From contig OX359202.1 in the NCBI GenBank assembly GCA_947172415.1, positions 5,442,899 through 5,506,898 of the forward strand: a stretch of DNA of 64,000 nt. Reading direction: 5' to 3'. The notes under the pieces are model-generated. The model was not told the origin of the DNA. It did not search any database and worked only from the letters and a program-made list of their open reading frames with translations. Source of the DNA: Chondrosia reniformis (taxonomy: Eukaryota > Porifera > Demospongiae > Chondrillida > Chondrillidae). Positions 1-64,000 of the stretch are shown one piece after another; the stretch's first letter is position 1, and each line of letters opens with the position of its first letter. The position numbers and the translations under genes were made by a program.

Positions 1-350
1 CCGGAACATTGATCCCTAAAAACAGGCGAAGTGAAGAGTATTTTGACTCACCAAGAGAGACAAGGAACAGAAGGAAGTTAACACGCTCGACCTCAAATGA
101 CATTTTGGTTGATTCTCCAGCTAGGAGGCGCTACAGCGAGATCCCGGCTGGATATCAACTGAGAAGAGCTTCCTCCGGAGATGTCCTGGATGATAACCAG
201 AAGATATCTAGCTTGGCAGCTCTGACGAACATTGATGAAGTGGACAAGAAGAAATTAGATAGATCTGGACAGAGTGCTAAAGTGACATTAGACTTAAATA
301 GTTCGGTAGGGTCTGGTAACTCCGCTTGGTATGACTATGGGGCTGTGTGA
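1..350 (+). CDS. 3' terminal exon of an unrecognised gene (partial)
   Basis: An open frame enters from the left edge and ends at TGA 348-350, giving at least 115 residues. I do not recognise the protein. It is hydrophilic and rich in Arg, Ser and Asp, with no membrane segment and almost no Cys. Two similar basic-Ser motifs, RSTSNDIL and RRASSGDVL, look like possible targets of basophilic kinases, and the end reads YDYGAV. This composition suggests a disordered cytoplasmic tail of a signalling, scaffold or receptor protein, but no function should be assigned. The next gene starts 418 bp downstream on the same strand. Confidence 0.6.
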   Translation, partial: GTLIPKNRRSEEYFDSPRETRNRRKLTRSTSNDILVDSPARRRYSEIPAGYQLRRASSGDVLDDNQKISSLAALTNIDEVDKKKLDRSGQSAKVTLDLNSSVGSGNSAWYDYGAV

Positions 351-768
351 TAGCTAGGGGCACTTTTGCAAGTTTGTTTTTCATTAAACACTTATCATTC
401 AGCATTATACGTATGTACACATTTAATATGTATTTGTGGATATTTTTAAGTTCACTGCTTTGATTGATAACTAATATAGCATTCAAATACATTTGAGGTC
501 AAAATTCAGCCAATCAATATTTCTGCTGCACTTTCATTGCTACTCCTGCACATTAGAGGATTTGAAGTAAAATATCAGTTTTTGAAAAATGAACATCAGG
601 TACTGTACATAGCAAGTAGCATGGACTTTGATCGAGGCCATTTCTAATAGTTATATACCTCCTTCACACTTCTTCACTCGAAAAGATGAATGAGTGAAGT
701 TGGTCTGTCTGTACGAGGCCAGCTATAAGGGCGTGGTCTGTGAAACCTCAAGGCTGGTTCTTAGAGAG
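351..768. other. Intergenic spacer before trehalase
   Basis: AT-rich spacer with no convincing ORF. It should hold the 3' UTR of the upstream gene and the trehalase promoter. No clear TATA box or repeat was recognised. Confidence 0.5.
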
Positions 769-3700
769 ATGGCTGAACTATCTTTGTATTTGTCTGTTGT
801 GTCGTTGTGTGCCTTGTGGAGCGTTTTGGGAGTATCTAGAGGAGAACACGCCTGCGAGAGGTGAGAGTTGTAATTAAATAACGTAGCACTTGGCTTCGAG
901 GAAGTCGTTCAACTCTGTAGCAAATCCTCTTTTGTATGTCATAACTACTAATAGAAATAATATTTTCCGATGGCTACTCTTAATGACGAGATAGTCATGT
1001 AATTATAAATAGCTTTTATAATCAGTTACATCCTTAACCTCTAGATTTTTAAACTTGAATGAGCGTGCCCATATGAGCATGTTACCGACTTAGGCATGAG
1101 AATAGCAGTGCAGTCAACTCGTGGACATGCCATTACAGACACGTATATCGTACTATGCCACGCAAACTATATATACCGCATCTATGGTGCAGTAATCTAC
1201 TGACATTGTAGTGGCTGATGGATTAGCAAATCAGATTCCATGTAAGATTTTGGGGGATAACCTATAGGGACCAGCACATTCCTAATAAAGGAGCTGCTAC
1301 CCGAGTAGCATTTTAGGCCTTCTGAGATTCGTTCTAAAAGGTATATTTCTGGAACCACATTTCCCACGCATTTTCTCAGCATTGAATAGTATGTACATAT
1401 TTTAGATAGAACTACATGTATCTGTGTATTAGCAGACAGGAGAGCCTGCCTTGATATACTTACTGCAATTGTTGGAATGTATAGGAGAGGACTTTCCACC
1501 CCCAAATTGAATATGGAATGTAATTTATTGGACAGGCTGTTTTAATAGGAACAGTCTCACTCAAGACTTTGTTACATATTCATATACATTTTTATTATTA
1601 ATAATTTCTACTATATATGTATGCAAAACCCCTTGACATCAATACTTGTGCAACATCATCCTTTCTGTGTCCGTGTAGTGAGGTTTACTGTTATGGTAAC
1701 CTGTTGAGGAGGGTGCAGCTTGCTGATCTCTATGGAGACTCCAAGGAGTTTGTGGATAAACCAATGAAATATGATCCTGAAGCAGTCCTTGCTAATTTTA
1801 GTGTTTTGCCTGAAAATGCTAGTAGAGAAGAAATTAGACTGTTTGTTGAAGAAAACTTTCTGGCATCTGGCTCAGGGTTAGAGCAGTGGGCACCCCCTGA
1901 TTGGAAAAAGGAGTGAGTCCCATGATGGTCATGTGATGGTCACATGACTGTACATGGTCCTTTCCTCTTGAATACACAGACCAGCATTTTTATCAAAAAT
2001 AGCAAATGAAACCATAAGGAAGTGGGCCATTGAAGTGAACGCCATTTGGAAGGAGCTGGGAAGAGCACAGAAGAATGACGTGATGGTCCACCCCCAGCGA
2101 TACTCCCTCATTCCTGTACCAAATCCATTTATCGTTCCGGGAGGGAGGTTTCACGAGTTCTACTACTGGGACACCTTCTGGGTTGTGCAGGGTCTACTGC
2201 TCAGTGACATGCATGATACAGCAAGAGGCATGATTGAGAACCTTGCCAGCATGGTCGAGAGGTAGGTGGAGATGCTAGGAGAGGTAGGTGGTGCTAGGAG
2301 AGGTAGGTGGTGCTAGGAGAGGTAGGTGGTGCTAGGAGAGGTAGGTGGTGCTAGGAGAGGTAGGTGGTGCTAGGAGAGGTAGGTGGTGCTAGGAGAGGTA
2401 GGTGGTGCTAGGAGAGGTAGATGGTGCTAGGAGAGGTAGATGGTGCTAGGAGAGGTAGGTGGTGCTAGGAGAGGTAGGTGGTGCTAGGAGAGGTAGGTGG
2501 TGCTAGGAGAGGTAGGTGGTGCTAGGAGAGGTAGGTGGTGCTAGGAGAGGTAGGTGGTGCTAGGAGAGGTAGGTGGTGCTAGGAGAGGTAGGTGGTGCTA
2601 GGAGAGGTAGGTGGTGCTAGGAGAGGTACATAGGTGTTAATATTAGTAAAGAGATTGTACTAAATCATTTTGCTAGGATGAAACATACAGTGAATATAAA
2701 GTACATAGATTTCTAGATTGATCTGATGTTCACTAAACCATTTTTTATGTACATTCATGTATAATAGCAGCATTATAAGCTTCGTATGTAATGATGTAAT
2801 ATAATCTCTGTATATTGTATTGTGATTTGTGGGTGTGTAATGTCTGATTACCAGCAGGTCCTCCCACAAGTGTCACATTGCTATACCAATACATCATGTA
2901 TCACAGTTGGGTGTTGCAGTATTGTATTTCCCAGTAGGAGTATATGTACATATGTGTATTAGTTTATATTACAATTAGGTATAGTTCGATTATTAAGGAA
3001 GCCAAATGCTATACTTATGACATACAATATATATCTATTGGTTGACTGTTAGTTCAATGATATCCTTTGATTTGTTGATATCACTTTGGCAAGTTACAGT
3101 AAAAGTTTTAATAAATGTAAATTTCTGTGTAACTGATGTTTCAAAGAAAGTTTGTGTAAAACAGTATCAGATTTAGTGGGCTACTCTGAGTTAGCCATAT
3201 TTAAAACTTTAGCAAAATACTAGCCAAACCACATCATACTCTTTCTCTGCCGCACTCCTGTATAACTTAGCACCTCCCCTTACTAATTATAGATCCCCTG
3301 TAAAATACAAACATTCTCTACATACGTACTTTGCATGTCACAGCCCTCCTTGGAGTATGTATATATATGTATACTGCATCATTGCTCAAGGGAGGAAACA
3401 AGGAGCTGCTATTGAATAGGGCAAAGCTGATTAGTCTTTAAATAATTGTTTTGGTTTCTATGGTAACCACTTCAATGCCCTGCCTGTGTGTTTGTATACA
3501 CTTACATAAGTAGTCAACACTGTTATTGTGTAATAGTGTACTTATACATTCTTCATGAATAATCTAACAGTGTATACTTCTAATCTGCCTTGATCAGTAA
3601 TGTAGTATATTAACAAAACCTGTAGTTATGTCCCTATTTATTCATGAATAATCTAATACACCTTTTTCTTACATGCTACATCTACTTTAGAGTAAAAGAT

Positions 3701-6700
3701 CTATAGGGAACTAAACCTAGTGAGAGCTTTGGATGAGGATACAAGAGTTTTCTCCTTCTACTTATCTTCTTCTCCACTGGCCGATGGTCATGTACACAAA
3801 TCCTTTCCTACACCAAATTGTGGAGAAATTACTTTTGTATTCCATGTAGACATTATACTGCCCTCAATGTGGTATCCATGGTAACACTAGCCAGCATTTA
3901 TATGCTATTAAAACAACTTGAGTGTGAACAATTATATTCTGTATTTACAGCTATTGTTAACAGACATGATTTGTCATAAGGTGTCTTGTCAGATGTATAT
4001 TAAAACCTCATTAATGCGAATGCAGTTAACTATATCTAGCACATATATTTATTAGTGTAAACAATTCTACACTCCAATAAGCTAATTATTATGATGGTGC
4101 TTAACACTAACACTGGTAATGGTCTACTGATATTTCAAAAACAGCATCTTTACCAGGCAAATTATCTTATCCAAGAAAGCAATAATTCTGGTTGTCATGG
4201 AGAAGAGGATAATAAGCGACTATAGAGAGACTTATCTACAATTCCTGTTTATTTTGTTTAACAGGCTATCCTGATAACAAGTACTCATTTGGAAGGTCTC
4301 TGATGTACAGTACTTGATAATAGGGTTGACTGTACTTTTTATTACCTAATATGTACATATTTCCCTCTCTTGAGTGAACATGAGGACTGTTCTATATTAC
4401 AGTACTTGGAAGGTTCAGGGGGAACCCCCTTAACCACTCCATTATGTGTATATCAGCCATAGGATAAACAATTGTTATACGTAGATTAATTAGGAAGACA
4501 AATTACACTATCTATCAAGTCTTACATGTGGCTATGGGTATACAATGTACCAGTTTGTGTTTTTATATGGCTGTATGATTATGTTGTAATGTTATAGGAA
4601 TGGTTTTGTACCAAACGGTGGAAGGGTGTACTACCAGCTGCGCAGCCAGCCCCCTCTCCTTACACAAATGGCTGACATTTTCTTTCAGACAACAAAGAAC
4701 ATCTCATTCCTCATCGATATCCTTCCCACACTGGACAAAGAGTATGACTTCTGGATGAACAACAGAAGTGTCTCCGGAGGACCTTACAAAGGTCTCAACT
4801 ATTACCACAGCCAGCTCACTGACCCAAGACCAGAAGCTTACAGGGAGGATGTCAACACATCAACAGGTGTCGGTATGTACAGATAGTACCTATAGATGCA
4901 ACATTATACCATTCACTTGACCACTGGCACAGGTCACATAATCACACGTCATATAGTTGCACATTGTCTTATATCAGATCTTCCCTGTTTAAATCTTCTT
5001 ATCATTGCTGATAGAAACCTCCCATCACGACATCCTAACTAACCCCATGGATGTTATATGTACATTGCAATTATAGCTCAGTGGTAGAGCACTGGTGGTT
5101 CTAACCAGCTCTCCTGGGTTTGATTACCAGCAATTGCTTCTTTTTCTTTTTTCCCTCTTTCTGAATATATGAGATTAATTTTAATTACTTGTGGTTTGGA
5201 AAAATAGGGGAACTTTAAGATCTAAAGCCGATCTTAAAGCATGGATATAATCATCATTGATCACTTTAATTATTCATATATATCAAATCAGACCTTACAT
5301 AGAGATGTCTCGTTCCCATACAGTTGACAAGGAACTGCTCTTTACTAATTTGGCCTCAGCTGCAGAATCAGGCTGGGATTTCTCTTCTCGATGGTTCAAA
5401 AACCAGAGCAGGTTTTCATCTATTGAGACTACCAACATACTTCCTGTTGATTTGAATGCCATTTTGTGCAGAAATGAGGACACTCTAGCCAAACTGTACA
5501 AAGTTATTGGTAAGCCTTCCCTTCAGTCCCTTCACCATAAGTCCATCTACATATATACTTCAGTATTGGTCTATATAAGAGGCATGTTTGTGGCCTAGTG
5601 GAATATGGTATGAAACTGTATCCGCATCCAAAACTTTGTAGATTTTACTAATAAATGTAGAAGAAGAGCAGTCTATTCTATTTGTATGTTTCCATAGGCT
5701 CATACCTCATACCTCATACCTCATACCTCATATGTCATACCTCATACCTCATACCTCATACCTCATACCTCATACCTCATACCTCATACCTCATACCTCA
5801 TACCTCATACCTCATATGGCATACCTCAAACCTCATACCTAGAAATGGTGTTTAAGACTATTCATGTACACATACATTAGGTGGTATAAAGCACGGTACA
5901 ACAATTATATGCAAGAATAATGAAGGACTGAAAGAAATCAATTTATATGTCATATGGGGTTTTCATAAACAAATATTTTGCCTGCAAAGTGCAACATAGA
6001 AGAGCTAGTTTCAATATAATATAATATTAAAACATGATTCTATATTTGTCAACAGGAAATACTAGCAAAGCTGAGAAGTATCTACAAGCCTATGACACGA
6101 GAAGAATGAAGTTTAACAGTATCTTCTGGGACCCCTCCATGAACCTCTGGTCTGATATCAAAATGGATCAGCAGAAGCACCAGCAAGAGACATACTTATC
6201 AACTCTGCTGCCGTTGGCATGGCGATGTGGTGGAGCTAATGCTACTATGGAATCAAAATTGTTGCAAACAATACAAGTATTTACATACATGTATATACCA
6301 TAAGATTTTGAAGTGTTTTGATATACGTAGATGAATGTTTCTATGATAATATCATGTAGTCTGTATGTTAATTAATGCTAACGTTGTGTATCAGAAGTAC
6401 GGTAGTACTCTCTAAGTAGGGAAGGCCAAAAAACATGGCCGCCCTATTCCATGTATTGTCAATTTTGTACTACGTACATCTCACTTAGGCTAAAGGATTC
6501 TTTGATTTCATTGGTGGATTACCAACTTCAAAGGTAGATTCTGGACAACAATGGGACTTCCCCAATGTATGGCCTCCATTGCAATGGCTTCCTGTGATTG
6601 GCTGGTACAACTCCTCAAGTGCTCAGCTCAGAATTGTAGCTGAGAAAATTGCTAACAAATTCATATCTACAGTTTTCAATGCATGGCTAAAGTACAACCA

Positions 6701-7376
6701 AACCTTATATGAAAAGGTAGGTCACATTTCTTTGGGATAGTTCTTGTAAAACATTGTATACTCTCTGTATACTGTCTTTATACTGCCCGTATATTGCCCT
6801 ATATACTGACTGTATATGTAATCCCTATATACTGCCTGTATATTGCCTGTGTAATGCCTGCATACTGCCTGCATACTGTTTGTATTCATCTCTTATGTAG
6901 TATGATGCTAGAGATGGGTCTCCTGGGAGTGGAGGAGAGTACGTTATTCAAGTGAGTGCTATAAAGGATTGCACATTTATTATTCAACATACATATCTTT
7001 TAAAGGGTACATCTTTGTGTGGTATTTGTTCCTGCAGACTGGCTTTGGTTGGACTATTGCTATTGTCCTGCACTTCCTTGATCTCTATCCATCCATCACT
7101 ACGATAAGAGAAACCACAAGTGTTAACACTGAACCATTTTGGGTAATTGGCCTAGTACTGGGGCTGTTACTTGTAACCATAGTGACAGTGATCCTGTGTG
7201 GTGTGTGGTGCAGGTGGATCTACACTCAAGGTAAGGTCAAGTACTGGAGAAGAGTGCAGAATGAGCACATGATGGTGGCTGGATCAGGTGGATCTAGCAG
7301 TGGATCAGGGAATACACCACTACACAGTGACAGTGATATCATGCTAATTAACTATGGTGTGGCTGATCAGAGGTGA
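769..7376 (+). CDS. Treh: Trehalase, GH37, single-pass membrane form (complete gene, 9 exons)
   Basis: Hydrolyses trehalose to two glucose, probably at the cell surface. Exons, all phase-consistent with GT-AG: 769-860, 1679-1912, 1980-2261, 4598-4872, 5303-5509, 6056-6276, 6489-6716, 6901-6951, 7038-7376; 642 residues. Residues 1-25 form a signal peptide. GH37 signature 1 is PGGRFHEFYYWDTFW (161-175) and signature 2 [10 protein letters not shown] (458-467). The likely catalytic acid is Asp320 in ESGWD and the likely base Glu526 in GGEY, by analogy with E. coli TreA. A hydrophobic helix at about 564-587 follows the catalytic domain directly, leaving a cytosolic tail of about 55 residues, so it is type I rather than GPI-anchored. 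After GFGWT the usual Asn-Gly is replaced by Ile-Ala. Exons 4-9 recur three times downstream; exons 1-3 exist only here. Confidence 0.93.
2262..2628 (+). repeat. 19-bp minisatellite starting exactly at a splice donor
   Basis: About 19 copies of GTAGGTGGTGCTAGGAGAG. The first (a 22-bp variant) is the authentic 5' splice site of trehalase exon 3, and every unit repeats the AG|GTAGGT donor. Two units carry a G to A change (gtagatgg). The array is absent from the downstream cassettes, which begin further into intron 3. Confidence 0.95.
3697..3790 (+). repeat. Partial copy of the ~240-bp dispersed repeat family
   Basis: Matches the motif series 'tatagggaactaaacct', 'gagctttggatga' and 'cttctccactgg' found in fuller copies at 48152-48392, 60484-60692 and 62563-62812. 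It lies in trehalase intron 3. The rest of that intron (2629-4597) shows no ORF or recognisable gene. Confidence 0.6.
5067..5137 (+). repeat. tRNA-derived SINE head (array copy 1)
   Basis: Cloverleaf-like: acceptor arms gcaatta and caattgc, A-box-like tagctcagtggtagagc, anticodon-like stem ctggt/accag and B-box-like gggtttgatta. A C/T-rich tail and an AT-rich body to about 5215 follow. It lies in trehalase intron 4 and recurs in each array unit, and minus-strand copies lie at 52556 and 62400, so it is a dispersed tRNA-derived element and not a working tRNA gene. Confidence 0.7.
5697..5840. repeat. 7-bp satellite (tcatacc)n in trehalase intron 5
   Basis: About 18 units of tcatacc with occasional catatgtc or catatggc variants. 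The array has very different lengths in the paralogous introns: about 38 bp at 12597-12634, about 40 bp at 19265-19304 and about 115 bp at 29522-29639. Confidence 0.9.
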
Positions 7377-8053
7377 TAACCTTTTAAAGATTTAGTGATT
7401 GCTGATTTTACTAAATTCATAATATCTCTTTTTTACATTTTTATTGTATTATATTTTCCAAACCAACCATGCTAGATTCTTGAAACTTTTAAAACAAAAT
7501 AGATGTTAAAAGGTAATCTTCAAAGGTTTAAGCATTATTTTTACATCTGAAAAAGAAGATTTGATCTTAGAGCATGAAATATTAAGAATGGTTGCTAAAA
7601 AGCAGCTAGACCCTCCAGGTTGAAACATCAGAAAAAAGGTAAGTTCAATGCAGTTCAAAGAAACCCTTATTTCATTAGTATTATTGTAAAGAAATTATTT
7701 TCAGCCATTTTGATGATCAATATCATCTGCTTTTCCCATCATTTTATTAGTCACATATTATAAGCTTTAGCTACGTCTTAAAAAGTATATGTAATGATAC
7801 TTGTATATATGCTATATATGGTATATACGCATTTTTGTATTGTATCTGGGGTTATATATGACAAAAATTAAAGTATCTCAAAACTTACTATTCACCACAT
7901 CTACCAGATACTAATTTACTTTGTAACTTTATAAATGAAGATAAATGATATACCTCTTCATACAATGCCTTACAAGCTAGCTTAAAGCTATATACAATGT
8001 ATTATAGGTTCATTGTGTCTAATTGTCACATAAGGTCTTTATGCTGGTAGCCT
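7377..8053. other. Convergent spacer between trehalase and collagen-like gene 1
   Basis: AT-rich 677-bp interval between the trehalase stop and the stop of the minus-strand collagen-like gene. It should contain both 3' UTRs. No ORF of note. The same spacer recurs in units 2 (14183-14597, shortened), 3 (21001-21663) and 4 (31201-31866) with small indels. Confidence 0.6.
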
Positions 8054-9460
8054 TCACTTCACCCATATCTCCACTATGTCAGTAAAGACGTCTTCATTTC
8101 GTCTGGTAGCATCAGCACACCACCTAACTTCAATATCATCAGTGGTGGGTGTGACAGCTCTATTAAACCAACCAAACCTATCACAGCATGTGTTGCCAGG
8201 CGACACACAACCCTTTCCATCCCACAGAGGGTCCTCCCATGCGGTCCTTCCTTCATACCTACTAACAAAACCAGATTCACAGTAATAATGCTCACCCACA
8301 AAGGATGGAACACGAGATGCATCTCCCTTAGCACAAGGACAACCATAGTTACCAATGGTTGTGCGTTCTGAGCGACCAACAGCGTATGTCCACAGGTGTT
8401 GTCTAGGACTACCATGTGTTATTGATACACCACCCATGTAATAACTGTTAATGTCTGATCTCCATTGTATTTCTAATGCTCCAAACTGATATCCTCTAAC
8501 ACGACCACACACTTGTGAGTATTGCTCTCCAACTGGAAAGACAACAGATGAGCATGCCCTGTCCACACTCCTCCCACATGCTCTCTGTCCAGTTGAACTT
8601 TTTGATACTTCTGTTAGAGTAGAAGGACAGCGTGAGGAAGGTTGTGTCATATCAATAAGAGCAACACGTGTACCTCCTCTGCAATTATTACTAAGTAAAT
8701 TAGTCAATGTTTCGTTCAACAAAGCTACTTTACGTCTTTCTTCTTCAAGTGTTACATTCAAAACTTCAACAAGATTCATTAGCCTTTCAATATCATTCTT
8801 AGCAGTGTTGACTTCACTTCTTACTTCCACAGATAGGGTGGTGCTCACTTTGCCACTAACATTAGAACAAACATTAGCAAACTCTTCATCATTCAGAATA
8901 GTATCACCAGGCTCGCCTTTCTCTCCAACACTACCAGGTAGACCAGGAGGGCCTTGTGGACCAGGAGGGCCTGGGGAACCTTCATTACCACGGGGACCAC
9001 GTGTACCACGAGGACCTTGAGAACCATCTGGACCAACGGGACCTTCTGGACCTTCTGCACCAGGAGGACCACGCCCACCAGGTGGTCCAGCTAGACCAGG
9101 ATCACCTACACTGCCTTTGGCACCTTTAATGCCTTTCTCCCCCACCATACCCATGTCACCCTTCACACCTTTACTACCAGGAGGACCTACTGCTCCTCTG
9201 TCACCAGGAGCACCCTTCTCACTGACATCTCCTTTGATTCCCTGAGGACCAACAGGACCAATACTTCCCCTCATCCCCTTCTCACCTCTGCTACCTTGAG
9301 GACCAGGCACACCAAGGACATCAACACTCAGTGCCAGGCTACCAGTTGGAGAGGCGACACAGTTTCTATCTGATTCATTAGAGTTGCCCTGACCATGACA
9401 GCCTGTGAGGAGGAGATTCAAGGTCAGGACAGCAATGAAAGTGAAGAGGAGGTCTCTCAT
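8054..9460 (-). CDS. Secreted collagen-like protein 1 with Cys-rich C-terminal head
   Basis: Single-exon ORF, 468 residues. Residues 1-23 are a signal peptide and Cys34 lies in a short linker. Residues 50-186 are 45 Gly-X-Y triplets, uninterrupted apart from Gly to Ser in triplet 11 (DVSEKG), where the paralogues keep Gly. Residues about 190-255 are charged and heptad-like with one Cys, probably a trimerising coiled coil with N-glycosylation sequons. Residues about 258-468 form a globular head with 12 Cys and conserved blocks [52 protein letters not shown] and [13 protein letters not shown] know this head only from unnamed marine-invertebrate proteins. The layout parallels collectins and ficolins without being homologous in the head. 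Matrix or recognition roles are inference. Confidence 0.85.
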
Positions 9461-9511
9461 TATTCAGTTACACTTAGATTTTACTTCTTTGCCTCCCAAG
9501 TAGAAAAACAC

Positions 9512-9519
9512 CTTATAAG
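9512..9519 (-). promoter_or_regulatory. Putative TATA box of collagen-like gene 1
   Basis: CTTATAAG about 52 bp upstream of the ATG, in a block conserved before copies 1, 2, 3 and 5 and interrupted by an insertion before copies 4 and 6. Confidence 0.45.
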
Positions 9520-10118
9520 AAGACTGGTTTACTATTATGTCTTCCAATATCATGAATACCGTTAATGATATATTCCCGAAAGGTCTGGTGATGTACTCTT
9601 TGTGTACTTGTCCCTATCTGTGGTGGTATTGGTGACCTCTTGCATATAATTGAATTATTCCCATTATACTACATATATATGTATGTGTATATAGATATAA
9701 TCTCTTTTTACATATTATATATATCTTCCAAATTATAATTAGGCATGCTAGATTCTTGAAACTTTTCAAGCAGAATAGATATTTAAAAGGTAGCCTTTAA
9801 AGTTTTTGATGAATCATATTATTGCATGTGAAAGAGAAGACTCGATCTTAGAGCATTAAATATTTGGAGTGCTTGTGATCGCTGAAGAAGTTAGACACTC
9901 TGACAAATCATCTGACAAAAGATGATCCATTCAAAATACAAGTTCAACACAGTTATAAGAAATCCTTATCCTATATTGTAAAGAAATAATTCTCAGACCT
10001 CTTTGTACAATCTTACAGTCATTACTGATTCCTTCAGTCTCGTATTGCAAAATTAAATAAGTTACACCCACATACATACCATGCATACTATAGCATAAAA
10101 ATGATTTAAACTTTTGTC
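9520..10118. other. Spacer between collagen-like gene 1 and TYW5 fragment 1
   Basis: AT-rich upstream region of the collagen-like gene merging into the TYW5 3' flank. No ORF. Similar sequence recurs at 15997-16566. Confidence 0.5.
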
Positions 10119-10858
10119 TTAATCTTTATCTTTCTTGTTTAATAATTTTGATTACAGAATTGAAATCATTATACGGATATAAAAGTCTTCTTAATCTCTT
10201 GGTAGTCCTTTCAAAGCTTGTAGAGATTTATCCATATATAGTTTGAAAAGCTCTCTGTGCTTGTACCAAGTCTTTATTTCCATAAATGTCTTTCTTGTCA
10301 TAGAAACTGTCTTCTAGATGCTTCCAAAACAAGTTTTACTGCTACACTAAACTCTAGTGCCTGCATGTTGTGGAACCAGAGTGCAGGAATAAAGAGAACA
10401 TCTCCTGGCTCCATAAGCCCCACGAACGCATGGGCTTTAGAGCAGAGGGTATATCTCTCCAGGTCTGGTTTTTCTGGATCAACAATCTCAGATTTATCTC
10501 CATTCAAGTAAAGATAACTAGCATCTGAAGGAGGAAAGAGACTAGCACGCTTTCTCCCTCTCACTTGAACCAACAAATTATCCATGATCTAGAGAAAAAG
10601 AGATCCAAACATAGAATATACATAATATGTACAAATGTATGGGTATATGTAGTCTAGACCCCTTTCAGCCATTTTACACTTTAAATGGGATTGGTATCTT
10701 GGCAACTGTATGGGCATCATAATATAGTAAAATGGAGGCAAGATAGCAGTCTGGTCTAGCTAGACTAGTATATATGATATCCATAGAAAAAGAAATCTTT
10801 GAAAATGTACTGTCTTACATCATAGTGAGTCCACAGTTGTACTCCAGCAGACCCCACA
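10119..10858 (-). pseudogene. TYW5 fragment 1 (exon 5 plus part of exon 4), disrupted
   Basis: Exon 5 homology spans 10119-10588 and a truncated exon 4 spans 10819 to about 10858 (ends THYD, then a GTAAG donor). Relative to the complete gene at 37284-39525, exon 5 has a 1-bp insertion in a T run near 10335 and a 4-bp insertion near 10232, so the reading frame is broken. Exon 4 stops at the duplication junction and exons 1-3 are missing. It is a by-product of segmental duplication. Confidence 0.85.
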
Positions 10859-11494
10859 TATAAATCATTGTCATAAGGTGTCTTGTCAGATGTACGTGTA
10901 TTCAAACCTCATTAATGTGAATGCAATTAACTATATCTAGCATATATATATGTATAACTAATATTAGTGTGAACAATTCTACACTGCAATAAATTAATTA
11001 TTTCTACGATGGTGCTTAACACTAACATTGGTAATGGTCTGCTGATGTTTCAAAAACAGCATCTTTACCAGGCAAATTATCTTATTTAGAAAGCAATAAT
11101 TCCGGTTGTCATGGAGAAGATGATAATAAGCGACTATAGAGAGTCCTGTTTGTTTTGTTTAACAAGTTATCCTGATAACAAGTACTCATTTGGAAGGTCT
11201 CTGGTGTACAGTACTTGATAATATGGTTGACTGTACTTTTTATTACCTAATGTGTACATATTTTCCTCTCTTGAGTGAACATGAGGACTGTTCTATATTA
11301 CAGTACTTGGAAGGTTCAGGGGGAACCCCCTTAACCACTCCATTATGTGTATATCAGCCATAGGATAAACAATTGTTATAGATTAATTAGGAAGACAAAT
11401 TACACTATCTACCAAGTCTTACATGTGGTTATGTGTATACAATGTACCAGTTTGTGTTTTTATATGGCTGTATGATTATGTTGTAATGTTTTAG

Positions 11495-14182
11495 GAATGG
11501 TTTTGTACCAAACGGTGGAAGGGTGTACTACCAGCTGCGCAGCCAGCCCCCTCTCCTTACACAAATGGCTGACATTTTCTTTCAGACCACAAAGAACATC
11601 TCATTCCTCATCAATATCCTTCCCACGCTGGACAAGGAGTATGATTTCTGGATGAACAACAGAAGTGTCTCCGGAGGACCTTACAAAGGTCTCAACTATT
11701 ACCACAGCCAGCTTACTGACCCAAGACCAGAAGCTTACAGGGAGGATGTCAACACATCGGCAGGTGTCGGTACGTACAGATAGTACCTATAGATGCAACA
11801 TTATACCATTCACTTGACCACTGGCACACACGTCACACGCGTCACATAATCACATGTCACACATTGTCTTATATCAAATCTTCCCTGTTTAAATCTTCTT
11901 ATCATTGCTGATGGAAACCTCCCATCACGACATCCTAACTAACCCCATGGATGTTATATGTACATTGCAATTGTAGTGACAGAGCACTGGTGGTTCTAAC
12001 CAGCTGTCCTGGGTTTGATTACCAGCAATTGCTTCTTTTTCTTTTTTTCCCTCTTTCTGAATATATGAGATTAATTTTAATTACTTTGTGGTTTGGAAAA
12101 ATGGGGGAACTTTAAGATCTAAAGCCGATCTTAAAGCATGGATATAATCATCATTGATCACTTCAATTATTCATATATATATATATCAAATCAGACCTTA
12201 CATAGAGATGTCTCATTCCCATACAGTTGACAAGGAACTGCTCTTTACTAATTTGGCCTCAGCTGCAGAATCAGGCTGGGATTTCTCTTCTCGATGGCTC
12301 AAAAACCAGAGCAGGTTTTCATCTATTGAGACTACCAACATACTCCCTGTTGATTTGAATGCCATTTTGTGCAGAAACGAGGACACTCTAGCCAAACTGT
12401 ACAAAGTTATTGGTAAGCCTTCAATCACTTCACCATAAGTCCATCTATGTATATACTTCAGTACTGGTCTACATAAGAGGCATGTATGTGGCCTAGTGGA
12501 ATATGGTATGAAATTGTATCCACATCCAAAACTTTGTAGATTTTACTAATAAATGTAGAAAAAGAGCAGTCTATTCTATTTGTATGTTTCCATAACCTCA
12601 TACCTCATACTTCATGCCTCATACCTCATGCCTAGAAATGGTGTTTAAGACTATTCATGTACACATACATTAGGTGGTATAAAGCACGGTACAACAATTA
12701 TATACAAGAATAATGAAGAACTGAAAGAAACCAATTTATATGTCATATGGAGTTTTCATAAACAAATATTTTGCCTACAAAGTGTAGCAAAGAAGAGCTA
12801 GTTTCATGCGTATAATAAACATGATTCTATGTTTGTCAACAGGAAATGCAAGCAAAGCTGAGAAGTATCTACAAGCCTATGACTCGAGAAGAATGAAGTT
12901 TAACAGTATCTTCTGGGATCCCTCCATGAACCTCTGGTCCGATATCAAAATGGATCAGCAGAAGCACCAGCAAGAGACATACTTATCAACTCTGCTGCCG
13001 TTGGCATGGCAATGTGGTGGAGCCAATGCTACTATGGAATCAAAATTGCTGCAAACATTACAAGTATGTACATACTGTACATGTACGTATATATGCCATG
13101 AAGTTTTGAAGTGTTTTGATGGATGAATGTTTCTATGATATGTTTATGCTAAGTGATGCTAACATTGTGTATCAGAAGTATGGTAGTACTCTCTAAGTAG
13201 GGAAGGCCAAAAAACATGGCCGCCCTATTCAATGTATTGTCAATTTTGTATGTACTAGTGTATTGTTCACTGTACAATACTACATCTTGCTTAGGCTAAA
13301 GGATTCTTTGATTTCATTGGTGGATTACCAACTTCAAAGGTAGATTCTGGACAACAATGGGACTTCCCCAATGTATGGCCTCCATTGCAATGGCTTCCTG
13401 TGATTGGCTGGTACAACTCCTCAAGTGCTCAGCTCAGAATTGTAGCTGAGAAAATTGCTAACAAATTCATATCTACAATTTTCAATGCATGGCTAAAGCA
13501 CAACCAAACCTTATATGAAAAGGTAGGTCACATTTCTTTGGGATAGTTCTTGTAAAACATTGTATACTCTCTGTATACTGTCTTTATACTGCCCGTATAT
13601 TGTCCTATATACTGACTGTATATGTAATCCCTATATACTGCCTGTATATTGCCTGTGTAATGCCTGCATACTGCCTGCATACTGTTTGTATTCATCTCTT
13701 ATGTAGTATGATGCTAGAGATGGGTCTCCTGGGAGTGGAGGAGAGTACGTTATTCAAGTGAGTGCTATAAAGGATTGCACATTTATTATTCAACATACAT
13801 ATCTTTTAAAGGGTACATCTTTGTGTGGTATTTGTTCCTGCAGACTGGCTTTGGTTGGACTATTGCTATTGTCCTGCACTTCCTTGATCTCTATCCATCC
13901 ATCACTACGATAAGAGAAACCACAAGTGTTAACACTGAACCATTTTGGGTAATTGGCCTAGTACTGGGGCTGTTACTTGTAACCATAGTGACAGTGATCC
14001 TCTGTGGTGTGTGGTGCAGGTGGATCTACACTCAAGGTAAGGTCAAGTACTGGAGAAGAGTGCAGAATGAGCACATGATGGTGGCTGGGTCAGGTGGATC
14101 TAGCAGTGGATCAGGGAATACACCACTGCACAGTGACAGTGATATCATGCTAATTAACTATGGTGTGGCAGATCAGAGGTGA
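11495..14182 (+). CDS. Headless trehalase cassette 2 (exons 4-9 only, all intact)
   Basis: Exons 11495-11769, 12206-12412, 12843-13063, 13295-13522, 13707-13757 and 13844-14182 have the same lengths (275, 207, 221, 228, 51, 339) and splice sites as the complete gene, with open frames throughout. Both catalytic residues, signature 2, the membrane helix and the tail are present. Exons 1-3, hence the signal peptide and signature 1, are absent, and no in-frame start was found ahead of exon 4. It could be an unexpressed duplicate, or be joined by long-range splicing to exons 1-3 of the complete gene. Sequence is near identical to cassettes 1 and 4. Confidence 0.75.
11967..12032 (+). repeat. tRNA-derived SINE head (array copy 2)
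   Basis: Same element as at 5067-5137 but with part of the A-box region deleted (gcaattgtagtgacagagc). Confidence 0.65.
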
Positions 14183-14597
14183 AAACCTTTTAAAGATTTA
14201 GTGATTGCTGATTTTACTACTTCGTAATATCTCTTTTTTACATTTTTATTGTATTATATCTTCCAAACCAACCATACTAGATTCTTGAAACTTTTAAAAC
14301 AAAATAGATGTTAAAAGATAATCTTTAAGGTTTTATATAATGATATGTACTTGTATGCTACGTATATATGTTACGTATATATATATGTATAAGGCATTTT
14401 TATTGTATATATCTGTGGTTATCTCACAACTTAGTCTTTGCCACATCTACCAGATACTAATTAGACTTTGAAACTTTATAAATGAAGACAAAGGATATAC
14501 CTCTTCATACAATGCCATACAACCTAGCTTAAGGCTACAATGTATTATAGGTTCATTGTGTCTAATTGTCACATAGAGGTCTTTATGCTGGCAGCCT

Positions 14598-15938
14598 TCA
14601 CTTCACCCATATCTCCACTATGTCAGTGAAGACATCTTCATTATATCTAGAAAAATCAGTACACCACCTGACTTCAATATCATCAGTGGTGGGTGTGACA
14701 GCTCTATTAAACCACCCAAACCTATCACAGCATGTGTTGCCAGGCGACACACAACCCTTTCCATCCCACAGAGGGTCCTCCCACGCGGTCCTGTTTTCAA
14801 CTCTTTTAACAAAACCAGATTCACAATAATAATGTTCACCCACAAAGGATGGAGCCAAACCTGTAAATAGAGTCCAGTTAATTTCATCTCTAGTAGCACA
14901 AGGACAACGATAGAAAACCTTCTCTAAGAATGTGAAGTCTTCTAAGAGACCAACAGCATATGTCCATAGGTGTTGTCTAGGACTACCATGTGTTACTGAT
15001 ACACCACCCATGTAAGCATTGCTAATGTTTGAGGTCCATGCTATTTCTAATTCCCCAAACTGATATCCTCTAACACGACCACACACTTGTGAGTATTGCT
15101 GTCTAACTGGAAAGACAACAGATGAACATCCCCTGTCCACAGTCCTTCCACATGCTCTCTGTCCAGTTGCACTGTTTGACACTTCTGTTAGGTTAGAAGG
15201 ACAGCGTGAGGAAGGTTGTGTCATATCAATAAGAGCAATACGTGTACCTCCTCTGCAATTATTGTGAAGTAAATTATTCAGTTTTTCATTTAAATAAGCT
15301 ACTTTTTGTCTTTCTTCTTCAAGTATTACATTCAAAACTTCAACAAGACTCATTAGTTTTTCAATATCATTCTTAGTAGTGTTTACTTCACTTCTTACCC
15401 CAGATAGATTGGTGCTCACTTTGCTACTAACATTAGAACAAACACTAGCAAACTCTTCATCATTCAGAATAGTGTCACCAGGCTCGCCTTTCTCTCCAAC
15501 ACTGCCAGGTAGACCAGGAGGGCCTTGTGGACCAGGAGGGCCTGGGGGACCTTCATTACCTTGGGGACCACGTGTACCACGAGGACCTTGAGAACCATCT
15601 GGACCAATGGGACCTTCTGGACCTTCTGCACCAGGAGGACCACGCCCACCAGGTGGTCCAGCTAGACCAGGATCACCCACACTGCCTTTGGCACCTTTAA
15701 TGCCTTTCTCCCCCACCATACCCATGTCACCCTTCACACCTTTACTACCAGGAGGACCTACTGCTCCTCTGTCACCAGGAGCACCCTTCTCACCAATATC
15801 TCCTTTGATTCCCTGAGGACCAACAGGACCAATACTTCCCCTCATCCCCTTCTCAGTAGAGTTACCCTGACCATGACAGCCTGTGAGGAGGAGATTCAAG
15901 GTCAGAACAGCAATGAAAGTGAAGATGAGGTCTCTCAT
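14598..15938 (-). CDS. Secreted collagen-like protein 2 (short N-terminus)
   Basis: Intact 446-residue ORF, paralogue of collagen-like protein 1. The signal peptide ends at GQGNST and runs straight into EKGMRG: 31 codons present in the other copies are missing in frame, removing the linker Cys and the first Gly-X-Y triplets. The head carries a longer loop around CPCA ([14 protein letters not shown] before it, [14 protein letters not shown] after it) than any other copy. Conserved head blocks and 12 Cys are kept. It lies convergent to trehalase cassette 2. Confidence 0.85.
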
Positions 15939-15988
15939 TATTCAGTTACACTTAGATTTTACTTCTTGCCTCCCAAGTAGAAAAACAC

Positions 15989-15996
15989 CTTATAAG
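15989..15996 (-). promoter_or_regulatory. Putative TATA box of collagen-like gene 2
   Basis: CTTATAAG about 51 bp upstream of the ATG, as in copy 1. Confidence 0.45.
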
Positions 15997-16566
15997 AGGA
16001 TGGTTTATTATTATGTCTTCCAATATCATGAATACCATTAATTATGTATTCCCAAAACATTCGGTTGTGTACTCTTTGTGTACTTGTCCCTATCTGTGGT
16101 GGTATTGGTGACCTTTTGCATATAATTGTATGTGTATATAGATATAATCTCCTTTACATATTATATATATATATATATCTTCCAAATTAGGCATGCTAGA
16201 TTCTTGAACCTTTTCAAGCAGAATAGATGTTTAAAAGGTAACCTTTAAAGTTTTGATGAATCATATTATTGCATGTGAAAGAGAAGACCCAATCTAGAGC
16301 ATGAAATATTTGGAGTGCTTGTGATCACTGAAGAAGTTAGACACTCTAGGTTGAGGCATCTGATACAAGATGATCCATTCAAAATACAAGTTCAATGCAG
16401 TTATAAGAAATCCTTATCCTATATTGTAAAGAAATAATTCTCAGACATCTTTGTACAATCTTACAGTCACTACTGATTCCTTCAGTCTCATATTGCAAAA
16501 TTAAATAAGTTACACCCACATACATACCATGCATACTATAGCATAAAAATGATTTAAAATTTTGTC

Positions 16567-17275
16567 TTAATCTTTATCTTTCTTGTTTAATAATTTTGAT
16601 TGCGGAGTTGAAATCATTCTACGGATATAAAAGTCTTCGTAATCTCTTGGTAGTCCTTTCAAAGCTTGCAGTGATTTATCCATAGTTTGAAAAGCTCTTT
16701 GTGCTTGTACCAAGTCTTTATTTCCATAAATGTCTTTCTTGTCATAGAAACTGTCTTCTAGATGCTTCCAAAACAAGTTTACTGCTACACTAAACTCTAG
16801 TGCCTGCATGTTATGGAACCAGAGTGCAGGGATAAAGAGAACATCTCCCTCCTCCATGAGCCCCACAAACGCATGGGCTTTGGAGAAGAGGGGATATCTC
16901 TCCAGGTCTGGTTTTTCTGGATCAACAATCTCAGATTTATCTCCATTCAAGTAAAGATAACTAGCATCTGAAGGAGGAAAGAGAATAGCACACTTTCTCC
17001 CTCTCACTTGAACCAACAAATTATCCATGATCTAGTGAAAAAGAGATCCAAACATAAAATACCCATAATATGTACAAATGTATGGGTATATATACCCCTT
17101 TCAGCCATTTTACACTTTAAAATGGGATTGGTATCTTGGCAACTGTAAAATGGAGGCAAGATAGCAGTCTGGCCTAGCTAGTGTACATATGACATCCATA
17201 GAAAAAGAAATCTTTGAAAATGTAATGACTTACATCATAGTGAGTGCACACTTGTACTCCAGCAGACCCCACATA
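16567..17275 (-). pseudogene. TYW5 fragment 2 (exon 5 open, exon 4 truncated)
   Basis: Exon 5 (16567-17031) is fully open, with 153 residues from its internal Met, including the third iron-binding His in WFHN. The exon 4 remnant (17234 to about 17271) keeps the His-X-Asp pair but reads VCTHYD where the complete gene has LWTHYD. The sequence 5' of the junction comes from trehalase intron 3 and offers no in-frame ATG. It probably makes no TYW5 enzyme, but this is the only extra copy whose exon 5 frame is undamaged. Confidence 0.75.
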
Positions 17276-18368
17276 TAAATCGTTGTCATAAGGTGTCTTG
17301 TCAGATGTACGTATATTCAAACCTCATTAATGTGAATGCGGTTAACTATATCTAGCACATATATTTATTAGTGTGAACAATTCTACACTCCAATAAGCTA
17401 AGTATTTCTACGATGGTGCCTAACACGAACACTGGTAATGGACTGCTAATTTTTCAAAAACAGCATCTTTACCTGGCAAATTATCTTATCCAAGAAAGCA
17501 ATAGTTCTGGCTGTCATGGAGAAGATGATAATAAACGACTATAGAGAGACTTATCTACAATTCCTGTTTGCTTTGTTTAACAAGTTATCCTGATAACAAG
17601 TACTCATTTGGAAGGTCTCTGATGTACAGTACTTGATAATATGGTTGACTGTACTTTTAATTACCTAATTACCTAATGTGTACATATTTTCCTCTCTTGA
17701 GTGAACATGAGGACTATTCTATATTACAGTACTTGGAAGGTTCAGGGGAAACCCCCTTAACCACTCCTTTATGTGTATATCAGCCATAGGATAAACAATT
17801 GTAATAGATTAATTATGAAGACAAATTACACTATCTACCAAGTCTTACATGTGGTTATGTGTGTACAATGTACCAGTTTGTGTTTTTATATGGCTGTATG
17901 GATATGTTGTAATGTTATAGGAATGGTTTTGTACCAAACGGTGGAAGGGTGTACTACCAGCTGCGCAGCCAGCCCCCTCTCCTTACACAAATGGCTGACA
18001 TTTTCTTTCAGACCAAAAGAACATCTCATTCCTCATCGATATCCTTCCCACGCTGGATAAGGAGTATGACTTCTGGATGAACAACAGAAGTGTCTCCGGA
18101 GGACCTTACAAAGGTCTCAACTATTACCACAGCCAGCTCACTGACCCAAGACCAGAAGCTTACAGGGAGGATGTCAACACATCAGCAGGTGTCGGTATGT
18201 ACAGATAGTACCTATAGATGCAACATTATACCATTCACTTGACCACTGGCAAACACGTCACACGTCATACATCGTCATATAGTCACACATTGTCTCATGT
18301 TCCCTGTTTATCATTGCTGATGAATACCTCTCCATCAAGATATACAAACCAGGCCTATGGATGTTATT

Positions 18369-18500
18369 TGTATATTAATAGAGTTAGGATTCCTTCTAAC
18401 TGCTTTGAACTTATCTTTTAATGACAGCAAGACAAAACAAGAAAACTACATCTTTAGAGGCTCTAAAAGTCGAAAGATGATCCTTTCAAAAGATGTGTAC
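18369..18500. repeat. Dispersed repeat fragment in trehalase intron 4 of unit 3
   Basis: An insertion absent from the other cassettes. Its core 'gaggctctaaaagtcgaaag' with 'atgatcctttcaaaagat' reappears at 63590-63632. Its left part 'aggattccttctaact' is the reverse complement of sequence next to the hairpin at 19811-19885. Confidence 0.6.
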
Positions 18501-18509
18501 ATATATATT

Positions 18510-18714
18510 GCAATCGTAGCTCAGTGGTAGAGCACCAGTGGTCATAAGCAGCTATCCTATATCAAATCTTCCCTGTTTAAATCTTCTTATCATTGCTTAT
18601 GGAGACCTCCAATCAAGACTTCCTAACTAACCCCATGGATGTTATATGTACATTGCAATTGACAGAGCACTGGTGGTTCTAACCAGCTGTCCTGGGTTCG
18701 ATTCCCAGCAAATG
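18510..18714 (+). repeat. Two tRNA-derived SINE heads (array copy 3)
   Basis: A partial head at 18510-18560 (gcaatcgtagctcagtgg...) is followed by a second at 18655-18714 that keeps the best T-arm, ctgggttcgattcccag, but has lost most of the D-arm. The doubling arises from the unit-3 insertion. Confidence 0.6.
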
Positions 18715-19810
18715 TTTCTTTTTCTTTTTTTTCCCTCTTTACGATGTTTGAGACTGATTTTAATTAATTGTGGTTTTGGAAAATAGGGTAACTTTCAGAT
18801 CTAAAGCCGATCATAGCATTGATGATTATCACTTCAATTATTCATATCAAATCAGACCTTACATAGATATGTCTCATTCCCATACAGTTGACAAGGAACT
18901 GCTCTTTACTAATTTGGCCTCAGCTGCATAATCAGGCTGGGATTTCTCTTCTCGATGGCTCAAAAACCAGAGCAGGTTTTCATCTATTGAGACTACCAAC
19001 ATACTCCCTGTTGATTTGAATGCCATTTTGTGCAGAAACGAGGACACTCTAGCAAAGCTGTACAAGGTTATTGGTAAGCCTTCCCTTCAGTCCCTTCACC
19101 ATAAGTCCATCTACGTATATACTTCAGTACTGGTCTATATAAGAGGCATGTACGTATGTGGCCTAGTGGAATATGGTATGAAACTGTATCCGCATCCAAA
19201 ACTTTGTAGATTTTACTAATAAATGTAGAAGAAGAGCAGTCTATTCTATTTGTATGTTTCCATAACCTCATGCCTCATGCCTCATACCTCATATGTCATA
19301 CCTAGAAATGGTGTTTAAGACTATTCATGTACACATACATTAGGTGGTATAAAGCACGGTACAACAATCATATGCAAGAATAATGAAGGACTGAAAGAAA
19401 ACAATTTATATGTCATATGGAGTTTTCATAAACAAATATTTTGCCTACAAAGTGCAACATAGAAGAGCTAGTTTCATGCGTATAATAAACATGATTCTAT
19501 ATTTGTCAACAGGAAATACTAGCAGAGCTGAGAAGTATCTAGAAGCCTATGACATGAGAAGAATGAAGTTTAACAGTGTCTTCTGGGACCCCTCCATGAA
19601 CCTCTGGTCTGATATCAAAATGGATCAGCAGAAGCACCAGCAAGAGACATACTTATCAACTCTGCTGCCGTTGGCATAGCAATGTGGTGGAGCTAATGCT
19701 ACTATGGAATCAAAATTGCTGCAAACATTACAAGTATGTACATACATGTATATACCATAAGATTTTGAAGTGTTTTGGTAGATAAAATGAACTATGTCCA
19801 TATCATGTAT

Positions 19811-19885
19811 CTTTGGGATGGTACATCCTTCGACTTTTTGATCATTTAAAAACGTTCAAAAGTCGAAGGATGTACCATCCCAAAG
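19811..19885. repeat. Short fold-back element
   Basis: Arms of about 27 bp (ctttgggatggtacatcc... at 19811 and its complement ending 19885) enclose a loop of about 20 nt. It sits in intron 6 of the dead trehalase cassette and is absent from the other three cassettes. Confidence 0.8.
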
Positions 19886-20561
19886 AAAAGTTCGACGCAG
19901 TTAGAAGGAATCCTTATTCTATCATATCATGTAGCCTGTATGCTAATATTGTGTATCAGAGGTACAGTAGTACTCTCTAAGTAGGGATGGCCAAAAAACA
20001 TGGCCGCCCTATTCAATATATTGTCAATTTTGTACTACATCTTACTTAGGCTAAAGGATTCTTTGATTTCATTGGTGGATTACCAACTTCAAAGGTAGAT
20101 TCTGGACAACAATGGGACTTCCCCAATGTATGGCCTCCATTGCAATGGCTTCCTGTGATTGGCTGGTACAACTCCTCAAGTGCTCAACTCAGAATTTTAG
20201 CCGAGAAAATTGCTAACAAATTCATATCTACAGTTTTCAATGCATGGCTAAAGTACAACCAAACCTTATATGAAAAGGTAGGTCACATTTCTTTGGGATA
20301 GTTCTTGTAAAACATTGTATACTCTCTGTATACTGTCTTTATATCTCCTATATACGTACACTCTGTATACTGCCTGTATACTGCCCGTATATTGCCTGTG
20401 TAATGCCTATATACTGCCTGTATACTGTTTGTAGTCATCTCTTATGTAGTATGACGCTAGGGATGGGTCTCCTGGGAGTGGAGGAGAGTACGTTATTCAA
20501 GTGAGTGCTATAAAGGATTGCACATTTATTATTCAATGTACATATCTATTAAAAGGTACGT

Positions 20562-20565
<4 letters not shown>

Positions 20566-20625
<60 letters not shown>
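20566..20625. repeat. (TG)n microsatellite
   Basis: About 29 TG units in intron 8 of trehalase cassette 3, absent from the other cassettes. Confidence 0.95.
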
Positions 20626-20630
<5 letters not shown>

Positions 20631-21663
20631 GTACATCTGTGTGTGGTATTTGTTCCAGCAGACTGGCTTTGGTTGGACTATTGCTGTTGTCCTGCACTTC
20701 CTTGATCTCTATCCATCCATCAGTACGATAAGAGAAACCACAAGTGTTAACCCTGAACAATTTTGGGTAATTGGCCTAGTACTGGGACTGTTACTTGTAA
20801 CCATAGTGACAGTGATCCTGTGTGGTGTGTGGTGCAGGTGGATCTACACTCAAGGTAAGGTCAAGTACTGGAGAAGAGTGCAGAATGAGCACATGATGGT
20901 GGCTGGATCAGGTGGATCTAGCAGTGGATCAGGGAATACACCACTACACAGTGACAGTGATATCATGCTAATTAACTATGGTGTGGCAGATCAGAGGTGA
21001 TAACCTTTTAAAGATTTAGTGATTGCTGATTTTACTAAATTCATAATATCTCTTTTTTACATTTTTATTGTATTATATTTTCCAAACCAACCATGCTAGA
21101 TTCTTGAAACTTTAGATGTTAAAAGGTAATCTTTAAGGTTTTTCAAAGGTTTAAGCATTATTTTTACATGTGAGAAAGAAGATTTGATCTTAGAGCATGA
21201 AATATTAAGAATGGTTGCTAAAAAGCAGCTAGACCCTCCAGGTTGAAACATCAGAAAAAAGGTAAGTTGAATGCAGTTCAAAGAAACACTTATTTCATTA
21301 GTATTATTGTAAAGAAATTATTTTCAGCCATTTTGATGATCAATATCATCTGCTTTTCCCATCATTTTATTAGTCACATATTATAAGCTTTAGCTACGTC
21401 TTAAAAAGTATATGTAATGATACTTGTATATATGCTATATATGGTATATACGCATTTTTGTATTGTATCTGGGGTTATATATGACAAAAATTAAAGTATC
21501 TCAAAACTTACTATTCACCACATCTACCAGATACTAATTTACTTTGTAACTTTATAAATGAAGATAAATGATATACCTCTTCATACAAGCTAGCTTAAAG
21601 CTACAATGTATTATAGGTTCATTGTGTCTAATTGTCACATAGAGGTCTTTATGCAGGCAGCCT

Positions 21664-23064
21664 TCACTTCACCCATATCTCCACTATGTCAGTAAAGATG
21701 TCTTCATACTTTCTAATATGATTAGCACACCACCTAACTTCAATATCATCAGTGGTGGGTGTGACAGCTCTATTAAACCACCCAAACCTATCACAGCATG
21801 TGTTGCCAGGCGACACACAACCCTTTCCATCCCACAGAGGGTCCTCCCATGATTTCAAACCTACTAACAAAACCAGATTCACAATAATGCACAATAATAA
21901 TGCTCACCCACAAAGGATGGAGCAGGAGATGCATCTCCATTAGCACAAGGACAACCATTGTTACCAGTTGCACGTTCTGAGCGACCAACAACGTATGTCC
22001 ACAGGTGTTGTCTAGGACTACCATGTGTTATTGATACACCACCTACGTATGGTCTGTTAATGTTGGATGTCCATCCTACTTCTAAATCCCCAAACTGATA
22101 TCCTCTAACACGACCACACACTTGTGAGTATTGCTCTCCAACTGGAAAGACAACAGATGAGCATCCACTGTTCACACTCCTCCCACATGCTCTCTGTCCA
22201 GTTGCACTGTTTGACACTTCTGTTAGAGTAGAAGGACAGTGCGAGGAAGGTCATATCAATAAGAGCAACAAGCGTACCTCCTCTGCAATTAAGGTTAAAT
22301 GGATTATTAAGTATTTCATTTAAATAAGCTACTTTTCGTCTTTCTTCTTCAAGTGTTACATTCAAAACTTTAACAAGACTCATTAGTTTTTCAATATCAT
22401 TCTTAGCAGTGTTCACTTCACTTATTACGTCCACAGATAGGGTGGTGCTAACTTTCCTACTAACATTAGAACAAACATTAGCAAACTCTTCATCATTCAG
22501 AATAGTATCACCAGGCTCGCCCTTCTCTCCAACACTGCCAGGTAGACCAGGAGAGCCTTGTGGACCAGGAGGGCCTGGGGGACCTTCATTACCCTGGGGA
22601 CCACGTGTACCACGAGGACCTTGAAAACCATCTGGACCAACGGGACCTTCTGGACCTTCTGCACCAGGAGGACCACGCCCACCAGGTGGTCCAGCTAGAC
22701 CAGGATCACCCACACTGCCTTTGGCACCTTTAATGCCTTTCTCCCCCACCATACCCATGTCACCCTTCACACCTTTACTACCAGGAGGACCTACTGCTCC
22801 TCTGTCACCAGGAGCACCCTTCTCACCGACATCTCCTTTGATTCCCTGTGGGCCAACAAGACCAATACTTCCCCTCATCCCCTTCTCACCTCTGCTACCT
22901 TGAGGACCGGGCACACCAAGGACATCAACACTCAGTGCCAGGCTACCAGTTGGAGAGGCGACACAGTTTCTATCTGAATCAGTAGAGTTGCCCTGACCAT
23001 GACAACCTGTGAGGAGGAGATTCAAGGTCAGAACAGCAGTGAAAGTGAAGATGAGGTCTCTCAT
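21664..23064 (-). pseudogene. Collagen-like gene 3, frameshifted
   Basis: Aligns to its intact neighbour copy 5 (31867-33270) but has a 5-bp deletion near 22246, a 10-bp duplication near 21885 and an 8-bp deletion near 21852. The signal peptide, Gly-X-Y region and coiled coil are open (319-residue ORF), then the head goes out of frame. The last third of the head returns to the original frame because the indels sum to minus 3. A secreted collagen without a normal head could still be made. Confidence 0.9.
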
Positions 23065-23115
23065 TATTCAGTTACACTTAGGTTTTACTTCTTTGCCTCC
23101 CAAGTAGAAAAACAC

Positions 23116-23123
23116 CTTATAAG
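23116..23123 (-). promoter_or_regulatory. Putative TATA box of collagen-like gene 3
   Basis: CTTATAAG about 52 bp upstream of the ATG, retained although the gene is broken. Confidence 0.4.
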
Positions 23124-23891
23124 AGGATGGTTTACTTAATTAATATTATGCCTTCCAATATCATGAATACCATTAATGATATATTCCCAAAACATTTGGT
23201 TATGTACTCTTTGTGTACTTGTCCCTATCTGTGGTGGTATTGGTGACCTTTTGCATATAATTGTATGTGTATATAGATATAATCTCTTTTTACATATTAT
23301 AACTTCCAAACTAGGCATGCTAGATTCTTGAAACTTTTAAAGCAGAATAGATGTTTAAAAGGTAATCTTTAAAGTTTTTCAAAGTTTTTGATGATTCATA
23401 TTGTTGCATGTGAAAGAGAAGACTCTTGATCTAGAGGATGAAATATTAAGAATGGTTGCTATCATAGAAGCTAGAACCTCCAGAGGTTAAAACATCAGAA
23501 AAAAGGTATAAGGAAACCCTTATTTCATTAGTATTAAATATTGTAAAGAATTAATTTTCAGACATTTTGCAATTGCTTATCAATATCATCATCTCCTTTT
23601 TCCATCATTTTATTAGTCACATATTATAAGATTATTTTGTGATACTTGCAATTGTATACTATATACTGTACATAGGTATAAGGCATTTTTGCCAGTGTAC
23701 CTCAATGTATAGCTTGTATATATCTCACAACTTAGTCTTTATCACATCTACCAGATACTAATTAGACTTTGAAACTTTATAAATGATAATGACTCATGAT
23801 ACACAATGCCATACAAGCTAGCTTAAGGCTACAATGTATTATAGGTTCATTGTGTTTAATTGTCACATAGAGGTCTTTATGCTGGTAGCCT
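23124..23891. other. Spacer between collagen-like copies 3 and 4
   Basis: AT-rich upstream flank of copy 3 and downstream flank of copy 4, without ORFs. Nearly identical to 33330-34113 in unit 4. Confidence 0.5.
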
Positions 23892-25301
23892 TCACTTCAC
23901 CCATATCTCCACTATGTCAGTAAAGACGTCTTCATTATTTCTATCAAAATTAGCACACCACCTAACTTCAATATCATCAGTGGTGGGTGTGACAGCTCTA
24001 TTAAACCAACCAAACCTATCACAGCATGTGTTGCCAGGCGACACACAACCCTTTCCATCCCACAGAGGGTCCTCCCATGCGGTCCTGTTTTCACTCCTAA
24101 CGATAAAACCAGATTCACAGTAATAATGCTCACCCACAAAGGATGGAACACGAGATGCATCTCCATTAGCACAAGGACAACCATAGTTACTACTGGTGTC
24201 GTGTTCTGAGCGACCAACAGCGTATGTCCACAGGTGTTGTCTAGGACTACCATGTGTTATTGATACACCACCCATGTAAGCATTGTTAATGCTTGAGAAC
24301 CATTGTATTTCTAATTCCCCAAACTGATATCCTCTAACACGACCACACACTTGTGAGTATTGCTGTCTAACTGGAAAGACAACAGATGAGCATTCATAGT
24401 CCACAGTCCTTCCACATGCTCTCTGTCCAGTTGAACTGTTTGATATTTCTCTTAGAGTAAAAGGACAGCGGGAGGAAGATTCTGTCATATCAATAAGAGC
24501 AACACGTGTACCTCCTCTGCAATTATTGTTAAGTGGATTATTAAGTATTTCATTTAAATAAGCTACTTTTCGTCTTTCTTCTTCAAGTGTTACATTCAAA
24601 GTTTCAACAAGATTAATTAGTTTTTCTTCAATATCATTCTTAGCAGTGTTCACTTCACTTCTTAATTCCACAGATAGAGTGGTTCTCACTTTCCTACTAA
24701 CATTGGAACAAACATTAGCAAACTCTTCATCATTCAGAATAGTATCACCAGGCTCGCCTTTCTCTCCAACACTACCAGGTAGACCAGGAGGGCCTAGGGG
24801 ACCTTCCTTACCTGGGGGACCTTCATTACCACGGGGACCACGTGTACCACGAGTACCTTGAGAACCTTTTGGACCAACGGAACCTTCTGGACCTGCTACA
24901 CCAGGAGGACCATGCCCACCAGGTGGTCCAGCTAGACCGGGATCACCCACACTGCCTTTGGCACCTTTAATGCCTTTCTCCCCCACCATACCCATGTCAC
25001 CCTTCACACCTTTACTACCAGGAGGACCTACTGCTCCTCTGTCACCAGGAGCACCCTTCTCACCAACATCTCCTTTGATTCCCTGAGGACCAACAGGACC
25101 AATACTTCCCTTCTTCCCCTTCTCACCTCTGCTACCTTGAGGACCAGGCACACCAAGGACATCAACATTCAGTGCCAGGCTACCAGTTGGAGAGGCGACA
25201 CAGTTTCTATCTGAATCAGTAGAGTTACCCTGACCATGACAGCCTGTGAGGAGGAGATTCAAGGTCAGGACAGCAGTGAAAGTGAAGATGAGGTCTCTCA
25301 T
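23892..25301 (-). CDS. Secreted collagen-like protein 4
   Basis: Intact 469-residue ORF with the same layout as protein 1: signal peptide, linker Cys, Gly-X-Y region, coiled coil and Cys-rich head. The Gly-X-Y region differs (GNEGPPGKEGPLGPPG), the coiled coil has an extra Glu (DIEEKLINL), and head loops read EIQWFSSINNAYMGG, RSEHDTSSNYG and CANFDRNNEDV. Almost identical to protein 6 (34114-35523), with three residue differences seen. Its proximal upstream region is interrupted by an insertion that removes the CTTATAAG box. Confidence 0.85.
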   Translation of the reverse strand: MRDLIFTFTAVLTLNLLLTGCHGQGNSTDSDRNCVASPTGSLALNVDVLGVPGPQGSRGEKGKKGSIGPVGPQGIKGDVGEKGAPGDRGAVGPPGSKGVKGDMGMVGEKGIKGAKGSVGDPGLAGPPGGHGPPGVAGPEGSVGPKGSQGTRGTRGPRGNEGPPGKEGPLGPPGLPGSVGEKGEPGDTILNDEEFANVCSNVSRKVRTTLSVELRSEVNTAKNDIEEKLINLVETLNVTLEEERRKVAYLNEILNNPLNNNCRGGTRVALIDMTESSSRCPFTLREISNSSTGQRACGRTVDYECSSVVFPVRQQYSQVCGRVRGYQFGELEIQWFSSINNAYMGGVSITHGSPRQHLWTYAVGRSEHDTSSNYGCPCANGDASRVPSFVGEHYYCESGFIVRSENRTAWEDPLWDGKGCVSPGNTCCDRFGWFNRAVTPTTDDIEVRWCANFDRNNEDVFTDIVEIWVK

Positions 25302-25348
25302 TATTCAGTTACACTTAGATTTTACTTCTTTGCCTCCCAAGTAGAAAA

Positions 25349-25531
25349 ACACAGGATCAAATCTCAGGTTTCAGAGGGCATGAAACCTATTTGAAACTCT
25401 TTAAACTGCCAGGTTTCTGAAGTAATGGAAGTATGTGACAAACCTGAAACCCATGAAATTATCTATTAGCATATACTTGAGCATCCTTTGAAACCTGTCT
25501 AGAAGTTTCAAATTGAGATTTGATCCTGTGT
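25349..25531. mobile_element. MITE-like element with 18-bp terminal inverted repeats
   Basis: Begins acacaggatcaaatctca and ends tgagatttgatcctgtgt, a perfect 18-bp inverted repeat; 183 bp, no coding capacity. Inserted about 50 bp upstream of the collagen-like gene 4 ATG. Same element at 35571-35753. Confidence 0.75.
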
Positions 25532-25533
25532 TA

Positions 25534-25745
25534 ATTAAAAAGGGGAAGAAGTTGAAGTGTGCAGACCTGCTGGCCATTGAGACCACAGGTGTGTTTGGGC
25601 CAGAAGCCCTCTCCTTTTTCAAGGAGCTTGGCTGTCATCTCAGGGCATGTTCTGGTGAACCCTTCTCTTTCAGCCATCTTCTGCAACAGATTGGGGTCAC
25701 CATCCAATTGACTCTCAGACAGATATAGGTGTATTGGGTAATATC
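25534..25745 (+). mobile_element. Remnant of a non-LTR retrotransposon ORF
   Basis: The plus-strand frame reads GKKLKCADLLAIETTGVFGP and ALSFFKELGCHLRACSGEPF, then HLLQQIGVTIQ. I associate this pattern with the region after the reverse transcriptase domain of marine-invertebrate LINE-like elements. A stop breaks the frame and about 42 bp present in the unit-4 copy (35932-35973) are missing here. It is too short to be active. Confidence 0.55.
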
Positions 25746-26324
25746 TTAGTGTTCATGTTTTAAGTTAATCCCTGTATTATATATAATTTCTGAAGTAAGT
25801 ATTCTCATCTTACTAATTTATTGTATATTATATTATAATAACTAATTTTATATTAAAAAATAAAAGGGATCGATGGTTTACTTAATCTTAATAATATATG
25901 TCTTCCAATATCATGAATACCATTGATGATATACTATCCCCAAAAGATTTGGTGAGGTACTCTTCCAATCTGTACATGTGGTATTGGTAATCTTTTGCAT
26001 ATATATAATTGAATTAATTATTAATTACACATGTATGTGTCGCATCATTTTACTCCACCAACTCATGTCTCTTGAGGAGCACAATGAGCAAACGGTGGAA
26101 CCGAACTTCATTTGATGGGAACCAGAGTCTCCCCTTAGCCACTCAAATAGATGGTCGAGCCATAGACAGCTGATTTGTCCTTATTAGGACTCATCAGTAT
26201 GGCATATGATAGAAATTTTGAGTGGCTAGCCTGGGTTGAAACATCTGACAAAGGATGATCCCATTCAAAATACCAGTTCAAGAAATCCTTATCCAATATC
26301 TTTGTAAAATCTTGATAGGAAATT

Positions 26325-26880
26325 ATTCGAGCAATCAGCAACACTTTCTTTAAAATTAACCAAACTGAAGACACCAAGATGCCAAGAAAAGAGAACAGGC
26401 GTTATCTATCAAATTCCTTGCCAATGTGGAGAGATCTACATGCAAGACACTACCACAAAGAATGACAGAGTATAAGAGGGCAGTGCAGAGGGCAGATATG
26501 AACAACTCCTTAGCCATACATGTACAAAGCACAATACATGACATATCCTGGGACAAGGCCACCATGATTGAAGGTGAACAACACAGATTGAGAAGGAAGA
26601 TTAAGGAGGCAATCCACATCCAATCCACAAAATGCATAAACTTGGATCAGGGATTAATTCTGGATCCGATATATGGAATGACATTCTGTAGTTCACCATA
26701 TTCTATTTTTATTATATTTTAGCCTCATTCGCTGCCACTTTTCACAATACATAATTATTCAACACACGTCACACCTGTGGCTTTGTAACCTCCTCACCAT
26801 TCTAACTGATGAAGACCCACGGGTCAAAACGTCTTAATCTTTGTTTTAAAGAAGTGTTGCTGATTGCTCGAATAATTTCT
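26325..26880 (+). mobile_element. GIY-YIG retroelement remnant bounded by inverted repeats
   Basis: Frame pieces read IYQIPCQCGEIYMQDT, then after a frame break YKRAVQRADMNNSLAIHVQS, HDISWDKATMIEGEQ and RRKIKEAIHIQS. This resembles GIY-YIG endonuclease tails of Penelope-like retroelements. Downstream at 26808-26835 is ctgatgaagacccacgggtc followed by aaaacgtc, a small hairpin typical of the 3' ends of such elements. Inverted repeats of about 30 bp (attattcgagcaatcagcaa near 26326 and its complement near 26860-26878) flank the piece. The remainder of 25746-27018 shows no gene. Confidence 0.6.
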
Positions 26881-27018
26881 CTATCATAATGATCACAACA
26901 AGTACCCCTTATCATTATAAAATCTTACAGTCACTACTGATTCCTTCAGTCTCATATTAAATAAGTTACACCCACATACCATGCATACTAAAGCATTTAA
27001 ATGATTTACAATTATGTC

Positions 27019-27725
27019 TTAATCTTAATCTTTCTTGTCTAATAATTTTGATTGCAGAGTTGAAATCATTCTACGGATATAAAAGTCTTCGTAATCTCTT
27101 GGTAGTCCTTTCAAAACCTGCAGTGATTTATCCATATGTAGTTTGAAAAGCTCTTTGTGCTTGTACCAAGTCTTTATTTCCATAAATGTCTTTCTTGTCA
27201 TAGAAACTGTCTTCTAGATGCTTCCAAAACAAGTTTACTGCTACACTAAACTCTAGTGCCTGCATGTTATGGAACCAGAGTGCAGGAATAAAGAGAACAT
27301 CTCCTGGCTCCATGAGACCCACGAACGCATGGGCTTTGGAGAAGAGGGGATATCTCTCCAGGTCTGGTTTTTCTGGATTGACAATCTCAGATTTATCTCC
27401 ATTCAAGTAAAGATAGCTAGTATCTGAAGGAGGAAAGAGAATAGCACGCTTTCTCCCTCTCACTTGAACCAACAAATTATCCATGATCTAGTGAAAAAGA
27501 GATCCAAGCATACATAATATGTACTAAATGAATGGGTATATGTAGTCTAGACCCCTTTCAGCCATTTTACACTGTATGGGCATCATAATATAGTAAAATG
27601 GAGGCAAGATAGCAGTCTGGCCTAGCTAGACTAGTGTATATGACATCCATAGAAAAGGAATCTTTAAAAATGTAATGACTTACATCATAGTGAGTGCGCA
27701 TTTGTACTCCAGCAGACCCCACATA
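27019..27725 (-). pseudogene. TYW5 fragment 3, disrupted
   Basis: Exon 5 homology at 27019-27487 carries a 4-bp insertion near 27136 that ends the frame after 118 residues. The exon 4 remnant at 27684 to about 27722 reads GVQMRTHYD and keeps a GTAAGT donor. Exons 1-3 are absent. Confidence 0.85.
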
Positions 27726-28370
27726 TAAATTGTTGTCATAAGGTGTCTTGTCAGATGTACGTATATTCAAACCTCATTAATGTGAATGCAGTTAACTATA
27801 TCTAGCGTATATAACTATTATTAGTTTGAACAATTCTACACTCCAATAAGCTAATTATTTCTACAATGGTGCTTAAAAACACTTGTAATGGTCTGCTGAT
27901 GTTTCAAAAACAGCATCTTTACCAGGCAAATTATCTTATCCAAGAAAGCAATAATTCTGGTTGTCATGGAGAAGAGGATAATAAGCGACTATAGAGAGAC
28001 TCATCTACAATTCCTGTTTGTTTTGTTTAACAGGCTATCCTGATAACACGTACTCATTTGGAAGGTCTCTGATGTACAGTACTTGATAATATGGTTGACT
28101 GTACTTTTAATTACCTAATTACCTAATGTGTACATATTTCCCACTCTTGAGTGAACATGAGGACTATTTTATATTACAGTACTTGGTAGGGTTCAGGGGA
28201 ACCCCCTTAACCACTCCATTATGTGTATGTCAGCCATAGGATAAACAATTGTTATAGATTAATTAGGAAGACAAATTACACTGTCTACCAAGTCTTACAT
28301 GTGGTTATGTGTATACAATGTACCAGATTGTGTTTTTATATGGCTGTATGATTATGTTGTAATGTTATAG

Positions 28371-31200
28371 GAATGGTTTTGTACCAAACGGTGGAAGGGT
28401 GTACTACCAGCTGCGCAGCCAGCCCCCTCTCCTTACACAAATGGCTGACATTTACTTTCAGACCACAAAGAACATCTCATTCCTCATCGATATCCTTCCC
28501 ACGCTGGACAAGGAGTATGACTTCTGGATGAACAACAGAAGTGTCTCTGGAGGACCTTACAAAGGTCTCAACTATTACCACAGCCAGCTCACTGACCCAA
28601 GACCAGAAGCTTACAGGGAGGATGTCAACACATCGGCAGGTGTCGGTATGTACAGATAGTACCTATTGATGCAACATTACACCATTCACTTGACCACTGG
28701 CACACATGTCACACACGTCACACCACCTCACATAGTTGTACATATGTCACATCACACATCATACATTGTCACACGTCCCACATTGTCTTATATCAGATCT
28801 TCCCTGTTTAAATCTTCTTATCATTGCTGATGGAAACCTCCAATTAAGACATCCTAACTAACCCCATGGATGTTATATATACATTGCAATTGTAGTAGCT
28901 CAGTGACAGAGCACTGGTGGTTCTAACCAGCTGTCCTGGGTTTGATTATCAGCAATTGCTTCTTTTTCTTTTTTTCCTTCTTTCTGAATATATGAGACTG
29001 ATTTTAATTACTTGTGGTTTGGAAAAATAGGGGAACTTTAAGATCTAAAGCCGATCTTAAAGCATGGATATAATCATCATTGATCACTTTAATTATTTAT
29101 ATATATCAAATCAGACCTTACATAGAGATGTCTCATTCCCATACAGTTGACAAGGAACTACTCTTTACTAATTTGGCCTCAGCTGCAGAATCAGGCTGGG
29201 ATTTCTCTTCTCGATGGCTCAAAAACCAGAGCAGGTTTTCATCTATTGAGACTACCAACATACTTCCTGTTGATTTGAATGCCATTTTGTGCAGAAACGA
29301 GGACACTCTAGCAAAGCTGTACAGAGTTATTGGTAAGCCTTCCCTTCAATCACTTCACCATAAGTCCATCTACATATATACTTCAATACTGGTCTATATA
29401 TATAAGAGGCATGTATGTGGCCTAGTGGTATATGGTATGAAACTGTATCCGCATCCAAAACTTTGTAGATTTTACTAATAAATGTAGAAGAAGAGCAGTC
29501 TATTCTATTTGTATGTTTCCATAGGCTCATGCCTCATACCTCATACCTCATACCTCATACCTCATATGTCATACCTCATACCTCATACCTCATACCTCAT
29601 ATGGCATACCTCATATGGCATACCTCATACCTCATACCTAGAAATGGTGTTTAAGACTATTCATGTACACATACATTAGGTGGTATAAAGCATGGTACAA
29701 CAATTATATGCAAGAATAATGAAGGACTGAAAGAAATCAATTTATATGTCATATGGGGTTTTCATAAACAAATATTTTGCCTGCAAAGTGCAACATAGAA
29801 GAGCTAGTTTCAATATAATATAATATTAAAACATGATTCTATATTTGTCAACAGGAAATACTAGCAAAGCTGAGAAGTATCTAGAAGCCTATGACACGAG
29901 AAGAATGAAGTTTAACAGTATCTTCTGGGACCCCTCCATGAACCTCTGGTCCGATATCAAAATGGACCAGCAGAAGCACCAGCAAGAGACATACTTATCA
30001 ACTCTGCTGCCGTTGGCATGGCGATGTGGTGGAGCTAATGCTACTATGGAATCAAAATTGTTGCAAACAATACAAGTATGTACATACATGTATATACCAT
30101 AAGATTTTGAAGTGTTTTGATATAGATGAATGTTTCTATGATAATATCATGTAGTCTGTATGTTAATTAATGCTAACGTTGTGTATCAGAAGTACGGTAG
30201 TACTCTCTAAGTAGGGAAGGCCAAAAAACATGGCCGCCCTATTCCATGTATTGTCAATTTTGTATGTACTAGTGTATTGTTCACTGTATAATACTACATC
30301 TTGCTTAGGCTAAAGGATTCTTTGATTTCATTGGTGGATTACCAACTTCTAAGGTAGATTCTGGACAACAATGGGACTTCCCCAATGTATGGCCTCCATT
30401 GCAATGGCTTCCTGTGATTGGCTGGTACAACTCCTCAAGTGCTCAGCTCAGAATTGTAGCTGAGAAAATTGCTAACAAATTCATATCTACAGTTTTCAAT
30501 GCATGGCTAAAGTACAACCAAACCTTATATGAAAAGGTAGGTCACATTTCTTTGGGATATGTAGTTCTTGTAAAACATTGTATACTCTCTGTATACTGTC
30601 TTTATACTGCCCGTATATTGCCCTATATACTGACTGTATATGTAATCCCTATATACTGCCTGTATATTGCCTGTGTAATGCCTGCATACTGCCTGCATAC
30701 TGTTTGTATTCATCTCTTATGTAGTATGATGCTAGAGATGGGTCTCCTGGGAGTGGAGGAGAGTACGTTATTCAAGTGAGTGCTATAAAGGATTGCACAT
30801 TTATTATTCAACAGACATATCTATTAAAGGGTACATCTTTGTGTGGTATTTGTTCCTGCAGACTGGCTTTGGTTGGACTATTGCTATTGTCCTGCACTTC
30901 CTTGATCTCTATCCATCCATCACTACGATAAGAGAAACCACAAGTGTTAACACTGAACCATTTTGGGTAATTGGCCTAGTACTGGGACTGTTACTTGTAA
31001 CCATAGTGACAGTGATCCTCTGTGGTGTGTGGTGCAGGTGGATCTACACTCAAGGTAAGGTCAAGTACTGGAGAAGAGTGCAGAATGAGCACATGATGGT
31101 GGCTGGATCAGGTGGATCTAGCAGTGGATCAGGGAATACACCACTGCACAGTGACAGTGATATCATGCTAATTAACTATGGTGTGGCTGATCAGAGGTGA
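28371..31200 (+). CDS. Headless trehalase cassette 4 (exons 4-9 only, all intact)
   Basis: Exons 28371-28645, 29126-29332, 29855-30075, 30309-30536, 30725-30775 and 30862-31200 match the lengths and phases of the complete gene, with no stop or frameshift. Catalytic Asp and Glu motifs, [10 protein letters not shown], membrane helix and tail are all present. There is no signal peptide exon nearby. Intron 5 matches cassette 1 more closely than its neighbour cassette 3 (shared 'caatataatataatatt' before exon 6), which points to conversion or unequal exchange. Confidence 0.75.
28886..28959 (+). repeat. tRNA-derived SINE head (array copy 4)
   Basis: Acceptor arms gcaattg and caattgc pair perfectly. 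The A-box, anticodon-like arm and T-arm are as in copy 1, with a 3-bp duplication (tagtagctc). Confidence 0.65.
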
Positions 31201-31866
31201 TAACCTTTTAAAGATTTAGTGATTGCTGATTTTACTAAATTCATAATATCTCTTTTTTACATTTTTATTGTATTATATTTTCCAAACCAACCATGCTAGA
31301 TTCTTGAAACTTTAGATGTTAAAAGGTAATCTTTAAGGTTTTTCAAAGGTTTAAGCATTATTTTTACATGTGAGAAAGAAGATTTGATCTTAGAGCATGA
31401 AATATTAAGAATGGTTGCTAAAAAGCAGCTAGACCCTCCAGGTTGAAACATCAGAAAAAAGGTAAGTTGAATGCAGTTCAAAGAAACCCTTATTTCATTA
31501 GTATTATTGTAAAGAAATTATTTTCAGCCATTTTGATGATCAATATCATCTGCTTTTCCCATCATTTTATTAGTCACATATTATAAGCTTTAGCTACGTC
31601 TTATGTAATGATACTTGTATATTACATATACAGTATGTGTACGTATAAGGCATTTTTAGCCAGTACTTGTATATATAATCTATAGCTTAAGCTTGTATCT
31701 GTGGTTATGATAAAAACCAAAGTATCTTAAAACTTAGTTTTTACCACATCTACCAGATACTAATTAGACTTTGAAACTTTATTAATGATCACAAATGATA
31801 AGGCTACAACGTATTATAGGTTCATTGTGTCTAATTGTCACATAGAGGTCTTTATGCTGGCAGCCT

Positions 31867-33270
31867 TCACTTCACCCATATCTCCACTATGTCAGTAAAG
31901 ACGTCTTCATTATATCTAATATGATTAGCACACCACCTAACTTCAATATCATCAGTGGTGGGTGTGACAGCTCTGTTAAACCACCCAAACCTATCACAGC
32001 ATGTGTTGCCAGGCGACACACAACCCTTTCCATCCCACAGAGGGTCCTCCCATGCAGTCCTGATTTCATACCTACTAACAAAACCAGATTCACAATAATA
32101 ATGCTCACCCACAAAGGATGGAGCAGGAGATGCATCTCCCTCAGCACAAGGACAACCATTGTTACCATTGTTACGTTCTGAGCGACCAACAACGTATGTC
32201 CACAGGTGTTGTCTAGGACTACCATGTGTTATTGATACACCACCTACATAAGCATTGTTAATGTTGGATGTCCATCCTACTTCTAAATCCCCAAACTGAT
32301 ATCCTCTAACACGACCACACACTTGTGAGTATTGCTCTCCAACTGGAAAGACAACAGATGAGCATCCACTCTTCACACTCCTCCCACATGCTCTCTGTCC
32401 AGTTGCACTGTTTGACACTTCTCTTAGAGTAGAAGGACAGTGCGAGGAAGGTTGTGTCATATCAATAAGAGCAACACGTGTACCTCCTCTGCAATTATTG
32501 TTAAGTGGATTATTAAGTATTTCATTTAAATAAGCTACTTTTCGTCTTTCTTCTTCAAGTGTTACATTCAAAACTTTAACAAGACTCATTAGTTTTTCAA
32601 TATCATTCTTAGCAGTGTTCACTTCACTTATTACGTCCACAGATAGGGTGGTGCTAACTTTCCTACTAACATTGGAACAAACATTAGCAAACTCTTCATC
32701 ATTCAGAATAGTATCACCAGGCTCGCCCTTCTCTCCAACACTGCCAGGTAGACCAGGAGAGCCTTGTGGACCAGGAGGGCCTGGGGGACCTTCATTACCC
32801 TGGGGACCACGTGTACCACGAGGACCTTGAAAACCATCTGGACCAACGGGACCTTCTGGACCTTCTACACCAGGAGGACCACGCCCACCAGGTGGTCCAG
32901 CTAGACCAGGATCACCTACACTGCCTTTGGCACCTTTAATGCCTTTCTCCCCCACCATACCCATGTCACCCTTCACACCTTTACTACCAGGAGGACCTAC
33001 TGCTCCTCTGTCACCAGGAGCACCCTTCTCACCGACATCTCCTTTGATTCCCTGTGGGCCAACAGGACCAATACTTCCCCTCATCCCCTTCTCACCTCTG
33101 CTACCTTGAGGACCAGGCACACCAAGGACATCAACACTCAGTGCCAGGCTACCAGTTGGAGAGGCGACACAGTTTCTATCTGAATCAGTAGAGTTACCCT
33201 GACCATGACAGCCTGTGAGGAGGAGATTCAAGGTCAGGACAGTAGTGAAAGTGAAGATGAGGTCTCTCAT
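31867..33270 (-). CDS. Secreted collagen-like protein 5
   Basis: Intact 467-residue ORF with the family layout. Intact counterpart of broken copy 3, from which it differs mainly in short head patches ([10 protein letters not shown] versus [20 protein letters not shown] versus [18 protein letters not shown] versus HIRKYEDI). Convergent with trehalase cassette 4. Confidence 0.85.
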
Positions 33271-33321
33271 TATTCAGTTACACTTAGATTTTACTTCTTT
33301 GCCTCCCAAGTAGAAAAACAC

Positions 33322-33329
33322 CTTATAAG
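33322..33329 (-). promoter_or_regulatory. Putative TATA box of collagen-like gene 5
   Basis: CTTATAAG about 52 bp upstream of the ATG, as in copies 1-3. Confidence 0.45.
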
Positions 33330-34113
33330 AGGATGGTTTACTTAATTAATATTATGCCTTCCAATATCATGAATACCATTAATGATATATTCCCAAAACA
33401 TTTGGTTATGTACTCTTTGTGTACCTGTCCCTATCTGTGGTGGTATTGGTGACCTTTTGCATATAATTGTATGTGTAGATAGATATAATCTCTTTTTACA
33501 TATTATAACTTCCAAACTAGGCATGCTAGATTCTTGAAACTTTTAAAGCAGAATAGATGTTTAAAAGGTAATCTTTAAAGTTTTTCAAAGTTTTTGATGA
33601 TTCATATTGTTGCATGTGAAAGAGAAGACTCTTGATCTAGAGGATGAAATATTAAGAATGGTTACTATCATAAAAGCTGGAACCTCCAGAGGTTAAAACA
33701 TCAGAAAAAAGGTATAAGTTCAATGAAGTTAGAAGAAACCCTTATTTCATTAGTATTAAATATTGTAAAAAATTAATTTTCAGACATTTTGCAATTGCTT
33801 ATCAATATCATCATCTCCTTTTTCCATCATTTTATTAGTCACATATTATAAGTTTATTTAGTGATACTTGCAATTGTATACTATATACTGTACATAGGTA
33901 TAAGGCATTTTTGCCAGTGTACCTCAATGTATAGCTTGTATATATCTCACAACTTAGTCTTTATCACATCTACCAGATACTAATTAGACTTTGAAACTTT
34001 ATAAATGATAATGACTCATGATACACAATGCCATACAAGCTAGCTTAAGGCTACAATGTATTATAGGTTCATTGTGTTTAATTGTCACATAGAGGTCTTT
34101 ATGCTGGCAGCCT
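33330..34113. other. Spacer between collagen-like copies 5 and 6
   Basis: AT-rich, no ORF; near-identical counterpart of 23124-23891. Confidence 0.5.
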
Positions 34114-35523
34114 TCACTTCACCCATATCTCCACAATGTCAGTAAAGACGTCTTCATTATTTCTATCAAAATTAGCACACCACCTAACTTCAATATCATC
34201 AGTGGTGGGTGTGACAGCTCTATTAAACCAACCAAACCTATCACAGCATGTGTTGCCAGACGACACACAACCCTTTCCATCCCACAGAGGGTCCTCCCAT
34301 GCGGTCCTGTTTTCACTCCTAACGATAAAACCAGATTCACAGTAATAATGCTCACCCACAAAGGATGGAACACGAGATGCATCTCCATTAGCACAAGGAC
34401 AACCATAGTTACTACTGGTGTCGTGTTCTGAGCGACCAACAGCGTATGTCCACAGGTGTTGTCTAGGACTACCATGTGTTATTGATACACCACCCATGTA
34501 AGCATTGTTAATGCTTGAGAACCATTGTATTTCTAATTCCCCAAACTGATATCCTCTAACACGACCACACACTTGTGAGTATTGCTGTCTAACTGGAAAG
34601 ACAACAGATGAGCATTCATAGTCCACAGTCCTTCCACATGCTCTCTGTCCAGTTGAACTGTTTGATATTTCTCTTAGAGTAAAAGGACAGCGGGAGGAAG
34701 ATTCTGTCATATCAATAAGAGCAACACGTGTACCTCCTCTGCAATTATTGTTAAGTGGATTATTAAGTATTTCATTTAAATAAGCTACTTTTCGTCTTTC
34801 TTCTTCAAGTGTTACATTCAAAGTTTCAACAAGATTAATTAGTTTTTCTTCAATATCATTCTTAGCAGTGTTCACTTCACTTCTTAATTCCACAGATAGA
34901 GTGGTTCTCACTTTCCTACTAACATTGGAACAAACATTAGCAAACTCTTCATCATTCAGAATAGTATCACCAGGCTCGCCTTTCTCTCCAACACTACCAG
35001 GTAGACCAGGAGGGCCTAGGGGACCTTCCTTACCTGGGGGACCTTCATTACCACGGGGACCACGTGTACCACGAGTACCTTGAGAACCTTTTGGACCAAC
35101 GGAACCTTCTGGACCTGCTACACCAGGAGGACCATGCCCACCAGGTGGTCCAGCTAGACCGGGATCACCCACACTGCCTTTGGCACCTTTAATGCCTTTC
35201 TCCCCCACCATACCCATGTCACCCTTCACACCTTTACTACCAGGAGGACCTACTGCTCCTCTGTCACCAGGAGCACCCTTCTCACCAACATCTCCTTTGA
35301 TTCCCTGAGGACCAACAGGACCAATACTTCCCTTCTTCCCCTTCTCACCTCTGCTACCTTGAGGACCAGGCACACCAAGGACATCAACACTCAGTGCCAG
35401 GCTACCAGTTGGAGAGGCGACACAGTTTCTATCTGAATCACTAGAGTTACCCTGACCATGACAGCCTGTGAGGAGGAGATTCAAGGTCAGGACAGCAGTG
35501 AAAGTGAAGATGAGGTCTCTCAT
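34114..35523 (-). CDS. Secreted collagen-like protein 6
   Basis: Intact 469-residue ORF, almost identical to protein 4: the differences seen are Thr/Ser and Asn/Ser near the N-terminus and Pro/Ser before the CC pair in the head. It shares the insertion that displaces the upstream TATA-like box. The pair 4/6 shows how recent the last array duplication is. Confidence 0.85.
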   Translation of the reverse strand: MRDLIFTFTAVLTLNLLLTGCHGQGNSSDSDRNCVASPTGSLALSVDVLGVPGPQGSRGEKGKKGSIGPVGPQGIKGDVGEKGAPGDRGAVGPPGSKGVKGDMGMVGEKGIKGAKGSVGDPGLAGPPGGHGPPGVAGPEGSVGPKGSQGTRGTRGPRGNEGPPGKEGPLGPPGLPGSVGEKGEPGDTILNDEEFANVCSNVSRKVRTTLSVELRSEVNTAKNDIEEKLINLVETLNVTLEEERRKVAYLNEILNNPLNNNCRGGTRVALIDMTESSSRCPFTLREISNSSTGQRACGRTVDYECSSVVFPVRQQYSQVCGRVRGYQFGELEIQWFSSINNAYMGGVSITHGSPRQHLWTYAVGRSEHDTSSNYGCPCANGDASRVPSFVGEHYYCESGFIVRSENRTAWEDPLWDGKGCVSSGNTCCDRFGWFNRAVTPTTDDIEVRWCANFDRNNEDVFTDIVEIWVK

Positions 35524-35570
35524 TATTCAGTTACACTTAGATTTTACTTCTTTGCCTCCCAAGTAGAAAA

Positions 35571-36125
35571 ACACAGGATCAAATCTCAGGTTTCAGAGGG
35601 CATGAAACCTATTTGAAACTCTTTAAACTGCCAGGTTTCTGAAGTAATGGAAGTATGTGACAAACCTGAAACCCATGAAATTATCTATTAGCATATACTT
35701 GAGCATCCTTTGAAACCTGTCTAGAAGTTTCAAATTGAGATTTGATCCTGTGTTAATTAAAAAGGGGAAGAAGTTGAAGTGTGCAGACCTGCTGGCCATT
35801 GAGACCACAGGTGTGTTTGGGCCAGAAGCCCTCTCCTTTTTCAAGGAGCTTGGCTGTCATCTCAGGGCATGTTCTGGTGAACCCTTCTCTTTCAGCCATC
35901 TTCTGCAACAGATTGGGGTCACCATCCAATGAGGGAACACTGCTGCTGGCCCATGACCAGCAGCAGAGATTTGACTCTCAGACAGATATAGGTGTATTGG
36001 GTAATATCTTAGTGTTCATGTTTTAAGTTAATCCCTGTATTATATATAATTTCTGAAGTAAGTATTCTCATCTTACTAATTTATTGTATATTATTATATA
36101 ATAACTAATTTTATATTAAAAAATA
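35571..36125. mobile_element. MITE-like element plus LINE remnant (unit-4 copy)
   Basis: The MITE-like element spans 35571-35753 with the same 18-bp terminal inverted repeats. The LINE-like fragment follows and includes about 42 bp (gggaacactgctgctgg...) deleted in unit 3, so this copy is closer to the ancestral insertion. The remaining part to 36125 is A/T-rich and noncoding. Confidence 0.65.
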
Positions 36126-36587
36126 AAAGGGATCGATGGTTTACTTAATCTTAATAATATATGTCTTCCAATATCATGAATACCATTGATGATATACTAT
36201 CCCCAAAAGATTTGGTGAGGTACTCTTCCAATCTGTACATGTGGTATTGGTAATCTTTTGCATATATATAATTGAATTAATTATTAATTACACATGTATG
36301 TGTCGCATCATTTTACTCCACCAACTCATGTCTCTTGAGGAGCACAATGAGCAAATGGTGGAACCGAACTTCATTTGATGGGAACCAGAGTCTCCCCTTA
36401 GCCACTCAAATAGATGGTCGAGCCATAGACAGCTGATTCGTCCTTATTAGGACTCATCAGTATGGCATATGATAGAAATTTTGAGTGGCTAGTCTGGGTT
36501 GAAACATCTGACAAAGGATGATCCCATTCAAAATACCAGTTCAAGAAATCCTTATCCAATATCTTTGTAAAATCTTGATAGGAAATT

Positions 36588-37143
36588 ATTCGAGCAATCA
36601 GCAACACTTTCTTTAAAATTAACCAAACTGAAGACACCAAGATGCCAAGAAAAGAGAACAGGCGTTATCTATCAAATTCCTTGCCAATGTGGAGAGATCT
36701 ACATGCAAGACACTACCACAAAGAATGACAGAGTATAAGAGGGCAGTGCAGAGGGCAGATATGAACAACTCCTTAGCCATACATGTACAAAGCACAATAC
36801 ATGACATATCCTGGGACAAGGCCACCATGATTGAAGGTGAACAACACAGATTGAGAAGGAAGATTAAGGAGGCAATCCACATCCAATCCACAAAATGCAT
36901 GAACTTGGATCAGGGATTAATTCTGGATCCGATATATGGAATGACATTCTGTAGTTCACCATATTCTATTTTTATTATATTTTAGCCTCATTCGCTGCCA
37001 CTTTTCACAATATCAACACACGTCTAACCTGTTCTATTTAAACTGGCTTTGTAACCTCCTCACCATTCTAAATGATGAAGACCCACGGGTGAAAACGTCT
37101 TAATCTTTGTTTTAAAGAAGTGTTGCTGATTGCTCAAATAATT
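36588..37143 (+). mobile_element. GIY-YIG retroelement remnant (unit-4 copy)
   Basis: Same element as 26325-26880, including flanking inverted repeats and the tgatgaagacccacgggt hairpin at 37074. The endonuclease-like frame is again interrupted. Confidence 0.6.
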
Positions 37144-37283
37144 TCTCTATCATGATGATCGCAACAAGTACCCCTTATCATTATAAAATCTTACAGTCAC
37201 TACTGATTCCTTCAGTCTCATATAAGTTACACCCACATACATACCATGTATATTATAGCATTAAAATGATTAAAAATTTTGTG

Positions 37284-39525
37284 TTAGTCTTTATCTTTCC
37301 TGTCTAATAATTTTGATTGCAGAGTTGAAATCATTCTATGGATATAAAAGTCTTCATAATCTCTTGGTAGTCCTTTCAAAACTTGTAGTGATTTATCCAT
37401 AGTTTGAAAAGCTCTCTGTGCTTGTACCAAGTCTTTATTTCCATAAATGTCTTTCTTGTCATAGAAACTGTCTTCTAGATGCTTCCAAAACAAGTTTACT
37501 GCTACACTAAACTCTAGTGCCTGCATGTTATGGAACCAGAGTGCAGGGATAAAGAGAACATCTCCTGGCTCCATGAGTCCTACGAACGCATGGGCTTTGG
37601 AGAAGAGGGGAAATCTCTCCAGGTCTGGTTTTTCTGGATCAACAATTTCAGATTTATCTCCATTCAAGTAGAGATAGCTAGCATCTGAAGGAGGAAAGAG
37701 AATAGCACGCTTTCTCCCTCTCACTTGAACCAACAAATTATCCATGATCTAGTGAAAAAGAGATCCAAACATAGAATACCTATAATATGTACAAATGTAT
37801 GGGTATATGTAGTCTAGACCCCTTTCAGCCATTTTACACTTCAAATGGGATTGGTATCTTGGCAACTGTAGGGGCATCATAATATAGTAAAATGGAGGCA
37901 AGATAGCAGTCTGGTCTAGCTAGACTAGTGTATATGACATCCATAGAAAAAGAAATCTTTAAAAATGTACCGTCTTACGTACATCATAGTGAGTCCACAG
38001 TTGTACTCCAGCAGACCCCACACGTAAAACAGAAGAAAAGTATTTCCCCTTATCAAAGAAAAAGGGAAGTTTGATATCGTCCATTAGTTCCGGGAACTGT
38101 AGTTCAATATCTGCTATATCCTACATGAGAAACATCAATCAAATGTAGTACTGCATCTAACACTGCTTGTAGAAATGTCGTCCTGTAGCTATATGTACTA
38201 GAAATATTAAAAAGTTTCTACAAAAATAGTGAAGATGTAGGGATGGCATAAAAAGTAGAGAAACAAGAAAGGGATGTTACACAGTGAAGCATTAGCTGTG
38301 CATGAATCATACAACACCCTTGCTTGTAGGATTCATGTATAGCTAATGCTTCACTGTGTAACATCCCTTTCTTGTTTCTCTACTTTTTATGCCATCCCTA
38401 CATCTTCACTATTTTTGTAGAAACTTTTTAATATTTCTAGTTTCTGTACTTTTTATGGAGCATGGGCTAGGAATTAGATTCATATAATTAAAATCATTTT
38501 GGTTTCGCAATCTTCGACTGATTATGACGTCATTAAAATGGCGACTTTATTGAGGCCTTGACTCTAGGGTCATGAAAACCGTCATACTCAATAATAGCGT
38601 TATCGCTCTCGCTTCTACGAAAGAATACAGCTCGGAAAATTTGCAGTAGTTTCGTGTAACAATTAGTCCAAAAGCTTATATAGTTTTTTAGTTATGGCTG
38701 ACGAAGAAGAATAAGAAGAAGAAGAAGAATATGAAGAAGACGAAAATGGGAATTTTTAAAGTTTATTATTTCGCCAGCGGGACATATTCGCTTGCCTTTA
38801 AGGTCTATTTAGAGTATGTATATTGTATATTTAGCTATACATAGCCTTGTTTTGTCGATTTTCGGCCTATTTTGGGATTTCGCTCCTATACCAATGTATG
38901 GGGAAAACGAAAAAAACCGTGTCATCCCTACATAGGGAGTACTACCGTACTCCCTGATACATATCTCGTCAGCACGTGAATATGGAGATGAGATAGCGGT
39001 CTGGCTACGCGAGACTAGTACTTACCTTCCTGGCATCACTTCCAACAGCTCTCAAGTAATACTTCTCATCCTATACAAGTATTATATAGATAACGATTCA
39101 TTAATTAAATATCGGTTGGTAGAATTGGACTAACAGGACTTGAAAAATATTCCTTTTGCTCGTTACTACCTGCCCGTTTCACCAGCTCACAAAATGGAAG
39201 GGTCCTGTGGGTAGTGAAACGTTACTATACTTATTAAACAATGGTTACTGCGTGCTGATGGTGTCTCTACAACTACTAATAATAGGGCTAACTTGTAAAG
39301 AAAGTTCTTTTGGACGAACGCCATATGCTCCACCGGACAGACGTGAACTTTAACCGGTTTCTCCCCGCACCTTTCCGCCAGGTACTCTGGGGTCCACATA
39401 AACGGAGCTTTCCCAAGATCCACTCCTCGTAAAATGACTGGTCTACGATTGGGGTACACTTTCTCTTGAAAATCTTGACGATTCTGAATATCAGATAGTA
39501 TTGGTAGCTCTTCCTTATTGTACAT
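37284..39525 (-). CDS. TYW5: TYW5, tRNA wybutosine hydroxylase (JmjC), complete
   Basis: JmjC Fe(II)/2-oxoglutarate dioxygenase that hydroxylates the wybutosine precursor at position 37 of tRNA-Phe. Exons on the minus strand: 39525-39293, 39204-39135, 39070-39026, 38120-37983, 37748-37284, all in phase; 316 residues, close to the roughly 315 of human TYW5. The metal triad falls at His160 and Asp162 (THYD) and His235 (WFHN), the positions I recall for the human enzyme. [16 protein letters not shown] and DFY...RRM-type blocks are also family-like. Exon 4 uses a GTACGT donor; the array copies have GTAAGT. Intron 3 (38121-39025) holds a long hairpin element. This is the only complete copy. Confidence 0.93.
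38198..38440. repeat. Long near-perfect hairpin (fold-back element) in TYW5 intron 3
   Basis: The left arm 38198-38297 and right arm 38341-38440 are essentially perfect complements of 100 bp, and the 43-nt loop contains a further catgaatc/gattcatg pair. A decayed one-armed relative lies at 58164-58290. No transposase is encoded. Confidence 0.92.
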
Positions 39526-39686
39526 TACGATTTCGCTCTAAAACAAATACTACTAGTACTAACAAGCAAATGAATCTAGCAAGCTGTAATTTACAAAGTG
39601 AATGAGATATCGGCTCTTGGAAACCACAAGTGTTTTAAAACTAAACGTGATCCAATAAAATAACTATTCAACCAAGCAGTAAATGG

Positions 39687-42600
39687 CTAGGAGCTGTTTC
39701 TGTCTCCTAAACTTGCTGCCTCTGCATACATGGGAGTTGTCGCAGGAGATTGGTTACTGGCAGAACCATCAGAACTGCTTCCTTCACTTAATTTCTTGGT
39801 TGGCTGAACAACATAAAGAAAACACAAAAACAAAATACACCACAATTTAATAAATCCTTTGCAATTAAAGGCCTTTTCACACTGGCAAACTGAATGCACA
39901 TTCATAATGTACATTAATCATCTACAGTGTTCACATGTATTTTCAAAATAAGCAATTAGAGTTAAAACACACACACACACATTTGAATTACTTGGCCACT
40001 TTGTTAGGCTTATATCTCCTGTAGTTATACACTATACAATTCTACATCCTTAAGTGCCATAAATATTTTGGAAAATTGTAGAAGAAACTTCACTATAACT
40101 CACAGGAAGGCTGGAAGGAGGTGGCATCTGAGGTCTTTTAGAACCAGCAGTTTCCAGTGGCTTTCCCATTAGCTCCTTTACTTTACACTTCATCTCATCA
40201 TCCTATCACAAAATGGCATCCTCAGACTTAAGGCATACACAAACCAGCATTCACATAGGTTTGTATGTACCTGAATCCAAGTGTGCTGTAAAGCCTTTTT
40301 AGTGCTTATTCTACTGTCAGAATCAACTGTCAGCAATTTCTTTATCAAATCTATAGCTACAAGTGTGTATAAATGAATTGAAACATTTGACAGTGAAAAT
40401 TTTCGTGTGCACGCCACGTATTTTGTGGAAGTTGTTAGATAAATGAGAACTGTAAGACTAAAACCTACTAAGCAACAGTGGTATTCACTGATCTAAAACC
40501 AAAAGGCTTATGAAAATAACCATGATACTTTACAAAATCCAAACACTTACAGCAAAATGTATACATTCTTCATAAAATTTAAAACTCAACAACAAATTCT
40601 TAAAATTTCCACAACTTACAAGTTTTCACAGTGGCTACTGACTATGTATGTATGTACACATATACTATAGTCTATAGTGTGTGTACGCATATACTACGTA
40701 TGTACACACACTATGTACTATGTAACATACGTATAGAAACACTACATACGTAGCAGTAAATTGTTCATACCATCTTCTGACACATCTTTCCAGTATTCCT
40801 TGGGAAAAGTGTATATTCCTCTGGTGATCTGCTCCCTTAGACTGTGTTCCTTGATCTCGTCTGAGAATGGAGGATAACCTCCCAAACTGAATACAACACA
40901 ATAGAAACAATACCACATTCGCTTTATAATGTAAATATGAATTTAGCATTTAAAAACAACATACGTACAGTTCGTAATAAGGTCATAAATAGAAGAAACA
41001 CCTATGTATTCAGATATATGAAAATTATGAGTTAGTTCATGCATATACTGTACATATATACTGTTGTCACATGTATAAATATGCATGTACGTATACTACA
41101 TTGTGGTTCTGTCATGTATTAAATGTTTATAACATGCTCATACATACCATATAAATAGAATAACTCCCAGACTCCAGCAATCCACAGCTTTGCTATAGCC
41201 AGACAATCCTGCTGATGTCAGCACCTCAGGGGCCAAATAGGTAGGTGTTCCACAGAGTGTCTTCATCAAGGACGTCTCACCAACAAACCGCGACAGTCCA
41301 AAGTCAGTAACCTTGATCAATGTCTCAGTAGTTTCTGTCATTAGGAGAATGTTCTCTGGCTAATGGAAACATTGAAGCAGTGGTAAGGGCAGGTAGACGT
41401 ATATAGGTAGATAGACGTATATAGGTAGATAGACGTATATAGGTAGATAGATATGTAGATTTTACAGTAATGGTAGATACAGTTTACTTTAACAAATTGC
41501 ACATAAAATAATAATTACCATCCAATATTATTAAAACCATGGAAACACTAAATGAACACTATTGCACTAAAAAGTTTACAACAAATAGAATGGACACACC
41601 TTTAAATCTCTGTGTGTAATATTCCTGCTGTGAAGATACTACTTGTAGAGAGGAATAGAATTTCAACAATAATGAAATACAGCCAAGTTGGACAAGCTTA
41701 CTTCAACTGCCAATAACATTTGATAAAATAAAACCTTGGCTTCGAATTCAGTAAACTTCCCAACTTGGACAATTTTATCAAATAATTCTCCTCCATCTAC
41801 ACTACAGAGAAGAAAATATACAGTAAAACGTATAAGGACAACCATTTGAAACTTGAGGGCCACCAATCACTCACAGTTCAAGTACAATATAAAGTGCATC
41901 GGCAGTCTCAAAAACATTCTCAATTCCGATGATGCAGGGCTACAACAAGAAAAGTGAATCAGAGCAAGATGAAGATGAAGTCAAGAGGGAAGGACAGATA
42001 AAATGATGACCTGTGTAGTGAAGCTACATGTACCAGACCTGTGTGGTGAAGCTACGTGTACCAGACCTGTGTGGTGAAGCTACGTGTACCAGACCTGTGT
42101 AGTGAAGCTACGTGTACCAGACCTGTGTAGTGAAGCTACGTGTACCAGACCTGTGTAGTGAAGCTACGTGTACCAGACCTGTGTAGTGAAGCTACGTGTA
42201 CCAGACCTGTGTAGTGAAGCTACGTGTACCAGACCTGTGTAGTGAAGCTACCTGTACCAGACCTGTGTAGTGAAGTTACGTGTACCAGACCTGTGTAGTG
42301 AAGCTACGTGTACCAGACCTGTGTAGTGAAGCTACGTGTACCAGACCTGTGTAGTGAAGCTACATATATAGTGATTGCAGCTTTCCTCTACCAGAAACTG
42401 GACCTCACTGTTGCATACATGTCCCCCACATCTGACCAGGAACATATAGCCAGATGTAGTCTTTATCAGTATGCACAATACAAAAAGCTGTCCGCCATTC
42501 TAGACCTTAGGCAGACATTTTAATAATCAATTTCAAGTAGAGGAAAATAGTCTGGTACAGTTAGACCTTCAACAGTCACGTCAGACAGGAGCTGTATTAA

Positions 42601-44119
42601 CAATGCATACAATGGATGGGCTTTGAGAACTTACGTGATTCAATTCCTTCAATATCTTCACCTCATCCATTATACCAGGCCCAATCTTTGGCTAACAGGA
42701 ATGAGAGGAATCAGGCTCAATTGCAAATGGTGAACTTTGACATGCATTTTCACTTACTCCAACAGAAAAAGTCCTTTTGCTTATAATTTTAACTGCAAAC
42801 TTTTTACAGGTTTCCTTCTCAAAGACCAACTTCACTTCACCACAGGCACCTCTGTATAGTTAGTAGAAGCACTTTGACAGAACTATCAAAGTGATAATAT
42901 TATGTATATAACCTCTATAAAATGTACTGTAAGCTGATGAGGTCTCACTCCATACATACGTATATCAACTTACTTTCCCAAGATCTTTGATATTATGTAC
43001 TTTTTTCTAAACTCCTAGAAACAACGATAATCAAATCTCATCAACACGTTGAGTTTTTGTGTCTGAATTACGTATAGCAACCTCTGGCAGTTTTGAATTT
43101 TCATTTTCGGACATATTACTCTCCATGAATACAAATGCTAAAAGAGAAAACAACGTCATAAACCTACTATGCAACTGCTTAGAAATTAAAACACTAAAAG
43201 ATATTAGCACTGGGGAGTCCCCACATACATGAGGGGATGTCCCTATCCAATGTAGGGGATATCCCCATAAATGCACAAGATATGTGTAAGTACGTACCTT
43301 TGTTTTTGGTAAGTGCTAAAGCAATCTCATCATTGTTGTTTAGAGGAACTTTCTTGTTTTTTCCAACCTTTTCACCATTAACAAAGGTCCCATTGGAACT
43401 ACGTACGTATAGACATGTGATACAAAAAAATATACTTAGTCTAGCCTATAACTGAACTGTGTACACTGTAGCTCCACTTCAATAGCTGAAGGGGTCGAAC
43501 AGTTAATAGGAAGGATTATGTTTACAGAACTTAGTGTTGACTAATTACTCTATGACAGGGCAAGCAAATACTTGCATTGTTATCACAGAATCAGATTTTG
43601 TACTGTCTAGTACCATACTACATACCTTTTATCTTCAAGGACTACTGTATACTTCTCATTGGAGCTATTGTTCTCCTACAAGATGCAGAGCACACACATA
43701 AATGTACAGTATTTATATTCTCCACTATATAATATATGTATATTATGATCTATATAATAGCATTAATGTACCTTGTATATCCGGAAATGGATCTTGCTAA
43801 AAGCCTGAACGTGAGGATTTATTTCACCCATAAATGAATCACAAAAATTGTAATCACATATCGGATCCCTCCCAAGCGTGTAATCATCCTTTATCAGATC
43901 TACAAGAAGCAGCCATATTGAGAATACAGTCTCTCTATGTTTACCATTGTACGTATATGCACCTAATCCTGTAAAGCCTTTCCCAACAGGAAGCAGTCTG
44001 CCCCAGGCTACTGTATCTTCTGCACCTTCCTCCTCACAGCTGTTATATTGACCATCGACGTCCTCGATATCTAGCGTGGCTGCACAGTCCATGGCGACAC
44101 ATACCAAATGACCAGCCAC
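39687..44119 (-). CDS. CHEK2: CHK2 checkpoint kinase (FHA plus Ser/Thr kinase)
   Basis: DNA-damage effector kinase. Sixteen exons: 44119-43963, 43899-43772, 43675-43626, 43398-43298, 43137-43046, 43014-42974, 42851-42758, 42691-42635, 41939-41875, 41801-41702, 41638-41600, 41359-41148, 40886-40771, 40356-40271, 40202-40104, 39803-39687; about 517 residues (human 543). The FHA domain starts near WGRLLP and includes YTLGRD, SKIHFRI and SNGTFVNG. Kinase motifs are glycine loop GKGACGEV, FAVKII, HRDLKPEN, DFGLSR, T-loop [12 protein letters not shown] and CWSLGVILF. The tail has a basic PTKK that may serve nuclear import. Only about 38 residues precede the FHA domain and lack an SQ/TQ cluster. The exon 5/6 join needs a 31-nt intron or another solution. 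The start may be Met at 44119 or 44092. Confidence 0.92.
41395..41455. repeat. Short tandem repeat (aggtagatagacgtatat)n
   Basis: About three units of 18 bp in a CHK2 intron. Confidence 0.8.
42009..42361. repeat. 28-bp minisatellite in CHK2 intron 8
   Basis: About 12.6 copies of a unit with core cctgtgtagtgaagctacg followed by tgtaccaga; a few units differ by one base. It gives a spurious open frame on the plus strand. Confidence 0.95.
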
Positions 44120-44230
44120 CTACCGGAAATATACGAATTCCCTACGAGAATACGGAGAAAATGGCGGGCTTAATAAAGGCTATGGCTAATTATAAGGTTT
44201 AAATATACCAATTCAGTGACATGAAATGAA
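44120..44230. promoter_or_regulatory. Bidirectional promoter between CHK2 and the MBIP-like gene
   Basis: About 110 bp separate the CHK2 ATG on the minus strand from the MBIP-like ATG on the plus strand, so both must start within or next to this interval. No TATA box stands out. The interval contains an ATGGCGGGC motif at about 44160. Confidence 0.6.
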
Positions 44231-45302
44231 ATGAGCCAAGTGGAGAGCCAGCAAGGTTAGCCTTCTTCTTTATCATTGCAAACAGTATCGTTCTCTCTAT
44301 CTGAGTAAAGGGTTGCTTCTTATTTTGCTGCTTATAGAGGGGATCGAGGAAGGAAGATCTATTTTTTCGGATATTGCACAAATACAGGCTACTAGAGAAG
44401 ATGTGAGTATCGTACTGGCCCTAAAGTTACTTTATTTTTTGGTGTAAAACTCCATCTATATGCCACTCTAGATGTACTCGAGGATTAGTGCATTTTGTGA
44501 ACACAAGCGTGCGCAGATAGATGCTGCCAATGTGCTTGAGTATTGCAATCATTTGGACAGTGGTAATTCTCGTTATAACGTGGTCTAAAACTTGCCATTA
44601 TTCTCTCATTCAACCATGCATGTTTGCATAGGTAATACTTGTGCAAGAGTGGATGCAGCAAAGTTGACCTCTTGGAGACATCGTTGTGGTAATGTACATG
44701 TTAAATGTAACGAAATGTTGGAAATTGAAGACACTCCAGTGCATGATCGACATACACAGGGCTGCATGCCAGAACTTGGGGGGTGGGCAAAATGAAATTT
44801 TCAAAATTTAGGGGGACAATGGTATGAGGGTGTCAAAGCAGTTTAGGGGGTTCCCCAAGTCTAGGGAGGGAGGAGGGGGCAAAATCAATCCTAGAGAGGG
44901 CAAATGCCCCCCTCTATGCAGCCCTGATATTTATTGATCAATATTTCTTTCATCTACATAGTATAGATGTCATGTTTGTAGATATTGCTACAAACTTCCC
45001 TGTACATAGATGCTTATTTGCTTGTTGCCATAGTTACAAAGGTACACAACCAGACCGGTCCTCATCTGAGTAAGCTGACACTTGGCAGCAAACTTAAGAG
45101 AGAGCTTGAGGCTGCGATGCCTCTTCAAATGTCACTCCAGCCACAAAGAGCTCTTGATGACGAAAGTGATGTTAGCCCTGTTCAAGAGAGAGTTTGGGGA
45201 CCAGATTTAGAGAGACAAAAGCTGCACGTTGTCTCAGGACATCCTGCTCACAGATCTGAGACTGTTTGTGATGATGTTTCAACAAAATGTAACTTGGAAT
45301 AA
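44231..45302 (+). CDS. MBIP-like protein (ATAC complex subunit family)
   Basis: Exons 44231-44255, 44338-44402, 44472-44562, 44632-44688 and 45034-45302 join in phase to 168 residues. The segment RISAFCEHKRAQIDAANVLE, then YCNHLDSGNTCARVDA and VHNQTGP, aligns with the central domain of vertebrate MBIP (RISAF.E.K...I...NV.EFCN....N.CAR.DA). MBIP is a MAP3K12-binding protein and a subunit of the ATAC acetyltransferase complex. This protein is about half the human length (roughly 344), and its last 60 residues do not resemble MBIP. The 3' end may be mis-modelled: another frame stays open through 45465. Confidence 0.6.
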
Positions 45303-45514
45303 TAAAAAGTATTCTTTTATTTGCCAGATTTCAGCATCACTAAATGCACATCAAATTCTACAAGTTAATGCACAATTGAAAGGTAGACTATTACAATTAC
45401 ATTCTTGTACAGACACCAAGTTTGTTTTAGCTTCGAAAAAGACCTTTGCTTTGTTGACCTTATAATCAATCTTTGTACAACAACATGATATCCAAGATGT
45501 TTATTGATTCATAG

Positions 45515-48500
45515 ACTAACTATGACCTCTCAGTCCAAGGTGGGTATGACGTAATTGTAAAATTGGCGCGGGATGCAGCGGACAGCGCCATTTTTCGTAA
45601 GGATCTTAAAGAAAGGTTGTACCGTATATCTGTGCCGTCTCTATTCCTGCGGATTGTGTTTGATGACATAATGGCACACCAAGGGCCGTTCGTCTTCAAA
45701 TCTAATTCCTCAGACAACAAGAAGAAACACAGAAACTATCCAAAACTTCATGAAGACGAGTTTCAATATATCTACTTCCATTGTGACGATCCTTTGCTTC
45801 AGATTAGCTCGTCTAATCGCCTCGAATGCACGAAGAGCTATAGAATTAGATCTGTTAAGTATGGACATGAAAGATTTATGAGTAAAGACCGCTTACTGAG
45901 GGTGCCCATTAGTAAAGATCAGATAGAGAGCTTGTCCATCGAGTTAAATAACCAACTTGAAGATAACAATAAAGGGAATACCCGAGAAGATGCTGTTAAA
46001 ATATTTTCAGCTGAAATATCAGAAGACATTGCAGCTGCAATCAAACGATTAGACCATTTCCTCCAGTCCTCTGAATCTTTTGATTCTAATGATGATCTTG
46101 CTGAGCAATTGGATTGGTGCTGTGTTCCCCTGTTAGTTCAGCTGCAGCATTTCGTCAATAAAGATACGCTGAACCTGGGCACTCTAGCCTGTAGCCTGGG
46201 TCTACCAGAAGTACTCATTCATGGCCTCACCCATAACTTACGTTTGGTAAAGTTTCAAACTGCGGCTGCCAAGATTGTGGAAAACCTTCACAATGATGAT
46301 CTTTTCAGTTGTTTACAGCTGATTCACAAGTGTTCCCAGCACAGAGGGATGCACAATTATGACGAAGTCTTAACACGACTTTTCCTAGCTGTTGCTAAGG
46401 GGAAGTGTGGGAGTGTAGATAGAATTCATACTGTAAGTAGTGAGAGGAGCTTATTGTATGTATTATTCTAATGTGTATATGTAGCTGATGTGTGTAAATA
46501 TAAACACCATAAAGAACAACAATAGTGAAAAAGCCAATAGTGTAGGTATTTACAGAGATTCTCTTTTTACCCAAATGGTCTTAGAGGAGCTACCTATTCT
46601 TCAATATAGATATACAAATGTGTGAAATGAACCTGAATTAAATGTGATTAAAGCAAGGATTTGTTTAACTGTGCCATTATCCTATGAAGTAATTAAGGAG
46701 GCAATTTTTATGTTCACAGCATTTTTTATACGTATATATTCTCATATATAAGTGCATCCTTTAGTGCCCGATCAGTGTAATGGCAGAGTTGATCAGGGAT
46801 TACGTTGCCTTCCTGATGAATTTGTCTGAGATTGAGCAAGAATCTTTCCCAGTAATTGAGGACAAAGAGGGAATATTTCAATGCGGTGTCCTTCCCTTAG
46901 CACCTCCCGGATCTGATCCTGGACTGGAGAAGAAGGTGTTTGACACGTTTTGCCTTCTGTCTCCTGTAATGCAGAAGGTTATGAAGATACTTCTCTACAA
47001 GATGGTCCCTCCCCAGCAAACCCTTTCCCAGAAGGAATCCTTCCTAGCACTTCTCATGAGGAAGGTTGGCAGAAAGGAATGGAATAGTTCATGCTTTGCA
47101 AGTTCAAACGTTGATGGTAAGTGAGAGAGATTTTTATTTTTACATGGCTGTATAAATGTGTGTGTCCATGGAAGGTATTCACAACGGTAGACATTTAATT
47201 TAACCTTTAGATTCCTCTCAAGGTGTCTCAGTGGAGGAATGGTGGGATGTTTTGGTAACCTTGAGATCTCTGCCCCTAGCAACACAGACCTGTGTATGTA
47301 GAATGATGCAGGTTGAGGTATGTGTGCATGTCAATGGCATTTGTGAACCAAACCACTTGTAGAATGTAAATTTAAACCATTATCCTTTGTGAATTTGGTA
47401 GAATTTTGAAAATTTAATAGCAATTAGGCCACACTTCAACAAAGCAGTAGAGGTCCTTCACTACCTGCAAAGGGAACATCCTCTTGAGACATCAAGATAT
47501 TACTCTCTGGAGCTGCGACCTGATTATGAGCTCGGCAGTTTTGTGAAGCCAAAAGGAGGAGATGATCCTCAGAAGGACGACTCTAAGGACAACCAGTCTG
47601 GCTGTCTTCCAAAGGATGATGCTTTTGTGTCTAGATGCTGTGACAATATTCAGGTTTTATCGGATTTCCTTGAGGAAATTTATTCCAGTCATATACCTTC
47701 TAGAAGTGTCATATATGATACAATTAGAATGGTATACAACAAAGCAAATGATCGCAAACATGGTGAAAAATATATAAGCCTGCTCGATCGCATGGTTGAA
47801 CTGCATATAACATTTGCTGAATTGTACAGGAAATTCAAAAATGCCTTAAAAGTGGATGCACCCTCGCTGCACAAGGTGTTTGCGGCTCTGACACTCCTGG
47901 CATTTAAACCACAAGCCCACTACTTGTCCATGGACTGCGTGTTAGATGGTACCCTGAGCTGGATATTGCACCTCCTGAACTTGTCAAAGGGTGAGGAGGA
48001 AACGCGTACATGACAGCTCAAGTATCATTTCAAGGTTGCGTTTAGAAAACTGGGGGGAGGGGGGGGGGACAAAATATACCTGTAGTAATATTTTGAAGGG
48101 GTAACCTATATAGTTCGAGGTTCATTGCTAAATACACTGTCTAATGTACATATGCCAAGGATTCACAGAAGATCAAGATAAAGACAAAGACTCCCAGGAT
48201 CACTGATGAAGGGTGGAATTCCCAGAAACGGCTGTCTGACCTGGTGGAGAAGAAGATGAAAGAAGGGAAAAGAAGGAAGAAAAGACTCCTGTATCTTCAT
48301 CCAAAGCTCTCTTCAGGTTTAGTTCCCCTATAGGCTCTTTTACAGAATAGACATAGCATGTAGGAAAATGGTATCTTAGATTTTTCATATCTGGCTAAAT
48401 TTTAATCACCTTTCAAGTCATGCAGCCTTGTTTAATTTGTTGTCCAATCACTTACTTGTTACAGGCTCTTCTTTGGTGCAGTGTCTTGGAGTGATGATGT

Positions 48501-48950
48501 TGTATCGTCATTTCCGTCCAAGTGGTATTCTCCCTAATGCTCTTGACTTAGCCTATGAAGTACCTTCTGATTTAAAGACCATTTATGTCGTCATGGAAAG
48601 CTTAGCCGGGCTTGAGGGTATTCCCCCTCAAAAAGGAGATGGTCATATGAAGTATCTAATTGAGGCACTGAAAAATATAGCAACAAGAGGAATAGCCTGC
48701 AGGGTTCACTTTTATAAGAGGTATGACTTCATTCAATTAAAAATGGTTTATATAATCCCATAATAGTGGGAAATTTTGGCAGGAAGAATATTTGGTGGAT
48801 TACTCAAATTATGGCATTTGGCAGATTTTACTAACAAGATAATTCTTCTTCTTCAATATTCCGTGTAGTTTGGCAGTTGAAATATTGTCTAATTGCTCTC
48901 AAAATTACCAATCTGTCAAAATAAATTTGCCACTAAGCTATACCATATGT

Positions 48951-48991
<41 letters not shown>

Positions 48992-51900
48992 ACTACAATA
49001 TGTACTGTACTACATAATACAGTAGAAAGTCGATTATCTGAACTAATTGGGAATTGGCCTGTTCGTAAAATCAAATAGTACCACCCTTACTATACTGGAT
49101 TACTGTTAGACATTTAAAGTTTTGCTTTATAAGCTTTTATGTTTAAAAATGTAATTGTAGAATGTCTAAGCTAACATATTTTGTGATAGGATATTTAACT
49201 GGGTTACGTATTAAATTGAAACATAGAACAGTACCTATAGAGTGATCAAAAATTGAATCAATTTGCCTAGTTTAGCCCTGTTGCTATGAAGTAATCAATT
49301 AGTTGAGTCATGTGACATGTGTTACTATATATAGGTGTTATTCTGTGTCCCGTATAGGGCTTGCTATATTGCTCTCAGTTGTGGCCTTTCCATCATTGGA
49401 ATGGTCATCAGAAGAAATCCCTCACTGAAGACTAGTCTAGACAAGTGGGGCTTAGGAGAGCTCTTGCAGGATCTTGCTCAGGCTGCCTCAGATTCTGATG
49501 AACCACCTTCGGGTTGTTCAAGTCTCGCTTCTCTGGTAGAAAATGTATGTGGATTTTTGAAGGTGCCAGTACCAGTCATTGTTGCTAAGCAACTAGATGA
49601 TCCCTCCAATCAACCATTAGGCAGATTGGAAGGTCGTGATAGACTGTTAGCCATCCTCCATTGCCTCAGGACCCAATCCAGCTTCACCCCTGATGACTGT
49701 CTCTCTGTAACCAAGGAGCTTTTGGAGCTGTTGGGGGCTCACGGCTATACAATTGTCCCACAGCTGCCTAATGTACTGAGGAACGCAACTGTTCAACATT
49801 ACGAGAACACTGTTCTTTTTATTGAGAGATATGGACCCTACTTCTTGATAAATATGATCCACAGGTTTATCACAGTCAACACAGCAAATATGTTGCTCTT
49901 GACAAACGTATTTAAGTAAGTATGTTAGTGTGTTAGTTTGTTTGTTAAGGGATGCACCTTATACGTAGGTTCCTTTTTCACTTTATTTTTCACTTCATTT
50001 GCGATTCGGTTGTATAGCTTCATGATATAGATAATAATACGCATTAATATGTAATTATTATAACACTTAATAAACGTATGACAATATGTAAGTGTCCTCA
50101 AAATTATAACAAATGATAGAAAGCTTAGTTAATTAAGCTTCCCCAACACCTCCATTGGCAAGATTGATGTAAGTACTCAGAATATGACTAAATAGTTGTC
50201 CAATAAAGTGGCAGTCCCCAGAGTGTTTTAACTTGAATTACTTTTTTATGTTTTATTTACTAATGTTTTTAGAATTTAGAAGAATGTATTGATTTATTAG
50301 GGACTGTGTATGTGTATATATAGGCTACTTGTATCAATATCAGGACACAGTGTTCAAATGTGCAAGGAATTGGTGCTCCAAGGTCTGGTTGGGTTGCTGA
50401 AAGCCGTTTTCACATCATCCGTCAAGCAATATCAGACTGTAAGTGATTCTATATCCACTATAACTATATTTGGTCAACTTTGTGTGATTGATTAGCATCG
50501 TAGTACTAGTATAGTCATCCCAAAGAATGTACTTAGTGTTTCTATCTAGGTGAAACATGTACTCAAGGGCTGGGTGTCCTTCCAGGGGGGGGTAGAGAGG
50601 ACAATTTGCCCACTCTTGAAAATCACAAATGTTATGGAGTGTGTGTATGTATAATATACGTATATGGCCCTGTGGTACCATACAGGAGTATGTAAAATAT
50701 TTTACTAGTGCACATTGCAACCTTACCAGGTGAGGGCCACATTGATCAAAAGAATAGTACAGTTGATGCGTAGATTTAATGAAGCCTGTTACTCTCTGTT
50801 GTTGCTTAGCAAAGAAGGCTTTTTGTTGGCCTTATAGATTTTTGAAGCTTGCACAATCAAGAGACGGATTTTCTATACACAAATAGGAACCTGACATATA
50901 TACATACATTCATAGATACAAACGCAAAGTGGCAATGCATTACAATTAGTTGCCTGACTTAATAGCTCTGGAATTATATATTTTTATTTATTATCATCGC
51001 TTGACCCTGATATATCCTTATTTCTTTCACAGGTAATAGAGTATGCTACATGGCTTCTCCAGAAATTGGAGAAGTGCGATGAACTCTGGGATGTGCTTTG
51101 TCAAAGTTCCATGGAGAAGGCCCTTCAGACATTTTCTGAGAGCGGTCTTCATCCGAAGTTTACTGTGAGTCCAAGTAGTAACGTGCTGCATGAGGTTCTC
51201 TAGGTCTAGTAGCTAAAAGATATACACATGGCTGTGCCCCAGTGGAGAAGGAGAAAATCTTATATCTTCATCCAAAGCTCTCACTAGGTTTAGTTCCCCT
51301 ATATACGTAGGCCTTTTACTATAAAGTAGATGTAGTATGTTGTGTTGGCTGGATTATCCATACGTTTGGTCCCATTCAAGTACCAAGGAATGTGCAAGTA
51401 TAAGAGTTGTGGTTTGGGATATCAGGGAAGATGTGACAACAGTTGTGGTTTGGGATATCAGGGAAGATGTGACAGCAGTTGTGGTTTGGGATATCAGGGA
51501 AGATGTGACAACAGTTGTGGTTTGGGATATCAGGGAAGATGTGACAACAATTGTGGTTTGGGATATCAGGGAAGATGTGACAACAATTGTGGTTTGGGAT
51601 ATCCGGGTTTCTTATTGATCAAAAGCTCTTTGAATATTGTATTCTCCAGTCAGCAGTTGCTACTTTTTACCATACTGTACTGTATTTTATAGCACTGTAT
51701 ATTCATACTGCCGTACTCTCTGATGCATACGTACACTGTCCATATGTACGTACTCTGTTATTATGTGTCTACAGGATGATTTAATGGAAATAGAATGTTT
51801 CATAGGTGAAACAAACGAAAGTCGGAAAAAAGGATTCCTCTGCAGTTTTGACATTGGGCGGTGTTTTAGTACCATCTTGAATGATTTAAACCAAAGATTG

Positions 51901-54900
51901 GCATTAACATTATCCCTTGCCCGAAAGATTCAGTTTATTCCTCCTCTGCCTCACTTCAAGCATTACATTTATCTTCTCTCTGGAAGTACGTAACCTTTTT
52001 GTATATGTACTTATCTCATTTTATGTGAATGTATACTTCAGCTAATGAGAATAATATTGCATGGAAAGTTAGGATTAGGTTGAGATAGATTTTATGCCAA
52101 CTCGTCTACCCCTTTTCAGGGGCTATGTATTGGAAATATAAATGCCAAACCTGAAAAGGTTTTTAATTGTTTGAACTACCTAAGGTTGGTTGTAGACCAA
52201 CAAGTAGTATTCCATTTAATGAACACCAATAGTGTAATGAGAATAATTTATTTTATTTATGTTGTCTCTGTTTTGTCTTTTCATTTTTTGTTTAGACCCT
52301 TTTAGTGTCTCAAAAAATACATTTATCCAGAAGTTGGAAACCTCAACAGGAAATCATAATACAGATAACCTATTGGATGGTAACCGGCACACTCATTGGA
52401 CCGGCAGTAGCTATGGTGATAACTGGATAAAGCTAACTATGAAGCCGGGCTATATCATAAAGTAAATGCTTTGTCTCTAGTATAAGTAATGAATTATAAT
52501 CCAACAAGAAAGTATTCTAGGCCATAGTGAAATATAGAGGGAATACATGAAGGAAGCAATTGTTGGAAATCAAACCTGGGACTGTCCGACAGCTGGTTTT
52601 GACTTGACCACCAGTATTCTGCCACTGAGCTACAGTTGCCACAGCAATGCTCCATTCATGTTTCCTTCTTATGCTAACTAAAATACAGGGTGCCTGTCGC
52701 CATTTTATTGGTAGCGATTTCATGTAGCAGAACCAGGTAATAATCAGAGACCAAACCCGTGTTAAATTATGGTGGAGTTCTATGTTGTTAACTGTATTCA
52801 TTTACCAAAAGAAGTTTGAATTGATCAGTCATTAGTTGTCTTCTTTTATGAAATAGGAAACTTTCCATAGAAGTCTACAGGTCAGATGAAGGGAGAGTCC
52901 CCAAAGTTATCACAGTGTCAGTTTCTCAATCTGAGGGTCCAGCTAAGGATATAAGGAGGATAACAATTCCATCGGGTGCAAATGGAAGATGCAGACTGTT
53001 GCAGGACCTAGATGAATATTATCAATATGTCACTATTAAGATACTCTCAGTACATGTACGTTGCTACCATATTTAGTAAACACCTGTTTTGTGTTTTTAA
53101 AAGAATCTAACATTTTCTATTTTTGTGGCTCGTATGTATTGTATCTCTTACTTTTCATGATCATTATGCTTATTAGGAAACTTGTATTGATGTGAGGATC
53201 ATCCATCTGTTTATTATAGGGAAATTCCCAGGCAGCAGCTCCTCGAATAAGAGGCCTGCGTGTCTACTGTGAACCTAAATCTCTGGACAGTGAATTTGGT
53301 TCCAAATTGGCTGGTCTGACCAGTGCTTCTCACTCTCTTGTCTTTTGGAAGTTCCATGAGGAATGTAATGGTAACCCTCTGGAAGTCTTTGATGGGTCAG
53401 TTTGACCGTCCCTCCTGTCTGCATCCCTTTTGTCACCATCCTCCAGCTAATGTCTTCCCTCTCACCTCCCCTTCTGACACCTTCCCCCTGTCACTGTCAC
53501 AGTCACTCCTGTTACCTTCCCCCCTGTCACTGTCAGTCCTGTCACTATCACTACTGTCACCTTTCCTCCTGTCTCCATCACTCCTGTCGCTGTCACCACT
53601 GTCACCTTCCTCCCTGTCATCTCCCCTCCGGTCACATTCCTCCTGTCACTGTCACTGCTGTCACCATGGCTTTCATTATGTTATGTTTCAGGGTTTCTGA
53701 TTATCTGTCTTACGAGCAGCAGTTGATTACAACTTATTTTGTGACTCCACAAGCAAAGGACTTTCTAGTGCAGTGTTTCAAAGATGTCTTTCTTAAAGAG
53801 TTACTCTTGTCTGTCAATACAAGTGAGTAGTCACATGATTTTATCTGTTGCTAGGAGATGACATCATCATTTCCATTCTTATAGAGGGTACATTCAGTTT
53901 GAGTGAAGTGATCCTCAGTTATCTTCAGTCAAAGAGAGAGCCAAGGAGAGCACTTGAAGCTGACATTTACAGTGCAGCTCCTGACACCCTTTTTTCTTCC
54001 CCAGTTGAATGTCTACATAGAGTGTGTGCATCACAGGACATGCTTCCATATGACCTTTGGGAGAAAGAGATGCAGAGAGTGGCACGAATTCCTAAAATAT
54101 GCAGATTTTTAGTATCAGTATCTGTTACACCTGGAGAGATGTCCTCCTCGTCTGCCAGCCACCGAAGCAAACTGGTCAAGTCACAGACTAAGACCAGCAC
54201 TCCTTCATTGTTTGTAAGTGTTGTTATACCAATATACATACATGTACATATAGTGCATGAGGCTTATTTGGTGAACATTAGGTGAAATTATAGTATAGTA
54301 TCGTAATTTGGTATGCATTAGCTCATTATATATATCTTTGTCATTGAGGACCAGTGGGAGGAGGATAGTAATGATTGGATGAAGTGTTGCCAAGGTGACA
54401 AAATTATGTCTTCCTTGCAATTGGACATTTTGGTATCCTCAGCATCCTTTGATTGGTTACTATAGATTGCATTATGATCATTTAGAGTACAGTACATACT
54501 GTACTTGTGCATGCATATACATATAATTAGTAACTTTATAAAATGCCACTTTATAGAACAAATTTAGTCTTTTTCATTTATAGTTCCATTTGGTACTTAT
54601 GGCTAATTGGTTACAAGGCACATATTGTTCTTACTGTAGGACATCTGGAATGAAATATTGCTGACAAAATTCACTTCATTTTATGCATCAATTGATATCT
54701 CCGACTCCTCCTCCTGTGTTGTTCTGATTCAGCTCATTGAAGAGCTGCAGGTGGTTGCCATGGAATTGTTTGGAGATGAAGTGTTCAAAGCAGCTGTCCT
54801 AAATATCTTTGGATCTTTCATTTTATCCAAAAGGGTAGAAGAATTAGTTCCGGTATATTATATTAGACAATTGAGAAGTAAAATTAATTGAACAAATAAT

Positions 54901-57900
54901 TATTTATTAAATATTCTCTTCTCTGTGCAGTTTTTTGCTATGCTGGCAATTACAATTGATTCCATTTTAAGAGGCAGAGAACCAGGTGCTGCTCCTGCTG
55001 CTTTGATGAAGATTTCAACTCTCCTCTCTATGGTGACAGGGATGAAAAGATTTGGTTTATTTGAACAGTTTTACAGGTAAAGACTATAAAACTTTAGCTT
55101 CTCCTCACTTGCTCTTTACTATACTGTCATTTCTGTAATAGATACTTCTTATGTTGCCGCTTGTTCAAAGGAAATTTTATTTCTTTCTCGTTGGAAGAAA
55201 GAGCTGTGGAAATATTTGAACATTTCTTCCCGAAACAATACCCTGGGTAACCAGCAATTTCTGAGAATGTCTGTATACTGATGTGTGTTCCTCGGTAACT
55301 GATGTGTGTTCCTCGGTAACTGATGTGTGTTCCTCGGTAACTGATGTGTGTTCCTCGGTAACTGATGTGTGTTCCTCGGTAACTGATGTGTATTCCTCGG
55401 TAACTGATGTGTGTTCCTCGGTAACTGATGTGTGTTCCTCGGTAACTGATGTGTGTTCCTCGGTAACTGATGTGTGTTCCTCGGTAACTGATGTGTGTTC
55501 CTCAGTAGCCATTTATTATTTTTTGTATTGTTTTTCCTATGTCACCAGATTAATTCTGGACCATCTGAAGATCTACCGCCGTGGTCCTATGGCTCTCTCA
55601 GATGATTTCTATCTAGGCAAGATTGACTCAATGATCAAGAATAATTTGAGAGAAACTGTTAGTGTTTGTGATGTCAGTCAGTGATTAATGTGTTTAATGA
55701 ACAATCTAGAACACCATATTCCAAAAAGTGTGGTTATCATGGCCTATGAAGCTAAGGAAGCACAAAGAGTATAGACTTAATTATAACACAATTTTCTTAG
55801 ACTAGTTACTTGGGGCAACCTAAAGAGCCTTGGATAAGGATATCGTTGGGTTTCTTTTCTTTCTTCCTCTACTGGGCCAGACAGCTGTTTCTGGGAATTC
55901 CACCCTTCATCAGTGACCCTGGGAGTCTTTGTCTTCTTGTTGGTCTTCTGTAAGTCTTTGCATGCCATGTAAGTTACCATCAAATTAATCAGTAAATTAT
56001 CCAATGGGGATGTGTACATATAAAGTTAGCATTTCATGGAGAAATGATTAAACTATTCTGTAACAGTTGTAGTTTAGACTACTGAGATTTGTGGCTTTAA
56101 TCCAGAGCTCTCATTTTGTAATCCTTAGGCTTGGAAGGTTCATGAAAGGAAGATGTTCTATAAAAATGGAAAGTTTTCATACATTGTTTTGCCATCCACT
56201 CATGTCCCAATGGCAATGTTGACCTTTCCACAAGATTATCATCTTCCTGAACCACTTGGAGAGTTTTTAAATGATGCCAATGAATGCCACATGGAAGGTA
56301 AAGGTATACGAAAAATAGTACCAGAGTCATTCTATCGTATATACGTATACCTCACATACATATGAACACCATTTTCTACATCCTATGCCTATTCTGTAAA
56401 AAAGCCAATGGGGAACTAAATCTGAAGAGAGCCTTGGATGAAGATACGGGTCCTGGAGTCTTTTCTTCTCTTTCTTCCTCTGCTCTACTGGCCCAGACAG
56501 CTGTTTCTGGGTATTCCACCCTTCATCGGTGACACTGGGAATCTTTATTTTTTCTTGATCTTGCTCTTTGTGAATCCTTGGCTCACCTATGCACATCTTT
56601 ATATTCCCTTATTTTATTTTAATATCCCTTTAATTTCTCATAATTTCTTAGGTAGTAAGTTTTCCAAGCCATACCACTTGAAGTGGACCTATGGTGGATG
56701 GGGACTGGTGGAATACGGAGGTCTCCTGTATAAGGTGTCCACCGCACAACTCCTCATAATACTGCATTTTAATGACACCAAGGTGATTGGACATTTTAGT
56801 ATCCTTGGCATCCTTTGATTGGCTACTATAGGTTGCATTGTTATCAAGTATCATTATAGAATGGAGTACAATACATACTGTACTTATGCATGCATATACA
56901 TATAATTAGTAACTTTATAAAATGCCATTTTACTAGAACTAATTTATGTTTATAGTCCATGGCATTGTCATCTCTACTTGCGGAGACCAAGATGGACAGA
57001 GAACTGTTTGACAGAGTCATTGTATCACTTACAAGTGGAACTGAGGCCATTTTTTCTCAACAATTCTCTTTTGAATCAGAGCCTTGTTCAAGTACATCAA
57101 CTGGATCTTCTGTTTTGACCTTAAGAGGCAAAGAAGGGCAAGAAGAGTCACTGTCGTGTCCCACATCCTTTGTGGAATTGCCTCATGAAGATAGCTTTTC
57201 CAAAAATGGACAGCTTGGAGATGTTTCTCTAACATCATTGAACGTTAAAGATGTGGTTAAGAGAAGATGGACTATCATCTGTGCTGGTGTTGTGAGGATG
57301 ATGAAAAAAGAGGAAAAAATGGCTTTAGATAATCTGGCTCATCAGGTATGTGTAGGCTTCAAGAAGTGAATGATTAAAAGAACAAAAATGTTACTTTTTA
57401 TTGCATTTCTCAGTTGATTAAGGGATGCCATATTGGCAGATTCGAAGGTGGTCTGGAGTTTGAGAATTTTGAATGTAGCCTGGAAGATGCTGCCGGCTGG
57501 ATTGACCAGTTGATTGTGCATGGCTACATTGAACGTGAGGCGGAGAACCAGCAGGTCATTCTGTACAAAGAAGACAAATGTGAAGATAGACCTGCTTGTA
57601 CCAGACATCAGCCAGAGGTTTACTTTGAACTGAAAATGTTTACCAAATATCATGCCAACCAAATCTGTAATTTTAACATATACGTACTCAATTTCCTTGA
57701 ATTACTTGTAATTCTCAGTCAGTGTTATGTATTAATCCAGTACATATGTATTATATAATTTGTCTATAAAATTAACCCTTTTATATCTTTTGTTACACAA
57801 TTTTGTGTCTCTTGTACATATTTAGAAAAAGAAGCAGGCAAAATCTACCAGTTTCTATGACACTAGATCTGTCAGTCGGAGAAGAAAACAAAGACACCCT

Positions 57901-60900
57901 ATCTCTGACCAGTCAGATGAGATTCCAAACAAGAAGAGAGCACTCAATTCTTCTCCTCCTGAAGTGACAAAGCTGCAGTGTGGTCCTTCGGATCTTTTGC
58001 CTCTCTCTGATGGAAAGTCCTCAGTTATTACAAATAATATCAAGCTGGCATTTCTCTCAAGTGCCCTACGTACTGAGGTCACTCTGGAAAGGTCTGATGT
58101 GATGGACATGATCAACCAGATGGTCAATCATGTTGCTGAGGTTTGATTACAGACATTAATAGATCCTAAAAATATTAAAAAAATTCTACAAAAATAGTGA
58201 AGATGTAGGGATGGCACAAAAAGTACAGAAACAAGAAATGATGTTACACAGTGAAGCATTAGCTGTGCATGAATCATACAACCAAGGGTGTTGCAACATA
58301 TCCCTACATCTGGCAATATTGGCATAGGAACTGGGGTAGATGAAGCTGCAGTCCCCCTAACATAACTGGTTATAATTTTAAGGAATTAATTACATGCCTT
58401 ATCGCAGTAAGATCATATAGCACTAGAATCAACTTATACTATCAGTCTTATGCAATGTAGGTGACGGGTTTAGGTATGCCAGAAGTGGAATTGCTCCTGT
58501 GTCATCACAAATGGAACGAAGACAGACTAACCAGTCACTGTTTCACTAATAGAGATCACCTGATCAAGGAGGCTGGTGTGAGCCCTGGTTGCTCCAAACA
58601 ACCGCTTCAGATAGCCTATTCTACTAGACACAAAAGTTGTCTAATCTGTTTTGAAAAGATGGACACTTTATTGTCTCTGTCCTGTAGTCATGGTTGCTGT
58701 AAGGTCAGTCCAGCATAGCTACATAGAGCCAGCAAGCTCACTAAATCTCCTAAAATAACTTGTTCATCAACCTACATGCGTACGTATGTATGAATGCAAA
58801 ACAAGATTAATTAAGATTTAGTCTTAAAATGTCATTATACGTACGTGCTTATAACTATTTGCCTCTTTTGATTGGAAATGCATGTAAGCTCTAATGTACG
58901 TACATGCTGTATATTCTACTGTTCGTATAACTCTAAAAGACTGATAGAAGAGTCTGATAAATTATGTTATACCTTCTTGAGTGAGTGATTTCTTATAATG
59001 CTGTTGTTTAGGAATGTTGGACAACTTATCTTGAGTCTAGGATTAGCAATGCACAGCCTTTGGGGACTACTTGTCCAATGCCAAATTGTAACTTGAAGTG
59101 CACAAGGGAGTTCTTTGAGAATATAATCCATGAAGAACAGAAAAAGGCATTTTCAGAAAAAGTTTGTTTCATTTACTGTTCTAGAGAACTAATTAAATGG
59201 CTGTCGTGAAATATAGTTATTTTCCCTGTTTTAGTACAAATCTGCTCTAATCCAGTCCTGTGTCAACAGTAGAAGTGATCTTGCTTGGTGTCGCAACCCA
59301 CGTGGTTGCAGTGGAATACTAGTGAGAAGAGCGGGTGTCATGAGTGGATCATGTGACATATGTGGCTGGTCCACTTGTTTCCTCTGTACCTTTGTTGAGG
59401 TGAGGCTGGTGGGAGCCAGTTTTCAGTGAAGCGCACCTTCATTTTATATACCGCTACCTTTTCTCAGTCCCATGAACCTTCATTTTATATACTGCTACCT
59501 TTTCTCAGTCCCATGAACCTTCATTTTATATACTGCTACCTTTTCTCAGTCCCATGAACCTTCATTTTATATACTGCTACCTTTTCTCAGTCCCATGAAC
59601 CAGTTTTCAGTGCACCTTCATTTTATATACTGCTACCTTTTCTCAGTCCCATGAGCCAGCTAGCTGTAAAGAGGTGCAGCGATGGGTGGAAGCTGGGGGA
59701 TTTTTTGATGGAATGACTTCAGAGCAGTCGACAATACAGCTAGAAAGGACCACTTCTAAGAAATGTCCTAACTGTTTTATTCCAATAGAAAAGATGGATG
59801 GATGTCTTCAGTAAGCGAATTATACAGACTCTTAAATGAACTTTGATGTATGTGTATATGAAATGGTATGGAGTACATATTCAGTTGCATTCACTATTTT
59901 TGATGATAAAGTACATATTGTACATCAGCCAGCAACACTTACTGAATCAATGATGAAGACCTCTGGGTCGAAACACATCCAATCAATGATTCAGTGCTAC
60001 TACGTACTGATGCTATGTTCCATGTACTGTAGCATGAAATGTAAGTGTGACTACCACTTTTGTTGGAAGTGTCTCAGATCATGGCATCCACACCATTCCA
60101 ACTTCTACATCTGTAATTTAGAGGTTAGCAGTGGGAAGGTATTCTCAAATAACTGGCACATTAAGTGTATTGCTTCATTATGCAGAGCAAAGAATCAAAA
60201 GATTATGTAACATTTAATGATCTCAATGACAAAGCTCGTCGAAGCACCACAGCTAAGGTGAGTCCATTGTTTTAAGGCATCACTATGGTGACTTATTGTT
60301 CTTGGATATTCTTAGCCATTTTGATGATGTAGCCATTGATATACATGTATGTAGTTGCACCAAGTTGGCTTATAGCCAACCTTTTTAAATAGGCCTGAAA
60401 TCTACTCCCCTTGTTCCTCCTATTTTGAGGTGTATAACTTCCTCACTTACTTGTATATACGTCATTTACTGAAATATCTTCTTATGAAAAATCTAAGATA
60501 CCATTTCCCTACATACTATGCCTATTCTGTAAAAAGCCTATAGGGGAACTAAACCTGAAGAGAGCTTTGGATGAAGATACAGGAGTCTTTTATACCTTCT
60601 TTTCCTTTCTTTCATCTTCTTCTACACTGGGTCAGACAGCCGTTTCTGGGAATTCCACCCTTCATCAGTGATCCTGGGAGTCTTTGTCTTATGGCAGTTT
60701 ATTTATTACATACACAGGCTTTGGGATTATTAACATGCTGTTTGTTTGACTTTTTGTAGAAGAATGTACTTAGTAAATTGTCAAGTAACATAGCTGACAA
60801 ACCTTTGAGTAAAGATGTTGCCATAGTAACAAGGCAGATAGAGGAGTGGTACAGACTCCTAGTGGATTGCTATAGGGTACGTACAGTACATAAACGCGAG

Positions 60901-62188
60901 GAAGATACTTAGCTGATAGTGACATTCAACAGCCTCACTTGCAGACTCAACTCTGCCACGTTCATTTTAATAACAATCTCTTATGAGTTCTTTTCAAGTG
61001 TGCCGGAAATATGAAGATCTGTACTGTGTTTCGTAACCTAATTCTTTTCATCTTGTTGTAGATAACGTGCTATGTTCCTGTATCAAATTACTCCAAAACA
61101 GACAACACCATGAAATATCTAGATTTTCTGACCAAACCCATGGACCAATTAATCAAGAAATTCGAGACTAAGCTGGGACTCAATGGTACCAATTACTGTA
61201 CGTATGTGTTGCTTGGTAACATATACACTGGTCTGTAGTAAAGTCACTCTATTTACTTTACACATTTTAAAAGCGACCAACACACAAGCATTTCACTACC
61301 CTCTCCATATCCTCACTGTATAGCCCCTTCAGATTCAAAGAAGCCATTACCTGTTGGGGATTCCAAGGAGTGTCATCAGATATCCAGAAAGCTCTATCAG
61401 TTGAAAGAGAAAGTGCTTTTTGGTGCCCAACAGGTATTCAGATCTGTTGCATAATCCACTATACAGTAGCTTGGGGTATTTTTTATTTAGGTTAGCTTAA
61501 ACCATGAAAATTTCCTCCATAAAAGAGATTTCAACAACACAATCCTGGTTCTCTTTCACAAGCAATTGTTTTGTAGCTGTTTCCCAGATGTCACACAATA
61601 CATATCATAGCCATGAATGCACCAAGCTCTTTTCATAGTCCTTCCTGTTTTCTTAACCATGCATCATGTATGAAATTTATATGCGGTTGATCTATTTTAA
61701 CATGAAACTTTATCACATGAAATTTTCTGAAGAGGAACTTATTATCTGTAATTTCTATGTTTTCTGCATATGCATAGGGCTACAACTTTCCTGTAATCCT
61801 TTCAAAGTCTGAAACTGTCTCAAGGTACATTAGAGCATGCACTTTAACATATTATGTGTACATTCGGAAGATATAGTGCTTGTTGACATGATTATTATTA
61901 TTTTATTGCTTATTTCCTCTCAGTCATGTGATGAGGTCATGTGATTCTTTTGATGACAATGCAAGTGTGGCATCTATGGAATCAACGTTTAATGACAAAC
62001 AGCCAGCTGTCACAGAGAGTATTCCACCTTATGCAGATGCTGAATCAGACGATGATTTTCATTACAGTGATTCATTTGATGATGATGAAGATTTTGATGA
62101 TGACGAAGATTATTTTGATGATGATGAAGATTTTCATGGTGGTGGACTGCTAGGTTGCCCGTGTCCAGAGTGTACTGGTCTGTTTTGA
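45515..62188 (+). CDS. CUL9: CUL9/PARC-type cullin-RBR ubiquitin ligase
   Basis: About 34 exons; clear ones include 46765-47116, 47402-47990, 49358-49864, 51775-51985, 52296-52461, 52857-53055, 53220-53395, 53885-54213, 55142-55246, 56129-56297, 56652-56782, 56956-57345, 57414-57617, 58461-58703, 59012-59161, 59235-59399, 59647-59810, 60033-60123, 60760-60876 and 61927-62188. Order: N-terminal and helical-repeat region; APC10/DOC domain (NLLDGNRHTHWTGSSYGDNW); cullin module (KPYHLKWTYGGWGLVEYGG); neddylation-type VRMMKKEEK with winged helix; RBR (RING1 CLICFEK...CSHGCCKECW, IBR WCRNPRGC...CDICGWSTCFLC, RING2 CPNCFIPIEKMDGC with the probable catalytic Cys, then HMKCKCDYHFCWKC); acidic tail. 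This order is specific to CUL9. I see no CPH domain. The start is uncertain: the first exon is open from 45515 but its first in-frame ATG is at 45670. Confidence 0.88.
48152..48392 (-). repeat. Dispersed ~240-bp repeat, full copy
   Basis: Reverse-oriented copy of the family at 62563-62812, with shared ends (aaaaatctaagataccatttt, and tctgtgaatccttggc on the other side). It lies in a CUL9 intron and has no coding capacity. Confidence 0.75.
48953..48988. repeat. (TA)n microsatellite
   Basis: Uninterrupted TA run of about 36 bp in a CUL9 intron. Confidence 0.95.
51239..51318 (-). repeat. Dispersed repeat family, partial copy
   Basis: Matches one part of the ~240-bp family (cttcatccaaagctctca, ggtttagttcccctata) in a CUL9 intron. 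Confidence 0.65.
51405..51604. repeat. 36-bp minisatellite in a CUL9 intron
   Basis: About 5.6 units with core gtggtttgggatatcaggga followed by agatgtgacaac. The unit length is divisible by three, so two plus-strand frames stay open, but the array lies between clear splice sites at 51164 and 51775. Confidence 0.95.
52556..52640 (-). repeat. tRNA-derived SINE head, minus orientation
   Basis: The reverse complement gives ggcaactgtagctcagtgg...caggtttgatttcc...caattgc, the same tRNA-like family as in the trehalase introns. It lies in the intron inside the DOC-domain coding region. Confidence 0.65.
53400..53685. repeat. C/T-rich degenerate repeat (tgtcactgtcactcc)
   Basis: Irregular pyrimidine-rich repeat filling the CUL9 intron between exons ending 53395 and starting 53692. 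It creates a Ser/Leu/Pro-rich false ORF. Confidence 0.85.
55278..55506 (+). repeat. 21-bp minisatellite containing donor-like GGTAAC
   Basis: About 11 units of ctgatgtgtgttcctcggtaa in a CUL9 intron beginning about 30 bp after the donor CCTGG|GTAACC. Each unit carries cctcGGTAACtg, a donor-like copy. Both strands stay open because 21 is divisible by three. Confidence 0.95.
55812..55976 (+). repeat. Dispersed repeat family, partial copy
   Basis: Shares gggaattccacccttcatca, tgggagtctttgtctt and ctgtaagtctttg with the full copies. Confidence 0.7.
56366..56590 (+). repeat. Dispersed repeat family, near-full copy
   Basis: Contains ttctacatcctatgcctatt, gagagccttggatgaagata and cacccttcatcggtgacact. 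It lies in a CUL9 intron only about 400 bp from the previous copy, in the same orientation. Confidence 0.75.
58164..58290. repeat. Decayed relative of the 38198-38440 hairpin element
   Basis: Matches the left arm and loop start (acaaaaatagtgaagatgta, gcattagctgtgcatgaatc), but the right arm is mostly missing. Located in a CUL9 intron. Confidence 0.8.
59436..59646 (+). repeat. 41-bp minisatellite that copies a splice acceptor
   Basis: Units of about 41 bp contain the polypyrimidine tract and ctaccttttctcag|tcccatga. CAG|TCCCATGA occurs five times, ending at 59467, 59508, 59549, 59590 and 59646. The last is the true 3' splice site of the CUL9 exon SHEPASCKEVQRW. Confidence 0.93.
59940..60000 (+). 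repeat. Hairpin with hammerhead-like core, retroelement trace
   Basis: actgaatca and tgattcagt form outer arms. Between them lie tgatgaagacctctgggtcg and aaac, similar to the hairpin near the GIY-YIG remnants. The conserved C before TGATGA is an A here and stem III is not evident, so it is unlikely to be an active ribozyme. It sits in the CUL9 intron between two RING2 exons. Confidence 0.4.
60484..60692 (+). repeat. Dispersed repeat family, near-full copy
   Basis: Contains tctaagataccatttcccta, cctataggggaactaaacct and ggaattccacccttcatcag, in a CUL9 intron. Confidence 0.75.
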
Positions 62189-62399
62189 CTGTTTTTGAAA
62201 TATGTTTTACCAAGTATTATTATTTCTCGCTTATATAGCTGTTTGTTTAATATATAGCTGTTTGTTTAATATATAGCTGTTTGTTTAATTAGCTAACAAC
62301 ATCTGGTTTATGATTATGTATTGCATGTAACTTGGAGCATGTGCATGGAATAATTATTCTGGAACATCAAGAAGCAACGAGCTAGGGAAAACAAGAATC

Positions 62400-62468
62400 A
62401 ATTGCTGGGAATTGAAACCTAGGACAATTTTACGATCACCAGTGCTCTGCCACTGAGCTACAATTGCC
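62400..62468 (-). repeat. tRNA-derived SINE head, minus orientation
   Basis: The reverse complement reads gcaattgtagctcagtggca...ccagcaatt, the same family as the trehalase intron copies. Confidence 0.65.
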
Positions 62469-62562
62469 ACAGTAGTGCTCTATATATTCATGTATCTTAC
62501 ATGGTAGTGCACTGTATAGTACATGTGCACTGATTGATTATTATATGTATATATATATTGCA

Positions 62563-62812
62563 CATGAAAAATCTAGGATTCCATTTTCCTACATGCTATA
62601 TACCTATTCTGTAAAAGAGCCTATAGGGGAACTAAACCTAAAGAGAGCTTTGGATGAAGATACAGGAGTCTTTTCTTCCTTCTTTTCCCTTCTTTCATCT
62701 TCTCCACTGGGTCAGACAGCCATTTCTGGGAATTCCACCCTTCATCAGTGATCCTGGGAGTCTTTGTCTTTTTCTTTATCTTGATGTTCTGTAAATCCTT
62801 GGCTCTGTATAA
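62563..62812 (+). repeat. Dispersed ~240-bp repeat, full copy
   Basis: Best full-length representative: starts aaaaatctaggattccatttt, centre gagcctataggggaactaaa, then tctccactgggtcagacagc, end tctgtaaatccttggc. No ORF, no clear terminal repeats, no A/B box seen. Confidence 0.75.
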
Positions 62813-63280
62813 CATGAATTCGAAGCTATAAGGGAGCATGTATAACCACCTGTCATGGGTTTTGATCCAGTACTTGCAGCTTTCATGCTTTCCCTCTTTA
62901 TGTTTGAGAATGATTATAATTACTTGTGGTTTGATTATCACTGTAATTAGTCATGTATATACGTAGCACACTGATTTCCAGTTATGGCCAAAACTGAATG
63001 GTCAAACCATAATGGAAAATATGTATTTCAAAATTAGCAACTAAAATACTCAAACAAAAGACAAATGCAATACAAAAAAACAACAAAATACAATGCTACA
63101 AATAAATCATTGATTGAGTTATACTGTTGTAGGTGTGTATGCAACTTCACAGTCACCACGAGAATTCCAAATTCTATAATTTTCACTGGAAAATTCATAA
63201 CCTATATGAATACATACGTATTTTAAGAATGCTAAAAGACAGTCAAGTATATACATATAGTAAATTAGTACAGTTGACAC

Positions 63281-64000
63281 CTATGGCATACACAGGTTTG
63301 TCACATGTAAAGAGAGTGTGCTCCACTGACCAATAGTGATTTTACATTTTGCAGTAGGAAAGTAAGTGATGGAACGGGAGTCAATCTTGCAGCTGCTGTA
63401 AACATAGTCACGAGTTTTAAAGGCCACCTACGACATAAGGGCATAAAATAATAATTAATATATGGCTCAGTGGATTAGAAGAAAAGTTTCATTGAGTCAC
63501 TGAAGAAGACCCTCAGGGTCGACACATGAAGAAGAAAAGTTTCACTCTCAACACATCTGACAGCAGGAAAAATCAAGAAAACTGTGTCTTTAGACGCTCT
63601 AAAAGTTGAAAGATGATCCTTTCAAAAGATAAGAAAAGTTTGTTTAAAAACTGTATCCTCCTCAAAAGCTCTATAAACAATCCCTATAGTCTAGGAAAGT
63701 AATATTTGTATGTTTCCTCAGAATGTTTACTACATCTACAAGTAAATAGTGTTCTAGGTTTAACATAACATACGTGTTGGATTTAATGTTGGATTTTCTT
63801 CAGTGAGGATCGCATAAGGATCTCAACTTCCAATTTAAAAAACATCACAACTAACGGCTACTGCAATTCAGCGTACATGTGTACGTATATATATAGAGTA
63901 ATACGTACCTTGATGTAAGCATTGTTGTTGATACAGAATGGGTCTTCAGGGAAATTGATGTCTCTAGGCGGAGGCTCATTTGAAAAGACCACATCACACT
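63281..64000 (-). CDS. 3' exons of an unrecognised gene (partial)
   Basis: Two exons in phase: 64000-63909, reading CDVVFSNEPPPRDINFPEDP and continuing to a GTACGT donor, and 63427-63281 with an AG acceptor, reading VAFKTRDYVYSSCKIDSRSI and ending at TAG 63281-63283. The protein continues beyond the window. I do not recognise it. Several Cys and extracellular-like composition are visible. The 481-bp intron contains at about 63500 another tgaagaagaccctcagggtcg hairpin trace and at 63549-63632 a dispersed repeat shared with 18412-18500. Confidence 0.45.

Follow-up and report, generated by a model that had tools for sequence, protein, structure and literature searches.

Short loops of a Cys-rich head evolve fast in a cluster of collagen-like genes from the sponge Chondrosia reniformis

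In a cluster of collagen-like genes from the sponge C. reniformis, and in an independent clade of the same genome, loops of the C-terminal Cys-rich head change faster at amino-acid than at silent sites; in two more clades the two rates are about equal. A few short loops apparently evolve fast under positive selection. Judged from the sequence, there is a slightly better than even chance that the products are trimeric recognition proteins, secreted and collagen-stalked, the heads of which have been diversified in the germline. A wider statement is more tentative and falls somewhat short of an even chance: this one invertebrate may carry well over 100 germline heads, each a Pfam-unnamed β-sandwich that exposes some six hypervariable loops on one distal face. 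The stalks would be secreted, made of collagen or of a coiled coil, or else anchored in the membrane; gene conversion would reshuffle the loops and selection would drive them, in a kind of protein that has until now been classed with skeletal short-chain collagens.

Architecture of the cluster

The window, that is, the whole stretch of 64,000 nucleotides that was analyzed, contains five intact single-frame genes of this type and one frameshifted copy, all on the minus strand (Table 1). The five intact genes share a signal peptide, a Gly-X-Y stalk, a heptad coiled coil, and a head with 12 cysteines, which are kept from position 261 of gene A onward. The preliminary description had counted six paralogues of common architecture, which applies to the five intact genes. 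Copy C departs from gene E by three frame-breaking indels (5 bases missing, 10 inserted, and 8 missing), and the residues lost from gene B directly after the signal peptide include Cys-35 and the first few collagen triplets. The longest unbroken collagen run comprises 35 triplets in A, 42 in B, and 46 in D, E, and F. In the coiled coil of gene A, 92% of the a/d positions are hydrophobic, compared with 21% of the remaining positions.

Table 1. Positions of the cluster and its features within the window
Feature	Position	Strand	Remarks
Gene A	8054..9463	-	intact; collagen-like with Cys-rich head; ATG at 9460
Gene A, signal peptide	9389..9460	-	residues 2-25; hydrophobic N terminus, by sequence
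Gene A, Gly-X-Y stalk	8900..9313	-	residues 51-188; one Gly-to-Ser break; PF01391 E 9e-21
Gene A, heptad coiled coil	8687..8827	-	residues 213-259
Gene A, head	8057..8686	-	residues 260-469; Pfam-less domain, the one modeled
Loop L0	8555..8569	-	A 299-303; sixth variable loop, absent from the preliminary list
Loop L1	8435..8479	-	A 329-343, around EIQW...GG
Loop L2	8342..8374	-	A 364-374, between TYAVG and GCPCA
Loop L3	8309..8329	-	A 379-385, after CPCA
Loop L4	8249..8266	-	A 400-405, after CESGF
Loop L5	8096..8116	-	A 450-456, before NEDVF
Gene B	14598..15941	-	intact; lacks 31 residues at collagen start; insertions in L2 and L3
Copy C	about 21667..23067	-	frameshifted; 97.6% identical to E (1358/1391 aligned bases)
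Gene D	23892..25304	-	intact
Gene E	31867..33273	-	intact
Gene F	34114..35526	-	intact; 1 synonymous and 3 nonsynonymous changes relative to D
Duplicated block	20630..27729 (C + D)	.	second copy 30830-38028 (E + F), 95% identity

Variation and selection in the loops

The differences between the paralogues had been placed in five head segments (L1–L5), and these stand out clearly. Five genes plus the C11 copy form 15 pairs; over 14 of these (all but D–F, whose members are almost identical), pN and pS are 0.305 and 0.207 in the five loops, 0.040 and 0.102 in the head outside them, 0.046 and 0.065 in the collagen region, and 0.082 and 0.138 in the linker and coiled coil. All five loops are variable as described; the list was incomplete, however, and L0 has to be added. 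At the DNA level, the loops of A are ∼24% divergent from those of C, E, and F, compared with 3–4% in the head frame and 1–17% in the flanks. Four trehalase exons located in the same duplicated units served as a control and gave a pN of 0.005–0.011 (the last exon, whose row mixed two reading frames, was left out).

Codon-based analysis along the head gave the same picture of a fixed scaffold with variable loops. Among the 13 close pairs (of 15) in the window clade, the loops show a dN/dS of 1.59 (bootstrap 1.14–2.25), compared with about 0.38–0.41 in the head frame. The pattern also holds out of sample: 40 other heads of the same genome, which played no part in the choice of the loops, show a loop dN/dS of 1.29 (bootstrap 1.00–1.62) and a frame value of 0.40 (98 close pairs of 780). 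Two smaller clades have a loop dN/dS of about 1.0. The variability of individual columns is correlated between clades (Spearman 0.52, 0.46, and 0.35).

A site-wise Bayesian scan covered the window clade and the 40-head clade, the C5/C9 clade being left out. With P(beta>alpha) ≥ 0.9, it returned 24 sites in the 40-head clade, 17 of them within the 46 loop columns, and 23 sites in the window clade, 14 of them in loops. Six fast sites are common to both clades (p 0.03).

The head family in the genome

One search reported 151 matches to this type of head in the genome. For alignment we used 69 distinct full heads from 76 loci, after partial heads and identical copies had been dropped; this set is without the arrays on C6, C9, and C13, which bear an additional module before the head (see below). 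The head sits on stalks of collagen or of coiled coil, or on stalks that appear to be membrane-anchored. At least 8 collagen triplets are found in the examined frame of 20 of the 69 heads, whereas 17 lack collagen and possess instead a strong hydrophobic segment that resembles a membrane anchor. The same loops are variable in a clade that contains such collagen-free members.

Identity and predicted fold of the head

The Pfam scan of the 69 heads gave no match for the head. C-type lectin and Fibrinogen_C (PF00147) models matched 0 of 69 heads at E ≤ 10 (the HMMER filters drop most matches above about 0.1), and C1q was found neither in the window genes nor in the 69 heads. A PDB profile search with the head alone returned nothing at E ≤ 10, and a search for the head motifs in the text of published papers found nothing relevant among the papers listed.

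The NC1 domain of collagen IV, with which short-chain collagens are placed in the published text available to us, was considered as the identity of the head and dropped for lack of support in the sequence. The C4 domain (PF01413) matched 0 of 69 heads at E ≤ 10, and in the whole genome it gave three rows, all at one collagen IV locus. Profile comparison of A2 with this locus by hhalign, where the locus entered as a single sequence, gave a probability of 0.5%, and none of the 50 matches listed in each of four fold comparisons was an NC1 structure, although NC1 may rank lower.

The head model is all-β and confident (pLDDT 92.8). Its nearest folds by Z, with middling scores, are carbohydrate-binding modules 6/16/36, the Eph ligand-binding domain, and MAM (porphyran-binding module, Z 8.8 over 126 residues with an rmsd of 3.3; meprin β, 8.0; EphA2, 7.8). 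Of the 210 columns, 112 belong to no predicted strand or helix; these hold 20 of the 24 fast sites of the 40-head clade and 19 of the 23 of the window clade. The loops may form one surface, in keeping with the predicted strand order and a moderate coevolutionary coupling between loops. With 67 and 117 effective sequences, the strand pairing derived from coevolution is too noisy to fix the topology, and part of the couplings disagree with the strand-order model.

That the head is not a C-type lectin, C1q, or fibrinogen domain, as initially proposed, is thus correct at the Pfam level. However, relatives in other genomes possess a fibrinogen/procollagen-like YCDM...GGWT module that precedes the head, and therefore the family is less isolated than had been supposed. 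This module matches a serum lectin (PDB code 7e1e) with an E of 1.1e-5 and, more weakly, XEEL (0.013) and intelectin-1 (0.017–0.053), the similarity to intelectins ending shortly after GGWT. The fibrinogen-like GGGWT model matched six of six proteins of the relatives at E ≤ 0.0023, one of them over the model cut-off, and the best E for NF040941 in relatives was 2e-9. In the wider set, Fibrinogen_C matched 1 of 89 members (E 0.011). Among the heads of C. reniformis with enough upstream sequence, a YCDM-like motif is present in 1 of 60. By eye, the heads of the window open with a GG-T strand that matches the module.

Recognition and alternative functions

If the proteins serve in recognition, the collagen helix and coiled coil would hold three heads together, and each head would bind through a face made of its loops at the pole opposite the stalk. 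Through its avidity, the trimer could then bind usefully to ligands of repetitive structure, for which glycans or glycoproteins on microbial or allogeneic surfaces are the most likely candidates, in a mode of action like that of collectins or ficolins with a different head.

A structural role is the obvious alternative, in which the proteins are spongin-type short-chain collagens of the matrix or skeleton, the heads are assembly knobs, and the loops merely tolerate change. The architecture fits the description of spongin short-chain collagens in the available portion of PMC5395295, the literature as accessible to us describes this family by matrix roles, and a loop dN/dS near 1.0, as in the two smaller clades, is what relaxed constraint would give. 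However, relaxed loops should not exceed neutral rates, whereas pN exceeds pS in close pairs of two clades, and the anchor-like, collagen-free members fit a matrix protein poorly. The matrix reading is based on a sequence similarity to collagen IV NC1 that is undetectable here, and according to the accessible text of PMC12549020, only one of the spongin-like genes of an anemone is co-expressed with fibrillar collagens, the others being found mostly in neuroglandular cells. We consider a structural role unlikely. The variation could also be neutral, if ectopic gene conversion evens out frame and flanks while older loop variation survives by chance, without selection for diversity. In line with such a mosaic, all ten splits are present among 50 informative sites, pS is uneven along the gene, and loop pS is about twice frame pS in most comparisons; yet it would neither push pN above pS nor place variation in the same loops of separate arrays on other contigs, which makes a purely neutral origin highly improbable.

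Procollagen C-propeptides govern chain selection, and the loops might comparably determine which chains trimerize or which heads pair and so keep paralogues apart. In line with this, a second model, built with the preceding module, has procollagen C-propeptides in 13 of its 15 top Foldseek places (best E 2.3e-3, prob 0.97), and 45 of 89 aligned members of the wider set match COLFI (PF01410) partially at E ≤ 0.1. The TM-scores to these propeptides are only about 0.3, however, and none is among the 50 matches listed by structural re-ranking. In proteins where its span was seen, the COLFI match is confined to profile positions 4–74 of 233 in the short module before the head, and COLFI has no match in the 69 heads of C. 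reniformis, where the YCDM-like motif is likewise rare. The loops are predicted to face away from the stalk, and the same loops vary in a clade with collagen-free forms; we regard an assembly code as rather improbable.

The recognition reading would matter for sponge biology. A sponge must distinguish symbionts, food bacteria, pathogens, and other sponges, and the molecules responsible are poorly known. Should heads labeled as structural short-chain collagen turn out to be a large, selected recognition repertoire, both their interpretation as collagen IV relatives and their assigned function would need revision. The ligands would be directly testable with recombinant heads, for which the loop columns provide a ready list of residues.

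Comparison with known systems

Spongin short-chain collagens (“short-chain collagen C4,” Ephydatia EmC4 and relatives) occur in sponges and other invertebrates and, in the available part of PMC5395295, are described as having a short collagenous part with a Cys-rich domain C-terminal to it; the proteins of the cluster, compared with this description, have the same arrangement. By that description, ten cysteines belong to the domain, namely seven that it has in common with collagen IV NC1 and three of its own. The 69 heads have 8–12. The absence of an HSQ motif, also part of the description, agrees with our heads, in which HSQ occurs in 1 of 69 (4 of 360 of all). In contrast, the published NC1 link is undetectable in these heads by sequence, and variable loops, selection, and membrane-anchored forms are features found here that the published descriptions, as far as accessible, do not contain. 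No record named short-chain collagen was among the matches listed (best 120 of 1354; 33 of 33; best 120 of 2694), and the titles listed in literature searches included none on selection, hypervariability, or recognition roles of short-chain collagens.

The C-propeptide of fibrillar procollagens resembles the family through the partial COLFI and Foldseek matches, and differs in that the profile match, where its span was seen, stops at position 74 and the TM-score stays low. With intelectins and fibrinogen-like GGGWT proteins, relatives of the head share the YCDM...GGWT module; the likeness is confined to this module in the relatives, and the intelectin-specific C-terminal part has no match. Collectins and ficolins consist of a secreted collagen stalk, a trimerizing segment, and a globular C-terminal head. 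Whereas the heads described here have no C-type lectin or Fibrinogen_C match, the proteins are like collectins and ficolins in their collagen stalk, trimerizing segment, C-terminal head, and proposed multivalent binding.

Organization of the gene copies

The minus strand between 8054 and 35526 carries one gene in six copies (A–F). Five of these are the alike paralogues of the preliminary description: single open frames of 447–470 residues, each comprising a signal peptide, a Gly-X-Y region, a coiled-coil-type segment, and a Cys-rich C-terminal head. The sixth, copy C, departs from it: three indels disrupt its frame in comparison with E, yet it retains 97.6% identity to that copy (1358 of 1391 aligned bases). 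The head spans ∼210 residues with 12 cysteines, one right at its start. The longest unbroken Gly-X-Y run of the intact genes is 35–46 triplets, and in gene A the a/d positions are 92% hydrophobic over the last 47 residues of the segment before the head. Gene A has serine at collagen residue 81 (window 9221-9223), where the other intact genes have glycine, and its unbroken run is only 35 triplets because of this replacement.

The block with C and D (20.6–27.7 kb) has a duplicate, 95% identical, that carries E and F; D and F differ by 4 substitutions. The repeating unit also holds trehalase exons on the plus strand and, on the minus strand, Cupin_8/JmjC pieces. The tandem trehalase exons are highly conserved, and some of the Cupin_8/JmjC fragments appear truncated. 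The minisatellite arrays of the window show 97–99% matches.

Features of the window
Feature	Position	Strand	Remark
Gene copy A	8054-9463	-	intact
Gene copy B	14598-15941	-	intact
Gene copy C	21667-23067	-	frameshifted
Gene copy D	23892-25304	-	intact
Gene copy E	31867-33273	-	intact
Gene copy F	34114-35526	-	intact
Trehalase genes/fragments, four in tandem	1605-7376, 10868-14182, 17283-21000, 27733-31200	+	PF01204 in two exons scanned
Cupin_8/JmjC fragments, repeated	10298-10588, 16567-17031, 27128-27487, 37284-37748, 39187-39537	-	Pfam match in three scanned; two by likeness
Minisatellite, 19-base unit	2257-2628		near-perfect array
Minisatellite, 28-base unit	42008-42363		near-perfect array
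Minisatellite, 21-base unit	55277-55507		near-perfect array
Minisatellite, 41-base unit	59435-59601		near-perfect array

Family size and stalk types

In the genome (117 Mb, 15 contigs), gene A as query gave at least 118 matches (91 of 620 candidates scored), some of them separate pieces of one gene. A relative with a fibrinogen/COLFI-like module before the head gave at least 151 (150 of 321 candidates scored), nearly all across most of the head; both counts are lower bounds, and the sets overlap. Head arrays with this module lie at C6:5.63-5.66 Mb, C7:6.42-6.71 Mb, C9:0.33-0.50 Mb, and C13:1.13-1.21 Mb. Among the matches listed (best 120 of 1354), the single relative bearing an animal's name comes from Amphimedon queenslandica, which together with the gene architecture suggests that the source animal is probably a sponge.

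We aligned 69 distinct full heads from the genome, 40 of which make up one clade (contigs C7, C2, and C4). At least 8 Gly-X-Y triplets occur in the open frame of 20 of the 69 heads. Another 17 are collagen-free and have upstream a stretch of 19 residues whose mean hydropathy is ≥2.0, resembling type II membrane proteins, topology being called from hydropathy alone. Many others combine a signal-peptide-like start with a collagen-free linker; 8 heads, including D and F, have too little upstream sequence for a stalk call.

Variation and selection in the head loops

Variation is concentrated in the five loops originally proposed (L1–L5). Among the five intact genes and a copy on contig C11 (14 of 15 pairs, D–F excluded), pN is 0.305 and pS 0.207 in these loops, versus 0.040 and 0.102 in the remaining head. 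Because the loops had been picked for their variability, they were retested on heads not used to pick them. In close pairs (pS ≤0.15; 98 of 780) of the 40-head clade, dN/dS is 1.29 (1.00–1.62, bootstrap over genes) for loops and 0.40 (0.31–0.51) for the frame, i.e. the head minus its variable loops; the loop value is 0.83 with pairs to pS 0.30 and 0.65 to pS 0.60. Loop and frame values are 1.04 (0.85–1.45) and 0.36 in a clade of 7 heads on contig C5 (14 of 21 pairs), and 1.01 (0.75–2.21) and 0.30 in a C5/C9 clade of 6 heads (6 of 15 pairs). In these three clades, the codon-based comparison suggested earlier places loops above frame, with a loop value above 1 in the 40-head clade and near 1.0 in the other two. 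Correlations of per-column entropy between the window clade and three other clades are 0.52, 0.46, and 0.35.

A FUBAR-like, tree-based scan written for this analysis (P ≥0.9; 46 loop columns) found 24 fast sites in the 40-head clade, 17 within loops, and 23 in the window clade, 14 within loops; 6 are common to both (p 0.03). The C5 clade gave zero sites at this cut-off.

Base differences between A and C, A and E, and A and F are 23.9, 23.7, and 24.6% in loops; 3.1, 3.3, and 3.7% in the head frame; and 0.8, 10.0, and 16.7% in downstream noncoding sequence. Upstream they are 9.1% (A–C) and 9.4% (A–E), only 54 bases being aligned for A–F. For four trehalase exons of the repeating unit, compared over 3 or 4 copies of each, pN is 0.005–0.011 and pS 0.03–0.08. 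All ten possible five-sequence splits are present among 50 informative sites, and gene conversion or recombination is therefore likely active among the copies. The loop pS, about twice that of the frame, is consistent with either process. The pairwise counts are less weakened by recombination than is the tree-based scan.

Geometry of the loops

Predicted non-strand, non-helix columns (112 of 210) contain 20 of the 24 fast sites in the 40-head clade (p 0.001) and 19 of 23 in the window clade (p 0.002). In a jelly roll, consecutive strands alternate direction. If the strands of the head do so, L1–L5 and a sixth variable loop absent from the original list (L0, gene A residues 299-303) would lie at the pole opposite the N terminus. 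Of the fast sites, this pole (99 columns) holds 20 of 24 in the 40-head clade and 18 of 23 in the window clade, and the opposite pole (21 columns) 1 and 4, respectively; the poles were assigned by the analyst with the loops already seen, and their p values are not independent evidence.

Among 206 sequences, Cys113 (L2) and Cys125 (L3) always occur as a pair (11 sequences), and Cys118 and Cys167 are both present in 134 and both absent from 72, with 0 discordant. Loop–loop couplings account for 26 of the top 105 pairs with 69 heads (13.7 expected), 10 with 206 sequences (7.1 expected; 50 of 500 permutations reach 10), and 14 with 360 sequences (6.9 expected); they show no clear enrichment among the top 50 pairs.

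Proposed function and relation to known collagens

Judged from sequence, the best supported function is a putative multivalent recognition, in which the diversified heads would offer a candidate surface to candidate ligands. Indirect hints come from expression in other animals: adult Amphimedon upregulates short-chain collagens and likewise scavenger-receptor and cadherin genes (PMC3447736), and three of four spongin-like genes of Nematostella do not follow the fibrillar collagens and are mostly neuroglandular (PMC12549020).

Spongin short-chain collagens are described as collagen IV variants with NC1 heads (PMC5395295). The genome searched here encodes a collagen IV-type NC1 at C1:10340145-10340934, whose two C4 parts contain HSQ and follow a Gly-X-Y stretch. 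A Pfam scan of the 69 heads and a profile comparison found no resemblance to this locus, and at sequence level collagen IV NC1 was rejected as the identity of the head. Given the locus, the statement that collagen IV is missing from demosponges (PMC5395295) may be too broad, unless the animal belongs outside that class. Membership among the named short-chain collagens is not claimed; compared by description, the gene architecture fits that of a "short-chain collagen."
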